Shown piece after piece: positions 1 through 64,000 of a stretch of 64,000 nt of DNA. The notes below the pieces were generated by a model. It made no database searches, was not told the origin of the DNA, and saw only the letters and a program-made list of their open reading frames with translations. Every line of letters begins with the position of its first letter. Within the stretch, counting starts at the first letter, position 1. Made by a program: the position numbers and the translations under genes. This DNA is from Aphrophora alni. Its lineage: Eukaryota; Arthropoda; Insecta; Hemiptera; Aphrophoridae. The stretch is from the NCBI GenBank assembly GCA_963513935.1, contig OY740773.1, positions 97,821,291-97,885,290 of the forward strand, given 5' to 3'.

Positions 1-1000
1 GAGGGAGGTAGGGAGGGAGGGAGAAGTTTAAAAATATGTATCACATTTATTTTTTAAAATGAAAAAAAATTTCAAATTAAAATAATTTAAAATATGATCA
101 AAGAATTTCGAGTTCTGTTTGCGCAACCGTTTAAAGAGTAAAAATTGGTACATGATATATCACATAACCACTGTTTAAAATTTTCAAGTTTAAAAACCAA
201 ATTGAAACAGCTGTGAAAATCAATATTTTTCAAATGTCTCCAAGCAGTTTTAGCCTCTATAATGAATAATTTTGGAGGGGGGAGGATCAGGTAATGTTTG
301 TGGAAACTGTAGAGGAAGGGTATTAACTTCGCTCGTTACGTTACTTTTTTATATACTAGGTCAGAATACGCCTAAAAACATTAGGCTGTGTCTTAAGATG
401 ACCTTAAAATTGGGGACATCAAAGAGGAAATGTTTTTTTTCTCTCAGAATGGGACTATTATGTCAAGGCTAATAAGGCTTAGTTAGTTATCGGAATTAGT
501 AATGGCCGTCATTTTTAAACTACGAGTAAAAATATTTACCAAGGTTGAGAGGCCTTTTAAAACATGTTCTCATATTGAAAATACTGGTTACTTATACATT
601 AATAAATAGTGTAGGCATACACAGGGTGGTAATGACGTAAGTTGACCTCCGCGAGTGATGGCGTAAATATGAGATCTAAAGTGTGTCATAGAGTAGAAAA
701 ATAAAATATTTTGCTACAGTTAAGCAGCATAATTTCGAGTCTATCTTTTTTAGGTTACAATTTGGGAATTCTTTTTTAAATAAATCTGTCTCGGAACGGG
801 ATGATTGAGAATTTAGAGTATCTTTTTAGAAAAAATACTCTTTTATCTTCGCAAGCAATTCAGAGTCAGTGTGACTTAGGCAGCTAAGATGGGTGGTGTG
901 TCTTTGGTAATATCATGACAGGGAAAGGTCTGTTAATGATTTAAAAAATCGGTAAAAACACATTTTCGATTTTGCCAGTCGGAACAGTTTGTAGGCGTAC
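1..1000. other. No gene seen; A+T-rich spacer
   Basis: The window opens in a short GGGA/GGGAGG purine tract (about 1-26). The rest is A+T-rich with short unconvincing open frames. I see no exon, RNA gene or recognisable repeat before the hammerhead-like motif at 1006. Confidence 0.5.
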
Positions 1001-1005
1001 AGTAA

Positions 1006-1036
1006 CTGAGATGATGACTTAAGTCACTGAAACGTC
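1006..1036 (+). ncRNA. Hammerhead-like motif, degenerate copy
   Basis: CTGA followed by a two-base insertion and TGA, then a perfect TGACTT/AAGTCA stem, CT, GAA, palindrome ACGT and C. Stem II and the GAA-ACGT-C end fit the small hammerhead pattern, but the inserted bases in the core should inactivate it. No clear stem I complementarity. Confidence 0.4.
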
Positions 1037-1453
1037 GTCTTTTATTTGTAAACACAAATAAAGTGTTTGTTGAGGAGGGAAATTGTATTTCATTTGCGTT
1101 ATTTTTATATTTATATTCAATAAACTAAATAGATTATCAATACGGAGTTATTTGCTATAAATGTTTGAGGTTTTTTAAATGCAAAATTTAAAGAGAATAA
1201 TAACCATAAATAATCAAAGTTAAATATTCACACTAACATGTTAATGTATAGTGTAATTAAAGATATGCAGGTATGCAGGTGTGGTGGTACAAAAGTTTTA
1301 GAACTTTGTTAGGAGAACAGCAGTGAGCTGCCAGAACCAGCAGTCATAGTTCTGTCTACGTGCTAGTAAAAAGAACAAATACATAAACTTGTTTTATGCC
1401 AATAATAATGCAAGAAATTTGAATAAACTTATTTGAAAGAGACATCCAGGAAA
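1037..1453. other. No gene seen
   Basis: A+T-rich sequence. A short hairpin near 1047-1075 (TTTATTTGT, then ACAAATAAA) is the only local structure noticed. Confidence 0.4.
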
Positions 1454-1676
1454 TCACTATAGTGAGTACAGGCTTGGTCATCCCGCGGGTACCTAACTAG
1501 ATCTACACCTTTTTTCATGTCACTCGTCTTTAGATCGCTTTCTTTCATATCCTATGATATCTTTTTTCTCTTTTATATTTGAGAGGTAGGAGTGTTTATT
1601 TTATGCTCTTTTCTTCCTTTTTTTACAAGGCGATGATGACCGAGTGGTTTTTTTTACTTTAAACAACATGAAAACA
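1454..1676 (-). mobile_element. SINE-A copy, tRNA-like part deleted
   Basis: Reverse-orientation copy of the family described at 54431-54761. It runs from the CACTATAGTGAGTAC end through the CTAGATCTACACC block and the GATGATGACCGAG block to TTTAAACAACATGAAAA. Nearly full body; the tRNA-like insert is absent. Confidence 0.75.
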
Positions 1677-1824
1677 TAAATTTTTGAAAGAGAAAAGTTA
1701 CAAAGATACTGAAACAGATATATAGAAAGATGCACAAATATAGTAAATATTTATGCAAATCAGTTCTTGATTATTAGAGACGCTTTCCAGAAACAGAATA
1801 CAAAGAAACTGTAAATATGTGCAG

Positions 1825-3350
1825 AGATACAGGATAATTATTCCAAACTACGATTCAAGACTTCAGGATATGGTTACTTGGATCAAAATAAGTAAAAAAG
1901 TTCCTATGAACATATGTCCTAAAATGCTTAGTTTTCAGTCTGTCTGCAATTTTTTTAAACATATTTTTGGAGATAAATTAGATATTGAATCCAAATTTGG
2001 TATACATATCTTTTATGGGACCTTCTATCGATGTACCAACAACTTTGTTTTGTATGTTTCAAAATGGCGACCATTAAAATATTTTATATGAAACCTATAA
2101 AAACCAATAACTTTAAAAAATATTACAAGAGACCAAAAAGTTTTCATTTTTATTGAAAAACGAAATGAGCTTTGTAATGTTTAAATAGCTTATAGGATAA
2201 TGGAATTATTATCAAAAAACTGAAAACATGTTTTTTTTCTATTTGTCTAGAACAACCAATATTAGCCTAAAACAGAATTGAATTGTGAAGTTTTTTTAAT
2301 ATTTTAATATTATTAAAAATATTTTCGTTTTAGACAATATTAGGTGTTGTAGTTTTCAGTTTTTTTTACAATAACTCAATTAACCTTTAAGCTAATAAAA
2401 AACTACAAATTCATTTTATATCATTAAAAAAAAACTTTTTGGTTCCTTCTAAATTTTGAGTAAAGTTAATGATTTTTGACATATTCAACATTAAACATTT
2501 TAAACAACAGCCATTTTGAAAACGTACAAAAAGCTTTTAGTACATCGATAGAAGGTCACATGAAATAGTTATTTGTGCAACTACTGAGCAAAGTGGCACT
2601 TTTTTAAACGAGAGAAAAATGTTGACGCACGAGGCTTGCCGAGTGCGTCAATTTTATCGAGTTTGAAAAAGACACTTTGCTCACGAATTGCACATTATAC
2701 TTTGTCTACAGTTGTCCATATTTTAAAACTATCAACACTGAGTAGAAGTTCTCACGTCAAAACTGAGGTTATTTATGAATATTACAAATAACTTAGGTGT
2801 ATTGTTGAGGAAACGGGATTGCCAACTTCAAAACTCGGCAAACGAAAAATACTCCCTTGTACATACACTGTCAATCATCTTCATGAATAATTAATTACTT
2901 CCCTTTTCAACTTTAAAACGTTGTTTTGTTGTTTATTTATGTTGTTTTACATGTAATAATTAATCGAACCTACATACGGGACATTTCCTGTATATTATAA
3001 ATCAATTCAAATAAACTTAACCTAAATTTCGTTTTGTTCAGTTGCCATCCGGAGTGAGCAAAGTAGTGTGCAAAGTAGTGGGCAAAGTGAAACTGTTGAG
3101 AAATCAGCTGTTTTGCAAACTAATTTAACTGAACAAAATGCCACTTTGTCAACAACTGTAGACAAAATATGTATACCAAAATTCAACTCAATATCTAATT
3201 TATCTCCATAAATATAATCTTTTTTTTAATCACAAAATAGCGGACAGACGGAAAACTGAGCATTAGAGGACATATGTCCATAGACACGTTTTTACTTCTA
3301 TTGATTCAACGAACCATATCCTGAAGTTTTGAAACCCCCTGTATATATTA
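1825..3350. mobile_element. Long palindromic non-autonomous DNA element (family E1)
   Basis: About 200 bp at 1850-2060 is inverted at about 3150-3345. Both arms share ACTTCAGGATATGGTT, ACATATGTCC, CAGTTTTC.GTCTGTC and GGAGATAAATTAGATATTGA, and the right edge reads CCCCCTGTATAT, i.e. an ACAGGGGG-type tip. A second nested inverted repeat (CTTTGTCTACAGTTGT at 2700, inverse at 3150) lies inside. The open frame at 1819-2091 is terminal-repeat sequence, not a gene. No transposase is seen. Confidence 0.6.
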
Positions 3351-3950
3351 TCGGTACAACATAACCTCTGTATTTATCTTGAAAATTTAAGTACAGACGA
3401 CAATGACGACGGACGTACGTCTAAAATCACTTTTTGGTTTTTGTCGCGATGAAACGATTAGTCCAAAAACCAGACGACATTTTTGGTTTCGTATACCAGG
3501 AAACAAAGAACACTACTGACTTTGTTAATGTATAAAGTTTTTAAAGCTGTAAGGATGTCAGAGTTGTTAATTATAACTTGAATGGAGTATTATTTCGTGT
3601 ACTGTCAAAATCATCTGTCCGTTATCACAACTAATTTGTTTATAAATCATGATGCTTCTGTTTTGTCCATGAGCGGTCGAAATATTTATTCGGTCTAATT
3701 CTGTCGACAGATGAAGTCACGCAAGTAATTACTTTATCTAAAATTGCCGCTTCGAGTAAATAATTTAGATTACAAATGTAATATATAGGGTGACTTGTTC
3801 TGTGTCGGCTGAGATAACCTTATTTTTATCGCATAGCAAGTTGTGTCGATTGCATCATGATTTCAACTGTTTTAAATAAAATCAAGGAAACCGTCGAGGA
3901 ACATCTTGATAATTTGTTTTTGAAATAGAATTAAACTTGAATACAAAATT
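3351..3950. other. No gene seen
   Basis: A+T-rich spacer between the palindromic element and the hammerhead pair; no frame, splice pair or repeat could be supported. Confidence 0.4.
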
Positions 3951-3973
3951 CTCACAAATGGTACGTTTATTTA

Positions 3974-4006
3974 AACGCGTTTCGACGACAACATCGTCAT
4001 CTTCAG
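3974..4006 (-). ncRNA. Small hammerhead ribozyme motif, best-preserved stem II
   Basis: On the minus strand: CTGAAGA, T, GACGA, loop TGTTG, TCGTC, GAA, ACGCGT, T. Stem II is five perfect Watson-Crick pairs; ACGCGT is self-complementary and is followed by U as the cleavage base. The core base that differs from CUGAUGA (U to A) is the tolerated position. Stem I complementarity is weak (TCA against TAA). Confidence 0.65.
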
Positions 4007-4059
4007 TGATCCACGAGATCTATAACTAAACTATAACTGTTATTGTAGCTTGTGCACCA

Positions 4060-4092
4060 TTAAAGATGGCGACTTTGTCGTTGAAACGCGTT
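4060..4092 (+). ncRNA. Hammerhead-like motif, mutated core
   Basis: TTAAAGA (for CTGAAGA), T, GGCGA, loop CTTTG, TCGTT, GAA, ACGCGT, T. Stem II pairs with two G-U wobbles. The core C3 and G5 are lost, so cleavage is unlikely. Right arm of the inverted pair. Confidence 0.5.
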
Positions 4093-4130
4093 TAAAAAAT
4101 AAACGTACTTTTTGTGTTTTATTCTATCAA

Positions 4131-4689
4131 TATTTGTTTTTGTTTATATATTCTTGTTTAAATTTGTTTCGAATTAATGGAATTCTTAATTTTAAAATAT
4201 AGCTTAGCTTTTTACGAAATTTCTTTTGGGATTGCCAAAAACTCTGTTCAATTGCTTCAGAAAATAAAATAAAAATGTTACCGTCGCGATAAACAGAAGT
4301 GAAAACTACAATTATTCTTAATTTTTCTTTGTCATTACCAAGGCTTTCTTCATGATTATCCTTTTATAGGATTTTATGTGTCTATAGGCTCAATATCGTC
4401 TACGCTGTCCTCATCGATTTTTCTTTTGAAAATAATAAATTAAAGTTTAGTTTGAAAGTAACAATAACATTTATTCATAAAGAACAAATAGAACTGCACA
4501 TTTAAATAAAAATGTTTTCAACAATACAACTTAGCCTACACGCTACTCGTGTTTCAACTTGATAGACTCTAGATTAAATCAAACTTTTTAGATTTTAATT
4601 ATGCACGTAATGGTATCACACACACACAACTCTACGGTGACAAATAGCGAAGTTATTGTCAGAAATGTAATCTTTAACCCTGATCTCCC
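4131..4689. other. No gene seen
   Basis: A+T-rich spacer with a small CACACACACA tract near 4618. Confidence 0.4.
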
Positions 4690-4832
4690 TAAAAAAATGT
4701 GTTATTGACAGGACCGAGTCACAGATATGAACGTAGCGAGTGGAGGTTCCTCACAATTACAGCTCAGGTTCGAGACACTTGTGTCATATTATATGATGAG
4801 GCTGGGTTAGTACCATGATGGTTCCATTACCT
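4690..4832 (-). repeat. Repeat B copy (partial)
   Basis: Carries the GTAGCGAGTGGAGG block, a GGTTCGAGACAC block and the GGGTTAGTACCATGATGG block, in the same order and orientation as the fuller copy at 57060-57290. Confidence 0.6.
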
Positions 4833-5326
4833 TGTTAATAGCTTTGAATACTTAGAATATTATATAATAATTAACGTTAAATGTAACATGGTCGCAATTT
4901 TTTTTCCGTTAACGAAGTGCAGTCAAAAAGTAAATTAAACTAGACAATCCTTCAACTTTCGATCACGAGCCGAGTGACATTGTCAAATTTAAGGAATAAA
5001 TTAAATTAATTTTAATTTAATCAACTGGATGAGTATGAAAATAAAAATAAATGTTATTGTAATGAAAGTAAAAAGAAGCAAAAATAAACAAATTAAATTT
5101 ACAAAAAAATGTTTGTTACCAGAATTCGATATCCCATAGGAACACCTGTATCTGGGTTAGCAATACCTTGGAGTAAACAAGTAGGTGGTTAAAGAAAAAA
5201 ATTAATAATTTGTTTTACGTTTATATAGTACATATAAAATAACACTATAATAATAATAAACAATATTAATTTTCTTGGAACGGGTTTATAATAAATATTT
5301 TGTGTCAGGCTACACCCTTGTGAGGT
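4833..5326. other. No gene seen
   Basis: A+T-rich, no supported feature. Confidence 0.4.
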
Positions 5327-5550
5327 CAGCTATAGTGGAAACAGGCGTGGCTATCCTGAGGTACCCTAGCTGGATCTACATTTTTTTCATGTAGTCTTTT
5401 AGATCGCTCTCTTTCATCTTTCCTATCTGGTCATCTTGATCAACTCTTATTATCTTTCGTTCAGAGTATAGAAGGGTCTTTATTGTACTTTCTTTTCTTT
5501 TTTACGGTGATGATGACCGAGAGATTTTTCTACTTTAAACAACGAGAAAA
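5327..5550 (-). mobile_element. SINE-A copy, tRNA-like part deleted
   Basis: CTATAGTGGAAACAGGCGTGG end, CCTAGCTGGATCTACA block, TTCTTTTCTTTTTTACGGTGATGATGACCGAGAG block, TTTAAACAACGAGAAAAA end. Near-complete body. Confidence 0.75.
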
Positions 5551-6219
5551 AATGAATCACGTCAATTTATTTTATTTTTGCCATTAAGACTATTGTTATA
5601 CATTAGTTTGATATTACAACTTACCATCGTTAATAGTCAGTTGTAGAGTTTAAAAAACAACGGACGTTTCGGCTATTCGGCCATTATCTAGTTTATTATT
5701 GGAGAAGCTTCTTCGTTCTCGTGGAACACACAATACATTTTTAGAAACATTTAAATAAAATTATTCTAAAAAACAACTTAATAAAAATTATGTCCGGTGG
5801 GCCCACTTTGTAGTTTTTAAACTGTACAACTGACAATTGAAGACGTAGTAAGTGATTGGTGGTTATAAACAGTTTACAATTTCATTATCTTGGATTTCGA
5901 TAAACCTCAATAAATGAAACAACAGAAGAAATTAACTACAGAATTAGTAATGCTGATAGAACGGACTGTACTCTATATAATTTATTAAATAGTCAAATAA
6001 TTCTCAAAATTCAACACTTTACAAATTTAATACAAAATGCCAATTTTTACATATGCTCAAGGGACATTAACTAAAAGGAATCCAATAAATTAAGAATTTT
6101 CAAATGAAATAGACTTGCTAAGATTGTCTACCAAAATTAGATCTAGTGAATAATCAGTGGACTGTAGTTACAAACAATTAATTAAACTGTAAATTTTGAA
6201 ATCCAAATATTGTCGCCAA
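5551..6219. other. No gene seen apart from the hammerhead-like motif at 5663
   Basis: A+T-rich spacer; nothing else supported. Confidence 0.4.
5663..5690 (-). ncRNA. Hammerhead-like motif, GGC/GCC stem, degenerate core
   Basis: Minus strand: CTAGATAA in place of CTGATGA, T, GGC, loop CGAATA, GCC, GAA, ACGT, C. Stem II is three G-C pairs; the end is palindrome ACGT followed by C (a GUC cleavage triplet). One insertion and one G-to-A change spoil the core. Confidence 0.45.
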
Positions 6220-6440
6220 ATTAAAACCTGACAAAATTCAGAGTATGAATCATGTAAAAGAACAGAAATATCAAGGAAAATTAAACAAGTTGTGCAGGAC
6301 ATACTAATAGGGAAAATTCCCGTGGGACGCTCACTTGGAAAATATAGAAAAGGATATAAATATTTTACAATTAAAATCTATTTTACAAAGTGTAAGGATA
6401 GAGTGTATTAACGATTTGTTGTTTGTTCGGCAGCTATTAA
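6220..6440 (+). pseudogene. LINE C-terminal fragment, broken
   Basis: About 6305-6330 reads GKIPVGR, like the GKRPVGRP linker near the C-terminus of many insect LINE polyproteins. After a frameshift, 6340-6400 reads IEKDINILQLKSILQSVRIE, like the following VEEDLK-x-L-x-I-x-N-W segment. Frameshifted and stop-interrupted. Assigned by pattern only; a chance match is possible. Confidence 0.35.
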
Positions 6441-6464
6441 CTTCTATGACTAGAGAAACTTCTA

Positions 6465-6652
6465 CTCTCAGGGGGTTATGTTTAGTGATCCAGAGGGTAC
6501 TGGATCTATATCTTTAGTCTTGGGTTAGATTCCTCTCTTTCATATTTGACCAATTCTTGTTCTTTTTCGATCCCCACTTCATACTCTTTTCTTCGTTTGT
6601 TTAAGGAGATGACGAACGAGAGGTAATCGCCTTTAAACGAAAAGAAAAAATT
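6465..6652 (-). mobile_element. SINE-A copy, diverged
   Basis: Contains GGATCTATATCTTTAGTCTTGGGTTAGATTCC, then GAGATGACGAACGAGAGG and TTTAAACGAAAAGAAAAA. The CACTATAGTGAG end is eroded (TTTAGTGATCC). Confidence 0.6.
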
Positions 6653-6755
6653 AGAAGAACTTTTAATAAAGAAATTTTTTGTGGTACCAAGTCACAATTA
6701 AAACTTATAATAATAAATTACCTTGTCTTGTGACTCCAATCGATTTCTACGTTAT

Positions 6756-6787
6756 GACATGTTTCAGAGTCTTAACTCCATCATCAG
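6756..6787 (-). ncRNA. Small hammerhead ribozyme motif (ACATGT type)
   Basis: Minus strand: CTGATGA (consensus core), T, GGAGT, loop TAAG, ACTCT, GAA, ACATGT, C. Stem II has four Watson-Crick pairs and one G-U. Palindrome ACATGT is followed by C (GUC). Stem I: ATAT before the core against ATAA after the cut, three pairs. The 3' tail carries AGTCACAAGAC, shared with the 40992 and 51860 copies. Confidence 0.6.
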
Positions 6788-6835
6788 ATATACGTTTGAT
6801 TGTTCACTCAGAGGAGCTTAAAATGTTTACACTAA

Positions 6836-7798
6836 AGGCCATTTCACACCGGCGTACTGAACGTCCTGGACGTTTGGTACGTTTTTGTCAAAATAAATCG
6901 CTTCCCATGCTATCAAATGAGCCATTTCACACCGCGCGTACAGAACGTACCGAACGTCCTGGACGTTTGGTACGTTTTTCGGAGGATCGCTCGGAGAGTG
7001 ATTTTTCACAAACGTCCAGAACGTCCACGGCCTAGCGCATGCGCAATGAACACTTCGGAACCACGTGCTCCGCTCCTGTCATTTCTGCAAAACCCCGCGT
7101 CATCTGCAGTGTGTTTGTTGTTGCTGGTGTTTTGTGCATTTGTACCATGGAAGCGTTGTTGGAAGAAGTACGTGATCATCCTGTAATCTGGGACACAACC
7201 CTAGAAATATACAGGGACCTGGTTATGAAGAACGCAGCGTGGGAGGAGATTGCTGCAAATCTTCAGAAAGATAATAAGTTGTCATTTACTGTAATGTAAT
7301 AACATTAGAGCAACGATTATATATTTATATTGTTATTTAATGGAAGTCATTATAGTATAATTATTAATGACCTCATTTTATATTAGTTTTACTAAAGGCT
7401 CCATTTAAAAAAAAGAATAACAATCGTATTAACTTTCTCACAGGCAAAACAAATATTATTTAAAATAGAAATCATGTTATGTTATGTTATTCTTAGAAAT
7501 AGAAATTGATATATAATACTAGGTACAGTAATCTATAAAATGTACATGTCAAATACCTAAAAAGTAGGCCTACATGTAATATACTGCATTGCATCTAGGC
7601 ATTGTGGATTACATTAATACAGTGTGCACTAATAATAAAAGGGAAAATGTGGTAAAAAAATAAAATAATACAAGAGCACTGATCGAGCGAACGTCCTGGA
7701 CGTTTGGTACGTTGTTGGGCGGTGTGGAATGGGCGCGTACCGACGTCCCAAACGTACCAAACGTCCAGGACGTTCAGTACGCCGGTGTGAAAAGGCCT
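6836..7798 (+). mobile_element. PIF/Harbinger-like non-autonomous element, copy 1
   Basis: Terminal inverted repeats of about 50 bp: left AGGCCATTTCACACCGGCG at 6836, right the inverse ending GGTGTGAAAAGGCCT at 7798. The subterminal block GAACGTCCTGGACGTTTGG recurs directly and inverted at about 6861, 6951, 7690 and 7757, as expected of transposase-binding repeats. It carries a MADF-domain exon but no DDE nuclease. Confidence 0.65.
7147..7273 (+). pseudogene. MADF-domain (Harbinger DNA-binding protein) exon 1, copy 1, donor lost
   Basis: The ATG at 7147 is in a strong context (ACCATGG). The product starts MEALLEEVRDHPVIWD and continues to NAAWEEIAANLQKD, matching the conserved N-terminal half of the MADF/Myb-SANT-like domain, including the W-D and A-A-W-E-E-I positions. 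PIF/Harbinger transposons encode such a protein as DNA-binding partner of the transposase. The open frame starts earlier (ATG 7039), but the upstream residues do not look like a protein domain, so I start at 7147. At the end of the exon, where copy 2 has the donor GTAAGT, this copy has ATAAGT (position 7274); reading through gives a short tail and stop at 7299. The rest of the MADF domain would need a second exon, not seen in the element. Confidence 0.6.
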
Positions 7799-7801
7799 TT
7801 A

Positions 7802-8750
7802 AGGCCATTTCACACCGGCGTACTGAACGTCCTGGACGTTTGGTACGTTTTTGTCAAAATAAATCGCTTCCCATGCTATCAAATGAGCCATTTCACACCG
7901 CGCGTACAGAACGTACCGAACGTCCTGGACGTTTGGTACGTTTTTCGGAGGATCGCTAGGAGAGTGATTTTTCACAAACGTCCAGAACGTCCATGGCCTA
8001 GCACATGCGCAATGAACACTTCGGAACCACGTGCTCCGCTCCTGTCATTTCTGCAAAACCCCGCGTCATCTGCAGTGTGTTTGTTGTTGCTGGTGTTTTG
8101 TGCATTTGTACCATGGAAGCGTTGTTGGAAGAAGTACGTGATCATCCTGTAATCTGGGACACAACCCTAGAAATATACAGGGACCTGGTTATGAAGAACG
8201 CAGCGTGGGAGGAGATTGCTGCAAATCATCAGAAAGATAGTAAGTTGTCATTTACTGTAATGTAATAACATTAGAGCAACGATTATATATTTATATTGTT
8301 ATTTAATGGAAGTCATTATAGTATAATTATTAATGACCTCATTTTATATTAGTTTTACTAAAGGCTCAATTTAAAAAAAAAGAATAACAATCGTATTAAC
8401 TTTCACAGGCAAAACAAATATTATTTAAAATAGAAATCATGTTATGTTATGTTATTCTTAGAAATAGAAATTGATATATAATACTAGGTACAGTAATCTA
8501 TAAAATGTACATGTCAAATACCTAAAAAGTAGGCCTACATGTAATATACTGCATTGCATCTAGGCATTGTGGATTACATTAATACAGTGTGCACTAATAA
8601 TAAAAGGGAAAATGTGGTAAAAAAATAAAATAATACAAGAGCACTGATCGAGCGAACGTCCTGGACGTTTGGTACGTTGTTGGGCGGTGTGGAATGGGCG
8701 CGTACCGAACGTCCCAAACGTACCAAACGTCCAGGACGTTCAGTACGCCT
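7802..8750 (+). mobile_element. PIF/Harbinger-like non-autonomous element, copy 2, right end clipped
   Basis: Starts AGGCCATTTCACACCGGCG directly after the TTA shared with copy 1, and is nearly identical to it with only scattered substitutions. The right terminal repeat stops at GTACGCC; about 16 bases (GGTGTGAAAAGG...) are deleted before the flanking TTAA. Confidence 0.65.
8113..8239 (+). CDS. MADF-domain exon 1, copy 2, with intact GTAAGT donor (partial gene)
   Basis: Same first exon as copy 1 (ATG at 8113, product beginning MEALLEEVRDHPVIWD), with a Q-to-H change in NLQKD (here NHQKD). The exon ends at 8239 directly before GTAAGT, a good 5' splice site. Known role of the family: nuclear DNA-binding protein helping a Harbinger transposase. 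No downstream exon completing the domain is visible before the right terminus, so this is either an internally deleted element or a decoy fragment. Confidence covers the domain, not expression. Confidence 0.6.
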
Positions 8751-8791
8751 TAACACTTACAGCTCTTCTGAGTGAACAATAAAACTTATAT

Positions 8792-8811
8792 CTGATGATG
8801 GAGTTACGACT
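8792..8811 (+). ncRNA. Truncated hammerhead-like motif
   Basis: CTGATGA, T, GGAGT, TACG, ACTC, then directly ATGTCATAA: compared with the opposite arm (6756-6787) the bases TGAAAC are missing, so the GAA core element is deleted. Inactive by inspection. Confidence 0.5.
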
Positions 8812-8890
8812 CATGTCATAAAGTAGAAATCTACCGAAGTCACAAGACGGACCATACAAGGTAATTTATTATTATAAGTTCTAATAAAGT

Positions 8891-9334
8891 TTTCATAAAC
8901 ACAAAACAGAAATGCCTACAGACAGAAAATCAATTTAAATAGCTCATGTAACATCATTAGCTTTATGAAACTCGGTAAAGACACAATAGCTAAGTGGTAA
9001 GTGGTAAGATGCCCTTCCTATCTACAAGAGTGCCCTCCTACTTAAATGTTCCCACGTTTACTTGACCTACTTCCGTATTAGGCCTTCTCAAAACTGATGA
9101 TGTCTCTTTAAATAAACCGACAAATTAATGATTTACAGAACCTATCACATATCACGAGTGCTTACGTGGATGCTAATTCTATGCTGACATACCGTAGATT
9201 AGTTTGCCATATTTTATCACACTTATTGAACCTAATTTTTTTTTATTGATAAATAAATTCTAAATATAGTGTTTTTTCTATAAACAAGGCAAATGAATTG
9301 TAATGTTACCATACAGAATTTTAAAATTAGCTTT
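8891..9334. other. No gene seen
   Basis: A+T-rich spacer with no supported feature. Confidence 0.4.
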
Positions 9335-9499
9335 CATGGGAATACCGGTTTGAATCTTGGTTGAAATCCTTCTCTTTCATTTTTCTTATCATGTCTCTCT
9401 TGACCAACTATTGTTCTCTTCGTACCATGATTCTTTTTATATTCCTTTCGTCATCTTTTTATAACCGGGAGGTTTTTTTGCTTTTAAAAACAAGAAAAA
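9335..9499 (-). mobile_element. SINE-A copy, truncated
   Basis: Keeps GGGAATACCGG (for GGGATTGCC), TCTCTCTTGACCAACTATTGTTC and the TTTAAAAACAAGAAAAAAA end; the CACTATAGTGAG terminus is missing. Confidence 0.6.
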
Positions 9500-10660
9500 A
9501 AATTATAAAATAAAAAAGCCGACGTGAGAAGACTGACAGATGTGAAAAATCAAAATTCAGTTTTATGAAATGTACGCAAAAGAAAAAATGGTATTGGAAG
9601 GAAATAATAATGAAAATAAACAAATGTTTAGATTTTTGTAAATAAACAAATTTGCTTATAACACAAATATTTCTTTTTGTATTTAAAAAAACATGTTATT
9701 AAAACACAGATTAACAGCCCTATTCTGCCATCAATCACAAATCATATCACCGTCACTATTACATTTGAAGTATTGGACGTAATCAGCTGTTTTAATTGTG
9801 CATTGTTAGGTTGGTTGCTATGGTAACTTAATTCGTATAGCAACCAATACAACAATGCAGACTGTTTCACACTGGTCTATGCGAGGCTTAACTTATCTTT
9901 GTGCGCTGAAAAACTCCTTCGCGCCCACTCACAGAGGTGTGGATGGTGTCATTGGAAAGCTTAGGGTCTCAGGATCATTGGTGTACATAGATTGTGACCG
10001 TGTAACCTAACCCACGTTCACAAGGGGATTTTAACCTGGTTTTTGGAATGGTTTATCCTGGATAAAGTTGACAGAATCTGTTTTTAACCACGGACAACTT
10101 TAAGTTTCATTCTCCCAACAGAGTCATAGACGGCAGAGAACAAAGCAAACTGCTCCCTGGCAGCAAAGCTTGCTTCACTAAGAACTTTGTATAAAAAGAA
10201 GTAATCTAAACCATCTAAAAAGTGATCTCTTACAGACAAACAAAAATAAATTTAAAAAAACTAAAATACTAACTGAAGACATCGACCGATTCAAATGTAC
10301 AAATTTCTGACTTAAAATGTACCTGTTAAATGTGCAAATACAAATATAAATTAATTTACAAAATGGTTATATGCAATTTTAAATATTTCTCTAATTTATT
10401 ACCATATTATATTTTATTATTGTAGTTACGAATTTTGAAACATTATTTTGTTGTACAAAAGAATTTGTGTTTGTTTTATTTGTACAACATGGAATTCTAT
10501 CAAATAGGCTACCATCGGTAATCAGTATAAACAATTATTTTGTTATGTTTGATTAATTATTTCAATTAATTTGTTATTAGAGTCATTGAAAAAAAAACAA
10601 TCTTATTTGAGAAGCTTATTTGTGGGAGCAATGGATTTAATTTTCTATTTTTACTACAAT
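9500..10660. other. No gene seen; one strong hairpin inside
   Basis: A+T-rich. A somewhat more G+C-rich stretch at 9890-10190 has no open frame or splice pair I can defend. 10455-10535 resembles 49080-49160, a further low-copy repeat. Confidence 0.4.
9799..9856. repeat. Hairpin containing X-box-like palindrome
   Basis: TGCATTGTTAGGTTGGTTGCTAT pairs with ATAGCAACCAATACAACAATGCA around a 12-base loop. The left arm includes GTTGCTATGGTAAC (9814-9827), which fits the RFX X-box consensus. Hairpin symmetry alone could explain the match. Confidence 0.5.
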
Positions 10661-10673
10661 CTATAAAAATATT

Positions 10674-10826
10674 GGGTCTGTTCAAGAAGAGGACATCAAA
10701 TTCATATTGGGCTCCAGTACAATAAAGTGTGTATTTATATATTATGTTTATATTATTAAGTTTGTTAGGTTAGGTTATGTTAGAAAACCTAGGTTTTGAG
10801 TGGCGGTCCTCTTTTTGAACAGACCT
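10674..10826. mobile_element. hAT-type MITE, 153 bp, with 8-bp target duplication
   Basis: Inverted termini GGGTCTGTTCAAGAAGAGGAC and GTCCTCTTTTTGAACAGACCT, flanked on both sides by AAAATATT (10666-10673 and 10827-10834). An exact 8-bp duplication is the hAT signature. No coding capacity. Confidence 0.75.
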
Positions 10827-10834
10827 AAAATATT

Positions 10835-11660
10835 TAATTTTTTTTTTTTTTAAATACGAAATGCAAAAATGAGATAGGCGACTTCTAGAGATTATTTTAT
10901 CTAGTTTTTATTAATACACAAATATGTTTTATACAATTGTTTGTAGATTTTGGTATATTTCTCAAATTTGTTTGTATTTCATAAACTTCATAAATTATTA
11001 TATTCTGAAATAGAGTAAAATTTGTCCTATTATTCGGGGATATTATCAGGGGATATCAGATAAAGAGTGTCAAATTATTCGCGACGTTAGTGTTTTGGTA
11101 AACTTATAAATCTAAAAAAGAACAATGAACAATCAAATTTTAAAAAAATTATAACGTTATCAACATTCCCATATTTCTTTCATGTATATTGTATACTTTT
11201 AATCGGCGATGTTTCTTCCATGTAGGATCATCCAACAGTTTCAAAAAAAAAAAAGTATTTTATAAAGTGAATAGTACATGCTGTAAACATTACATTGTTA
11301 GAGTCTCAATGTTCTCAAGTGGACATCGATAGGCATTGCGTTCAATAGCTATAATATATGAGTTGTGATAGAATCGATTGTTTATATAGTGAATAATACA
11401 CAAGATATTGAGGAATTTACAATATGGACAATGAAGCCGAATTCGACTATATGTTATGACTTTTTTGTTCGTTTTGTAGTAGACTATATAATCCGAAAAT
11501 GAATAGGCATTTTACCTTTTTTTGGGAGGAAACTCTCTATATAAAAAACAAGCAAAAATATATGATGTTTTTGTGTGAAGTTTTCATGAAATACATTGTA
11601 TCGGGTTTATTTTAAATTCTACATATAATAATACTTTATTTCTACAATTATTAACCCGTT
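10835..11660. other. No gene seen
   Basis: A+T-rich, no supported feature. Confidence 0.4.
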
Positions 11661-11663
11661 TCA

Positions 11664-11892
11664 AATAATTACTTAAATAAACACTTTATAACTTATTTAT
11701 CACATCAACGTGTGCTGTTGAAAGTTTACAATACACTAGCTGTCACCACGCATACGTTCTGCGCATTCTTTTTGAGCAACAATGTTAACTTAACCTTAAA
11801 TTTAGATTTGAGTTGATTTGAGATTAGAAAACTTTCAACAGTATAAGTTGATGTGATAGGAAACAAGTTAGTTAAGTTTATTTAAATTATTA
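11664..11892. mobile_element. Palindromic MITE, about 230 bp
   Basis: Left arm AAATAAAC...ATCACATCAAC...CTGTTGAAAGTTT is inverted at 11836-11888 (AAACTTTCAACAG...GTTGATGTGAT...GTTTATTT). Arms about 55 bp with indels; no coding capacity. Confidence 0.6.
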
Positions 11893-13100
11893 ATTGTTAT
11901 CCGAGTAGAAACGTGTTTCTGGTAAAATGTTTAGATTTGAGGCACGTAATTTGTACGAGAGACTGACAATGACTTGGAAAACTGCTGAGGTCTCCTAAAC
12001 TTGAAAATATTACATTTTGTTCTTTGACGTTTATTCTGTGTAAAGAACTAATGACGATTACAAAGTATATATTTTATGATTGTAATTTTTAAGCACCAGA
12101 TATTCTTGTCAGAGCTGAAAATATATTATTGGCCTTATAAAAAAAGTTGAGATAGGTACATCAATTAAAAATAGTACAAGCGCATGATCATACTTATCCA
12201 ATATTAAATATAAGTGTTTCCTCTAAGCACTACCATTGAATTTATATCTAAATAAAAGTACCATAGTATACTATACATGTAATGTGAGACGCAATATGTG
12301 GGTTGAACAGTTGTTGGTTTTGGTGGGTTCAGTTCAGAATTCGCTAGTGTGGAAGAATATTAAGTGTGACCACAGTCGGTTCTTGGTGAAATTCCACGAT
12401 AAGTTAACAAATAATACTCCCTAGTAAATTTCATAAAACACAGTATTATTATTTGTTATCTTAGTGTGGAAGGAGTCTAGTTGTAATTTTGAATGTTTCT
12501 TGATGTTTGAATTTTGTGTATTATTCAATGTTAAACAAACTTCTTTCGATTGTTATTTCACGGGTTGCTGGTTTTTTATTATGTTTTGTTTAAATGACCA
12601 AGTTTGTGAATCGTATATAATTGATGAAAAGATGCAAGACTATTATTTTTATCTTCTTTGCAATAATTAACGTCTTTGTTTTTTTAGGAAGAACTTTAAG
12701 GCCCAATACTTTCGCTACTTAATCCCGCATCTTCTTTTGACTTCCTTTTCTGTTCTGTCTTTAAAGGAGATAAGTTGTCCCAGATGTAAGACCTCGTCGG
12801 CACATTTTAATTTGAATTTGCATACGGGTGACCAGCGACCTAACCCCTCCTTTACTCCGAACACCATCACCTTTAATCACTTCTGCAAACCGATTTACCA
12901 AGAATTTAATTTCAGTTATGATTTTGAAACACGTACAATGTCATCAGAGAAACACAAATGGTGGAAGTAACAAGTACCCTAGATGTTGAAACAATGATTT
13001 TTCTATTGTAACTGTTTGAAAATATATTGCAGGGCTGCGTTGAAAAATAACACAGAAAGTGGATCGCCTGTTGTATGAATAAAATAGTAAATGCTACACA
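11893..13100. other. No convincing gene
   Basis: Short frames at 12236-12424, 12464-12670 and 12737-12970 (plus) show no domain, no good splice context and A+T-driven composition. I do not annotate them as genes. Confidence 0.4.
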
Positions 13101-13153
13101 TTTTTAATGGGGTTTCATTAAACATCGAACATTATAATATGTCCCGCCTTTAC

Positions 13154-13258
13154 CTGCCGACCTCTCTGCGCTATGAACTCAAATTTACACAACAGCTGAT
13201 TCCTAATGTACTCGTTCGAATTTGGCAAGACACTGAATTCATGTAGGGCGTCTGCCAT
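13154..13258 (-). CDS. Candidate first coding exon, unknown protein
   Basis: I do not recognise the protein. On the minus strand an ATG at 13258 in good context (TAGTATGGCAG) opens 35 codons, starting MADALHEFSVLPNSNEY and ending FEFIAQRGRQ, then CAG|GTAAAG, a good 5' splice site in phase 0. The exon is richer in G+C than its surroundings, and the product has a balanced, charged, globular composition without signal peptide or membrane segment. In-frame upstream codons back to 13333 are also open, so the true start could be earlier. No second exon is identifiable; it would lie below 13150 on the minus strand, among repeats. Could be a chance frame. Confidence 0.4.
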
Positions 13259-13550
13259 ACTACAAATGATAGTCACAGAACCAAAATGACTGTTTAATGA
13301 AAACATTATGTGTTTTGATCTGAAATGACTCATCGAAATCTATAGATCTATCTGAATACATTTTATACGATTTTAAAGTTGTAAAGTCCTTTTAAAAACA
13401 TACGATTTAAACGCATAACATAAATATTTGTATTTGTATGTAAAAAAGTATTTTGAAACTTGTAAAATAATTTATAAAATTTAAAATAAAGATTGTATAT
13501 TTACGTAAAATTGAGTTTAGTGCCAACCCAGCTGACGGTCATTAAATATG

Positions 13551-13791
13551 CCCTCAGGGCACGTATAGTGTGTACAGGTTGGCTATCTTGAGGGAGCAAA
13601 CCTGGATTTAAACCTTTTACCTTGGGGTAAATCCCTATCTTTAATTCTCTTGACTAGCTTTTGTTCTTTTCAGACCCTGTTGCTAAAGAGTATTTTCGAG
13701 GACTAGGGAACTTTATTTTATGTTCTATTAATTTTTTTTCTTATGTGCCGATGACCAAGAGATTTTTCGCATTTAAACAAAAGGAAAAAAA
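13551..13791 (-). mobile_element. SINE-A copy, tRNA-like part deleted
   Basis: From CCCTCAGGGCACGTATAGTG through CTTGACTAGCTTTTGTTC to TTTAAACAAAAGGAAAAAAA. Full body length, moderately diverged. Confidence 0.7.
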
Positions 13792-13830
13792 GATAATTAC
13801 CGAATGAGATGATTAATATCTTTAAACATA

Positions 13831-15091
13831 CGAGGGGCAGTCAAGAAGTAAGTTGCATATGTTTGTATTGCTCTTTGTTAAAGGTAAATTTTGATTACTG
13901 CTGTTGGTAACATTGTTTAAACTTCTGTAAAATCAGACGTACAATTTTTATGATCCCCATTGTTGACAAATACGAGTAATAATGTCACGTCACTACGAAG
14001 TTCCATCCATATTTTTACTCGCTTTCTTTGAGCTAAAAAGTGAAATCCCACGGAAATTCATCAGCAGTTAAATGAAGTTTACGGCGAAAAATTCCTCCCC
14101 CCCCCCCCAGTCCATTGCAATATGGTGCAAGTTGATTGAAATTGGCAACAGTGAAATTGAGTAGGTAAGGAAGGTCACTTCGGTCACGGATGGCAATTTT
14201 AAACGTGTTCAACAATTGATTCACGGAGGACGAAATCGCAACTGATATGAATATTACTCATAGAAGTGTGCACAGTATCATCTGTGAGCATCTGGAGTTT
14301 CGAGTAGTGTGCGCTAAACAACACAAAGAGAAACGTTTTCAATCGGGAAAAAAAGTAATTATATATATAACGGCTCTGCCGTTATTGCTTCGTAATGACA
14401 GGGAAAGCAATGAATTTTTAGACAGAATTGTAACTGGAGATGAACGCTGGGTCCATCATTTCACTCCTGAAACAAAACGTAGTTCACGAGAATGGAGTTT
14501 GTAATCTCCCCTTACAAAAAAGTTTCGACAGGTTACATCAGCAGGGAAAGTGATGTTGACACTTTTTTCGAGAATCAAGGTGAATGCATACTGATTTCAT
14601 GTCAAGGGGAACAACAATACAGCACCTTACTCTGAAACCATGAACATACTAAGAAAAGTAATTAAACACCCCCGCCCAGGAAATTTGTCAAAAGGTGTTT
14701 TTTCTCAATGAGAATACAACCCTTATTCTGTGTCACAGAGGCCTCTAAGGTAGAAGTTTAAATGGGGAGAGTGGGAATATCAACCGTATAGTTCAGACAT
14801 TGAGTCTTTTGTTAACCACGTGATCCAATGAAAGAAGCTCTTGCCAAAACCGCGATTCGAAAATAAAGTGAAAATGCAGTAAGAGATTGGTAGTCGGAAG
14901 TTGGTAGCAATTTTTTTAATGAAGGAGTTGAAAAACTTGTCACTCAATACGATAAATATCTTAATCGAATGGCGATTATGTAGAAAAGTAAAGTTTTATT
15001 TTGTATTTTCAGAATAAATAAGGAAATAATCTTAATTTTTACAAATTTTCATTTTTTAGGTTAGTGCAATTTACTGTTTGACTGTCCCTCG
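13831..15091 (+). mobile_element. Complete mariner element, 1261 bp, inactivated
   Basis: Inverted termini CGAGGGGCAGTCAAGAAGTAA at 13831 and, inverted from 15091, CGAGGGACAGTCAAACAGTAA. TA dinucleotides flank both ends (13829-13830 and 15092-15093), the target duplication of IS630-Tc1-mariner elements. Length is normal for mariner. The internal transposase is broken (separate entry). Confidence 0.85.
14020..14950 (+). pseudogene. mariner transposase, degenerate
   Basis: In the intact family this is a roughly 345-residue nuclear cut-and-paste transposase with a D,D34D catalytic triad. Here the longest open part (14247-14504) ends with IVTGDERWVHHFTPETKR, the diagnostic mariner block holding the first catalytic Asp, then SSREW and a premature stop. 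Downstream, about 14530-14600 reads VTSAGKVMLTLF; a further frame gives FLNENTTLILCHR where the family has LLHDNARPHTA, so the second Asp is replaced by Glu in an altered context; YSSDIESFVNH stands where YSPDLAPSDY is expected, so the third Asp is lost. A G/C run at 14096-14109 disrupts the N-terminal DNA-binding half. Clearly non-functional; the termini may still be usable in trans. Confidence 0.85.
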
Positions 15092-15093
15092 TA

Positions 15094-15571
15094 CAAACAG
15101 TAATTTCATACATTCGTTCGATATTTTCAAAAATAGGTATACAATTAATTTAATTGTTAACTATTGTATTTCTATCCATAACTCAAATGACACGAGTTCC
15201 GTCAACGTGACCAAGCAATCAACTCCTGCTCAATCTTTATGGCTGTTTTATTGGCGCCACAGTCTCTAACCAAAATAATTTAACGGGCAGTTTATTTTTT
15301 TATAGTTTGTATTAACGATTGCTCTCGTAAGTTGGGAGGGCCAAAAAAAAAAACGATAATCATAGTCAAGTAATCACCACAAAGGTTTTACAATAATCTT
15401 TAAGTTTTAATGCTTAATGAAAATGATAAATCATGTTAATAGATATGATTATGTTGTATAAGCATACGTGCCATACAAAGGGTAAACAAGAATTGTTTTA
15501 CTTTAGAAAGTTATAGAGTAGAAAATCCCCCGTCAACTATAAACATGTATCATTATTGGTGTGTACTTCAT
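15094..15571. other. No gene seen
   Basis: A+T-rich flank of the mariner insertion, no supported feature. Confidence 0.4.
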
Positions 15572-15621
15572 TGGGGCACATCTAGTGAGTGCGGGGTATC
15601 CATTGGTACCCTAGCTAGAGA
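15572..15621 (-). mobile_element. SINE-A terminal fragment
   Basis: Only GGGGCACATCTAGTGAGTGCGGGGTATCC...GGTACCCTAGCTAGA is present: the 3' end of the SINE, severely truncated. Confidence 0.5.
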
Positions 15622-16690
15622 GAAATAGCCTATAAAGAAATATTTATTTTCTTATAGTGCAGATATTTTAGGCTCCATTTTGAAATGGCAAGACAGTTTA
15701 TCAAGACTAGTAGTTTTCAGTTAAGAATTTTAACAATTTTGATTCCATTTGACTTGTGTTAAAAAAAAAATTCCTTGTAAAACTATCTCAACTATCCCCA
15801 GGTAAAACTGGGGGCATTATCTAGAATATTATATATTATATGTTAGTTATAGTTTAGTTATTGTAGCTCATATATCACTGAAGATGGCGAATTCGTCGTT
15901 GAAACGCGTTTGATTGAGAAAGGTAATATTGAGATCTTGTGTTCGAGTTTAAAACTATCATTAATAAGAATAATAGAAATATAGTCTTATTTATAAAGAC
16001 TGGATAGTTAATGGTTGAATTAAATGGCGAAATTTGCTGTTTAAAAATTTGAAGGGTTTGTAAGATACAGTTTTGATTCTTGGTATAAAACGTATCATAA
16101 AAAAATGTATGTATCAAATTTTAAAAATAATACAAAAAAGCCGATAGACTACAACAAAGCGTTTACGGACATTGAAACTTTTCCATTTTTTGATGACTCG
16201 AATCACTCCTCAAATTTAGGACACGTATTTTTGAAACAACCTATATATGAACACATTTAATTTGTCTTTAATTTTAATTTTTCCTTCTTTTGACGATTCA
16301 AATCGCTTCCTCTTAACAAATAAAACATCATTAGGTCTATTTATATTTATTACAAGTTGTGTTTTAATGGATAAACTTATCAATAATTTCACATTATACA
16401 GCAGTAAAAACAATGTCATTAAGTTTATGTTTTATGTTACTAATGTGTAATGGGCATTTTATGATAATACGACTTTACTATCTTCAAGAGAGGGCAGATA
16501 TTGCCTAATTTATATTTCAAAAAGTAATTATTTCCAATTATTCTATTACAACATAAATTTGGTCTGTAGTTATGTTTTACTTAATTTATATTTCTTTAAT
16601 AATACAGGTTACATAACTTAATGATCGATTAACTAAATATTATCTTCGATATTATTCGATATTATCATTCTATTACAAGACATTGTAGGC
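15622..16690. other. No gene seen apart from the hammerhead at 15878
   Basis: A+T-rich spacer; short opposed frames at 16216-16450 are composition artefacts. Confidence 0.4.
15878..15910 (+). ncRNA. Small hammerhead ribozyme motif (ACGCGT type)
   Basis: CTGAAGA, T, GGCGA, loop ATTCG, TCGTT, GAA, ACGCGT, T. Stem II pairs with two G-U wobbles. Stem I: ATCA directly before the core pairs with TGAT directly after the cleavage base (four pairs). Upstream TTATTGTAGCTCAT and downstream TCTTGTGTTCGAGTTT are shared with the 29872 copy. Confidence 0.65.
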
Positions 16691-17331
16691 TACAGGGTAA
16701 TTCAAAATGGGACGAAAATACTTTGGTAACTGATCTTGGAGTGAAAACAACAAAAAGTTTTCATATGAACGTATATCCGAAAACGGATAGTTTTCAAATA
16801 TCGACTATCGAAATAGTTGCAATTCTTTGGAATCAAATTCATGAATACATTTAGTGGTTTTTATACGTTTTTTATTTGGAAAATTGCATAAAAATATATC
16901 TCAGAATTGTATAGACAATAATAACCGAGAAAACTGTTGTAAAATACAAAAATGGAAATTGAAAAACACTTCTTTTAGGTTTGGCGTAAAGAAACCTTGT
17001 TAAATGGCTAATAAACGAATAAATCCTTTTTTAAAAAATTGAACAATAGTAGAAAATAGTAGAGAAAACAATCCAGTAGAGAATTTAATTGTGAGAAAAT
17101 TGATGTAAATAAAAGTCAATAAAAAACAAATTCAAGTCACAGAAATGTTGTTGTTTATGAAGGCACATTATGAAGATTTTTCTTCTGTTTTTTGTTAAAA
17201 GGCTATTAAAGGGATAAAGCCTTTGAACAAAACCTGTAGAGAAGTTAATTGTGAGACAATTTATGTAAATAAAATCAATAGAAAACAAATTCAAGTCACA
17301 GAAATGTTGTTGTTTATGAATACACATTATG

Positions 17332-17363
<32 letters not shown>

Positions 17364-19375
17364 GTTAAAAGGCTATTAAAGGGATAAAGCCTTTGAATCA
17401 AACTTGAGAGAATTGTGAGAAAATTGATGTAAACATAGTCAATAGAAAACAAATTCAAGTCACAGAAATGTTGTTGTTTATGTAGAAAAGTATTATTAAG
17501 GTTTTTTGTTCTATTTAAAATAACTTGTTTTTGATATTCATGAACATCACAACATGTTGGTCCGTTTTGTTTTTAATTAAATGGACATTTGTGTAATTTT
17601 ATCTAAAATAAAGTTGATAGAAAACATAGACAAGTTATAAAAGTTTTATTATTTATTTTTTTATACCAAAACTACACGTTACAACTTTTAACAGAACAAA
17701 AATATTCATAATACTTTTTTTCATAAACAACTACATATCCGTAACTTATAATTGTTTTCTATTGACGTTATTTACATAAATTGTCTCAGAATTAAATTAT
17801 CTACAGGTTTTTTTCAATTTGTTCAAAGGGTTTATGCGTTTATTAGCAATTTAATAAAGTTATTTTAAGCCAAAAGTTAAAACAGTGCAAATTAGTTTTG
17901 GTATTTTGTATAGATTATTTACATAAATTTTATGAGAATTAAATTCTCTACGAGTTCTTTTCAAAGCTTTTATGCGCTTATTAGCTATTTAACAAAGTTA
18001 TTTTATGCAAATCTGAAAAGTATGTTTTCGATTACAACTTATATTTTACACAAATTTCTGAGAATTTACCAGGATTTATGGAACCTATTTTAATCAATTT
18101 TCCATATCATAAACAATAAAACGACTAAATTGTTTTCCAAAGTTTTGCTGTGTAATTTTGAATCACACTGTATGCTAACAAACTATTGGCTATAAACTAT
18201 GGGAATTATTGTTAAATTGTATGTTTTATTGGCATAATCGAACAAATATACAAATAAAGGGGTTGAAAAATTTTTAAATGTGATTTTGTTAAGATATAAA
18301 GAAAATTATAAAATTTTACATCCCTAACTTTATTAATTTTGGGAATCTACCCTCTGGGGTTGGGCAACGTTTTTGGGCATCATTTCAGTTTGGATGATGA
18401 ACATTTCTTTTTTTTTTTTTTAAAGTCATCGTTTCCTTATTAAAATTTAAGACTTACTCCGCCATCCCATCCCTTGAACAACGTGGGCTCACAGACGCAC
18501 CTCTTTAGTACAAAGAAGATCACCGCAAACCGAGTTTAGCTATTTTAATAATAAAGTTAAAGGGGTGCATGTTTCTTTTTAGCCATCCTAAATATATATT
18601 GTTATACTATAAGTTAGTAGCCAAGCATAGGCTTAGAGTTATGATGGAAGATGTAACAATGGACCAGTGTAAATATAAAACAAGAAGCCTGGAAAACCGG
18701 AAGATTTTCAAACTTTCTCTTCCAAAAATTTACATTTTGATAACGCCGAATACCAAAATGTATTAATGAGTTTTCTAACGCCGAATAGAAATGTGTTTTT
18801 ACGTATTAACATATTTATTTGCACATGGCTTTAGTAGTTTTTGTTTGGTTTGGTTTGACGTTTTCAAATTTCGGAATCTCCAATCTAAAACTAATGCATA
18901 CAAAGGTCTATAATTTAAAAAATCGGAGATAAAATAATCAGAATCAAAAAAATGTTGTGTTTTTAGGCTAATCTGTGATGTTTTGGACAATTATAAAGAA
19001 ATTTTAAATGTTTAGTTTGTTGTTGATAATTCAGTTTGAGTTACAGACAAAATTTAAACGGATTTTTTTTGGCATTAAAAGATAAACGTTTTGGTTTTTT
19101 GTAACGTTTTCGAAATATTCGATGTTAAATATTTTAATGAACCGCATTTTGAAAATATACATAATAATTTTTTTTTTGTTCACTTATAAAATGTACCGGT
19201 AACTTAAAAAAATCTGAACTCTGTATTTAGATAAGATAGATCCATCTTTAATATTTTTTTGTAAAACAAACTGGCGGTAGATGGGATATAGTTTTTTCGG
19301 ACCCAATGTTTACCACTTTTGATATAAATCCGTTTCTTTTTGAATCACCCTGTATATGCTATTTCCTGTAACCAC
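16691..19375. mobile_element. Candidate palindromic element E2 with internal expansion (limits uncertain)
   Basis: Left tip ACAGGGTAATTCAAAATGGGAC (16693). Two possible right tips: TTTTGAATCACACTGTATGC near 18173 and TTTTTGAATCACCCTGTATATGC near 19375. Both give ACAG(G/T)GTGATTCAAAA when inverted, so two overlapping or nested elements are possible. Internal sequence is A+T-rich repeats. Confidence 0.45.
17085..17520. repeat. About 160-bp tandem repeat, about 2.7 copies
   Basis: Unit includes GGCTATTAAAGGGATAAAGCC, AATTGTGAGA, and TTCAAGTCACAGAAATGTTG; the last block recurs at 17131, 17290 and 17453. A poly-T run (17338-17363) sits in the second unit. Apparent frames across it are repeat artefacts. 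Confidence 0.75.
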
Positions 19376-19379
19376 ATCT

Positions 19380-19920
19380 ATTATACCGTGTGTCCCTAAA
19401 AAAGTGAACAGGTTACTCATTTTCAGATTATATACATCAAAACAAACAAAAAATGACTAATAACATATAGTCGAATATTGAGTTCAGATTTGGTATAATC
19501 TTAATTTATAATGGCTATTGATTTGTTCATCTCACATCTCACAAAAATTACTTTTAAAACTTATACGCTACGCATTTCTTGTGTTAAATTAAGTTGTATC
19601 CGTCATACAAAAAACTATAATATATTATTACGCACTGCAATTTAATTTAAAATCCAAATATGCGCCAACGTATTAATTTTTCGTCAAATAAACAAACATA
19701 TTCCTAATCAGAATAACTTCTAGTTTTATTTGATATCCCCACACATATTATTTTTCAAAAAAATGTCCAAGTCGATAGTTTTAGCCAAAGGTTCTTTTTT
19801 TGTTACCGCTATATTTTTGATATATGTGGGACAAAACAGAGAATGCAAAGTTTGAAATATAGGCTATAGGATTTATGGTATTGCCGGGTTGTGATTAACA
19901 GACAGATAAACGCGAGAAAT
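19380..19920 (+). repeat. Repeat D copy
   Basis: Shares with 59180-59675 the ordered blocks CATCTCACAAAA, ATACAAAAAACTATAATAT, CGCACTGCAATTT, TCAGAATAACTTCTAGTTTTATT, CACACATATT and ACAATAC/ACAAAACAGAGAATGCAAAG, ending near GACAGATAAACG. Interspersed repeat without coding capacity. Confidence 0.65.
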
Positions 19921-20615
19921 TAAGAGTTCTTCATTTTACCTACGGAAATAAAGACTATATAAATTGATAACAAAAGATATTAAAGTAAATTGTTTGGATG
20001 TGAATAAATTTAAAATGTAAATTTATTTATATATAGTTATACATAAACATAATAAAAACTAGTAGCCTATTTCAGAAGGGGGGGGGGGGGAGATACAAAG
20101 AACTTTATCTTTAAAAATTCAATGTTTAAAAAAAAACACAAAAAATATTTCATTATAAGAAATATATTTCCTGAAATGTATATGTAAAATTTGTTATAAT
20201 TGGTAATTGTTATATATATATTAATTTTTTTTACAGCATAGACTCTTAATGTATTCATGTGAATGTGAGAAAGTTTGTGCAATATTTGTACAATATGGTA
20301 TTAGTAAATTTAACTTCTTGCTTATGCAACACACAAAATCTATCATTAATTGTAGTATGTTATCCTAACCTATTTTTTCATTGTGTTTTCTGCTGATAGT
20401 ATTGTACTTAACTAACATGTTTTAATATTAGCTTTACGTATTAACATTTGCATTTTAAATGGGATTTTTTCATTCAATTTTTTGAATAAAAATCCCATTT
20501 TTCTATTCAGCTAATAAAAAAAACGTACAATTTGTCTCAACTTTAAGATATTAAGACTACGAAACTGTAGGTTAAACAGTTCCTTCACAATTTTGAAACA
20601 ATGAGAAAAGAAAAT
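19921..20615. other. No gene seen; G-run and hairpin only
   Basis: A run of G at 20079-20090. The fragment GAATGTGAGAAAGTTTGTGC near 20262 matches the minisatellite at 60815-61080. Confidence 0.4.
20457..20502. repeat. Near-perfect hairpin
   Basis: AAATGGGATTTTTTCATTCAA against TTGAATAAAAATCCCATTT around a short T loop, about 19 pairs with a two-base slip. Flanks show no transposon-like duplication. Confidence 0.5.
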
Positions 20616-21202
20616 CTACAGGGTGTTTCTGTAATACGCGGAGATAATTCAGGGGGTGGTTATATGGGTCAAAATATTAAAAAAAGTTCCTATAAACTTA
20701 TGCCAGGAAACGTTTATTTTACCATCTATCCGCCATTTTCTTTTTTTACTAAATAATTACAATCTCTAGAACAGCGCAACCGATTGAGTTGATATTTTCA
20801 CGGTAGTTATCAATGTAAAAACAGAGTTTGAAAAAAAATAATCAACTTGTTCCAATAATCCGTTTAAAAATGACGGGCACCCTAATATTTTTAATGAAAA
20901 TAACTCGTTTTAAAGTTAATAAAAATCTTTTAATGGACGCGATTTTAAAACGAATTATTGGAACAAATCGATTATTTACATTGTCTTAACAAAAGTCTTT
21001 ACATAGAATACTATCGTGCAAAATTTCAATTCAATCGGTTACGCCGTTCTGGAGATATAAATTATTTAGTAAAAAAATAATTGTAGATATCTGGTGAAAG
21101 AAGCGTTATTGGACATATGTTTATAGAAACTTTTGTCTTTATTTTGACCCATATAACCACCCCCTGAATTATCTCCGCGTATTTCAGAAACAACCCTGTA
21201 TA
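20616..21202. mobile_element. Palindromic non-autonomous DNA element E3, about 585 bp
   Basis: Termini ACAGGGTGTTTCTGTAATACGC (20618) and, inverted from 21201, ACAGGGTTGTTTCTGAAATACG. Both continue GGAGATAATTCAGGGGGTGG and TTATATGGGTCAAAAT. Arms extend further with substitutions (GGAACAA..GATTATTT blocks). No transposase. Confidence 0.75.
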
Positions 21203-22070
21203 GGTTGTTTTTATTTTAATGGATTAGAAGTGATATTTCAAGTAAATAGTACCCTTGGAAGAGGGGTGTAATAGAAATGTAAAAAAAGCTATTTTCAAAA
21301 GTAATTAACCCATCATCCTGATTTTTTGTACATAATTAGATCTCCACTAACTATTAATCGGATTTTAAATTTTGGGCTGAGTTTTGTTTCGATTTTTAAA
21401 TTTTCAAACTTTTAAAACCCAAAATGAAGTTACAAATCAAGTTTCTTTTCCTTGAAAGTTGAAACCATTTCAAAAATGAATGTTAACAGATTCATTATCT
21501 GTAAAAACAATTTGAGGTTAGGTTAACCACTTCACGAAATGTTACGATAATGTATATTATTTTCACTTATGTCACATAATATTACTGTATATATTTCCTC
21601 TCAGAGGACAAAACGTTTTTTCACACAAAGCTGACGAAGAAATAATTGGTTATTGCGCCAAGATTTTAATAACTCATGCGCAAATGTAGAATAGAGCGCG
21701 GGTCAACTAAATTTCTTCAGGTAGAAGTTTATTTATTAAATTATATTTAGTTAATAAAATATGATTAAATCATTTTGTTTATTCTAAAGCAGTCAAGTTA
21801 AGTGGATTTTTAAGAAGAAAATGGTTAGTGAATTTGTGATAATAGCGGTACATATACAATCTATTATTAGGCTATATGAAGTACAGGTGAAAATTTGGAA
21901 GTATATTCTTTACATAAAAGTAAAAAAAATCGTAGAATGTACAAAATAACGTATGTTGACAACGCTTTGCTTATCTTCCCACAGTCCGTTTGTGTTTTAT
22001 TTAATAAATTTATAACTTAAAAAATAGTTGAGATATTGGGTTCTGTTTCGTTATACACATTCTGAACAGA
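21203..22070. other. No gene seen
   Basis: A+T-rich spacer without a supported feature. Confidence 0.4.
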
Positions 22071-22074
22071 TTTT

Positions 22075-22760
22075 AATAAAAGTGTAACAAAATCAAAGTT
22101 TTTTTTTATATATTTTCACAATGGCGACCGTTTAAATGGTTTAATGCTGAATATCTTGAAAACTATAAACTTTACAAAACAACTACAAGAGGCAAAATAT
22201 TTTTCTCTTTTAAAGACAAAGCCGATATGTTAATTTTTGTTGTAACTTACAGTTTCGTTCACTTTTAATTCCTGATAATTAACTACAACACCCGGAAGTT
22301 TATAATAGTTGTAATTTCTAATTATTACGAGTGAATACGTCTTACATTTTCGTGAAAATTAAAATATCTAAACTTCAGAGTGTTATAGTTAATTGTAAAA
22401 TAAAAATAATGTTATTATTAAACTCAATTAGCATTTGACAACAAAAAATAAAATAAAACAATAGGCCTACTGTTTGTCTTGAAAGAAAAATCAATTTCGT
22501 CTCGTCAACTTTTCTTTAAATTATTGAATTCTTACATATTTTAACGTTAAACATTTCGTCCGCCATTTTGAAAATTTACAAACTAAATTTTAATTTTTAT
22601 CGTATTGTATACTTACATACAAAATATACATACCATTAATTTACAAAGTTATAAATTTCTTTATAAAAAATACATGCAAACAGATGGGAATCTAAATGTT
22701 TTTGAGTTTTGGACATATGTTTATAGTATTGTTCTACTTATTTTAATGTAAGAAATCCAA
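22075..22760. mobile_element. Diverged palindromic element (family E4)
   Basis: TTTTCACAATGGCGACCG...TTTAATGCTGAATAT at 22110-22160 is inverted at 22530-22585 (ATTTTAACGTTAAACATTTCGTCCGCC then ATTTTGAAAA). The right side ends GGACATATGTTTATAG, as in E1 and E3. Tips not clearly preserved. Confidence 0.5.
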
Positions 22761-23035
22761 TCCCAAATTTTCTTAGTATATAACATAAAAAACTTACTCC
22801 ATTTAAGGTTGTCATGGTAACTACAGTGCCATGTTTATTAACTAATATGTGAAAGATTTGGGTCGGCAAATATTTAGCATTACTTTGTGCTGAACCACTA
22901 CAAAATGTCTTACAACAAATGGTTTTGACTACTTTTTAATGAATACTGACAACAAAGTTTGGTAATATCCTACATTAACTTTAAATCTTCACTAGCCTAC
23001 TACAACATAACCTAATTTAATATAAAAAAACTCAC
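22761..23035 (-). other. Start of SoxE intron 1
   Basis: Sequence downstream of the SoxE exon on the minus strand, beginning with GTGAGT at 23035-23030. It contains an X-box-like GTTGTCATGGTAAC at 22808-22821, about 215 bases into the intron. The intron continues at least to position 1 if the gene is intact, since no HMG-box exon is found. Confidence 0.6.
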
Positions 23036-23262
23036 TTAGTTGCAATAGGAACCAAAGTCCAATCGTATCCTTGCAAGACTTTACTGACGGCTTCGTGTAT
23101 ATCCGCGTTCTCCAGAGACATCGGTCTCTCCATAGCCGCTTTAGCGGCTGCTGCAACTTGAGCAGCAGCACTCGCCGTTATAGTCACTAAAGGTCTACTA
23201 TCTTCTCTCAACATAGCGACGAGACCGCGGTTACCCGCGACACAATCTTCCTCTCGCAACAT
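23036..23262 (-). CDS. Sox100B: SoxE-group transcription factor, first coding exon (partial gene)
   Basis: SoxE proteins (vertebrate Sox8/9/10, fly Sox100B) are nuclear HMG-box transcription factors that bind DNA as dimers. The exon encodes about 75 residues. Residues 54-73 from the ATG read DIHEAVSKVLQGYDWTLVP, the SoxE dimerisation domain that stands just before the HMG box. Before it lies an Ala-rich stretch and the N-terminus MLREEDCVAGNRG. The exon ends at 23036 with GTGAGT, splitting a codon. I choose the ATG at 23262; the frame stays open upstream to about 23390 without another ATG, and TGCAG just before the ATG could be a splice acceptor. G+C content is well above the surroundings. 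The HMG-box exon (KRPMNAFMVW motif) is not present at 1-23035, so the first intron exceeds 23 kb or the gene is broken. Family assignment is strong; the symbol is by orthology inference. Confidence 0.85.
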
Positions 23263-23390
23263 CACTGCACTCACAAAAACCAGAACTGTTACTCTCGAAG
23301 TCTCCGGAATCACTGAAGCTGTCCAACGACTACGGAGCCTTGCAACGCCCCCACCATTAGTGGCGCCAGTAAGTTTTATTTAAATCTAAC
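23263..23390 (-). other. SoxE 5' region, G+C-rich, open on both strands
   Basis: Probable 5' untranslated or upstream coding sequence of the SoxE exon. It includes GGCGCCACTAATGGTGG. The opposite strand is also open and ends at CCA|GTAAGT (23352), a donor-like site; I take that as antisense coincidence. Confidence 0.4.
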
Positions 23391-23769
23391 TATGTAACGG
23401 AAACACTGCATTTTAAATACGAGAGGAGGGGTTTTCCATCACTCTCTTTCCTTCAAATATGATCGATCGTTCTGTCTCTTTTTCGATATTAAATATAAAA
23501 TAACGTAGATTTTAATATTTTTTCAGGTGATAATTAAAGTTTTTGTTTTTAAGGCACTTTGAAAAGTTTGCTCTTCCTTTCTAGTTACGACCAAATTTAT
23601 AAATCTTTCTTTAAGTTACTATTTTCTGCCACGTGTTCTTAAATGCAGATATTAAAATAACCAACTTCGAAAATTTTAATGACATCTTTTGTATGTAGAA
23701 AATGTCTATATCTATGTGTTAAGATTTTCGTAATTTATTTTGAAATCTACTGAGCTCTAAAATATCTTT

Positions 23770-23804
<35 letters not shown>

Positions 23805-24475
23805 CAAATTTGTTATGTGGGCATATTCGTAATATTTCGAGATTTCCACTCCATTTTTTTCAACCTGAAATTTATGAGTAGTTCCCGTAAAACCAGAACT
23901 CAAAATTTAGATTTTCTCAAAGTCAGTTCTAACGATTCGGATGAAATTTTATTAAAAATGTAGCTTGTAGGTACCCAAATAAATCGTATTGCTCGCAATC
24001 ATTCAAACAATTTCTGTTTTAGAATAATGTTTAAAAAACATTTTTAATAGTTCTTAAAACAGTTATAAGAGAGAAAAATTATCAGAATAGGATCTAACAG
24101 TTTCATTCACATTTGGGTGAAATTAAAAATCCCAGTTTGCAAAATTGTATTAAAATAAAATTGCAGTTCTGACAGAATTGCCAAAAACGAAACCTTGTCA
24201 TTAAAAACTCGAATTCAATCTAATTAGATTTATCCTTCGAATAAATGTCTGGTACACACAAAACAACCGGCTCTGTTTAAATATATACATATATTCCAAA
24301 ATATTAATGGAAAAATGGAGTGGGCCTTCTATGACAACTTATCTTCCATAAGAAATACATGTGCAAAACTCCCCGGTAAAAAAAAAAAATTACATATTTT
24401 TCTCGTGTTTATTTTATTCCGTATAGGTCTACTGTACTTATATTTTTCTCAGTAGCCTATAGAGAGAGTATAAAT

Positions 24476-24538
<63 letters not shown>

Positions 24539-25030
24539 ATAAATGGCAATATTTGTAATTTTTTAAATAGCATTTGATTTTATGAATATTTTTGTTTCAG
24601 TTTTAATTTTATTGTTCGTTCATTTTATTTTGTCTTCAATTATGTGATGTTATGTAATTCAAAACTTCGCACTTAATGGTAATGATAACGAGTGTGTTCA
24701 ATTCATATAGGCCACCATTAGCATCACTAAAATTTATAAAATCAACAGGAATTTCCTCTAGACATTTGAGGGTGTGTTTATTTAGAATTTAACATTGGAC
24801 TTTTATGAAGGAATTTGAGCAGGATCAATTATTTTCTCTATTTTCGTCATTGTTACGTATGAAAAACTAAAGAGGATTCAAGGTAAAATAATTTTTTGTT
24901 TTGAACAATTTAAAAAACAAAAAATTGAGATAGGAGATGAGTATTTTGATGAATTTAAAAAATGAGTTAATTTTAAACCGTTAAAAGTAGTATAACAAAC
25001 ATACAGAACACAATTCTCACAAAAAATACG
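23391..25030. other. No gene seen; poly-T tracts
   Basis: Upstream of SoxE on the minus strand. Only simple sequence stands out (poly-T 23771-23802 and 24479-24537). No promoter element can be called with confidence. Confidence 0.4.
24479..24537. repeat. Poly-T tract, 59 bases
   Basis: Uninterrupted T run. Could be a retroposon tail (poly-A on the minus strand), but no element body adjoining it is recognisable. Confidence 0.9.
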
Positions 25031-25041
25031 CCTAAGTATCA

Positions 25042-25074
25042 GACGCGTTTCAACGACAAGGTCGTCCTCTTCAG
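25042..25074 (-). ncRNA. Small hammerhead ribozyme motif, complete with 6-bp stem I
   Basis: Minus strand: CTGAAGA, G, GACGA, loop CCTTG, TCGTT, GAA, ACGCGT, C. Stem II has four Watson-Crick pairs and one G-U. The end is a GUC cleavage triplet. Stem I is exact: GTATCA directly before the core, TGATAC directly after the cleavage base. Among the copies here this is one of the best candidates for activity. Confidence 0.7.
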
Positions 25075-25184
25075 TGATACACGAGCTACACCAATCAAAC
25101 TATAACGTTAAAAGTAGGTTATTTTTATTCGGTACAGAATAATAAAAAACAACAAATTAAAGATTAGTTGATAAGTTTAAATTT

Positions 25185-25352
25185 TTATCTCGGTCATCAT
25201 CACATTATAAAAAAGGAAGAAAAGAACATAAAATAAAGACACGCTAATTTTCGAATAATCTAATAGCGTCGGGGTGGGAAAAAAACAAGGGTTAAAACAT
25301 AGGAAAGATGAATGAGATGCATCTAACCCAAGACTGCATGAAAAGTGTAGAT
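25185..25352 (+). mobile_element. SINE-A copy, 3' end truncated
   Basis: From CTCGGTCATCATCACATTAT through AAGAAAAGAACATAAAATAAAG and ATCTAACCCAAGACTGCATG to GTGTAGATCCAATT. Lacks the CACTATAGTGAG terminus and the tRNA-like insert. Confidence 0.7.
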
Positions 25353-25600
25353 CCAATTAAATACGAAAACCCGCTTTATTTCAAGCTCCTACCGCTAGCA
25401 CAAAACAGTTAAATCATTTTTATAATCTTTTAGCACAGAAAATGCAAAGGGAATTTTAACGTTTTGAAGTTTATGTTACCTGTAGTAATAATCAAGAACC
25501 ACGAGTTCAATTAACGATAATGGCATTCCAATTCTCCATGTACTTATGTTAAATTATCAGTGTTTTAAATAGGGAAGATGTCCTATTAAAAAAACATATA

Positions 25601-25775
25601 CTTAGGGATAGCCACTTTGTTAACAATATTATGTAGTGATATTGCCTATTCTACCCCTGACTTTCCAATTAGGGACAAACACATGTACTTTAGGATAGGA
25701 ATTGTTCCTTTGTTAACAATTTTCTGTCGTCATATTGCCTATTCTACCCCTGACTTTCCAATTGGGAACCAATTT
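25601..25775. repeat. Tandem duplication, unit about 95 bp
   Basis: GCCTATTCTACCCCTGACTT followed by TCCAATT(A/G)GG occurs at 25644 and 25738, each preceded by TTTGTTAACAAT. The frame at 25617-25802 is the repeat read through. Confidence 0.75.
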
Positions 25776-25865
25776 AAACTGGATATATTAGTTTATTTAT
25801 AATGTTTAATTCTTGACTGATTTTTTTGAAACTCGTTACATTTTTGTATTTATTGGGGTGAGCTC

Positions 25866-26335
25866 AAATTTGATATCTGATTGTACACAGCTAGCTGTGA
25901 AATGGCCTCATCGCTCTCCAGGTATCACACCTCTTGAGTGCCCTTTGGGGTTACATTAAGAGTACTGTATACCCAACACGTTGAAGAGAAAAGTGAGAGA
26001 CGCAGTTGCAATGATAACAGAAGAGATGTTGACCTAGACCAAGCAGAATAACGCCTTGATGTACTCAGAGCTACCAGTGGTGCTCATGTTGAAATTTATT
26101 GAAATTGTAAATACCATAAAAAATCCTTTTATTTCAAATAGTATTTTCATTATATCACGTTTTTCTTCACTGTGTTTTCTTGTTGCTATGGTAACCTAAT
26201 CGACAAATCTGGTTGCTATGCCAACATAACCAACCGAAACTTGGTAATTTTAGTTTGCATAATACAAATTCATTCTGATTAAGTATAAGATTAAATAGGA
26301 CTTTAAATCAGGAAAATATTTGTGGGTACCCTGTA
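25866..26335 (+). pseudogene. mariner/Tc1-type transposase C-terminal remnant
   Basis: 25890-26105 reads, across frameshifts and stops, WPHRSP-x-x-TPLE, then LWGYIKSTVY, then an MITEEML block and a Y/L-x-V-L-x-A-T-S-G-A-H-V-E-like end. This is the C-terminal third of an IS630-Tc1-mariner superfamily transposase, including the region of the last catalytic Asp, which is replaced (G at the usual D of RSPDLTP). Only the 3' part survives. GGGTACCCTGTACA near 26325 may be the right terminus. Confidence 0.7.
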
Positions 26336-26800
26336 CAACAAGGTAACTAAAAAAAAGTTATTGTTCGAATCACAGAACATATAAAATTGTATATATTTAG
26401 GAAGAAAATAACCTAAAATATAAACAAAATTCAAATAATCCAAATACTCTTTCAAAGCGAAGGTAGTGTTTGTAGTGATCCTACGTTTTCAATATGGCTA
26501 GTAGTGCTGAAACTGCCATTTGATTTTCAATCAATTCGTTTCTTACACTGCCAACTTAAAGTGAAATAGAGTATAGAACACGTATTATAGGGTTGTTCTC
26601 ATTGAAATTGGTTTACTAGCTTAGAGTACTATTAACACGTCTCTAATGTAGAATTTACAATATATAAGTAAACAATATAAATAAATAAATGAACAATGAG
26701 CACTGTGGTTTAACTATTAACCTGGACTGAAGTACGGGGGGGGGGAGATTGTCAGTTTAGTTTTATAACTTTTATTTTATTAATATTAGTTTAGAACCTT
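26336..26800. other. No gene seen
   Basis: A+T-rich, a G run at 26737-26746, no supported feature. Confidence 0.4.
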
Positions 26801-26835
26801 CCGATGATGGTAACTTGATTTCTGAAATGTACATC
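26801..26835 (+). ncRNA. Hammerhead-like motif (ATGTACAT type)
   Basis: CCGATGA (one core change), T, GGTAA, loop CTTGA, TTTCT, GAA, ATGTACAT, C. Stem II has one U-U mismatch. The palindrome is eight bases. Stem I: CCTT before the core pairs with AGGG after the cut, four pairs including one wobble. Confidence 0.45.
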
Positions 26836-28880
26836 AGGGAACTGTAATAACATAGGCTAATAAATTTTACTAAAGTTTATTTGTGTTGTGTTATTGCACC
26901 TAACTTGTGGTAGGGGACTTGTGTTTACAATTTAATATAAATTAAGCCTTGCATAATTGAGATGCTTTAGAGGTACCTGTGGAGGTACATGTTGTAACTT
27001 TCAATATTATCCTCAAACTTATGCACGCACACAGCGCTTCAACTTTCCCTTAAACCATCATTCTCAGAAATTGATGAAGATTCTGAAATTGTGTAATTTT
27101 TTCAGAAATTTATTTACTGATGTAATTTATTTAATAAAATCTGCAAATTGATTAAATAAAAAAGGAAGTAATAAATATTTTGCCAAACTCGTCTCTCTTA
27201 GGTTTTGGTCTACGATAATTTAGACTCTATCATGTAGAAAGTTGTATTTATAATTTTTTTATCTCTAGATTTTAAATAAATATATGGTGTATGAATAGTG
27301 CACAAACTTTCTCAATTACCTATTACCAAAACCGAATAAAAACTGACCCATTACATGTACAAACACTTACATACAAATATTTAGCGCTTTTTCCTATACA
27401 AAAATCGACCTTAACTAAAGTTTTTTTTTCGTAAAAATGCCTTACGAAGAATTGAAAAAAAAAAAAGAAAAGTATATCGACTTTGAGAGCTTATATCTCT
27501 ATCCCAGTAGCCTACGTCTGAAGAAAAAATTATTATTAAGAAACTTAAAAAAACTTCATTTTAAAGCATTGTATAAAGGAGACAAAACGAACTGATAAAT
27601 GCCTTATTTTTTTCAAAAACAAATTATCTCAATATAAATAAGAATACTTAAACACTACCATCCTCTCTAATTTCCTTCCTTTATGTTACATCTTTTTTTA
27701 AATTTAGGCGGAAACGATTTCAGGCGATGCCTAACAACACCTAAAACGTCAAGGATGTGTTCTACTCACAAAAAACCTCATAGCCTATTAAATAAGTATA
27801 AATAAATAAATAATGTTTCCAAATATGATTACTATATATAGCCTACCAAATTTTCTTAAAATCGCTTCAATTGTTTATGCTGTATACCATTACACAAGAC
27901 GATTTAAAGACAAATAAACAGACATCATCCCTAAAACCAAAAAAAAAACCCCAAAACAAATCCACGTAAACAAATCATCGATATTTTTTACCAATTATAC
28001 AATTTCTTATATTATATATGGCAAAAAGTTATAAATAAGTTTAAAAAAATATAACTAAACTACTTTTTAAACGATTTGAATATTCATGAAATGTCAAAAT
28101 GAATAATTTAATTATTTTATAAATTAAATTATTTATAAATTTAAGACAAACTACAAATCGAAATATTTCAGGTATACAACTTATTTTGTATACTATAAAA
28201 ATACAGTAAAAACTTAATAACGCCAGTTATTCAATGGAATGAATTGCCTGACAATGGCGCGTCGACCAATCTAAACGCAGAACTACTGGGATTGGTCCAG
28301 AGAGATCACGTGATTATGCGATGTCTGCTGACAAATTATAGTAAATGATGTGGTTTAGTATTTTAGCTTCAAACAACCAGACAAGTTGACTTCAGTGACG
28401 AAATAATGTTTCGTAACTAACGGTGATTTAGCGAAATAAATAATGTGGAAAGAATGAAATTTAATTTACCAAACTGGTTTTTCTCTTGTTTTTATTAACC
28501 AAACATAATCAAAATACAATAGAAACTATATTAAAATTTAAAAAACGATTAAACATAACCTATAACCTTGAATAAAAAGTAAATCGTAAGAGAAGAAACA
28601 ATAAACAAACAAAAAGTTGAATGGAAATAAGGTTTAGATACTCACAAGAAATGATTTCCTTCAGTTAGTTTACAACAGTGTAAAGTAAACCTTTCCCACA
28701 ACCAAATAAAAACGAAAGAAAATTAAATCACTAAAAATGTCATTTCCGTAGTTTTCTAATAAAAAGTGAAATTGAACAATGGATGTATTTAAATTAAAAC
28801 CTAAACTTGATTCACTCGTGCCAATATTTGATTAAAATTGAGTTTTAACGGCTGCTGTTTTTTGCCAATCACTCCTGAAC
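26836..28880. other. No gene seen over about 2 kb
   Basis: Very A+T-rich. A plus-strand frame at 26957-27151 (MRCFRGTCGG...) has no recognisable domain or splice signals. No repeat family was recognised. Confidence 0.4.
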
Positions 28881-29250
28881 TAAAATGATTCTTAACTTGT
28901 GATTTCTCGCACGTATAGTGTTAAAATTCTAACGAAATCAATAGAGCGCATTTTAAGAAATCTTGTTTTTGATATCCAGGACCGATTTTTATTACCGATA
29001 ACTCACAAACAGGTATTTTTTTTAAAAAAAGCGACCTATAGATTGCGTTTGGATCCTTAGTGTTAAATTTGATCAAAATTGTTAGAGCCGATTTTGAGAA
29101 AATCGTAATTTTGTGTTTTTTCTTCTCCCAAATCAAAATCAAAATTCCGTGATGTTATCAAAATATGCCCTCTTACCAAATTGATTAAAATCGGTCCACG
29201 CGCTTGGGTCGTAGAGGACGGCTAGGATTATTTCAAAACCAATTCTTTGG
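28880..29250. repeat. Repeat C copy
   Basis: Blocks CGATTTTGAGAAAATCGTAATT and GTGTTTTTTCTT, plus GATTTTTATTACCGATAACTCAC, recur at 35490, 36290, 47050-47240 and 50740-50910. Diverged dispersed repeat; minus-strand frames in it are not genes. Confidence 0.55.
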
Positions 29251-29554
29251 GCTCACGTGACCAAATAGTTTTTTTTTATACTTACGTTTCCCTGTACTAC
29301 GTACAAAGAGAAAACTGTCTATTTTAATCCGATTGTACACTAAGAATGTGAACCTGCTGTGATTCTATTCTATTTGTTTTGGTATACTTTAACCAAAATA
29401 GTCGAATTTATGAAATATAAAAAGAAGTTAATAAAAACGTCAAGCGTGTGCTAAAACCACACGACATAGGTTCCGCAGGCGTAGGTCTATAGGGACAGTT
29501 ATTTTTATAAACTCGAAGTATTTTAAACTGTTTAACACCAACATATTCTTCCTC

Positions 29555-29740
29555 AAATAAATATTCGTAATCAGAATAACTTCTAGTTTTATCTGATACT
29601 CCACACGTAATATTTCCATAAATAAAAATTTTCAACTGTAAAGTTTTTGCCCCTAACTACCTCAAGGTCATTTTTTCTTACCGCTAATATCCAGGACAAT
29701 ACAAAGAATATAAATGCAAAGATTGAATAGAGGATGGATC
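29555..29740 (+). repeat. Repeat D copy, partial
   Basis: TAATCAGAATAACTTCTAGT, CCACACGTAATATTT, CCTAACTACCTCAAGGTCAT and ACAATACAAAGAATATAAAT match the copy at 59440-59610. Confidence 0.65.
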
Positions 29741-29871
29741 TTTTTTTCGTATCCTGGAGCTACCACTTTTGTTTTAAAAATTCAATACATTCTTCTTCTG
29801 CACCGGCGTTTTAGTTACTGTTTAAATAGTAACAATAAAGTTACAGTTTTGTTATTGTAGCTCATGTACCA

Positions 29872-29904
29872 CTGAGGATGGCGACTTTCTCGTTGAAACG
29901 CGTT
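29872..29904 (+). ncRNA. Small hammerhead motif, one core variant
   Basis: CTGAGGA (tolerated position changed), T, GGCGA, loop CTTTC, TCGTT, GAA, ACGCGT, T. Stem I weaker (CCA against TGA). Flanks match 15878: TTATTGTAGCTCATGTAC upstream and GATTTTGTGTTCGAGTTT downstream to about 29955. Confidence 0.6.
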
Positions 29905-30129
29905 TGATTAAGTAAACATAATTTTTGAGAGATTTTGTGTTCGAGTTTTATTCTATCTATTTTTAATGTAGTTTGAGAATACATTTTCCTTAAATAATAA
30001 AAACAGCTAATATATTAATTTCATTGGGCTTTTATATAACTTTCTTTTTTAAATAGTTATTACACAGTTTTCTGGATATTGCAATTTTGTATATTGTAGG
30101 CTACTTTATTGACTTCGGGTAACACTAAA

Positions 30130-30215
30130 GGGCCTCAAAACTGTACGTTTGTGAAGGAGCCTCCACTCACTGTGCTCATGTCGGTGACTCGGCCTTGCCG
30201 TATCTCGTAATATAA
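30130..30215 (+). repeat. Repeat B fragment
   Basis: GGAGCCTCCACTCACTGTGC, CATGTCGGTGACTCGGCCTTG and ATCTCGTAAT: the terminal block of the family, also at 55670-55720. Confidence 0.65.
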
Positions 30216-31060
30216 ATATCTTATATTTTATTTAGAAGTCAGAGTTGCAAATTAAATTTTTGACAATAACTTCGCTATTTCACATCATAGAAGGGTGTTG
30301 TTTGATACGAGTATATAAAGATGATATGTGGAAATTTTTATCTAATTTAGTCTGTTTTAAATTGGATAATACACAAGTTATGTACAAAAAACTGTTTAAA
30401 AATACCAATATTTTACTGAATTTCAATAGGCACAATTAGTCTCCTATACCAAATTTCATCTTTCTAGCTTTTTCAAAAACTAGCCAATCGCAAAACGCAT
30501 TTCTGACACAGATACAATTGTTCTAAAGGAGGGCAGTTTAAAAATTAACCTCAGTTTTCAAACCATAAATATAGTTTATTCACTCAAGGTCATAAAATTG
30601 ATATCAAAGTAACATCCCAACAAGCCAAAATGTGACTTACAAACCTATGTATCTTGGAGCAAAATCATCTATAAAGCTTGTTATCCAGCATTAAATCCGA
30701 GCCATTGGATGTAAACAAGAAATAATAAGTGTTCTAATATTGAACCCTGTTGTACACTGAACTAGATTTCACCTACATCACCAACATAGCAGATTTTAAC
30801 AGGCTATGAACGACTTGACAAACCTATTTATTTACTAAATCACGTATTCCCTCAACCCCCTATTTTCCCAAAAAGATACCATAATTAACTGCATGGAAGC
30901 TTTGTTACTATTTATGAAAATTCACTTTCATTATTCATTCCATTATATAAAGTCCAAATGCTCATTTACTGTTGTCAATATCTAATTGAAACTGATTAAA
31001 AAATTTATTTAAAAAAAAAAAAAAAAAACACATCTCTTATATAACGTCCAGAATTTTGGA
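30216..31060. other. No gene seen; poly-A at 31011-31029
   Basis: A+T-rich spacer ending in an A run just before a SINE-A copy. Confidence 0.4.
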
Positions 31061-31069
31061 TATATTTTT

Positions 31070-31310
31070 CTTCTTTTTGGATGCAAAAAACCTCTGGGAC
31101 ATCATCGTTTTATAAAGAAAAGAGTATAAAATAAATACCCTGGAATACTCTAATAGCGCCAGGTCGGGAAAGAACAACAGTTGGTCAAGTAAGACATGAT
31201 AGGAAAGACGAAAGAAAGTTATCTAACTAAGGACTACATGCAAGAAGACGTAGATCCAGGTATGAACCTCAGGATTGCCACGTCCTTATTGACTACAGTG
31301 TGCCCATGAG
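31070..31310 (+). mobile_element. SINE-A copy, tRNA-like part deleted
   Basis: AAACCTCTGGGACATCATCG, AAGAGTATAAAATAAATACC, GTCAAGTAAGACATGATAGG, GTAGATCCAGG and GATTGCCACGTCC...GTGCCCATGAGG. Full body. Confidence 0.75.
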
Positions 31311-31439
31311 GATTATTTTGAAGGAAATAGTCTGAAATTAGACATCTCATATTTTACGACTTAATTTTGAGAATAAAACATACAGCAATGTAAAGTTAGG
31401 GTTATTTCCTTACTCTAGTTAACACTTTGATACACTTTT

Positions 31440-31660
31440 CGCTACGGGGGGGGGGGAGGGTAGCGTCGGGAAAATCTTCAACGTTAGCATAGGTCGAGTA
31501 AATACTTCATATTATGGTCTTTGTTAGTAGAACACATTGCCCAAAATAACCATTTCCGATTGGATTGTCCTTTTGAAATCGGGTTTGTGGGTCTTTCTAC
31601 TAACAAAAACCTTTAAAATGATGTATTACACTCGACTTATGTTAACATGAAGTCCATCTT
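31440..31660. mobile_element. Palindromic element, about 170-bp core
   Basis: GTTAGCATAGGTCGAGT...CTTTGTTAGTAGAA (31485-31532) is inverted at 31594-31650 (TTCTACTAACAAAAA...ACTCGACTTATGTTAAC). A related TTCTACTAACA block lies at 37370-37385. A G run precedes it (31446-31456). Confidence 0.55.
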
Positions 31661-32220
31661 TAGCGTAATATGACAGTTGTTAACAAGAGTCTATGTAATA
31701 TTTTAAGGCGTAACCCTAAAATTGCATTGTTGTGTATTCATTCACAAATATATTGTGAGTAAACTTCGCGTGAAATTACTTAAGTCTCACATGATTACCA
31801 TGATCATTGGAACTGTTCTTGATTGAAGGTTTAGAATCATTATATTTATAAAATAACTTGTAACGGCACCTAATTATATATATTAATTCCTATCAATATT
31901 GACACATGTAAACTGTTTTAAAATATAATTATTTAATTGATTTGAACAGTTATAGCCTATCTCCTAAAAATAAAAATAGAAAAAAAAAATCTATTAATTA
32001 AGTTTAGTGATTTTTGAGACATTTTGTTTGTAGTAATTAATAAAAAAAACAGCAAAATTAGAAGAATATTTTAAGGGTTTAGTTCCTGAATTTAGGTACA
32101 GACCCAAATATATTTATTTATAAAAATGTGAGTTTCTTAGCTGCCGCAGATTAGGAACGCATTTATAATGTGGCCACACACTTTCCCAAATAATAATGTA
32201 TTATCTAACGAATAGTTACA
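31661..32220. other. No gene seen
   Basis: A+T-rich, no supported feature. Confidence 0.4.
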
Positions 32221-32245
32221 CTCGGATCTTGTGAAGTGTGTAAGC

Positions 32246-32283
32246 CTGATGAAGCCGACAGTGATCGGCGAAACAGCGCTGTA
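32246..32283 (+). ncRNA. Small hammerhead ribozyme motif (ACAGCGCTGT type)
   Basis: CTGATGA (exact core), A, GCCGA, loop CAGTGA, TCGGC, GAA, ACAGCGCTGT, A. Stem II is five perfect pairs; the palindrome is ten bases and could also fold alone as a three-pair stem III with a GCGC loop. Cleavage triplet GUA. Stem I: AGC before the core pairs with GCT after the cut. A single copy of this subtype is seen. Confidence 0.7.
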
Positions 32284-32435
32284 GCTATATGGACTGAAGA
32301 CAACCTGTATAAGGTAATTATAATATTATAAAAATACCTTAATCACAGCCAGTTTTCATCATTTAAGTAGCTATTTAGAATTATTTCTCAATTACTATTC
32401 TTATTCCTTACAGAAGATAACTTTCTTCCTTTTTT

Positions 32436-32667
32436 TCTTGTTGTATAAATGTGAAAAACCTTTCAGCTTTATAAGAAAAGAAAGAAACTAATATAAATTG
32501 AAGACTCCGACTCTAGCCTCAGGGTTGGAAAAGAACCCGATATTGGTCATGAGGTACCCGATAGGAAAGTTGAAAGAGAGGGATTTAATTGAAGACTACA
32601 TGAAAAAAGGTGTAAATCCAGCTAGGTTCCCTTGAGATTGTCACTCACTAAAGTGAACCCAGGCTGT
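32436..32667 (+). mobile_element. SINE-A copy, tRNA-like part deleted
   Basis: CTTGTTGTATAAATGTGAAA, CAGGGTTGGAAAAGAACC, GACTACATGAAAAAAGGTG, AATCCAGCTAGG and CACTAAAGTGAACCC. Full body. Confidence 0.75.
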
Positions 32668-32720
32668 AACTTTGTTTCTACAATCAACTCAGGATCTATT
32701 TAATCCTTCGTAGCTCTGGT

Positions 32721-33248
32721 AAGTTTGTTTAAGAGTGATGGTTATATGTCAATTTATACCCATGTTTTTACTTGCAGAAATCCTGTAAAACCTGAGCTTA
32801 CTATCAGTTCTAATTGCTTAATGTAAATGGACATGGGCATATTTATTGTGAGTCTTAAGCTTCCTGTCACCCCGGTAGTCTGTCATATAAATTGGTAAGT
32901 TTGTTTAAGAGTAAAGGTTATATGTCAATTTATACCCATGTTTTTACTTGTAGAAATCCTGTAAAACCTGAGCTTACTATCAGTTCTAATTGTTTAATGT
33001 AAATGGACATGGGCATATTTATTGTGAGTCTTAAGCTTCCTGTCGTCCCGGTGGTTTGTCACATAAATTGCAAAGTTTGTTTAAGAGTGAAGGTTATATG
33101 TCAATTTATACCCATTTTCTTACTTGCAGAAATCCTGTAAAACCTAGGCTTACTATCAGTTCTAATTGCTTAATGTAAATGGACATGGGCATATTTATTG
33201 TGAGTCTTAAGCTTCCTGTCGCCCCGGTGGTCTGTCACATAAATTGCC
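32721..33248. repeat. 176-bp satellite-like tandem repeat, three units
   Basis: The block AAGTTTGTTTAAGAGTGA starts at 32721, 32897 and 33073 and its first bases again at 33249, an exact 176-base period with few substitutions. Each unit carries two roughly inverse segments, GTCAATTTATACCCATGTTT and AAATGGACATGGGCATATTT. Nucleosome-sized unit. Confidence 0.9.
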
Positions 33249-33440
33249 AAGTTTGTAGTCGTGAACGGCGCTTCATTAGGATGATACTTCCTCTTTGAGG
33301 TTCAGAGAAGCCGCCCTCAACATGAGGGAACTATTAGCTACACTTTAACTCCGCCGACAGTCAATACACCTGGACTTGTACAAGTGTTTCTGTCCCATAA
33401 ACCTGGAGGAATGTCCTACGCTATAAAACTACGGGACATA
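33249..33440. other. G+C-richer patch following the satellite, unexplained
   Basis: Starts with the truncated fourth satellite unit and continues with GTGAACGGCGCTTC, AGAAGCCGCCCTCAACATGAGG and CCGCCGACAGTC. Short frames on the minus strand (about 20 codons) but no splice pair. It could be the edge of an element carrying the satellite, or a relic exon. Confidence 0.35.
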
Positions 33441-33694
33441 ATTACTTATAAAATGAATATATGAGGAAGGATACGAACCTTGTTAGGTTTAACTTTCTGA
33501 AAGGATTTGTTTGTCCTCAAGTCCTGTGAAGAGATAAATGACTTGTTAAGGACGTAATTATTTAAGATTTCAGTTTTTAGTTTTCTGTGCCGAAAAATAT
33601 CAACCAGATTTGTATATTTTTTTACAACTGTAATTAAAAACATGGCTACAAGTAAATTAGGAAAAGATATTTGTGAACGCATAAAAAAACAAGT

Positions 33695-33860
33695 TACATG
33701 ATCATGGTACTTACCCAGCTCGATCACACGATGTAATACAAACAGATCCTTAAAATGTAATACCCAAAAGTTGGTGTCCTGGGCTTCGTAGAAAATGTGA
33801 AATTGTATTGGGGTCTTACTTACTAGTGTAAGTTTGTTAAAACAGTTGTTACACAGTGGT
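33695..33860 (+). repeat. Repeat B copy, 5' part
   Basis: CATGGTACTTACCCAGCTCG, ACACGATGTAATACAAACAG, AATACCCAAAAGTTGG and TTGTTAAAACAGTTGTTACAC. Lacks the CACTCGCTACG block. Confidence 0.7.
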
Positions 33861-34029
33861 GTATGTTTAAATTTTAATTTTTGACCGTGAAAAAATTCAA
33901 AATTTCGAATGCAATTTTAAAGTTGGTAGACCTTTTTGCACAAATATTGTGGTTAAATATTAGGGACATATCAGAAAACTTAAGGGAGAAATATATATTG
34001 TATTTATTATCTGTCCACCAAAGGTCTTA

Positions 34030-34330
34030 TTAAATGGGTTAGTGAGTTCTCGCCTGGGTTATGGGCTGAGTTGTTGGGACGTTACCTATCTCTCCACCCT
34101 CAACCTATTATATCAATCCAAAAATATATTGTAATAGTAATTTCGAAGAAACCTTGATTCAAACACTCTTGGCCTATTTTTCCATATTAAAAATCCTAAC
34201 GCTGAGACATGTGTATATTTTTAAAATCTCAAAGTTTTTCCGAACGAAGAATTATCATATTCATAACAATAGTACAGTACATATTCTCTGAGAAAGACTA
34301 GAGACGCACTTATGGGACAGCTAGAATCAT
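34030..34330 (+). pseudogene. LINE reverse-transcriptase C-terminal remnant
   Basis: 34037-34125 reads NGLVSSRLGYGLSCWDVTYL, matching the F-x-S-x-L-x-Y-G-L-x-x-W-G block after the RT domain of jockey/CR1-type non-LTR retrotransposons. Further on, QKYIVI fits L-Q-K-R-A-I-R-I-I, and 34187-34250 reads LKILTLRHVYIFKISKFF, like the family's K-x-L-x-I-L-T-L-P-S-L-Y-I-Y-E. Frameshifts and stops divide the three blocks. No catalytic F-x-D-D region nearby. Confidence 0.65.
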
Positions 34331-35110
34331 AAACTTTTGCACCCTTATGGCAATTGGATGTGCCAGTACACCTGACTTACTTGATGATTCTACGTGTAGT
34401 CCGAAAAATTAAATATTGTGTGAAAATTATTAAATTTTGATACAATGATCCTGGTTTCTCAAAACCCACCCGGGGTTTGGGGGGCCTAGCCCCAAACGAG
34501 TGAAGAGAGTCTAATCCATATAGGCTACAACCCTTGTGGGAGTTACTCATCTATACAAATTTTAACCTAGCTATGAGCTAGAAACTTGAAATTTGGCAAA
34601 CTTGTACCCTGTAATTGACGGGAAAACCCCCAGAAATTTAAATTGAAAGTTTTCAACCCCGAATGATTCAAAATGGTGGATGCAACTTTAAAGTCAATGT
34701 AGACTCTTCTTCCAGGTCTATTGTAGCTAAACCTGTTGAAAAACGAATTTCACCAGCAGATACAGATTTGGTAATATCTACAAGTTTGTTTTTATAACTT
34801 TTTCGAATAATCATCGGGTATAGGCCTACCTTAAGAGAGGTAAAATTTTTTTTACATTTTCCACAATTTATCTATTCTTTTGACACACTATAGGACAGCT
34901 AGAATCATTAAATTTTGCACGCTTGTAGTAGTTGGATATGCCAGTATGCCAGCCAAATTTGATGATTCTGGATATCTTATAATTGCGTAAAAAAAAAAAA
35001 AAAAAAAAAAAAATCAAATAATGAATGAAAATTATTAAGTTTTCATCTATAACTTTAATCCGTGACTTTGTCAAAACCTACTGGAGGTTTGGGCGAAGTT
35101 AATCATATGT
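34312..35110. repeat. Repeat F, two copies about 577 bp apart
   Basis: GGACAGCTAGAATCAT.AA at 34316 and 34893, followed in both by TTTGCAC.CTT, TTGGAT.TGCCAGTA and, further on, GAAAATTATTAA.TTTT and GGGGTTTGG/GGAGGTTTGG. Direct repeat with a poly-A tract (34988-35013) in the second copy. Confidence 0.6.
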
Positions 35111-35440
35111 ATAACGAAATAGAGACTATCAAAGGATTAGAATAAAAAATAAACTGTGCTTTTAGATTGAACAAACTATCTCACTCTTTCACAAAAAAAA
35201 AAGAATCACTAGTATTCAACGCCAAAAATCTCAGTTCGAAAGTTGCTACTTAAAAAGTAAATTTTCACTATGGACACAGTCTTTGAAAACAAATTTGTAT
35301 ATACTCAGGGTTAAAACATGTTTCATTGTTGCAATTAAAAACATCTTTAGGTTTAATCGTATTTAATTAAAATCAAACTTTTAATATCAGGGGTTATGGT
35401 TCATTTTTGTTTCTGCCATTTATTCTTGAACTATATTTTT
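35111..35440. other. No gene seen
   Basis: A+T-rich spacer. Confidence 0.4.
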
Positions 35441-35530
35441 CACTTATGTGACATTAATCTTCACAATGCGCTAAAATTTAAACGTAATCGGTAGTCCCGA
35501 TTTTGAGAAATTATGTTTCTTATAATATCT
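35440..35530. repeat. Repeat C fragment
   Basis: TAATCGGTAGTCCCGATTTTGAGAAATTATGTTTCTTATAA-like block shared with 47050-47090. Confidence 0.45.
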
Positions 35531-35561
35531 CATGGCTGATTTGTTTTTACCTCTCTCAGGG

Positions 35562-35630
35562 GCTAACTACACAGGAGTGGAAATCTAGAGGGATCCTAGC
35601 TAGATTTACACATTTTCGTCTAGTCTTGTT
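35562..35630 (-). mobile_element. SINE-A fragment, left of LINE remnant
   Basis: GGAATCTAGAGG-like start, then GGATCCTAGCTAGATTTACAC and TCGTCTAGTCTTG, breaking off where the LINE-derived sequence begins. Confidence 0.55.
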
Positions 35631-35639
35631 TTTTAATTA

Positions 35640-36010
35640 TTTTCATTGGTGGATCTAGCCCCGGGACACCTCAGCCTGAAAGGATTTTTGTGTACTTCCT
35701 ATTTCTAAAATGCCTAGTTTAATTCAAAATTATTCTCTAGAACGTGTCCAGCCATATCATCAATTTCTTTTGGAGGTCCTAACTGGTCTAAGATCCTGAA
35801 TCTCCTTTGTCCCCATACGTCACACATCAAAAGTAGATGTTCTACTGTTACAGGGAATTGTTTACAGAGTCTGCACCTCAAGTTCTGTCACGATGCTCAA
35901 AGTCTTCTTCAGATTGTGTCTATTTAAAGTTCTTACATCGAAAGTTTTTGATCTGGTTTATATAGTACCCATAGAGTTTACCTCTCGAAATTTCCTTCAT
36001 TGAGAGTCTT
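35640..36010 (-). pseudogene. LINE 3'-end remnant with C-x2-C...H...C motif
   Basis: On the minus strand 35735-35890 is open: LRCRLCKQFPVTVEHLLLMC followed by DVWGQRRFRILDQLG and an ELN stop. The C-R-L-C ... V-E-H-L-L-x-x-C pattern is the CCHC-type zinc motif near the C-terminus of many insect non-LTR retrotransposon polyproteins (R1/I/jockey-like). It lies between two SINE-A fragments. Upstream codons (RGKLYGYYINQIKNF) are broken by stops. Degraded; no RT core. Confidence 0.65.
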
Positions 36011-36019
36011 TGTCTCTAC

Positions 36020-36238
36020 CCATCTTGATCTCTAGCTGGATCTATATATTTTCATGTAGTGTTGGGTTAGATTCCTTTATTTTATCTTGACTATTAGATA
36101 TCTCTTGATCAACTCTTGTTCCCTTCTGACCCTCACGTTAACAGAGTGTTCGAGGGATAGCGATCTGCATTTTATCTTCTCCCCCCCCCATTAAGCGATG
36201 ATGATAGAGAGGTTTACGCTTTTAAACAAAAAAAGAGA
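36020..36238 (-). mobile_element. SINE-A copy, right of LINE remnant
   Basis: TCTAGCTGGATCTATATATT, GTGTTGGGTTAGATTCC, TCTCTTGATCAACTCTTGTTC, a C run at 36181, GCGATGATGATAGAGAGG and TTTAAACAAAAAAAG. Confidence 0.7.
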
Positions 36239-36254
36239 GTCTTTAACAGATAAC

Positions 36255-36430
36255 TGACGTTCCGGAGTTGGAAAGTTGATCAAAATCATTATACCCGATT
36301 ATGAAAAATCTTAATTTTTGTGTTTTTTTATGTTAATTAAAAAATGGTAGATACGTCTCTAGATTTGCCCAAATATCAAATTTGATTATATTTTGTCCAC
36401 GGTTTTGGGCTGTGTACATTTACATACGAC
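36255..36430. repeat. Repeat C fragment
   Basis: TTGATCAAAATCATTATACCCGATTATGAAAAATC and TTGTGTTTTTTTATG; same blocks as 29060-29125. Confidence 0.5.
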
Positions 36431-37150
36431 AGATCTAGGCCTACTTCATCAAAAAACAACTTTTTTTGAATTAAGAGGACCTAAAAAACAGTCATATCCT
36501 CAAAGAACTCTACATCAATTTTGTTCACCGTCACATAACCTCTAAACCGTGTGTATTAGATTAAGTAAAAATCTTAAAATTATGAAGTAATTAAGATTTT
36601 TTCTGCAAAATCAAACAAGAAACATTATAAGAAAAATAACGCACGTCAGAAGAGCGGATGATTATCATAAACAAAAAAAGCGTGGGATATTTAGTGTTTT
36701 TGCGTGTTGAAAGAGGTATTTTTTACTCCTTTCGACCTTAATTTGAAAAGTTTCAGAAAATATTGCTTGTTTAATTTCTAACCCCAATTTGCCGCTCCGT
36801 TAGCCTTTGGAAATTTTTCAAACCGACCTCTGCGTTGACTAGTCTACGTTGATTTGTGTTAGGTTATAGTTTATCTCGAATACGTTTCAAATGAACGTGA
36901 TTCGAATTAATAAGGAAACTAGAATTGTGTCCTAGAGGAGCTTCTGGAACGTTTGGAAATACTTATGGAATACCGCCAAGAAGACAGGATAGTGGGGATT
37001 CCTCAACAGAGAAAAGTTGTAATTTTAAAACCGAAATATTGGTGTAAACTAAATATATATATTGGCATGTCGTAAAAGTTATTGTAAATCAAGAAATATG
37101 TAGTTAAATAAAACATTGTTATGTTTTCCATAATTTCCAATAATTTCAGT
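36431..37150. other. No gene seen
   Basis: A+T-rich with scattered G+C; short frames lack domains or splice context. Confidence 0.4.
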
Positions 37151-37154
37151 AGAG

Positions 37155-37605
37155 TAATTAATGTTTACATTATACCAGTGAACTATTGCAAGAATGAAAC
37201 TTAGCACGTAAATACTATACCTTAAAATCTACTTTTTGAAATAACTATCAATTTTTCAGAAGAAAATCTTAAATGAGCCATTTGAACAAGCTCAACATTG
37301 TTGCTTTTAAACCGCCCACATTTTGTATGTGATAAACCTTTTGATTTCGGATTTTCCTACTAACATTGTATTCTACTAACAGAGTCCTTTAATATTATAT
37401 AAATCTCGACCTACCCTTTCATTTAAGATTTTATTTTTTGACTCCCTACGTGGCGTCACTATAAGATCATGAAAAATTGATAGTTGCTTCAAAAAGTAGA
37501 TTTTAAGGTATAGTATTTATGAGCTAAGTTTGATTGCTTAATCTGCAGTGGTTCAAAAATATAACGCCGTTCTGATACGTTTTGGACACCCTGTATAGGC
37601 TATTC
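37155..37605. mobile_element. Palindromic non-autonomous element E5
   Basis: CTATACCTTAAAATCTACTT with TTGAAATAACTATCAATTTTTC (37215-37258) is inverted at 37473-37520. The right tip reads TTGGACACCCTGTATAGG, an ACAGGGTGTCC end; the left tip is not clear. Confidence 0.6.
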
Positions 37606-37837
37606 TTTTTCAGACAAAAACTAATATAAAAAATAAACAAATTATTATTATTAAGACTACAAATAAAAATTCCACTAAGAGAAATCTGAATTATTTCTCT
37701 TCTTTTCTTTAAAGTGTTTTCTAAGACAGAAACATGGTTCCTATTCAAACTGTGATATGTCTCAACAGATGTTTGATATTCTATATTATATTGTGTTAAT
37801 TAGACTTTGTTTACACACAAAAATGTTTAAACAAAAT

Positions 37838-38895
37838 ATATAGAGTGTTCCTGAACTCTCCTTAAAAACGGCGGGGTATTGTTCCTTGTGTTAAAAGAAG
37901 TCAAAAACGTAATAAAACCAGCGTCTATCTCGTTTCGTTGTCCTTTTGTCCGTAAGAGTGTTTTACCAAAAAATTTTGTTTTTAAAAAACGATTACAGAA
38001 TTGAAACAAATTTGAGTTCATTGCTGTTATTGTTAGTTTCAGTTAGTGTTAGATTTAATTATTGTAACTCATTTTGTTTTAAATTGGTAGCCATTCATAG
38101 TTTTTAAATTGAAATAACTCTAAAACCAGCATTTTTAGAAAAAAACCCATTTATTAGTCAATTTAATTTGAAATCCATAGTTGTTTCTAAAATTAGGCAA
38201 AAAAAATATATATATTTGCAATTTTTTGTAAAGCAGTGAAAGAACAATGAAATGAATAAATGAAGATGTTTTTTAAGTATGTTTTTTAATTGGAGTTGTA
38301 TTAAAATTTATCTATTAACAGTAATGGTTAAATTAACTTAAATCCTTGTAATTGTACAAAAATGTCTTTTGTGAAAGTATGGGAATTTATATAGTTTCAT
38401 ATTGTCTTTAGAAATTCAACAAATCAGCTGTTATTACAAATAATAGATCAGCTGACCAGTCTGCTGTTGATGTATCAACACTGAAACTAGCTGTTTTTAC
38501 AGTACAACAATCAACAGTTTGAAATAAACATTCTGCACAAAAAAACATTCACCCAATTTTAAAAACGAAAGCAACTATGAATTTTACATATTTTATTAAA
38601 TAAAGTCGTTCTTGTAAAGTTTTAGAGTTATTTTAATTTAAAAACTTTAAATAGCTGACATTTTGTAATGAGTTGGGTTACAATAATGAAACTTTTAACA
38701 AAAGCAACCAAATTTGATTTAATTCTGTAGAGCTGTTTTTCAGAAAAAATTTTTTTTTAGTAAAAAGCACACACGGACGGACAGACAGACAACGAAACGA
38801 GATAGACCCTTGTATGTATTAAGTTTTTGACTTCTTTTTACCCAAAGAACAATACCCCTAAGTTTGTAAGGAGAGTTCGGAAACACCCTGTATGT
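37838..38895. mobile_element. Palindromic non-autonomous DNA element E6, about 1.06 kb
   Basis: Left terminus ATATAGAGTGTTCCTGAACTC, right (inverted) ATACAGGGTGTTTCCGAACTC; both continue TCCTTA.AAAC, GGGGTATTGTTC and AAAAGAAGTCAAAAAC, then the block around CTATCTCGTTTCGTTGTC. Arms at least 130 bp. No transposase. Frames at 37827-38021 and 38827-39135 begin in the arms and are not genes. Confidence 0.75.
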
Positions 38896-38954
38896 AATAT
38901 ATTTTCAGAAACTATCAAACCAATTGATACGAGCAATACAATGACGCAACAAAA

Positions 38955-39130
38955 CAAGCTGATGGGAGCCATCATGGTAACTTACCCACCATACAATTCA
39001 ATACAAGCAAATCCTATAATTGTAATGCCAAAAGGTGTTTTGTTGAGGCTGGTAGGGAATTTAAATTGTATTGCTAGATCAAGGGGTCTTGCCCAACAAG
39101 TTAAGTTGTTAAAAACAGTTGTTACAGTTA
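38955..39130 (+). repeat. Repeat B copy, 5' part
   Basis: GATGGGAGCCATCATGGTAAC, TTACCCACCATACAATTCAAT, AAATTGTATTGCTAGATCAA, GGTCTTGCCCAACAAG and GTTAAAAACAGTTGTTACAG. The 102-codon frame across it is repeat sequence. Confidence 0.7.
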
Positions 39131-39194
39131 AATAAATATTTAGCTTGACTTATGAGATGTGCTACAACACAAATTCTTACCGTTTATTTATTCG

Positions 39195-39226
39195 AACGCG
39201 TTTCAAAAATAAAATGGCATCATCAG
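39195..39226 (-). ncRNA. Hammerhead motif with eroded stem II
   Basis: Minus strand: exact CTGATGA, T, GCCAT, TTTAT, TTTT, GAA, ACGCGT, T. The core is intact but stem II no longer pairs. The region 39165-39290 has inverted TCTCACAAA/TTTGTGAGA-type ends like the 3945-4130 pair. Confidence 0.5.
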
Positions 39227-39369
39227 TGATGTATGAGCTATAATAACAGTTTATAACTATTTGTGAGAATCTGTGTTTTAGTTTTATTAAGTTGGTACAG
39301 AGTATTCACGTCTGCTAAATGGCCCTAGTAGATGTGTATAAAAAAGTTTCTACTAGCTTCAGTAGAGTC

Positions 39370-39450
39370 TGTGTCAACCCTGGCGGACATTTGTAAAGGC
39401 GCCTCCACTCACTACGCTCGTGTCGTTAATCTGCAGAATCTCGTAACTAT
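39370..39450 (+). repeat. Repeat B terminal fragment
   Basis: GGCGCCTCCACTCACTACGC, CGTGTCGTTAATC and AATCTCGTAAC. Confidence 0.6.
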
Positions 39451-39984
39451 AGACTACCCAATCTAGGGATAACTTTTCTTAGGGGTGAGAGTCTGAAATT
39501 ACATTTTTAACTTCGCCATTTCTCGTAGTAGAGAGGTATCATGGTATCATTAGATGCAGAATTGAAATATGAACATTTTAATGTAATTTAGTCTGTTATA
39601 TGTTGAATAACACAGAAGATATAAACAGAAAACTGTTTCCCCCCATTTTGACATTTTAAATTATATTTTTATGTTCTTTCAATAGGGTTACATTAAACTC
39701 CTGCATACCAAATTTCACGTTCCTATATTAATTTTTATGGACGCTATCGTAATTACGTACAACGACAAATCGAAAATTACTTTTTCAGTTTTCTATCGTC
39801 ATGAAATGGGAAGATCAATCGTAAAAACGTGGTAGATACAATTTGTAACTAAATAGTAAAACATCATAGTAAATCTGAATCAATTACAAAAAAGATTAAG
39901 AACCACATCTTCGTGTTTTTTTTAATCAAGTGATAAAATCTAAACTAAGTATGTAAACGTAGGGGAAGTGAAGGGGGAGTGCCA

Positions 39985-39988
<4 letters not shown>
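39451..39988. other. No gene seen
   Basis: A+T-rich spacer. Confidence 0.4.

Positions 39989-40041
<53 letters not shown>
39989..40041. repeat. (GA)n microsatellite
   Basis: About 26 perfect AG units. The minus-strand frame at 39940-40131 runs through it (SLSLSL) and is not a gene. Confidence 0.95.
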
Positions 40042-40046
<5 letters not shown>

Positions 40047-40429
40047 ACGACATCTGACGGTGATTAGGGCCTGTAAACGATACGGAACTAATTCGAAACA
40101 GATGAAAAAAAAGTCGTAATAAAATAAACAAAGATAGAAGGCGTGGATCTTTGTGTAAACATAAAAGGATGGACTAAAGGGCTGTATGATGTTAGACCGT
40201 GTTGTTATTTATTTATGAGGGTTCACCACTAACGATACTTCCTATTTTTCTCGGATTTAAATCAGGAATCAACTACTGGATTCCAATTACAGATCGAAGT
40301 GAGACCCTGATTCAACACTACCATTTGTATTTCGTTTGTGTGTTTGTTTGTTACCCAGTTTGTTGATAAGTTTCGTTGTAATCATTTTGTTTTTGTTGTT
40401 TACAGGCGTAAAACCACTCAGTCATTAAT
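40042..40429. other. No gene seen
   Basis: Nothing supported. Confidence 0.4.
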
Positions 40430-40626
40430 AGACTAAAAAAGAAGGAGAAAGGAGTGTAAAATAATGCCCCTTAGCCCTCGAATATTCTATAGGATCAAGG
40501 TCGGAATAGAATAAGAGTTGGTCAAGAGAAACCTAATAGGAAGAAGGAAAGACGTGGATCTAACCCAAGAATCCAAAGAAAAAAGTGTAGATCCAGCTAG
40601 ATTACCTCGGGCTTCCCACATTCGTA
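40430..40626 (+). mobile_element. SINE-A copy, 5' truncated
   Basis: Starts within the AAGAAGGAGAAAGGAGTGTAA block; TTAGCCCTCGAATATTC, AGAGTTGGTCAAGAG, GTGTAGATCCAGC follow; ends CTCGGGCTTCCCAC. 3' terminus missing. Confidence 0.7.
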
Positions 40627-40991
40627 CGATAAACAATATCAATTTCTAAAAATACTTACCATCTGCATTGCGATTAGTTTGTTGAATATCTAACCTAACC
40701 TAACTTAACCTGAGCCATTTTAACTCCATATGTAGGCTATAGGCTATTATTTCAATTTTAAAACTGCTGTAAATATTGGTTATAAGTCAGTTCCACTACT
40801 CGTAAGTGTTATAAGTAAACGGTAAGAATTTATTTGTTTATTTATTGTCAAATCTTTCTAGCCAACACCGAGGCGGGGGTTCAAAGGTGTTGTGCGTTTT
40901 TTTTGCTTGCCAAATTTTGTTTTCTCAAGAGTTCTCACGTTAGTGTTAAACATCAACCTGGCGAGCTATGGGCGCTACACCCCCGTTAGTA
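40627..40991. other. Short CCTAA tract, otherwise nothing
   Basis: CTAACCTAACCTAACTTAACC at 40691-40711 is a short telomere-motif run inside a non-telomeric context. Confidence 0.5.
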
Positions 40992-41023
40992 CTAAAGATG
41001 GGTTTCCGTCTCTGAAACGCGTC
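40992..41023 (+). ncRNA. Hammerhead-like motif, degenerate
   Basis: CTAAAGA, T, then GGGTTTCCGTCTCT with poor pairing, GAA, ACGCGT, C. The tail AGAAGTCACAAGACGG groups it with 6756 and 51860. Confidence 0.45.
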
Positions 41024-41829
41024 TAAGACAAAAGAAGTCACAAGACGGAACCGAATAAAGCTTTTAAAATTCTAAATATTATACTCTAATAGTGACTGGG
41101 TTATTTCCTTTTTTTTAAAAATATATTAAAAGAACAATTTTTTTTTTCATAAAATAAAACAAAAGCAAGAAATAAGTAACTTTAGGACTTAAGAACTAGC
41201 ATATTCTAAATATTGAGTATTGACAAGTTAATTTAGAGTTGTAAAATACAAAACTTCTTAGCATTTCAACAAAACAAAGAATATTTAGGTCATCAAATTT
41301 GAGAATACAGTAGCTGTATTTTGGTGCAAACATTCCTTCAAGCAGGTAAACGTTGTAAAATTTTCTTGTTATGTTATTTGTTTCTCAAATGAAAATCACG
41401 TACTTATGCTCTTCTTTTCATCACGTCCGTGTAATGTAAAAATGCAACCATTACGATGGATTTAAAGTAAAATACAAAATAGATCACTTCCCTTCTTTCT
41501 GTCAGATAAGAAAAGCAAACTTCATCGTCTATGGTCTAGACTGGTTTTAGCCGTAAGCAAATAGTTCACTGCACCCTCGCCAGATGTCGCTTTACTTTCA
41601 ACTTTTCTCAGAAATCATTAAATTCTGATTTAAATTAATTTTAATGCTTTCTCAACATTTAGCTTACGTTATTTTCCAACTAATACACTTAACCTAATTT
41701 ATAAAAAAGGGAACGCCGACTTGCAAAATATCAGGATTATCTTTTAGTCAGATTTCGACATTTAATAGATTGTTACAGCTTTTTCTTAGTGTTATAATTA
41801 ATTGATGTACAAGAGGTGAGTTAATTACA
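41024..41829. other. No gene seen
   Basis: A+T-rich spacer, no supported feature. Confidence 0.4.
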
Positions 41830-41935
41830 ACAAGTTGAATGCCATCGTGGTACTTACCCAGCGCAATCATACAATGTAAAACAAGCAGATCCTATATAAT
41901 ACCCAAAAGTTGGTTTATTTTACCTTGTAGTAATT
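41830..41935 (+). repeat. Repeat B copy, 5' part
   Basis: GCCATCGTGGTACTTACCC, AATCATACAATGTAAAACAA, GCAGATCC and AATACCCAAAAGTTGG; ends where SINE-A begins. Confidence 0.65.
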
Positions 41936-41944
41936 TCTTTTATT

Positions 41945-42107
41945 GTTATTTAAAGGGAAAAACATCTCTGTCATCATCACCTCATGCAAAAATTGAAGGA
42001 AAAAACATATAATAAAGACCACTAGCACTTGAAAACTCTAATATCGTCAGGGTCGGAACAGAACAAGAGTTGGTCAAGCGAGAAATTATAGGAAAGATAA
42101 AAGAGAC
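41945..42107 (+). mobile_element. SINE-A copy, 3' truncated
   Basis: ATTTAAAGGGAAAAACATCTC, GTCATCATCACC, CGTCAGGGTCGG and AAGAGTTGGTCAAGCGAG; stops at AAAGAGACG. Confidence 0.7.
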
Positions 42108-42134
42108 GTTTTATATACCAGTAATTAACTTATG

Positions 42135-42945
42135 AACTTTTGGGGGTTCAATAAGTTTTAAGGGGGAACTCCCCTTGTTTTTATAAACTCTAAAATGATA
42201 TGGAAGTCAACTTTGAAAAAAGTGCTAAATTTCATTAAAAATAACGATTTTATTATTTTTTTAAATTGGTTACTCCCAATTTTTATAATAGAAAGTTATT
42301 CTTTGGTCAAATTTAAGACAATATGCGGAATTGGATTCGTCGTGCATGTAGGGAAATGTACAGGACTGTTATTTTAAATACAGATCAATCTTTTAGGCGT
42401 CACATTAGAATGTGCATTGAAAACAAGGGTAGACATTTTGAGCACTTGATTTAGCGATCGAACTAAACTGGTTTAAAGCAATAATTCCAATGTTGTTTAA
42501 TTTTATTGAATTTATTATTTCTTAAATATCCAAATAGTTTGGAATTACGAAAACTTTTATGTTAACCTGTCTTGTAGTCTCACTTCTGTGTGATATTAAA
42601 TTGAATTATTCTCAAAAGCTTTTTTGTGCTTGTGATTTTTTTGGTAATCTTCTTATTTTACTTTGTAATCAACTTAATTTCTGATAAAACAGGACATAAA
42701 ACTAATAAACTGTCACAGCATATGTTCTCCAGCTCTGTTATTATTTGGAATTTCGGGAAAGTGTCAATTAAAAAAAGTCTCTTTCCATTATAAAAATTGG
42801 GGGTTAAAAATTTAAAAAAATTAAATCCCTACTTTTAATGAATTTAGCACTATTTTCAAAATTGATTTCTACGCCATTTTAGAGCTTACAAAAAGGGGAG
42901 TTCCCCATTAAAACTTATTTGTACTCCCAACGGTTAAAAATTTAG
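42135..42945. mobile_element. Palindromic non-autonomous element E7, about 0.8 kb
   Basis: Left arm 42150-42302 (TAAGTTTTAAGGGGGAACTCC, TGCTAAATTTCATTAAAA, CCCAATTTTTATAATAGAAAG) is inverted at about 42763-42930 (CTTTCCATTATAAAAATTGG, GAATTTAGCA, GGGGAGTTCC). No coding capacity. Confidence 0.65.
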
Positions 42946-44329
42946 CTATTGTACAATTTAGGTGGGACACACAGTATAAAAAATTTAGTAAATCTTTGAA
43001 AATCATTTTAAATTCATAAATTTATCATCATCATTGCGATGGTTCTGGATTGAAGGCTAGAATATTTTATTAATAGATTAGCTTACATTTCATATCTCAT
43101 CACATATGTTTATGGATGTTAAAATATTAAAGGATGACATTATAAAACAATATATAATCGTTTTTATTATAATCAATATTTTGCTTGTATTAGAGAAACA
43201 CGAAAATAAGATGTAAAAATGACAAAATTAAGATCCTGGATGTTTTAATACAAAGACTTTTAGTACTAAACTATTGTTTGCTTAGGTAATTTTTTACTTT
43301 TCTTGAACCAACAGGTTCCAACGATTTCGATAAAATATTACTCAAGTATTACTACACCAAACAAAACGTATTGGTAGCCATCTATCGAAAAGTGGGGGGT
43401 TCGTAAATTAGGCCTATTACTTAAAAAAGCATTACTAATTTAGTTTTTGTTGCAAAAAAAAGAGAACTTACATCGCCATTTTTAAAAGTTTAATTTTAAT
43501 CAAATTCTATCAACAATGAGGATGCATTTATGGCACAAGCAAAGCAAGTTTAGGCCCTTATTTAAATAAATAAAACAATTTTCAAAGACAGAATAAATCT
43601 TTCATTTTCATTTTTTGACTGACAGTTAACGAACTGACAAATTATGAGTTTCGTTTTCTTTTTTATTTGGTTCTGGCGATGGTAAATGAGAAAGTTCATG
43701 CGATGTTTTTGAACCTTTTTTTCACCAAATATTCGCCGATCCACGGATTTTATTTGACGGCTTCAAAGAGCAACAATTTCAGGCGGAGAACTGAGAAACC
43801 TATACCGACGCCAACACTTCGACTGAGTAAACCGTTCATAGATATCATACTCAAATACTCTCAAGATAAACAAAACACCATTGTGTTTATTTATACTCAG
43901 AGATAATACTTCAACGACCTTTCCAATAGATTGGATGTTGCATCCCAACTGGTATGTTTGCTTAAAGCACTATAATCTGTGGAAGGAAGGTGTCATACAT
44001 TCGTGAGAGACTTTAACGCCAGGTACTTATCACGATAGTGAAGTCATTTATGGCGGGGGAATTTTAGACGAAACATCGTAAGGGAATTTTGTTTTTAAGA
44101 TCCGTAGGTAAAAGCAAGGATCCTTATAATTTAAACAAGTGTCTAAAATAAGGATTTATCTATACAGACAAGACGATAAATCCTATATATTTCAATCATT
44201 GAATTTATATTTTTTTGTATTATCACACTTATACGAAAGAAAATATTGCGGTAACAAAACAAAATGGTTGTTAAGGAGGAAAAATTATCGATTTGAAAAA
44301 TTTTATTTTTGGAAATCTTATTTGTTCCC
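42946..44329. other. No convincing gene
   Basis: A slightly G+C-richer island at 43660-43950 is open on both strands (plus 43667-43906, minus 43763-43948) without domain or splice support. The rest is A+T-rich. Confidence 0.35.
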
Positions 44330-44425
44330 CTTACGAGTTTAAGTAACCCACTAACTAGCTCTTCCAATGATAGATCCTCAGGAAGATTGAATCCAAAAAC
44401 CCTTCGACTCTTATCTTTGCATAGC
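44330..44425 (-). CDS. Possible exon or LINE ORF1 scrap, unknown
   Basis: Minus strand codons read RRVFGFNLPEDLSLEELVSG then LLKL, followed by GTAAGG, a weak donor. The charged amphipathic pattern after F-G-F-N-L-P-E-D is reminiscent of LINE ORF1 linkers, but I cannot place it. A SINE-A copy abuts the 5' side. Low confidence. Confidence 0.25.
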
Positions 44426-44426
44426 A

Positions 44427-44619
44427 AATAAAGAGCATAACATTAAGATTCCTAGCCCTCGGATACCATAATAGCGTCAAGGTGGAAATGAAAAAAAAAA
44501 GAGACTTGATGCGAAAGTAGAAAGAGAAAGATCTAACCCAAGACTACATAAAAAAGGTGTAGATCCAGCTAAAACCCTACGGGATTGCCACGCCAGTACT
44601 CACTATAGTGAGCCCCAGA
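44427..44619 (+). mobile_element. SINE-A copy, 5' truncated
   Basis: CCTAGCCCTCGGATACC, AATAGCGTCAAGG, GACTACATAAAAAAGGTGTA, GATTGCCACGCCAGTACTC and ACTATAGTGAGCCCC. Intact 3' end. Confidence 0.8.
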
Positions 44620-45599
44620 GATTTAAATTATGTGATATATTATGCTAACCAACAATAGATCATACCCTTTGAGAAACGTTTCCCTGAAATAATAAACTAT
44701 TTATTTTATCTATTAAATATTAGATTGTTCTCTAATTAAAAATGTCGACACATCATTTATTAGTCATTAAATCAATTAATTAATCTTGTCCATACGAACC
44801 TTCCCAGAACTAAATCTTTTTCCTAAAATCTCGAATCTAAACAATTCAATTAACATATCTGACCCCAATCTATATCTTTGAACTTTATTTCGTATAAACT
44901 ATTCATTATCAACCTATGTATGTTACTTCCCATCAAGGTTGGCGCTTATTTCTACTTTTTTAACACACGAAACGAAAAAAATTTGCATATTTTGGTTTTA
45001 ATGATATATTGAAAGTTAAAAATTTTATTAATTTTAAAACTCGTTAGTTAAAAGTTTTCACTCCTGTCTACCTCCTGCGACGGTATCATTAAAAAAAATT
45101 GATTACAAAGGTTTATTTGAAAACAGCTGATTGCAATCTTTATTTTAATTATTTGTCTACGTAATGGTGAGAACAGGTAATGAATTGTCATTTTTGATTT
45201 TTGTGTACTAAGAAATGTTTCCAGTTAATTATTTTTGTAGGTATCTAATTTTAAAACGAATCCCTACAGTAGAAAAAAGTACGCGGAGATGGTAATTGTT
45301 TATTTATGTTTCCTTTTTTGGAACACAAACTTTATACAAAAACATTAGACCACAAACTGTAAACGAAGTTGTAATAATTGGGAGGATTATTCTCTGTTTA
45401 TTATCGGTGAGCAAACTATTTATGGAAATCTTAATAACTTTTCAGACTACAAAAAGCTCGTGTTTAATATTTTTCTTAACGCTTCCGAAATACACGATTT
45501 CGGTAGGCTGTTTATTACCTAGCAATTTTATAATAAACAAATAATTTAAAGCAATTATCTCTTTATTTAAACTTTAAATTTTTAAACCCTGAGTTACAT
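44620..45599. other. No gene seen
   Basis: A+T-rich; a plus-strand frame at 45296-45544 is hydrophobic and compositionally random. Confidence 0.4.
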
Positions 45600-45797
45600 T
45601 TTTCAATTAATCTTCAGTTAAATTCTTGTCTTTCACCTTTCTAATCAGGTCTCTCTTGACCAACTCTTGTTCTCTTCCAATTCAAACACTATTAGAAAAT
45701 TCGACGACTTGTTTTAATTTTATACTATCTTCTTCTTCTTTCCTTATAAAGCGGTTATGACAGCGAGGTTTTTCTCCTTTAAACATCAAGAAAAAGA
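45600..45797 (-). mobile_element. SINE-A copy, first of a same-orientation pair
   Basis: AATCAGGTCTCTCTTGACC, AACTCTTGTTCTC, TTATGACAGCGAGG and TTTAAACATCAAGAAAAAG. 3' block lost. Confidence 0.7.
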
Positions 45798-45865
45798 ATT
45801 GAAATCAATTATATCCTTAAAAAAAAATTTAAAACCCTCAGGGGCTTTTAGTGATTTCTAGAAGC

Positions 45866-46088
45866 CCTCAGGGGCTGGAACTCACGTTTTTCACTTATTC
45901 TTCAGTTAGATATTTGTCTTTCATTTATCTAATAAGGTCTTTCTTAACCTACTCTTGTTCTCTTTTGATCCAAACGCTATTAGAAACTTCAACGGATAGT
46001 TTTAATTTTATGCTCTTTTCTTCTTCTTTCATTATAAAGACAGTGAGAACTGTGAGATTATTTATTCTTCTTTAAACACCAAGAATTT
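45866..46088 (-). mobile_element. SINE-A copy, second of a same-orientation pair
   Basis: CCCTCAGGGGCTGGAACTCAC, TTCTTCAGTTAGATATTTGTC, AAGGTCTTTCTTAACC and TTTAAACACCAAGAA. It shares diagnostic changes with the previous copy (TCTTCAGTTA, TTTGTCTTTCA), so a local duplication of about 265 bp is likely rather than two insertions. Confidence 0.7.
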
Positions 46089-46704
46089 AAAAAAAATTTA
46101 AGCAATAATTTTCTATGTTGTGAATAATTAATTTCGATGACAGAATCAGCTGGTATGCATGTCAGGTTGTGTAAGGGTGTATGAGTGGCAGTGACACGCT
46201 GGTTGATGATGAAACCGATACGTCTTGCTAATCTCCTTCCCACATCACGTGACTCAGCTGTTATTCTGCTTCGCGATCACGTGCAATATCTTTCGAAATA
46301 ATTTAATTGCAGTTAATCAGGTTGCTGGTGAAGAAAGACATGATAAGGACAAAAGGAAGGTTATTTGAATTTATCCAAAGTTGGGATACAGGGGTTTTTT
46401 TTTAGTAAAACTGAGTTACGAGTCTGAAGAATACGTGGAAGGACGACGGCTGTGTTGAAGGAAAGCTAAAGAATTATAGTTTTAAATACTTCGACTGTTA
46501 TGATTGAAACTCTGGTTTATTTACACATCCAAATAATTGAAATTGACAGAAAAATGTGCAAAACCAAATAAAAACCCACCATAATATTTCGTTAGTTGTT
46601 AATGACCAGGTGAAAATGAACTCTAGAGTTGGTCTTCAAAAATATTTTAAAATCGCAAGAACATCAAAACGCATCTTCAGCGCACAATATCTTCTTTTTC
46701 CTCT
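46089..46704. other. No gene seen
   Basis: 46150-46300 is a little richer in G+C (CACATCACGTGACTCAGCTG) but has no supported frame. Confidence 0.4.
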
Positions 46705-46917
46705 TTGTTGTTTGAAGTAGAAAAACCTCTCTGTCAAAAGTACATAAAATAAAGAACTCTTCTACCCCTTGAATACTCCAATAACGTCAGGGTCGGGAAA
46801 GAACAAGAGTTGGTCAAGAGAGTCCGGATAGGAAATATATGTATCTAAAAGGTGTAGATCCAGCTAGGTGCCTTAGGGATCGCCAAACCAGTACTCATTA
46901 AAGTGAGCCCCTGATGG
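46705..46917 (+). mobile_element. SINE-A copy, internal deletion
   Basis: TTGTTGTTTGAAGTAGAAAAACC, AACGTCAGGGTCGGG, AAGAACAAGAGTTGG, GTGTAGATCCAGCTAGG and CATTAAAGTGAGCCCC. Part of the AGATCTAACCCAAGACTACATG block is deleted. Confidence 0.75.
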
Positions 46918-46979
46918 TAAAATCAAGCTTTTAATTACTGTACTAAATTTTTTTTGCCACTTATTACTCAGTAATATTT

Positions 46980-47640
46980 TTATATTTACGCTTTTCCACG
47001 CGGGTATAGGTTGTTAAATTTCACTTCATTAAAATAGAAAGAAATTGGTACAACCGATTTTGAGAAATTAAGTTTATAAAGCCTTAAGGGCGGTTTTTTA
47101 GGTTTTTTTTTACCGATAACACACCGTAATGTTTTGAAAGATCACTACCAATAATTTTTTGGTTCTTAAAACACTTGAGAAAAATTTGATCAAAATAATT
47201 GGAAGCATTTTTGAGAAAATCGTAATTTTGTGTTTTTTATGGCAACTACCCCTCTCAAATGCGTATTAATAAAAAATTAAAGAAAGATATCAATCGATAT
47301 TCTAAATGGCCCCATCGTTAGAGCCAACTTTGAGATTTTACTCATTTAAGACAACTTTGAGAAATAACTTATTTTACAAGTGTATTAACCTTGTGGAAGA
47401 TTTTGTTGTTTAGCCGATAAGTAACAAAATGGCATTTTAAGCAGAGATGGTGACCAATACGTTTTATTTTGGTGTTTCAAGGGTGCACTTGAGAAAAAGT
47501 TAATCAAAATCTTTGAAGCAGAGTTTGAGAAATACCGAATTTTGTATTTTTCGTAATAACACGTACTCTCAAATTGTGAGTTATCAAAGGTAAAAGGAAA
47601 AATGAAGCCCTGGAAATTACGACAGATATTTTCCAAAAAT
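46980..47640. repeat. Repeat C, two or three tandem-like diverged copies
   Basis: CGATTTTGAGAAATTAAG, GAGAAAATCGTAATTTTGTG and GAGTTTGAGAAATACCGAATTTTG recur at 47060, 47210 and 47520. The 100-codon minus-strand frame is repeat sequence. Confidence 0.5.
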
Positions 47641-47843
47641 CTGTTTTTTCTCTCTACTATGTAGTTGTAAAAAAGTGAAATAAACATCGGAATCTTATAT
47701 AACAGAAATCACTCTAAACCATCATTTGAATTTCTTAACCTAGCCTAATTATTTATAAAACAAATAAATGTTAACTCCCATTAGACTGTCTGATTGGTTG
47801 GTACACTACCGAAAAAACCCAAATAATTATTATTGTCTAAGTG

Positions 47844-47847
<4 letters not shown>

Positions 47848-47893
<46 letters not shown>
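47848..47893. repeat. (TA)n microsatellite
   Basis: About 22 TA units; the frame YIYIYI across it is an artefact. Confidence 0.95.
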
Positions 47894-47896
<3 letters not shown>

Positions 47897-47899
47897 AAA

Positions 47900-48470
47900 T
47901 CAACGTTTTTGGTGAAAGTATCTCTTTTAAATCCTTTAAGCTTACAAAGGTTGTTTCGGAAAATATGACTATCTCTATGTATGCACAGTGCCCTACAGCC
48001 CAAATAAGTGACCAATATATATCAAATATGATATGCGAGAGTATTTTGAGCACATCTTGAGAATTTTTGATTATTTGTAATAACTATATATTTGTGAATA
48101 TGTAAGATCAAAACTATAAATTGAGATTTACTAAAAACCTGCTCTAACAATTATATAAAATGCAACTTCTAAGAGCTCAAACAAATATATTGGGTCCCAT
48201 ATCTTAAAAAAACACCGTTCTAGAGTTACCAACAAAACCTGTTTAGAGACCTGTGTTAAGGATATAATATCTCAAATTCAACACTTTCGATTTCGTTCAT
48301 ATTTGGTGAAACATAAAGTTTAATAAACAAACCATTGTTCCAAATCGTAAGTAAAAGACAATGCGGTTCAGATTCAATTATCAAAAAACCAAAATGAACC
48401 ATGAATACAAAAGAACGTTTTCAATCGAATAATATTTACGCTTAGACTATGTTATGGTGTGAGATATATG
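47900..48470. other. Diverged repeat C-like sequence, no gene
   Basis: CAGTGCCCTACAGCCCAAATA and GTGACCAATATATATCAAATATG match the GCTTTACAGC..AACTCGACAACCGATTTTAATC part of the copy at 50640. Confidence 0.4.
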
Positions 48471-48539
48471 CAAGCTGGTTTTGTTAGGTTAGGCAGAAAA
48501 TAATGAGTTGAAAAGTGTTATTATTGGAAATATTATGTG

Positions 48540-48755
48540 TGGGGTATTAAATAAAATTAGAAGTTATTCTAATTACGACCATGTATGTTTATTTCATGAA
48601 AAAAATAATATGTAGGCGCTACCCTAAATGTATCAGACATCATGCTCCTATCCCCTAATGTAAACACAGCTTGACCTACAAATCTAAAAAACAAATATTT
48701 GGATTTGAAATTAAATCGCAGTCCAAAATCATATATTATAGTTTATTCATTGATT
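48540..48755 (-). repeat. Repeat D copy, reverse orientation
   Basis: GGGGTATTAAATAAAATTAG with AAGTTATTCTAATTACGA, then TTGGATTTGAAATTAAATCGCAG and TATAGTTTATTCAT are the inverse of 19600-19745. Confidence 0.65.
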
Positions 48756-49020
48756 TCTTTTTATTATGATCCTTAGGTAAAATGATCCTTATAATTTCAC
48801 GATAAATACATAAATATAAACCACTTTCCTTTATAAATTAAATTTGGAATAATAAATTATAATAGTTTTTATTATTAAAAACATATATTATAGTTTTTTC
48901 ATTGATTTCTTTTTATTATGGTCCTTAGGTAAAATGATCCTTATAATTTCACGATAAACACATACATACATAAATAAAAACCACTTTCCCTTATAAATTA
49001 AATTTGGAATAATAAATTAT
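48729..49020. repeat. 155-bp tandem duplication
   Basis: ATATTATAGTTTATTCATTG, ATGATCCTTAGGTAAAATGA and CCACTTTCCTTTATAAATT appear twice, 155 bases apart. Starts at the end of the repeat D copy. Confidence 0.8.
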
Positions 49021-49031
49021 AAATTAAATTC

Positions 49032-49112
49032 ATACAAATAAAACACACACAAATTCTTTCAATAAATTCTATTTTTTTAAAAGAATTTGTGTGTATTTTA
49101 TTTGTATAACAT
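49032..49112. repeat. Hairpin of about 30 bp
   Basis: ATACAAATAAAACACACACAA with ATTCTTT is inverted at 49081-49111 (AAAGAATTTGTGTGTATTTTATTTGTAT). The right arm continues into a segment also found at 10460-10535. Confidence 0.65.
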
Positions 49113-49159
49113 GGAATTCTTCAAGTACCGTCGGTCATCAGTATAAACAATATTAAATT

Positions 49160-49384
49160 CATTAATGAAGACCCATCTTATAATTCCATGCCTTGCTTAT
49201 ATTTCTTGAGACGTGGGCAGTTCCTCTAATTTAAATAGGAACCAATATATGATTTTTTAAATTTCGAAAGATACAACCATTTGTTTCTTATCCAAGACAG
49301 AGAAGTGGAATATTGTTTCCGAAAATATTTGTTCTGAACTCTCCTAGCGTCAAAAGACGAGTTTTTTGAATGATATTAATTTTG
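49160..49384. other. No gene seen
   Basis: Nothing supported. Confidence 0.4.
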
Positions 49385-49720
49385 TCTGTCTGTCAGTCTG
49401 CCAGAGTCTGTCGTATGTGCAGAGTTCTACAGCCCAAACGTGACAACTGATTTTAATGAAATTTGATAGGGTATGTATATTTTGTGAACTTTTCATTTGT
49501 TTGATTACTAAACATTTCTGGTAGCTAAAAAGAAATTACAATTTTCACAAAAACCAGTTATTACAATTTTGATCAAATTTCGGTTAAATGTAGTTTCTAA
49601 GAACCCCCGAAACACTCAAAAATCGGTTTGCGAGTTATCGCTCAAAACGAAAAATCGGGCAAATGGCTGTTAGAAATAACGTCATTTCTCAAAATCAACA
49701 ATACTGATTTTAGTGAAATG
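49385..49720. repeat. Repeat C copy
   Basis: TGTCTGTCTGTCAGTCTGCC, GTACAGAG-like start, GACAACTGATTTTAATGAAATTTG and GTTATTACAATTTTGATCAAA, parallel to 50620-50830. Confidence 0.55.
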
Positions 49721-49789
49721 TGAATATTATTAAAACAGTAGTTCAGGAATAATTGGCTAAAAACACAAATGCACTACTGCTTCAAAACC

Positions 49790-49985
49790 AGCTGTTTTCA
49801 ATACATGCATTGAGATGCTAAAGTTGTCCTTTTTAGTCCAAGAACCTAAAAACATCAGCTGAGGTCGAGGTCATCAGCTGTTACTTCGTTTATACGAATT
49901 AAATAACGATTGTAAAGCATCTATAAAAACAACCGATACTCTCTGATTGTAAATAACGGTTAAAACAGCTGTTACCATCGATTTG
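49790..49985. promoter_or_regulatory. Cluster of CAGCTG E-box motifs
   Basis: CAGCTG occurs four times between about 49790 and 49980 (in CCAGCTGTTTT, CATCAGCTGAGG, CATCAGCTGTTAC and ACAGCTGTTACC). Could be a bHLH-binding cluster or part of an unrecognised repeat; similar AATCAGCTGTT runs occur near 38424. Function not shown. Confidence 0.25.
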
Positions 49986-50199
49986 AAGGTAAATAGGTTA
50001 TAACATTTAAGTTTTCGTGAAATTGTTATCTTATATTATTTGCAGTATAACGAAAAATATAGTTCATCACTTGGAGCAAAAGAAGCTTTTCGATCCACGC
50101 TCATTTTCTGAGTTAAAATTAAGCTTGTATTAAAAAGCTTCACTTTTGATCCTAGTGATGAAATATACTATAGAAGCCCACTCACTGCACCAAAATTTA

Positions 50200-50515
50200 A
50201 AAATTTCGTAACAATATTTAAAAAAAGTTAACGGTTTTCGAATATTAGATTTTTAATATTTTTAACGGCAGGCATTTTGAAAATGTACGAAATAAATTCT
50301 TTGTTTTTGGTACACGTGAAAAACTTGCGTATACCAAATCTGAACTCAATATCCTATATCCAAAGTTATATCTTTTTTTTGTAAAAACAAAACAAAATGG
50401 TGGATTGACAGAAGCCTAAACAATGTAACTATATGTTATATGACGTTTCTTATATATTTTGCTTCACCCAATCAGTTCCTGAAGTTTAGTTGAGGAATTT
50501 CTCGACACACTGTAT
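50200..50515 (-). mobile_element. Single arm of a palindromic element (family E1 type)
   Basis: The inverse of this segment begins ATACAGTGTGTCGAGAAATTC, continues CTAAACTTCAGGAACTG and ends GATATTGAGTTCAGATTTGG, TATACGCAAG, parallel to the right arm of E1 at 3180-3350. Its partner arm is not found. Confidence 0.5.
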
Positions 50516-50619
50516 TTCATTTGTAAGATTCCGAACTATTTTTATTTTCTATAAATACGTAGTATAGGTGAACGTTATGTGATTGGTGGAAAAAATCCTT
50601 TAAAAGAATTGGTTTTAGT

Positions 50620-50930
50620 ACTACGTCTGTCTGTCGTATGCGGTGCTTTACAGCATAAACTCGACAACCGATTTTAATCAAATTTTATATTTGGGCGTAT
50701 TACGTCCATATCTTGGGAAGCTTTTTTATGATAACTTGAAATTTTGTGACAACTGCTTTAAGAAAAGAAAACACAATTTTTCTCAAAATCACCTCAAACG
50801 ATTTTGATTAAATTTTGTCCAAGTGTAGCTTCTAAGAATCCAAACAAATCGTATTGATTTCCATGTCTTTAAAAAAAAAATGCAGATTTGTAAGTAATCG
50901 GTAAAAAAATAAAATAAAATTGTCTGTCAT
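50620..50930. repeat. Repeat C copy, best preserved
   Basis: GTCTGTCTGTCGTATGCGG, CGACAACCGATTTTAATCAAA, ATTTTTCTCAAAATCACCTC, GATTTTGATTAAATTTTGTCC and TAAGTAATCGGTAAAAAAAT. Confidence 0.6.
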
Positions 50931-51230
50931 CTTGTTTTGCATTTAAAAATGACGAATATATAAAAAATCGTTAACTTTACAAAAATTTTAAACAACCGCC
51001 ATTTTTAAAACAAACTATTGTTACATTGATCTTATCACATAAAAAATATGTACACCAAATTTGGACTTATTACGTAATTTAATTTCAAAAATATATTTTT
51101 GGTAAAAAACACAAAATGGCGGATAAGAAGAGTAACTAAGCATTTTAGGACATACGTTCATTGGAACGTTTTTAAGTAATTTAATCCAAGGAACCTTAGT
51201 CTAAAGTTCTGTAACGTAGTTTGAAAAGTA
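50931..51230. mobile_element. Palindromic-element arm, diverged (family E1 type)
   Basis: CCGCCATTTTTAAAAC, TGTACACCAAATTTGGACTT, AAAATGGCGGATAAG and GGACATACGTTCATTGGAACG follow the arm order of E1, again without a clear partner. Confidence 0.45.
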
Positions 51231-51295
51231 CGTTAAACTTGTCTTGAAATTCAAATGACAGTTGTAACACCGTCATTCTTACTATACATTTATTA

Positions 51296-51561
51296 TTAAA
51301 CCAAGAGGTGTCCACTCAATAAGAAGCAGAACAAAGCGATCTCTGTACAGGCGGTGTCGTAGTCTTCCCGCGTCAATTCCATTTCCGTTAAATTCAATGC
51401 TCCATTCATAATTTGCCTCAAATATAATTCCTCAAAGATAAAACTGCTGACGCCTAGTAGGGAAGATTCCTCAACCATCAGTTTCGTAGAAACAATTAAG
51501 ATTAAAGTGACGAAACTAAAGCGTAAACAAAATTCAAATATTTGACCGTTTCCTGTCGGTT
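51296..51561 (-). CDS. Candidate terminal coding exon, unknown protein
   Basis: I do not recognise the product. On the minus strand TTATTTTAG (acceptor) at about 51570 is followed by an open frame of about 88 codons ending in TAA at 51296, with AATAAA three bases further. Residues run ISEPTGNGQIFEFCLRFSF, a hydrophobic VTLILIV stretch, then KLMVEESSLLGVSSFIFEEL, LTREDYDTACTEI and LFCFLLSGHLLV at the end. An internal ATG at 51478 could instead be the start. The C-terminal half is G+C-richer than its surroundings and looks protein-like. It could also be a relic of a transposon gene. No upstream exon is recognised. Confidence 0.35.
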
Positions 51562-51800
51562 CGGAGATTCTAAAATAAGTTTAATTTTGTTTATCACACC
51601 ACCTACGTAATCCGTATTGCTGTCATCAAATATTTTGTAATGCAATACTCTCGGAAAATTGATGAAGTATTCTAATTTTGAAGATATTGGATAATGATAG
51701 ATTTAATGTTCATTGTTTGGTGTCCAAGTCACTTTATATCCTAATATATTATTTTTATGTATAAGTGTTTAAATCAATGTATACGTGTATATATTTGTGT
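51562..51800. other. No gene seen
   Basis: A+T-rich. Confidence 0.4.
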
Positions 51801-51859
51801 GTATAGTGTTTATGTTTTTATCAAGTTTTATGTTTTGACGACCTCTACGTAGTGAAATA

Positions 51860-51891
51860 CTGAAGATGGAGCTACGACTCCGAAACGCGTC
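51860..51891 (+). ncRNA. Small hammerhead ribozyme motif (GGAG/CTCC stem)
   Basis: CTGAAGA, T, GGAG, loop CTACGA, CTCC, GAA, ACGCGT, C. Stem II is four perfect G-C-rich pairs; GUC cleavage triplet. The tail AAAGTCACATGACGGTACC and AAGGTAATAA relates it to the 6700/8890 arms. Stem I is poor (ATA against TTT). Confidence 0.65.
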
Positions 51892-51994
51892 TTTGTAATA
51901 AGACAAATACAAAGTCACATGACGGTACCATAAAGGTAATAAAAATAATTTATTACTCAATATATAATGATAGATTGTTTATAGAAAATTAAGT

Positions 51995-52150
51995 TAATGG
52001 GTGTTATTCATGGTACTTACCCAGTACCGTAGTACAATGTAATACATTTAAAGCAGATCTTATAAATGTAACACTCAAAATATTTTTCTTTAGGCCTTGT
52101 ATGGAACGTTAATGGTAGATCAAGAAGTCTTATCCAGAAGGTTTGTTCGG
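51995..52150 (+). repeat. Repeat B copy
   Basis: TCATGGTACTTACCCAGTACC, GTACAATGTAATACA, GCAGATC.TATAAATGTAACAC and TAGATCAAGAAGTCTTATCC. Confidence 0.7.
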
Positions 52151-52204
52151 AAATAAAAGTCCAACAGTAGGATTTCGGTCATTAGAGCCTACTGTAATTT
52201 TGTA

Positions 52205-52465
52205 ATTAATCGTATTTATCGAAAAACAAGTTGTTGGACTCCATCATGGTACTTACCTAGTTCCCGATTATACATCGTAATACAAGCAGATCTTCTAAAG
52301 GTATTTTTAAGAAATTAGTTTGTTAGATCGAGGAGTCTTATCCAGTAGGGTAAATTTGTTGAAAACAGTTGTTACACATGTTTTCTGAACCTGTTAATTG
52401 TGTACGTCGGTTAGGTCCTCATGGGTTTGGTAGATGTGTTCTATTCGCTACGCTCGTAATTTAAA
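52205..52465 (+). repeat. Repeat B copy, near full length
   Basis: CGAAAAACAAGTTGTTGGAC, CCATCATGGTACTTACC, AGATCGAGGAGTCTTATCC, GAAAACAGTTGTTACACATG, then the terminal ATTCGCTACGCTCGTAAT. Confidence 0.7.
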
Positions 52466-52624
52466 AAAAAAACACAGAAATAAAACTAGCTGTGAAATTG
52501 TTAAATTTGCTGTACAGCGCATGTATAAGCGTGACTAGATACACCACAACCCAACAGAACTGCGCACTAACACAAGAAATGATAAACACCAAGTTGAATA
52601 GATATTGGTCATTGGTCAACTAAC

Positions 52625-52770
52625 AAAATAAATTTTTGGTCGCTGTTCCATGATTCCTAACCCCATCAATGCAATACAAGGAGAACCTTTAAAAGTAAAA
52701 CTCAAAAGTTGATTTCTTGGACCTTGAAGAATGATGAATTGTATTGGTAGATGGGTTAAACTGTACAGTA
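52625..52770 (+). repeat. Repeat B copy, 5' part
   Basis: CCATGATTCCTAACCCCATC, AATGCAATACAAGGAGAACC, ACTCAAAAGTTGATTTCTTGG and GAATTGTATTGGTAGATGGG. Confidence 0.65.
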
Positions 52771-52888
52771 ATACATAATTACTGCTTTATTTATTATTTA
52801 GTTTTTTGTTCAACGTCTTTACTTTATGTCTGTGATGATGGGTAGTAGTCTATCGTAACAGAATAAACTTACATCAACAACCACACCC

Positions 52889-53610
52889 TAACCTGCACAA
52901 CTTTTCATAGGTTAAAAGTTTCAACTGCCTTGCTACTAACTAAAATTAATTACCCCCCCCCCTACCTTAACTTTTGTAGAACTTAAATAGAGCCAAACCC
53001 TTTTGGAACGCCCTAATCTAACCTGACCTAAACTGACCTACCTAACCTAACTTAACCTAACCTAATCTAACCTGCACAACTTTTCATAGGTTAAAAGTTT
53101 CAACTGCCTTGCTACTAACGAAAATTAATTACCCCCCCTACCTTAACTTTTGTAGAACTTAAATAGAGCCAAACCCTTTTGGAACGCCCTAATCTAACCT
53201 GACCTAAACTGACCTAACCTAACCTAACGTAACCTAACCTAATCTAACCTGCACAACTTTTCATAGGTTAAAAGTTTCAACTGCCTTACTACTAACGAAA
53301 ATTAATTACCCCCCCCCCCTACCTTAACTTTTGTAGAACTTAAATAGAGCCAAACCCTTTGGAACGCCCTAACCTAACCTGACCTAAACTGACCTAACCT
53401 AACCTAACCTAACCTAACCTGCACAATTTTTTATAGGTTAAAAGTTTCAACTGCCGTGTTATTAACTAAAATTAATTCCCCCCCTACCTTAACTTTTGTA
53501 GAACTTAAATAGAGCCAAACCCTTTTGGAACGTCCAAACCTAACCTGACATAAACTGACCTAACCTAACTTAACCTAAACTGACATAACTTGACCTAACC
53601 TATTCGTTTT
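52889..53610. repeat. About 177-bp tandem repeat with embedded (CCTAA)n blocks, four units
   Basis: CCTGCACAAC starts units at 52892, 53071, 53248 and 53418 (periods 179, 177, 170). Each unit has GGTTAAAAGTTTCAACTGCC, a variable C run, ACCTTAACTTTTGTAGAAC, AAACCCTTTTGGAACG and then CTAACCTGACCTAAACTGACC passing into CCTAACCTAACC. The CCTAA blocks match the insect telomere motif TTAGG on the other strand. Later units have more regular CCTAA runs. Confidence 0.9.
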
Positions 53611-53910
53611 CAGGGATTACCGTTAGATCTTTTACCTATGAGTTTTTCTTCCTGCACCAGTTCCTTCGTTTTTCTTTCAATCCAATTTGTCCTACGTTTC
53701 GGTAGATTTCTTTTATCCAGGAGACTTATAGCCTTTCATTTTCCTGATAACACAGGGCCTTCTTTGCCAATTCTCTTCAGGTGACCGTATAAAATGTTAG
53801 CTTTCTTTTTGAAATTGTTATAGTTTTGTCTGTGAACCTTTCTGTATAATTCTTCGTTTCACCTCTTAGTTGGTACTGAATTCTATTAAAGTTGTTTTCT
53901 TGGGTCATAG
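53611..53910 (-). pseudogene. LINE C-terminal remnant
   Basis: Minus strand, largely open: EELYRKVHRQNYNNFKKK, then ANILYGHLKRIG and, after one stop, LDKRNLPKRRTNWIERKTKE followed by LVQEEKLIGKRSNG. This is the Y-G-H-L-x-R-M and K-R-R-T-x-W-I/L-x-x-V-x-x-D-L pattern common at the C-terminus of insect non-LTR retrotransposon polyproteins. Broken by a TGA; borders the CCTAA-bearing repeat. Confidence 0.65.
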
Positions 53911-54021
53911 AATTTTCCTTAGGAACTTTCTCTCTTATTATTATTAGTCGTAACTTTATTTAATTTTTGTAGAAACTACATATATAAGTATTGTTGGATT
54001 TTAATTTTAAAGTTGCATATT

Positions 54022-54254
54022 TTCTTCTTGTTGTTTAAAAGGTGAAAATCCTTGCAGTCATCATCGCATTAAAAGAAGAAAAAGACGTAAAATAAAGACC
54101 CCTGTCCTTGAATACTCTAATGTCAGTGTCGGAGAGTACAAGAGTTGGTCAAGAGGAAAGATGAAAGAGAGGGGACTAACCCAAGATTACATGAAAAAAA
54201 AGTATATCCAGCTAAGCTCTTTCGGTAATGCCACCCTCGTATAGTGAGCCCCAA
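54022..54254 (+). mobile_element. SINE-A copy, tRNA-like part deleted
   Basis: CTTCTTGTTGTTTAAAAGGTG, AATCCTTGCAGTCATCATCGC, AAAGACGTAAAATAAAG, AAGAGTTGGTCAAGAGG, AACCCAAGATTACATG and TATAGTGAGCCCC. Sits 180 bp before the reference copy. Confidence 0.8.
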
Positions 54255-54430
54255 ACAGTAAAGCTGCCAACATTTAGAAGCAACCTTACAAACTGTTTTG
54301 TTGCTTAGTGTCTAATTTATGTCTCAGAAGTTGGTAACAAAACGAATTTGTGTAACCTTTGAAACTTCTCTCGCATGAATTGCGGCGAGAACCCCGCGTG
54401 CTGATCTAGGCTACCCCGGACCTTATAAAC

Positions 54431-54761
54431 CTCTTTAGTTGTTGTTTGAAGGTGAAAAGTATCCTGATGATCTAATAGTTAGTGTTCTGGCATCACGAGT
54501 GAAAGGTTCCGGATTAAATCCCCTTGTGGGTTCAAACTTCTCCGTCATCGCCGTTTTAAAAAAAGGAAGAAAAGAACATAAAATAAAGAACCCTTAGCCC
54601 TCGAATACTCTAATAGAGTTATTGTAGGAAAATAATAAAAGCTGGTCAAGAGAGTATTTATAAGGGAGATGAAAAAGAGGGATCTAACCCAATACTACAT
54701 GAAAAAGGTGTAGATCCAGCTGGGATCCCTCGGGATTACCAGTAGGCAAGCCCCTGAGGGA
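54431..54761 (+). mobile_element. SINE-A reference copy, 331 bp, with tRNA-like promoter region and 9-bp target duplication
   Basis: Flanked by CTTATAAAC on both sides (54422-54430 and 54762-54770), a typical retroposon target duplication. Order: 5' leader TTGTTGTTTGAAGGTGAAAAG; tRNA-like segment about 54461-54541 with an A-box-like TCTAATAGTTAGTG (54471) and a B-box-like GGATTAAATCC (54511); then the body shared with all other copies (AAGAAAAGAACATAAAATAA, TAGCCCTCGAATACTCTAAT, GCTGGTCAAGAGAG, GATCTAACCCAATACTACATG, GTGTAGATCCAGCTGG, CTCGGGATTACC, GCCCCTGAGGG). A Pol III promoter plus a target duplication supports a SINE. It is the only copy here retaining the tRNA-like segment. Confidence 0.8.
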
Positions 54762-54770
54762 CTTATAAAC

Positions 54771-55022
54771 AACCAAAATTTCAGCTACTTTAAAATGTAC
54801 CTACCAATTATTCTCAAATTTGATGTTAATCAGAAAACAATTTTGTTAATTATCCTGCTCAGATGTTTGTACGTTTTCTTTTTTGCTCAGACAATAATTA
54901 ATTTTAATATTTTACGTATCCTCGATGTTAAACAACGGACAATTATTTCACCCCAAGACACCCTTCAGTTTAAAAGAAGCGGACACCCTAATAGACATAG
55001 GTTCGATAATTATTAAATAATG
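54771..55022. other. No gene seen
   Basis: An open frame at 54795-55016 (plus) is A+T-biased and hydrophobic, without domain evidence. Confidence 0.4.
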
Positions 55023-55025
55023 TCA

Positions 55026-55262
55026 ATAAAAAAATATATAAACTGTTAGCTTTAACTTGGGTTTGAGTTCGCGGCCGGCGTATGTCTCCACTTGAACCTC
55101 TCTCAAGTCCTTCACACCTTTGTACTCAGCCATGATCTCTCCGTCGGCTCTCTCTATTGTTCTGAAGAGCTCTCTGTCTCTTTCTATCTCTATAATGTTT
55201 ATTCTATGACGAAACATATTTTCTACGACGCTGGGGGTCTATGCGATTCCTTTAGGACGGTG
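55026..55262 (-). CDS. Candidate last coding exon, possibly fibulin-like C-terminal module
   Basis: Minus strand, open from GCATAG (acceptor-like, 55263) to TGA at 55023. The product reads RHRINIIEIERDRELFRTI, ERADGEIMAEYKGVKDLREV, QVETYAGRELKPKLKLTVYI then FFY. The order F-R-T-x-x-R-x-D-G-x-x-A...R-E-V-x-V-x...K-L-x-L-T-V-Y-I resembles the fibulin-type C-terminal module (G-x-F-x-x-R...P-R-E-x-x-L-D-L-x-M...R-L-x-I-x-V), which also ends the protein. Codon choice and G+C (GAG, GCC, CGC) differ sharply from the A+T-rich flanks. Fibulins are secreted calcium-binding matrix proteins; no EGF exon is seen upstream to 64000. Other extracellular beta-sandwich proteins remain possible. Exon status is more secure than the family. 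Confidence 0.45.
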
Positions 55263-55439
55263 GGTGTTCACGGTTCAGTTCTTGCTGTAGTCATCTAACG
55301 TAACCTATTTAACGGGGGCATTCTTGGATAACAGTTTCAATGTCAATACCTGTCTCGTTACAATTCAGTTTATTGGGAATCTTATAAAAGGCTAGCATCA
55401 GGATTTCGATCGTTACTGTTCATTTTTAGTCAATTCATT
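55263..55439. other. No gene seen
   Basis: Spacer upstream of the candidate exon. Confidence 0.35.
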
Positions 55440-55725
55440 GAAAAACAAGTTGATGGGCGCCATCGTGGTACTTACCCAGACAACTTAGACTTTGTAAGAA
55501 ATTAAATTGATAGATCAAGGAGTCTTATCTTGTAGGTTTAATTAGTTTAAAACAGTTGTTACACAGGAGTTATAAACCTTGTAATTACACTACTTTCGAC
55601 GTCGACTGACCTTGTAGATTAAACAGTCTCCACTCGCTTCGCTCGGCAGGTCTCAAAGCTATATGTGAAGAAACCTCCACTCGCTACGCTGTATCGGAGA
55701 CTCGGCCTTGTTGGATCTCGTAATG
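55440..55725 (+). repeat. Repeat B copy, near full length with duplicated 3' block
   Basis: AACAAGTTGATGGGCGCCATC, GTGGTACTTACCCAG, TAGATCAAGGAGTCTTATC, AAAACAGTTGTTACACAGG, then CTCCACTCGCTTCGCTCGG and again CTCCACTCGCTACGCTGTATC, CTCGGCCTTG and ATCTCGTAAT. Confidence 0.75.
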
Positions 55726-56202
55726 GAATAAATACATTGCTTGTCAGAGGTCGAAACTTCCTATTTCTCACCGTAGAGTTGAAGTGTTGGTACCTCTCTT
55801 TGTGGAATTGCATTGAAATCTGTAAATTGTAAATTGAATGAAATAAATAAAGTAAAATAGTCATTTCGAATATTCAAACGGTCGCCATTTTAGATAGGAG
55901 CAAGATATCGACCTCTAGTTTGCGCAGTTGTATTTTACTAAATAAGTCCTTTAACAGGAGGGGTCACTCGATGGGGGTTTCTATTAAAGTTTATTGGGTT
56001 GCCTCCAAAACCCCCATTTTTGGTGGACAGATAAAAATACCTCATTTGCCAGAATAGTTTTGTATCGCCAGAAGACATACATAAAACTTTTTTTTTCCTC
56101 TTTTGGTTTTCACGGTCCGAGACTTTTTGGACACTTTGTATATATACCTTTGTAAAAATTACAGTTTAGCCGTGACTAGCTCACCCCTTCTGATGAAAAA
56201 CC
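55726..56202. other. No gene seen
   Basis: A GGTCACTCGATGGGGG patch near 55960 but no frame; the rest A+T-rich. Confidence 0.4.
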
Positions 56203-56358
56203 CTCAAGGTTTAGGACCTATATTTAGTACGGGCGTGTTAATATCGAAGTACCCTTACTGGATCTACACTTTTTCATGTTGTATTGGATTAGATCCCTCT
56301 CCTTAGTTTTTCCCAGCGGATCTCTCTCGACCAACACTTCTTCTCTTCTGACTCCTAT
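56203..56358 (-). mobile_element. SINE-A copy, truncated
   Basis: CCCTCAAGGTTTAGG, TACTGGATCTACACTTTTTC, TTAGATCCCTCTCC and ATCTCTCTCGACCAACACTTC; lacks the 5' leader. Confidence 0.65.
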
Positions 56359-56498
56359 TTTACTGTCGTTAACTATCATTTAGAAAAATAAATTGAATAA
56401 ATTCCATATTGCCTTATGAATGCTTTAAAATAAGTTTATTACTAAATTACTTACGTCTTAGCAATCTTATGTTTAGTATTTATTTATTAATATTTCAT

Positions 56499-56533
56499 TA
56501 CAGCTGTTTCGGTATAACATATACCATCATCAG
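56499..56533 (-). ncRNA. Small hammerhead ribozyme motif (ACAGCTGT type), left arm
   Basis: Minus strand: exact CTGATGA, T, GGTATA, loop TGT, TATACC, GAA, ACAGCTGT, A. Stem II six perfect pairs; eight-base palindrome; GUA cleavage triplet. Stem I: TGTTTCAT before the core pairs with ATGAAATA after the cut (seven Watson-Crick pairs, one G-U). All elements present. Confidence 0.75.
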
Positions 56534-56758
56534 ATGAAACAACACGTTAACACAACACACTGATACACATTTCACAAAAATAAATAAACATATAGAGTGA
56601 ACAGTTGACCACCACGTTAGAAAGATGTGGCTATATTATCTCAACTATTTAAATTTTATTTTATATTATTTTCGACTTGTACTGCAGTACCAAACATTTT
56701 ATGTTTATTTATTTTTGTGAAATGTGTATCAGTGTGTTGTGTTAACGTGTTGTTTCAT

Positions 56759-56793
56759 CTGATGATGGTATATGTTATACCGAAACAGCTGTA
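56759..56793 (+). ncRNA. Small hammerhead ribozyme motif (ACAGCTGT type), right arm
   Basis: Identical in the core, both stems and the palindrome to the copy at 56499-56533 but on the plus strand, with the same TGTTTCAT/ATGAAATA stem I. Confidence 0.75.
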
Positions 56794-57059
56794 ATGAAAT
56801 ATTAATAAATAAATACTAAACGCAAGATTGCTAAGAAGTAAGTAATTTAGTAATAAACATAAATTGAATCAATATGGCAGCCATTGTAAACAATTTTCTG
56901 TTCATTTCCGTTTTATTCAACTTTTAAGACACTAAATTAAATAAACATTTCCAGATTACAATTTTACAAGTAATGGTATTCAACATGACGATAACAAATG
57001 GTGAAGTTTTTGTTTAAAATATAATCTCGAACATTGATCTCACAAGAAAATGTAATATC

Positions 57060-57290
57060 CTCACAGTTACGAGATTGTAGCGAGTGGAGGCTCTTCACAA
57101 ATGTACAGCTTCGAGGCCCAAGTAATGGACACGAGCGAAGCGACCTTTGATCTACCAATACAATTTAATATTTCTTACAAAACCTAAGAGACCAACTTTT
57201 GGATGTTACTTTAGTAGATCAGCTTGTATAACATTGTATGATGGGGCTGGGTAACTACCATGATGGCGCCCAACGAGGTTTTTATATCGC
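57060..57290 (-). repeat. Repeat B copy, near full length
   Basis: Inverse order: TACGAGATTGTAGCGAGTGG, AGGCTCTTCACAAATGTACAG, TTGATCTACCAATACAATTTA, ACCAACTTTTGG, ATAACATTGTATGATGGGGC, TGGGTAACTACCATGATGGC and GCCCAAC. The minus-strand frame 56964-57158 is part of this repeat. Confidence 0.75.
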
Positions 57291-58341
57291 GGTAATTACC
57301 TAAAGGTTTTATGCTTTACAACAACAAGAAAAATCGAAAGATTTTCCTTTCCAAGAAGTCAAAGTATCAGATTTAGGTAAAAACGTAGATCTATATGGCA
57401 GTAGGCCTACTTATGAAAACTTATGAAAACTACAAGAATCAAGAATTTAAAAAAGTTATGGTAACTTATTTTTTATAACCAAATTTTATATTTCTATGGA
57501 CGACCCCACCAAAATCCTCTATCCACTTTACACATTTATAAAACTTCACTGCGCCTTATTAGACAAGGACAGGCAAGTTGTATATCTCTGTTTTGTTTTT
57601 TTAATAAATGTTTCACTTCCATTTAAAAAACTTCCTTACTCTAACATAGCTCTGATTTAAATAAAAAAACGTAATTCATATTGGTGTACCTTATTCAATG
57701 TTAGCAGATCCCTGGTAAAAGTTTCTTCTTCCAGTGAACTCTACCTAAACTGCACGACTCGCAAAACAAATAGTAACCTATTGAAGCAGTCCTTAATGTG
57801 CCAATTTGATTGATTTCCTCTTCTAAACTCTCTTTAAATCTTCTTCTTTATATTATCATGATGCCGACTATATTGTACTCCAATCGATAAAGAGTTTCCA
57901 TTATAAAGTTTCAGGCTGTTTAGCGACAAGGGGACGAGTAAAGATGGTTTCTAACCTAACAAAGCGAATTGAACCACAATTGCGGAAGCAAAAAAGGAGT
58001 TTACAAATTGTCCTTCATACAAAACAAATAAAAATAAACGTTTTAACTGAATTAACAACACTAAAACTAGATAACAATCGTAAAGTTTGATAAAAGTCAA
58101 TAAGCAGAAACATAGCATGTTTTATGGCTGTAAAGGGACTGTGCAACAAGTTAACTATGATAAATTCAAGAAACTTTTTTTTTTTACTTTTTGATTGACA
58201 AATTATCCTTCGAACTGTCATTTGTGCAATGTTTTTGCACCATTTATGATTTTTTTATTGCATACATTTTATGAAATATACACATGGGATTTATATCTAA
58301 GTATTTAGTACATAAAAACAATGTTTATACGATAGCAATTC
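57291..58341. other. No gene seen
   Basis: A+T-rich, short frames only. Confidence 0.4.
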
Positions 58342-58530
58342 CGAAGCCCTCTCTCTAGGTGGATCTACACATTTTTTCATGTAGTATTTTCATCTCTCTC
58401 TTTCATATTTCCTATCAGGTCTCTCTTAACCAACATTTGTTCTCTTCCTACCCTAATGTTATAGAGTATTCTAAGATTATTTTTATGTTCTTTTCTTCAT
58501 TTATGTAAAACGATGATGGCTAGAAGTTTA
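58342..58530 (-). mobile_element. SINE-A copy, 3' truncated
   Basis: CTAGGTGGATCTACACATTT, TTCATGTAGTATTTTCATC, AGGTCTCTCTTAACC, TAGAGTATTCTAAG and AAACGATGATGGCTAG. Confidence 0.7.
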
Positions 58531-58999
58531 ATCTAGCAATATAAAGTATTCTATTATAGTAATTTACAACTATTAATTACAGTAGAATGATAAAAACAAT
58601 TCGAAGAAGAAGAAACTAAACGAGAACTATTAAAAGAATCTGTTCAATTACAAGCAGACGTGAAAGATTGCATTTAAAAAGTTTGTCAACTTGTATTACT
58701 CCCATCGTTAAATATGCTTTCATTTCAAGAGGCACGCTCCTAACAGTACAGTCTGGTCTGATGTAAAGTTGCCCCCGGCTGTCTGTGGTATGAAACTTTT
58801 TATAAAAGATTGAGGAAACATTTTAATAAAAAGAAAACCTTGAAGACTTCTTTTAAAGGATTAAAAATAATTTATTTTGATATAAAGATTTTTTAAATAC
58901 TTACAAATATGTGTACAAGGGATATTACGGATTAAACCCCGGTTAACTCAAAATACTACAGTATAGGGTAAGTTTGATAGTCGTAATAAATGTTGACTT
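58531..58999. other. No gene seen
   Basis: Nothing supported. Confidence 0.4.
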
Positions 59000-59680
59000 C
59001 AGGTAACCAAAAATAGTGACGAAATTCCACTGCGCAATCATGTTTTACGTGTTCGTTTTGTCTGTGTAGACTGGTTGCAACTTACAGACAGACAAGCGCA
59101 TGTTATTACAAAGGTCCTTGGTTTTATCTACGGACTCTAATAAATAAATACAAATCAATGAAAATGCAATCCATTTTTTAATGTTTGAATTGTTTGTCTC
59201 ACATCTCACAAAAAACTACTTTTACCCAACGTATTTTTCATTGTGTGGTTAACTTGGGTTGTATTCATTATACAAAAAACTATAATATATGACTTCGCAC
59301 TGCAATTTTATTTCAAAATAATTTTTTTTTTCATATTTGTAGGTCACGCCGTGTTCAAGTTGTGGTTCAGATATGATGTCGACACTTTAAATTTGGTCTA
59401 GCGGTGATACATTAATTTTTTTTTCGAATAAAGATACATATTCGTAATCAGAATAGCTTCCAGTTTTATTTGATACCCCACACATATTGTTTCAAAACAA
59501 AATTTTGTTCAATTCGATAGTTTTTGCCTCTTAACTACTCCAAGGTCATTTTTTTTGTCACCGCTATATTTTGCCTTAATGTGGGACAATACAAAGAATA
59601 TAAATCCAAAGTTTTAAATTTATAAGATTTATCGTCTTGTTTGTGATTGCGACTTACAGATAGATAGACGGACAGACACC
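59000..59680 (+). repeat. Repeat D copy, longest
   Basis: GCAACTTACAGACAGACAAG, CTACGGACTCTAATAAATAA, TCACATCTCACAAAAAACTAC, ATACAAAAAACTATAATATATG, ATTCGTAATCAGAATAGC, CCACACATATTG, CTACTCCAAGGTCAT and GACTTACAGATAGATAGACGG. The opening and closing ACTTACAGA.AGA blocks suggest direct repeats at the two ends. Confidence 0.65.
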
Positions 59681-59727
59681 TAACTTAACCTAACCTAACC
59701 TAACATAACCTAACCTAACCTAACGTA
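59678..59727. repeat. Interstitial (CCTAA)n tract
   Basis: CCTAACTTAACCTAACCTAAC continuing for about 50 bases with ACATAA interruptions; on the other strand TTAGG, the common arthropod telomere motif. Follows a repeat D copy. Too short and interrupted to be a telomere. Confidence 0.8.
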
Positions 59728-60563
<836 letters not shown>

Positions 60564-60814
60564 GTGATTCAAAAAGAAGGGTTCAAAACTAAACAGTTGG
60601 TACTTCTGTTTGCATGAATTAAAACAGCTGATTGTTGCAACATTGGAAAAGGCATGTTTATATGTTTGTTTTGATAAGGTTATGTTTTGTCTTGGTTGCT
60701 TGGTTGACTAACGCTAAACCGTTTATCAAATGGCTATCATAAAGCAAGAAAGAGTTTTGAGAGAGAAAAAAAAAATATTGGGTGTTCTTAAGACCACACG
60801 TTAGAAGTGAAAAC

Positions 60815-61080
60815 TTATGCAATATTTTTTGCATTGATTTTAGTTTGACTATGTATATGAGTTTGAGAAAGTTAGTGCTATATTTTTCGTAGATTTTTAG
60901 TTTTAATATATATGGGTATGTGAGAAAGTTTGTGCGATATTTTTTCATTTATACTAGTTTAACTATGTATGCGAATTTTGAGAAAGTTAGTGCAATATTT
61001 TTCGTAGATTTTTGTTTTAATATATATGGGTATGTGAGAAAGTTTGTGCAATATTTTTCGTAGATATATGAGTTTATATA
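60815..61080. repeat. Minisatellite, alternating 55-65-bp units
   Basis: GAGAAAGTTAGTGC or GAGAAAGTTTGTGC followed by (A/G)ATATTTTT occurs at about 60863, 60929, 60980 and 61036, alternating with GTTTTAATATATATGGGTATG. The 96-codon minus-strand frame is repeat sequence. Related single units lie at 20262 and 61910. Confidence 0.8.
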
Positions 61081-61775
61081 TACGCTGTGCGCGCGTATCC
61101 GTTGTCTCTATATATTAAAGTTGCATTACGGTAGTGTGCGTGACGCGATTACTATTGAAAAAGTCCATCCCAAAAAGTACCCAACGCGCCAATAGAAGTT
61201 TTCACTTCAAAAATGAGTGATCATATTTTCACATTCATCATAACACCATTAAAAAAAAGTATCAATAATTTTTTTTTATAGTGTTAATGTTTGAATATTC
61301 AACAACGGTGGACATTTCGAACATCAGCTGTAAGACTAGTCTTAATTTTGTGTAAAGATTTAATAATTGACTTATTGTTAAGATAACAAATGTTAAAATA
61401 ATAATCTATTAAACAATAAAATACAATATTGACTATTTATGTTTGTTATAAAACCCTAAATTCAACAGAATCCATAAAACAATAGGCTACATATATAACT
61501 GAAATTAAAATTAAATATTAAAAATTAGTTTTTATTTCAAAGGATTTTAAACGGAACTTTGGGTGGTGAACGTTCGAGGGTTACATCTTGTAAACTAGTA
61601 AGATTATTTAAAAAAAAATACCCAAAAATAAAGTCTTATAATTTTACTTAAAATGCAAATCTAACGTATAACATGGGTTTCTATAAAAAGAAGTGTAAGT
61701 GGCCGCCATATTGGAAAAAGAGGGATGTATTAAAAAAATTCAAATACACCATTTTATTATATAGGAAAAAGTAGG
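61081..61775. other. No gene seen
   Basis: TGTGCGCGCGTATCCG and GTGTGCGTGACGCG at 61085-61148 are unusually rich in CpG and GC for this window but form no frame. Confidence 0.35.
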
Positions 61776-61802
61776 TAAGGTAAGGTTAGGTTAGGTTAGG
61801 TT
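61776..61802. repeat. Interstitial (TTAGG)n tract
   Basis: AAGGTTAGGTTAGGTTAGG, about five units. Confidence 0.8.
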
Positions 61803-62643
61803 GATGTTTTATGTAAATCTTAGTTTCAGAGATTCTAACGGCGGCCCAGTTAAAAAAGACACTGTATATTTTTACTTATTTATTTAGCGTTTAATTTTGC
61901 GAACTGGTGTGTGAGAAAGTTTGTGCAATATTTCTACATCTTTTATTGCGTTTGTGCATGTGAAAGTCACGATGTTTTTTGTACAACTCAGACCCAGACT
62001 GTACATGATGTGTTGATATCCATCTGAACAACGTTAAATGGTTCGGCCAATATTTCAACGATGATACGAATCTTCCAAGGATAATTTTAGAGACACAAAG
62101 CTAGTCTTTGATACTGCGCATGCCTAGCCAGGCTCTGTGACGAAGCAACTAATTAACCGTTGCCCATTGCTGAGCTCTCAATGAAAATGAACCAGATAAA
62201 ATTAATTGTCACATCTCTAAACATTTATCATTTTTGAAATAGATTTTTGTTATTTCAATATGATTGGTTCATTTGGACATACATCTAGTTTTAATAGTGT
62301 GGACATACTGTTTGTGTGCATGATTTTGTAATATTTTAAATTATAATATATTTATGACGTTTTTACGTAACTTGTGGAACTATAGAGCGTTTGTGATCTT
62401 AGGACAGACTTTTGTCTCTTGATTTATTTGGTCGTAAATATAACCAATTAAAAAAAAATGAAAAACTTATTATAAAATCTTAATAAAGATGTCAGTGTTT
62501 GTTTCTTGGAAATTAAGAATAATTGTTTTGTTCCGTCAATTTTGTTTCAAATTAATTAAATACTCTAAAACGAATCACGTGATTCTAGTAACTTAAGTTG
62601 AGTTAACATTAAGTTAAGTTAAACAACCAATGACTGTGCTTTT
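61803..62643. other. No gene seen; one element tip
   Basis: CGGCGGCCCAGTTAAAAAAGACACTGTATAT at 61839-61870 looks like the right tip of a palindromic element (ATACAGTGTC); no partner arm found. Confidence 0.35.
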
Positions 62644-62684
62644 TTCTTGTTGTTTAAATGCGAAAACCTCTAGGTAATTATCGT

Positions 62685-62740
<56 letters not shown>

Positions 62741-62908
62741 AAAGATCTTAAAAAGACCCTCGAATACCCTCGGGAGATCGGAAGGGCACAACATTTGATA
62801 AAGAGAGATATGATAAGAAAGATGAAAGAGAAGTATCTAAACTTGGACTACACAAAAAAGATGTAGATCCAGCAATGTCCCTCGGGATTGCCACTGTTTC
62901 TGAGGGGA
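62644..62908 (+). mobile_element. SINE-A copy with internal (TA)n expansion
   Basis: TTCTTGTTGTTTAAATGCGAA, CTCTAGGTAATTATCGTCTTA, then about 25 TA units (62686-62735), AAGATCTTAAAAAGACC, CTCGAATACCCTCGGG, GACTACACAAAAAAGATGTAG, ATCCAGC and CCTCGGGATTGCCAC. The frame 62748-62981 (minus) is SINE sequence. Confidence 0.8.
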
Positions 62909-64000
62909 ATAAAAGATACTGACTGTTCCCGGACAACACCAATTCGTGCAAGGAAGTAGTGATTATTTGTCTTCGTATCATTCACATATCATACTCATGG
63001 ATTTCTGAATGAACACGGGTTAACAAAGATAAAATTTAAACAAAACGTCAATTTAATTAAAAAACTAAACAACATATTACACAGCTGTAAAGAGGCTAGA
63101 AGAAAGTAAAGTAGACGATGATAAAATCGAAATATTGTTACTAAATTTTATCAAAAATGTTCATACGACGAAGTAAAGAAAAGGCGAAGAGATAAGGATG
63201 AAAAGATTAAGTCAATTGACAATTAAAAGGAAAGAGAAATAAAGAAATTAATTGGGGAGTGAATATTTTAATAATAAACTTGAATTATCTGATTCACCTT
63301 GAGAGCTTCCTTGTGCTAAAAACATTTATCTGATTTTCAATAGACCATATTATAAACTTTTTTAAATTTTCAAAACAAAGAACAAAAAAATTTCAATTGT
63401 ATCATAAAATCACCCCATAAATTCATCAACACAATCACCCATTTAGGCTGTAAGTTTTATCATCCTTATAGATTAGAAAAATTTTATACTAATAACAATA
63501 TGTAGTAATTTGTATGTTATTTTTTAAATAACCGGTGTACCACCATCAATAAATAAACAAAAGAAAAACTGTAATATTCAACTTAGATGTGTGAACCGAT
63601 TGAGCTAGAGATAATAAATCTGATTTTTATAAATACATTTTTCATGTTTATTTCATCTGTTTAACTACAGTCGTCCAGTGGTAATTTATAATTTACTTCA
63701 AGCGGGCCCCTGAGGTGCGTATACTGTAGGTTAGTTTGTTTTCAACAAGCAGACAACAGTGGTTATATTTTTCTTGTTGAAAGCAAATAACAGAAAATAA
63801 ATTAATCCTTAAAGATAAACTAAAATTACAAATTAAAAAATGAAGTACAAATTTTAAAAAATACAAAAATAAGACTAACTAAAAATTTTCAATAGACAAC
63901 CAAATAGGAAATTACACAGTTGTAAAAGGTGTCTGCAACAATTAAATCATTTAGTAACTTTTCAAAACATTCAAGGGACGCAAAGAACACAATATCCTGG
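62909..64000. other. No gene seen
   Basis: A+T-rich to the end of the window. GCGGGCCCCTGAGGTGCGTATACTG at about 63702 may be a SINE-A terminal scrap. Confidence 0.4.

Follow-up and report, generated by a model that had tools for sequence, protein, structure and literature searches.

Minimal hammerhead ribozymes poor in stem III were reportedly described from Penelope-like elements (PLEs) by Cervera and de la Pena in 2014 and by Lunse, Weinberg and Breaker in 2017. As described in PMC7761336, the minimal type I hammerheads of PLEs have a reduced stem III and are dispersed in very many copies, some of them in PLE pLTRs. The integration of PLEs is considered relatively little known (PMC11167929). 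Two described elements are close to the present case: (i) Poseidon PAc of Anolis carolinensis, whose hammerhead overlaps the start of the ORF and has its cut site 26 bp past the start codon, which has two internal reverse-transcription start sites bounding a tail, and whose protein cleaves and extends both target strands, ribozyme cleavage being unneeded in vitro (PMC11167929); and (ii) Pen2a_Av of Adineta vaga, with head-to-head inverted pLTRs, short TSDs and a 31-bp tail that is optional at one inverted pLTR (PMC3846280).

The motifs of the window (the whole 64-kb stretch of DNA that was analysed) resemble the minimal PLE hammerheads in their type I layout, reduced stem III and dispersal in very many copies. 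They differ from that class, taken here from its description, in an extra nucleotide after A9 and in a stem III that is an even palindrome (PMC7761336). The overlap with the ORF start and the position of the cut are as in PAc, and the two 3' points of the inserts, N and T, are likened to its two start sites. Nevertheless, PAc start sites are described in bulk, with no apparent strand difference, whereas here one start of each kind occurs per insertion; relative to that description, this pairing within an insertion is a new point (PMC11167929). Head-to-head pLTRs, short TSDs and a comparable tail are shared with Pen2a_Av, and the captured sequences between solo pLTRs described for Adineta vaga Penelope families are listed as a further likeness (PMC3846280).

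Motifs of the window

A strict descriptor (CTGANGA, one nucleotide, a stem II of at least 3 bp, GAA, a palindrome starting with A, and a non-G base) has 9 matches in the window, whereas 30 dinucleotide shuffles average 0.03 matches, which excludes a chance origin for these nine sites; its variants whose gap is 0 or 2 nucleotides have no window match. A graded motif score, calibrated on 60 shuffles of the window, gave E=0.000 to eight sites (56533(-), 56759, 32246, 25074(-), 15878, 6787(-), 4006(-) and 29872) and weaker values to 51860, 26801, 4060, 40992 and 39226(-) (Table 1). Similarity of the flanks to those of strong sites backs 4060, 40992, 39226(-) and 8792. Furthermore, a covariance model built from five subfamily A sites recovers 39226(-) and the subfamily B site 51860, which lies outside its training set, and misses the sites of subfamilies C and D as well as 26801 and 5663(-) at E up to 10.

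The sequence-only reading of this DNA had proposed 16 dispersed small hammerheads. Its coordinates were right and 14 of the 16 sites held, 26801 being borderline and 1006 unsupported: the latter is absent among the 32 graded-score matches listed, has a covariance E of 6.4 and shows no homology to the ends of PLEs. That reading had overlooked that six of the sites form three outward-facing pairs. Of the checks that it had proposed, the search with the Rfam hammerhead models (release 15) gave no match in the window, either at the gathering score or with E relaxed to 10. Hammerheads of the stem III-poor class are not defined by a match to Rfam.

Table 1. Predicted hammerhead motifs and putative TSDs of the window
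Feature	Position	Strand	Evidence
First site of the sequence-only reading, unsupported as hammerhead	1006..1040	+	covariance, graded score and homology all negative
Putative TSD ATTTGTTTTTG, left copy	3912..3922	.	11-nt match, 1.7% of random window pairs
Predicted hammerhead, subfamily A, CTGAAGA-T-stem II-GAA-ACGCGT-T, stem I only 1 bp	3974..4006	-	strict descriptor, E=0.000
Predicted hammerhead, subfamily A, decayed core TTAAAGA, head-to-head with 3974-4006	4060..4092	+	E=0.28, flanks
Putative TSD ATTTGTTTTTG, right copy	4132..4142	.	partner of 3912..3922
Decayed predicted hammerhead, GIY-YIG-linked Penelope family, TAGATAA-T-GGCCGAATAGCC-GAA-ACGTCCGT	5659..5690	-	homology to L394
Possible TSD TAATAAAG, left copy, alone not significant	6664..6671	.	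8 nt, 34% of random pairs
Predicted hammerhead, subfamily B, left arm of head-to-head pair	6756..6787	-	strict descriptor, E=0.000, stem I layout
Right arm of 6756 pair, GAAAC deleted	8792..8817	+	flank similarity
Possible TSD TAATAAAG, right copy, alone not significant	8882..8889	.	partner of 6664..6671
Predicted hammerhead, subfamily A	15878..15910	+	strict descriptor, stem I layout, E=0.000
Predicted hammerhead, subfamily A, stem I and stem II of 6 bp, H17 = C	25042..25074	-	strict descriptor, E=0.000
Possible hammerhead, stem II weak, palindrome 8 nt	26801..26835	+	E=0.17
Predicted hammerhead, subfamily A	29872..29904	+	strict descriptor, stem I layout, E=0.000
Predicted hammerhead, subfamily D, palindrome 10 nt	32246..32283	+	strict descriptor, stem I layout, E=0.000
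Decayed predicted hammerhead, subfamily A, without stems I and II	39195..39226	-	covariance E=1.4e-5; graded 3.95
Decayed predicted hammerhead, subfamily B, CTAAAGA, tail-like stretch 3'	40992..41023	+	graded E=0.73, covariance E=0.11
Predicted hammerhead, subfamily B	51860..51891	+	strict descriptor, E=0.03, covariance E=3.9e-4
Putative TSD ATAAATTGAAT, left copy	56388..56398	.	11-nt match, 1.7% of random window pairs
Predicted hammerhead, subfamily C, left arm of head-to-head pair, outer end about 36 nt longer	56499..56533	-	strict descriptor, E=0.000
Predicted hammerhead, subfamily C, right arm, without tail	56759..56793	+	strict descriptor, E=0.000
Putative TSD ATAAATTGAAT, right copy	56859..56869	.	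partner of 56388..56398

The tail-like stretch 3' of 40992 has p=0.0047, with 16 sites tried. Another repeat family (about 230 nt) has 22 matches, and a same-strand copy of it lies downstream of 3 of the 16 motif sites.

Ribozyme structure

With stem I open, stem II short and stem III palindromic, the layout supports the prediction of minimal type I hammerhead ribozymes of the class known from PLEs, several in a decayed state. Thirteen sites were laid out in full (1006, 5693(-) and 8792 were left out), and all 13 have the palindrome, which can close in two ways only, as a tiny hairpin or by pairing of two RNAs. A descriptor search for a full stem III hairpin found none in the window, and cofolding of two copies gave a clean double hammerhead as the minimum in 1 of 8 cases. 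The single base after the core had been noticed before, but not its departure from the canonical core: an extra nucleotide follows A9 in all 13 sites and is U in 11 of them, whereas the extra unpaired residue after A9 in the plus-strand hammerhead of Chrysanthemum chlorotic mottle viroid is described as A (PMC3705267).

Three lines of evidence lend good support to the earlier suggestion of past selection on structure: (i) stem I is site-specific, with 35 consecutive pairs where permutation gives 12.0 (12 sites, 56533(-) being dropped as a duplicate; 0 of 5000 permutations), even though 4 of these 12 sites have 0-1 pair; (ii) stems and palindromes vary between subfamilies; and (iii) copies linked to GIY-YIG domains carry a compensatory U3-A8 core (TTGANAA) in 8 of 9 loci, all eight with a hammerhead, while stem II and the palindrome differ between the two GIY-YIG-linked families of four loci each.

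It is unlikely that the motif has been kept as the context of a translation start codon, its hammerhead likeness being a relic and not a working ribozyme. A9-U-G does spell ATG in 11 of the 13 sites, arm starts have no peak at the cut site, and the ribozyme of the anole element is reported as inactive without protein and dispensable for insertion in vitro (PMC11167929). Against this reading, however, stand the U3-A8 core in all eight hammerhead-bearing GIY-YIG loci with its family-specific stem II and palindrome, the pairing of stem I with its own partner, and an H17 that is never G in the 13 sites (a count not independent of site choice). In each of the 11 sites with the motif ATG, the frame that it opens runs for 3-10 codons before a stop; since stops are frequent in AT-rich DNA (an estimated ~0.6 within 11 codons), no claim is made on short peptides.

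Genomic copies and Penelope-like elements

One motif 31-mer has 1712 exact copies (847+865) in the 1.7-Gb host genome, and its reversed control has none. In 8 of 9 GIY-YIG loci chosen from the same genome, a hammerhead of the same class lies just downstream of the GIY-YIG domain on the same strand, with scores of 27.5-30.1 against at most 22.0 in reversed sequence. One locus (L388) joins RVT_1 (2.6e-13) and GIY-YIG (3.5e-6) in a single 714-aa frame with a hammerhead downstream; this RT-bearing copy has, as read by eye, a paired-arm anatomy like that of the 56-kb window pair. The high copy number, the GIY-YIG linkage and the anatomy of the inserts support the earlier proposal that an abundant family of retroelement-borne ribozymes inhabits this genome.

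Within the window, the region of 5663(-) aligns over 120 nt with a Penelope-like end (L394; the score is 55.7, and the null reaches 40.9 at most) and has beside it an inverted partial arm at 5814-5853 (score 23.0 against a null 95% point of 20.6). A similar partial arm beside 39226(-) was rejected, its score of 18.8 being below that point. Pfam detected no RT or GIY-YIG domain in 20 of the 97 stop-free window frames of at least 65 aa, and none of the 36 genomic GIY-YIG matches (150 of 4337 candidates scored) falls in the window; hence, for the window copies other than 5663 the tie to PLEs comes from motif and anatomy and not from linkage to such a domain. The data support a location of the motifs in the pLTR ends of related PLE families.

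The longer pLTR copies L305 and L307 were considered as autonomous elements and rejected, both being one duplicated segment. For this segment, L382 shows no frame of 150 aa, and L383 shows one of 152 aa on the opposite strand. Viral and prokaryote contigs searched for relatives held phage-type hammerheads, and no PLE was seen in them.

Paired insertions and their template

Head-to-head pairs occur in 55 of 95 loci of one subfamily, whereas no convergent pair within 150 nt occurs in the 95; the orientation contrast rests on these loci. Genome-wide, the convergent pattern occurs at 25 places, compared with 27 for the reversed control, and many of these places lie in arrays through self-matching of the palindrome GAAACGCGTTTC. 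In the window, the chance of at least two close divergent pairs among 14 random sites is 0.009. The 56-kb pair matches the genomic pair anatomy; in the 4.0-kb pair the tail difference is unclear, with arm ends at +84 and +71.

Most inserts of the sampled subfamily have a fixed 5' start (100 of 165 arms begin at profile positions 1-5), near the predicted transcription start of longer copies. A TATAAAT precedes position 1 by 32 nt in L328 and by 21-22 nt in L305, L307 and L312, and a transcription start near position 1 is predicted. At the other side, most inserts end near one of two 3' points, N and T, about 35 nt apart. Under strict end classes, which leave an unclassed end in 14 of the 55 pairs, all 41 classed pairs combine one T (tailed) and one N (tail-less) arm (p=4.5e-13), with unbiased strand orientation (21 to 20). 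Looser classes (N 100-138, T at least 140) give 43 NT, 4 TT and 2 NN among 49 pairs, L308 being excluded as a duplicate of L306; the rule of one tail and one end without may not be absolute. A preferred first site was rejected, the N arm being complete in 13 pairs and the T arm in 8 (p=0.38; L291 and L308 dropped). Of the 55 pairs, 22 are flanked by a TSD of at least 9 nt, which mispaired flanks show in 1.2% of cases, while singles show little excess (at least 8 nt in 5 of 49 against 3.5%). Inverted pLTRs, an optional tail and TSDs, the hallmarks of Penelope, are thus all present in the sampled inserts.

A ribozyme-cut template was rejected for these inserts: no arm starts at profile position 67 and three start at 64-66. 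Nine further arms begin at positions 54-58 (9-13 nt short of the cut site), starts that the mechanism proposed below does not account for. Judging from the arm starts as a whole, the RNA template of the sampled insertions is uncut by the ribozyme; the sampling requires an intact 31-mer spanning the cut site, so that single insertions from cut RNA would escape it. As this template spans the uncut hammerhead, cleavage would not be the template-making step of the sampled copies, which sharpens the question of the purpose of the ribozyme.

We consider it probable that type I hammerheads of PLE ends and a head-to-head insertion primed on two strands jointly explain these observations. In this mechanism, (i) the enzyme of the element would cut both target strands; (ii) both target 3' ends would serve as primers for copying the element RNA, reverse transcription starting from one of them at the T site and from the other at the N site, with the enzyme perhaps acting as an asymmetric dimer; and (iii) both cDNAs would extend toward the RNA 5' end and then be joined head to head. 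The ribozyme would likely act at another step, trimming tandem read-through RNA, possibly with protein help. There is about an even chance that the reaction is coupled and asymmetric, a single RNP cutting both target strands and starting one cDNA per strand, each at a different one of the two sites about 35 nt apart on the element RNA. In that case a complete insertion would be a head-to-head pair with exactly one tail, the stubs that carry the ribozyme would have been copied from the 5' end of uncut mRNA, and a single cause would underlie the inverted pLTRs, the optional tail and the TSDs. The one-tail rule makes the mechanism testable in the existing in vitro system; the ribozymes would extend the known class, and their genomic copies would record PLE integration.

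Quite unlikely is a snap-back self-priming of a single cDNA, the reading given in PMC3846280 to head-to-head inverted pLTRs with junction palindromes, with an antisense template, from single examples in Adineta vaga. Arms are slightly more alike within pairs than across loci (0.909 vs 0.886; 20 of 24 pairs), but such a similarity would be no less likely for two cDNAs of one RNA or one subfamily. A folded-back cDNA copies its own end, and hence the arms should end alike (TT or NN); when counted here, they do so in 0 of 41 strict and 6 of 49 loose pairs, which, together with TSDs at or near both outer ends, argues against simple self-priming. Finally, it is very improbable that the motifs belong to metazoan retrozymes, in which type I hammerhead repeats stand in tandem and spread as circular RNA: one locus, L291, is indeed a tandem array of about 7 units with a 119-nt period, but most invertebrate retrozyme hammerheads are described with a stable helix III (PMC7761336) in place of the hairpin-less stem III of the window, and retrozymes are described as tandem repeats (PMC7229834), whereas 94 of the 95 loci are singles or head-to-head pairs.

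Hammerhead motifs of the window

The sequence-only reading had claimed 16 hammerhead sites, of which 14 are supported by shuffles, flank similarity, a covariance model or homology, one (26801) is borderline, and one (1006) is left without support. The claimed layout, with one base after CUGANGA, stands: a strict descriptor gave nine matches vs 0.03 expected from 30 dinucleotide shuffles, all nine with exactly one nucleotide separating CUGANGA from stem II, and the same descriptor with zero or two nucleotides at that place gave no match in the window. In a graded score (60 shuffles), eight sites exceeded every shuffle and a ninth had E=0.03, followed by 26801 (E=0.17), 4060 (0.28), 40992 (0.73) and 39226(-) (3.95). 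Sites 4060, 40992, 39226(-) and 8792, the last of which has lost its GAAA, are backed by flanks resembling those of strong sites. A covariance model trained on five sites of subfamily A (one of four groups, A to D), with matches listed to E<=10, recovered 39226(-) (E=1.4e-5) and the subfamily B site 51860 (E=3.9e-4); 40992 (E=0.11), 6787(-) (E=2.3) and 1006 (E=6.4) were non-significant, and none of 26801, 5663(-) and the sites of subfamilies C and D was among the matches to that limit. Site 5663(-) fails the core rule, yet it shows a 120-nt alignment with the end of a Penelope-like element (PLE) from the same genome. The Rfam hammerhead search of the window that had been suggested as a check (release 15) returned no match at the gathering score or at E<=10.

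The palindrome (6, 8 or 10 nt) and the non-G base at the predicted cut (H17) are each present in 13/13 hand-laid-out sites, neither being independent of site choice. Independent evidence for the hammerhead structure is provided by stem I: over 12 sites, the bases before core position C3 and those after each site's own H17 form 35 consecutive pairs, vs a mean of 12.0 with the partners of other sites (35 reached in 0 of 5000 permutations). Only 0-1 pair is found in four of the 12 tested sites; by eye, stem I is retainable in 6787(-) and 8792 with one bulged A, via a G-C to U-A change. The full-hammerhead descriptor detected no stem III hairpin at any window site. The even-length palindromes could close (i) as 1-3 pairs plus a tetraloop; or (ii) between two strands. 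In cofolding, the exact double hammerhead was the minimum-energy dimer for one of eight sites (56759), and the single-strand hammerhead was the minimum in 0/8.

Directly after core position A9, 11 of 13 sites have U, so that A9-U-G reads ATG; the exceptions are 32246, with A, and 25074(-), with G. A viroid hammerhead is already known to have an unpaired additional residue just after A9 (PMC3705267). Complete three-stem hammerheads with an extra U at the same place are also present in phage-type contigs, with a further ATG downstream (by eye); hence, a full hammerhead can accommodate the U, which need not reflect a start-codon constraint alone.

The window ribozymes belong to the known minimal type I hammerheads of metazoan genomes, many of which are described as holding thousands, mostly dispersed and some in the pseudo-LTR ends (pLTRs) of PLEs (PMC7761336).

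Link to Penelope-like elements

The proposal of an abundant retroelement-borne ribozyme family is supported by the genome, a 1.7-Gb assembly in which the window is part of contig C8: the 31-mer GATGGCGACTTTGTCGTTGAAACGCGTTTGA has 1712 exact copies (0 for its reversed control), and eight of nine loci with a GIY-YIG domain carry a hammerhead. The GIY-YIG search gave at least 36 matches, 150 of 4337 candidates being scored, and the nine loci chosen for study cover ten of the 36. One of them (L388) holds a 714-aa stop-free frame with both RVT_1 (2.6e-13) and GIY-YIG (3.5e-6). In eight loci, the arrangement TTGANAA-U-stem II-GAA-8-nt palindrome-C lies on the same strand downstream of the domain; in the ninth (L392), no hammerhead was found downstream of it. 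These hammerheads score 27.5-30.1 vs reversed-sequence bests of 22.0 and 20.7, and fall into two families, with four loci apiece: (i) GGCUGAAUAGCC (one variant) and ACGGCCGU; and (ii) GCUUUAACUAGC and ACCAUGGU. U3-A8 is reported in natural hammerheads as a compensatory form of the C3-G8 pair (PMC3088659). Site 5663(-) of the window groups with the first family. As for the window, 20 scanned of its 97 stop-free frames of at least 65 aa gave no RT or GIY-YIG match.

Paired inserts and their two kinds of end

Six window sites make up three outward-facing pairs. A partial inverted arm adjoins 5663(-), with a score of 23.0 vs a null 95% point of 20.6, under which an arm-like stretch beside 39226(-) falls.

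Outward-facing hammerhead pairs of the window (chance, share of random window pairs that reach the given repeat length)
Pair	Direct repeats	Chance	Arm-length difference
4.0 kb	11 nt	1.7%	only 13 nt
6.8/8.8 kb	8 nt	34%	27 nt
56.6 kb	11 nt	1.7%	36 nt

Beyond the window, the 100 listed places of the 31-mer (of 1712), all on contig C1, gave 95 loci, which were scanned with a 158-position profile built from 37 near-complete arms. Minus-then-plus pairs, with arms at most 150 nt apart, were found in 54 of the 95 loci, and one further locus has such a pair at the end of a tandem array; plus-then-minus pairs were found in 0/95. Flanking repeats of at least 9 nt accompany 22 of 55 pairs vs 1.2% of mispaired flanks, and repeats of at least 11 nt accompany 13 of 55 vs 0.0%; single inserts show little excess (repeats of at least 8 nt in 5/49 vs 3.5%).

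Outer arm ends cluster at profile positions 120-125 (tail-less, N) and 156-157 (tailed, T), the latter being the profile's own end, near which the shared sequence stops by eye. In this abundant subfamily, every strictly classed pair combines one N and one T end (41/41; p=4.5e-13), 14 of the 55 pairs having at least one unclassed end. Dropping one duplicate locus leaves 40 such pairs, and the tailed arm is the left one in 21 and the right one in 20 of the 41. Looser end classes give 43 NT, 4 TT and 2 NN pairs; under tighter ones, all 29 classed pairs are NT. At the RT-bearing locus L388, two head-to-head arms share 99.6% identity across 1.7 kb, the right arm is approximately 45 nt longer, and copies of the 11-nt repeat AAAAGTAAACC directly border the insert on either side (by eye for the last two).

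Penelope inserts are described in PMC3846280 as often head-to-head, with target-site duplications and, optionally, a tail at one of the inverted pLTRs. A rule of one tail per pair was found stated neither in the consulted portions of PMC11167929 and PMC3846280 nor among the papers listed by the literature search, which did not extend to the text of Cervera 2014 and Lunse 2017. With PAc, the Poseidon element protein of Anolis carolinensis, both target strands are cleaved and extended, and RT initiates at two internal tail-bounding sites with no apparent strand difference; PAc ribozyme mutants still insert, and the PAc ribozyme cuts only with protein (PMC11167929). For the pairs described here, each insertion would draw on the two start sites, a different one for each target strand, perhaps through two protein subunits placed asymmetrically on the element RNA. 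Under simple self-priming the two ends of a pair should be alike, which is at odds with the observed pairs. As regards the order in which the two start sites would fire, the N arm is the complete one in 13 pairs vs the T arm in 8 (p=0.38), which does not tell the first-firing site apart.

Starts at profile positions 1-5 account for 100 of the 165 arms; in 49 of 55 pairs at least one arm begins there, and in 15 both do. Position 1 probably lies near the transcription start, since TATAAAT sits upstream of it in longer copies: 32 nt before it in L328, and 21-22 nt in L305, L307 and L312, which by eye are without about 11 nt of the intervening sequence (L305 and L307 being a single duplicated segment). 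The ribozyme is predicted to cut just behind position 66. Only three arms begin at 64-66, and not one at 67, in a sample that required an intact 31-mer spanning the cut and, hence, would miss single copies of cut RNA though not the free second arms of pairs. Given that starts lie mostly at 1-5 and seldom near the cut, the copied RNA was mostly uncut at the ribozyme and often reached its own 5' end. Separately, nine arms start at 54-58, i.e., 9-13 nt before the predicted cut.

Arrays, neighbouring sequence and phage-type hammerheads

The tandem array counted above (L291, G000:C1:9570600-9572500) consists of approximately seven same-orientation hammerhead stubs (period 119 nt), followed by an inverted arm; it could have formed if copying, on reaching the 5' end of the RNA, repeatedly jumped to the N start site, or it could be of a retrozyme-like kind. 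Satellite-like arrays occur at G000:C16:34384258-34385207 (period ~117 nt) and G000:C11:4666682-4667273 (~116 nt), and their common palindrome, GAAACGCGTTTC, yields hammerhead-like motifs on both strands.

The arms of the 6.8/8.8-kb pair enclose an element resembling a DNA transposon, present as a tandem dimer (6835-8763, period ~965), which has inverted termini and part of a MADF domain (E=9e-8). At the inner junction of the dimer lies a near-perfect hairpin of 95 nt with an Rfam microRNA match below gathering. An unrelated repeat of ~230 nt has 22 matches in the 64 kb, e.g., 40383-40620 (+), 54018-54235 (+) and 5346-5556 (-), three of the copies following a hammerhead site on its own strand. 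At 23035-23379 (-), a frame matches the N-terminal domain of Sox proteins (PF12444, E=1.4e-9); it is presumably a SoxE-type host exon, and the genome accordingly appears to be that of an animal. Another, at 14220-14501 (+), which we take to resemble a mariner transposase fragment, gave no Pfam match at E 0.1.

Phage-type contigs yielded 95 complete type I hammerheads in 54 of 278 loci scanned (L003-L118, from IMG/VR, and L270), i.e., 53 of 120 among the first viral-scan matches listed, plus L270; their reversed sequence yielded 0. Up to seven occur per contig (L082), mostly just 5' of an ATG (by eye). One extra nucleotide, nearly always U, follows A9 in 64 of the 95 and none in 31, proportions that represent no natural frequency, as the search pattern required U. 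For seven of these loci (including L047, which has none by descriptor), Rfam at gathering reported no hammerhead; at E<=0.1, five loci (L057 being in both sets) gave two hammerhead-family matches, both below gathering. Clusters of prophage hammerheads are already known (PMC3088659). PHROGs matches were obtained for five of eight frames in L082 and for both frames in L106.
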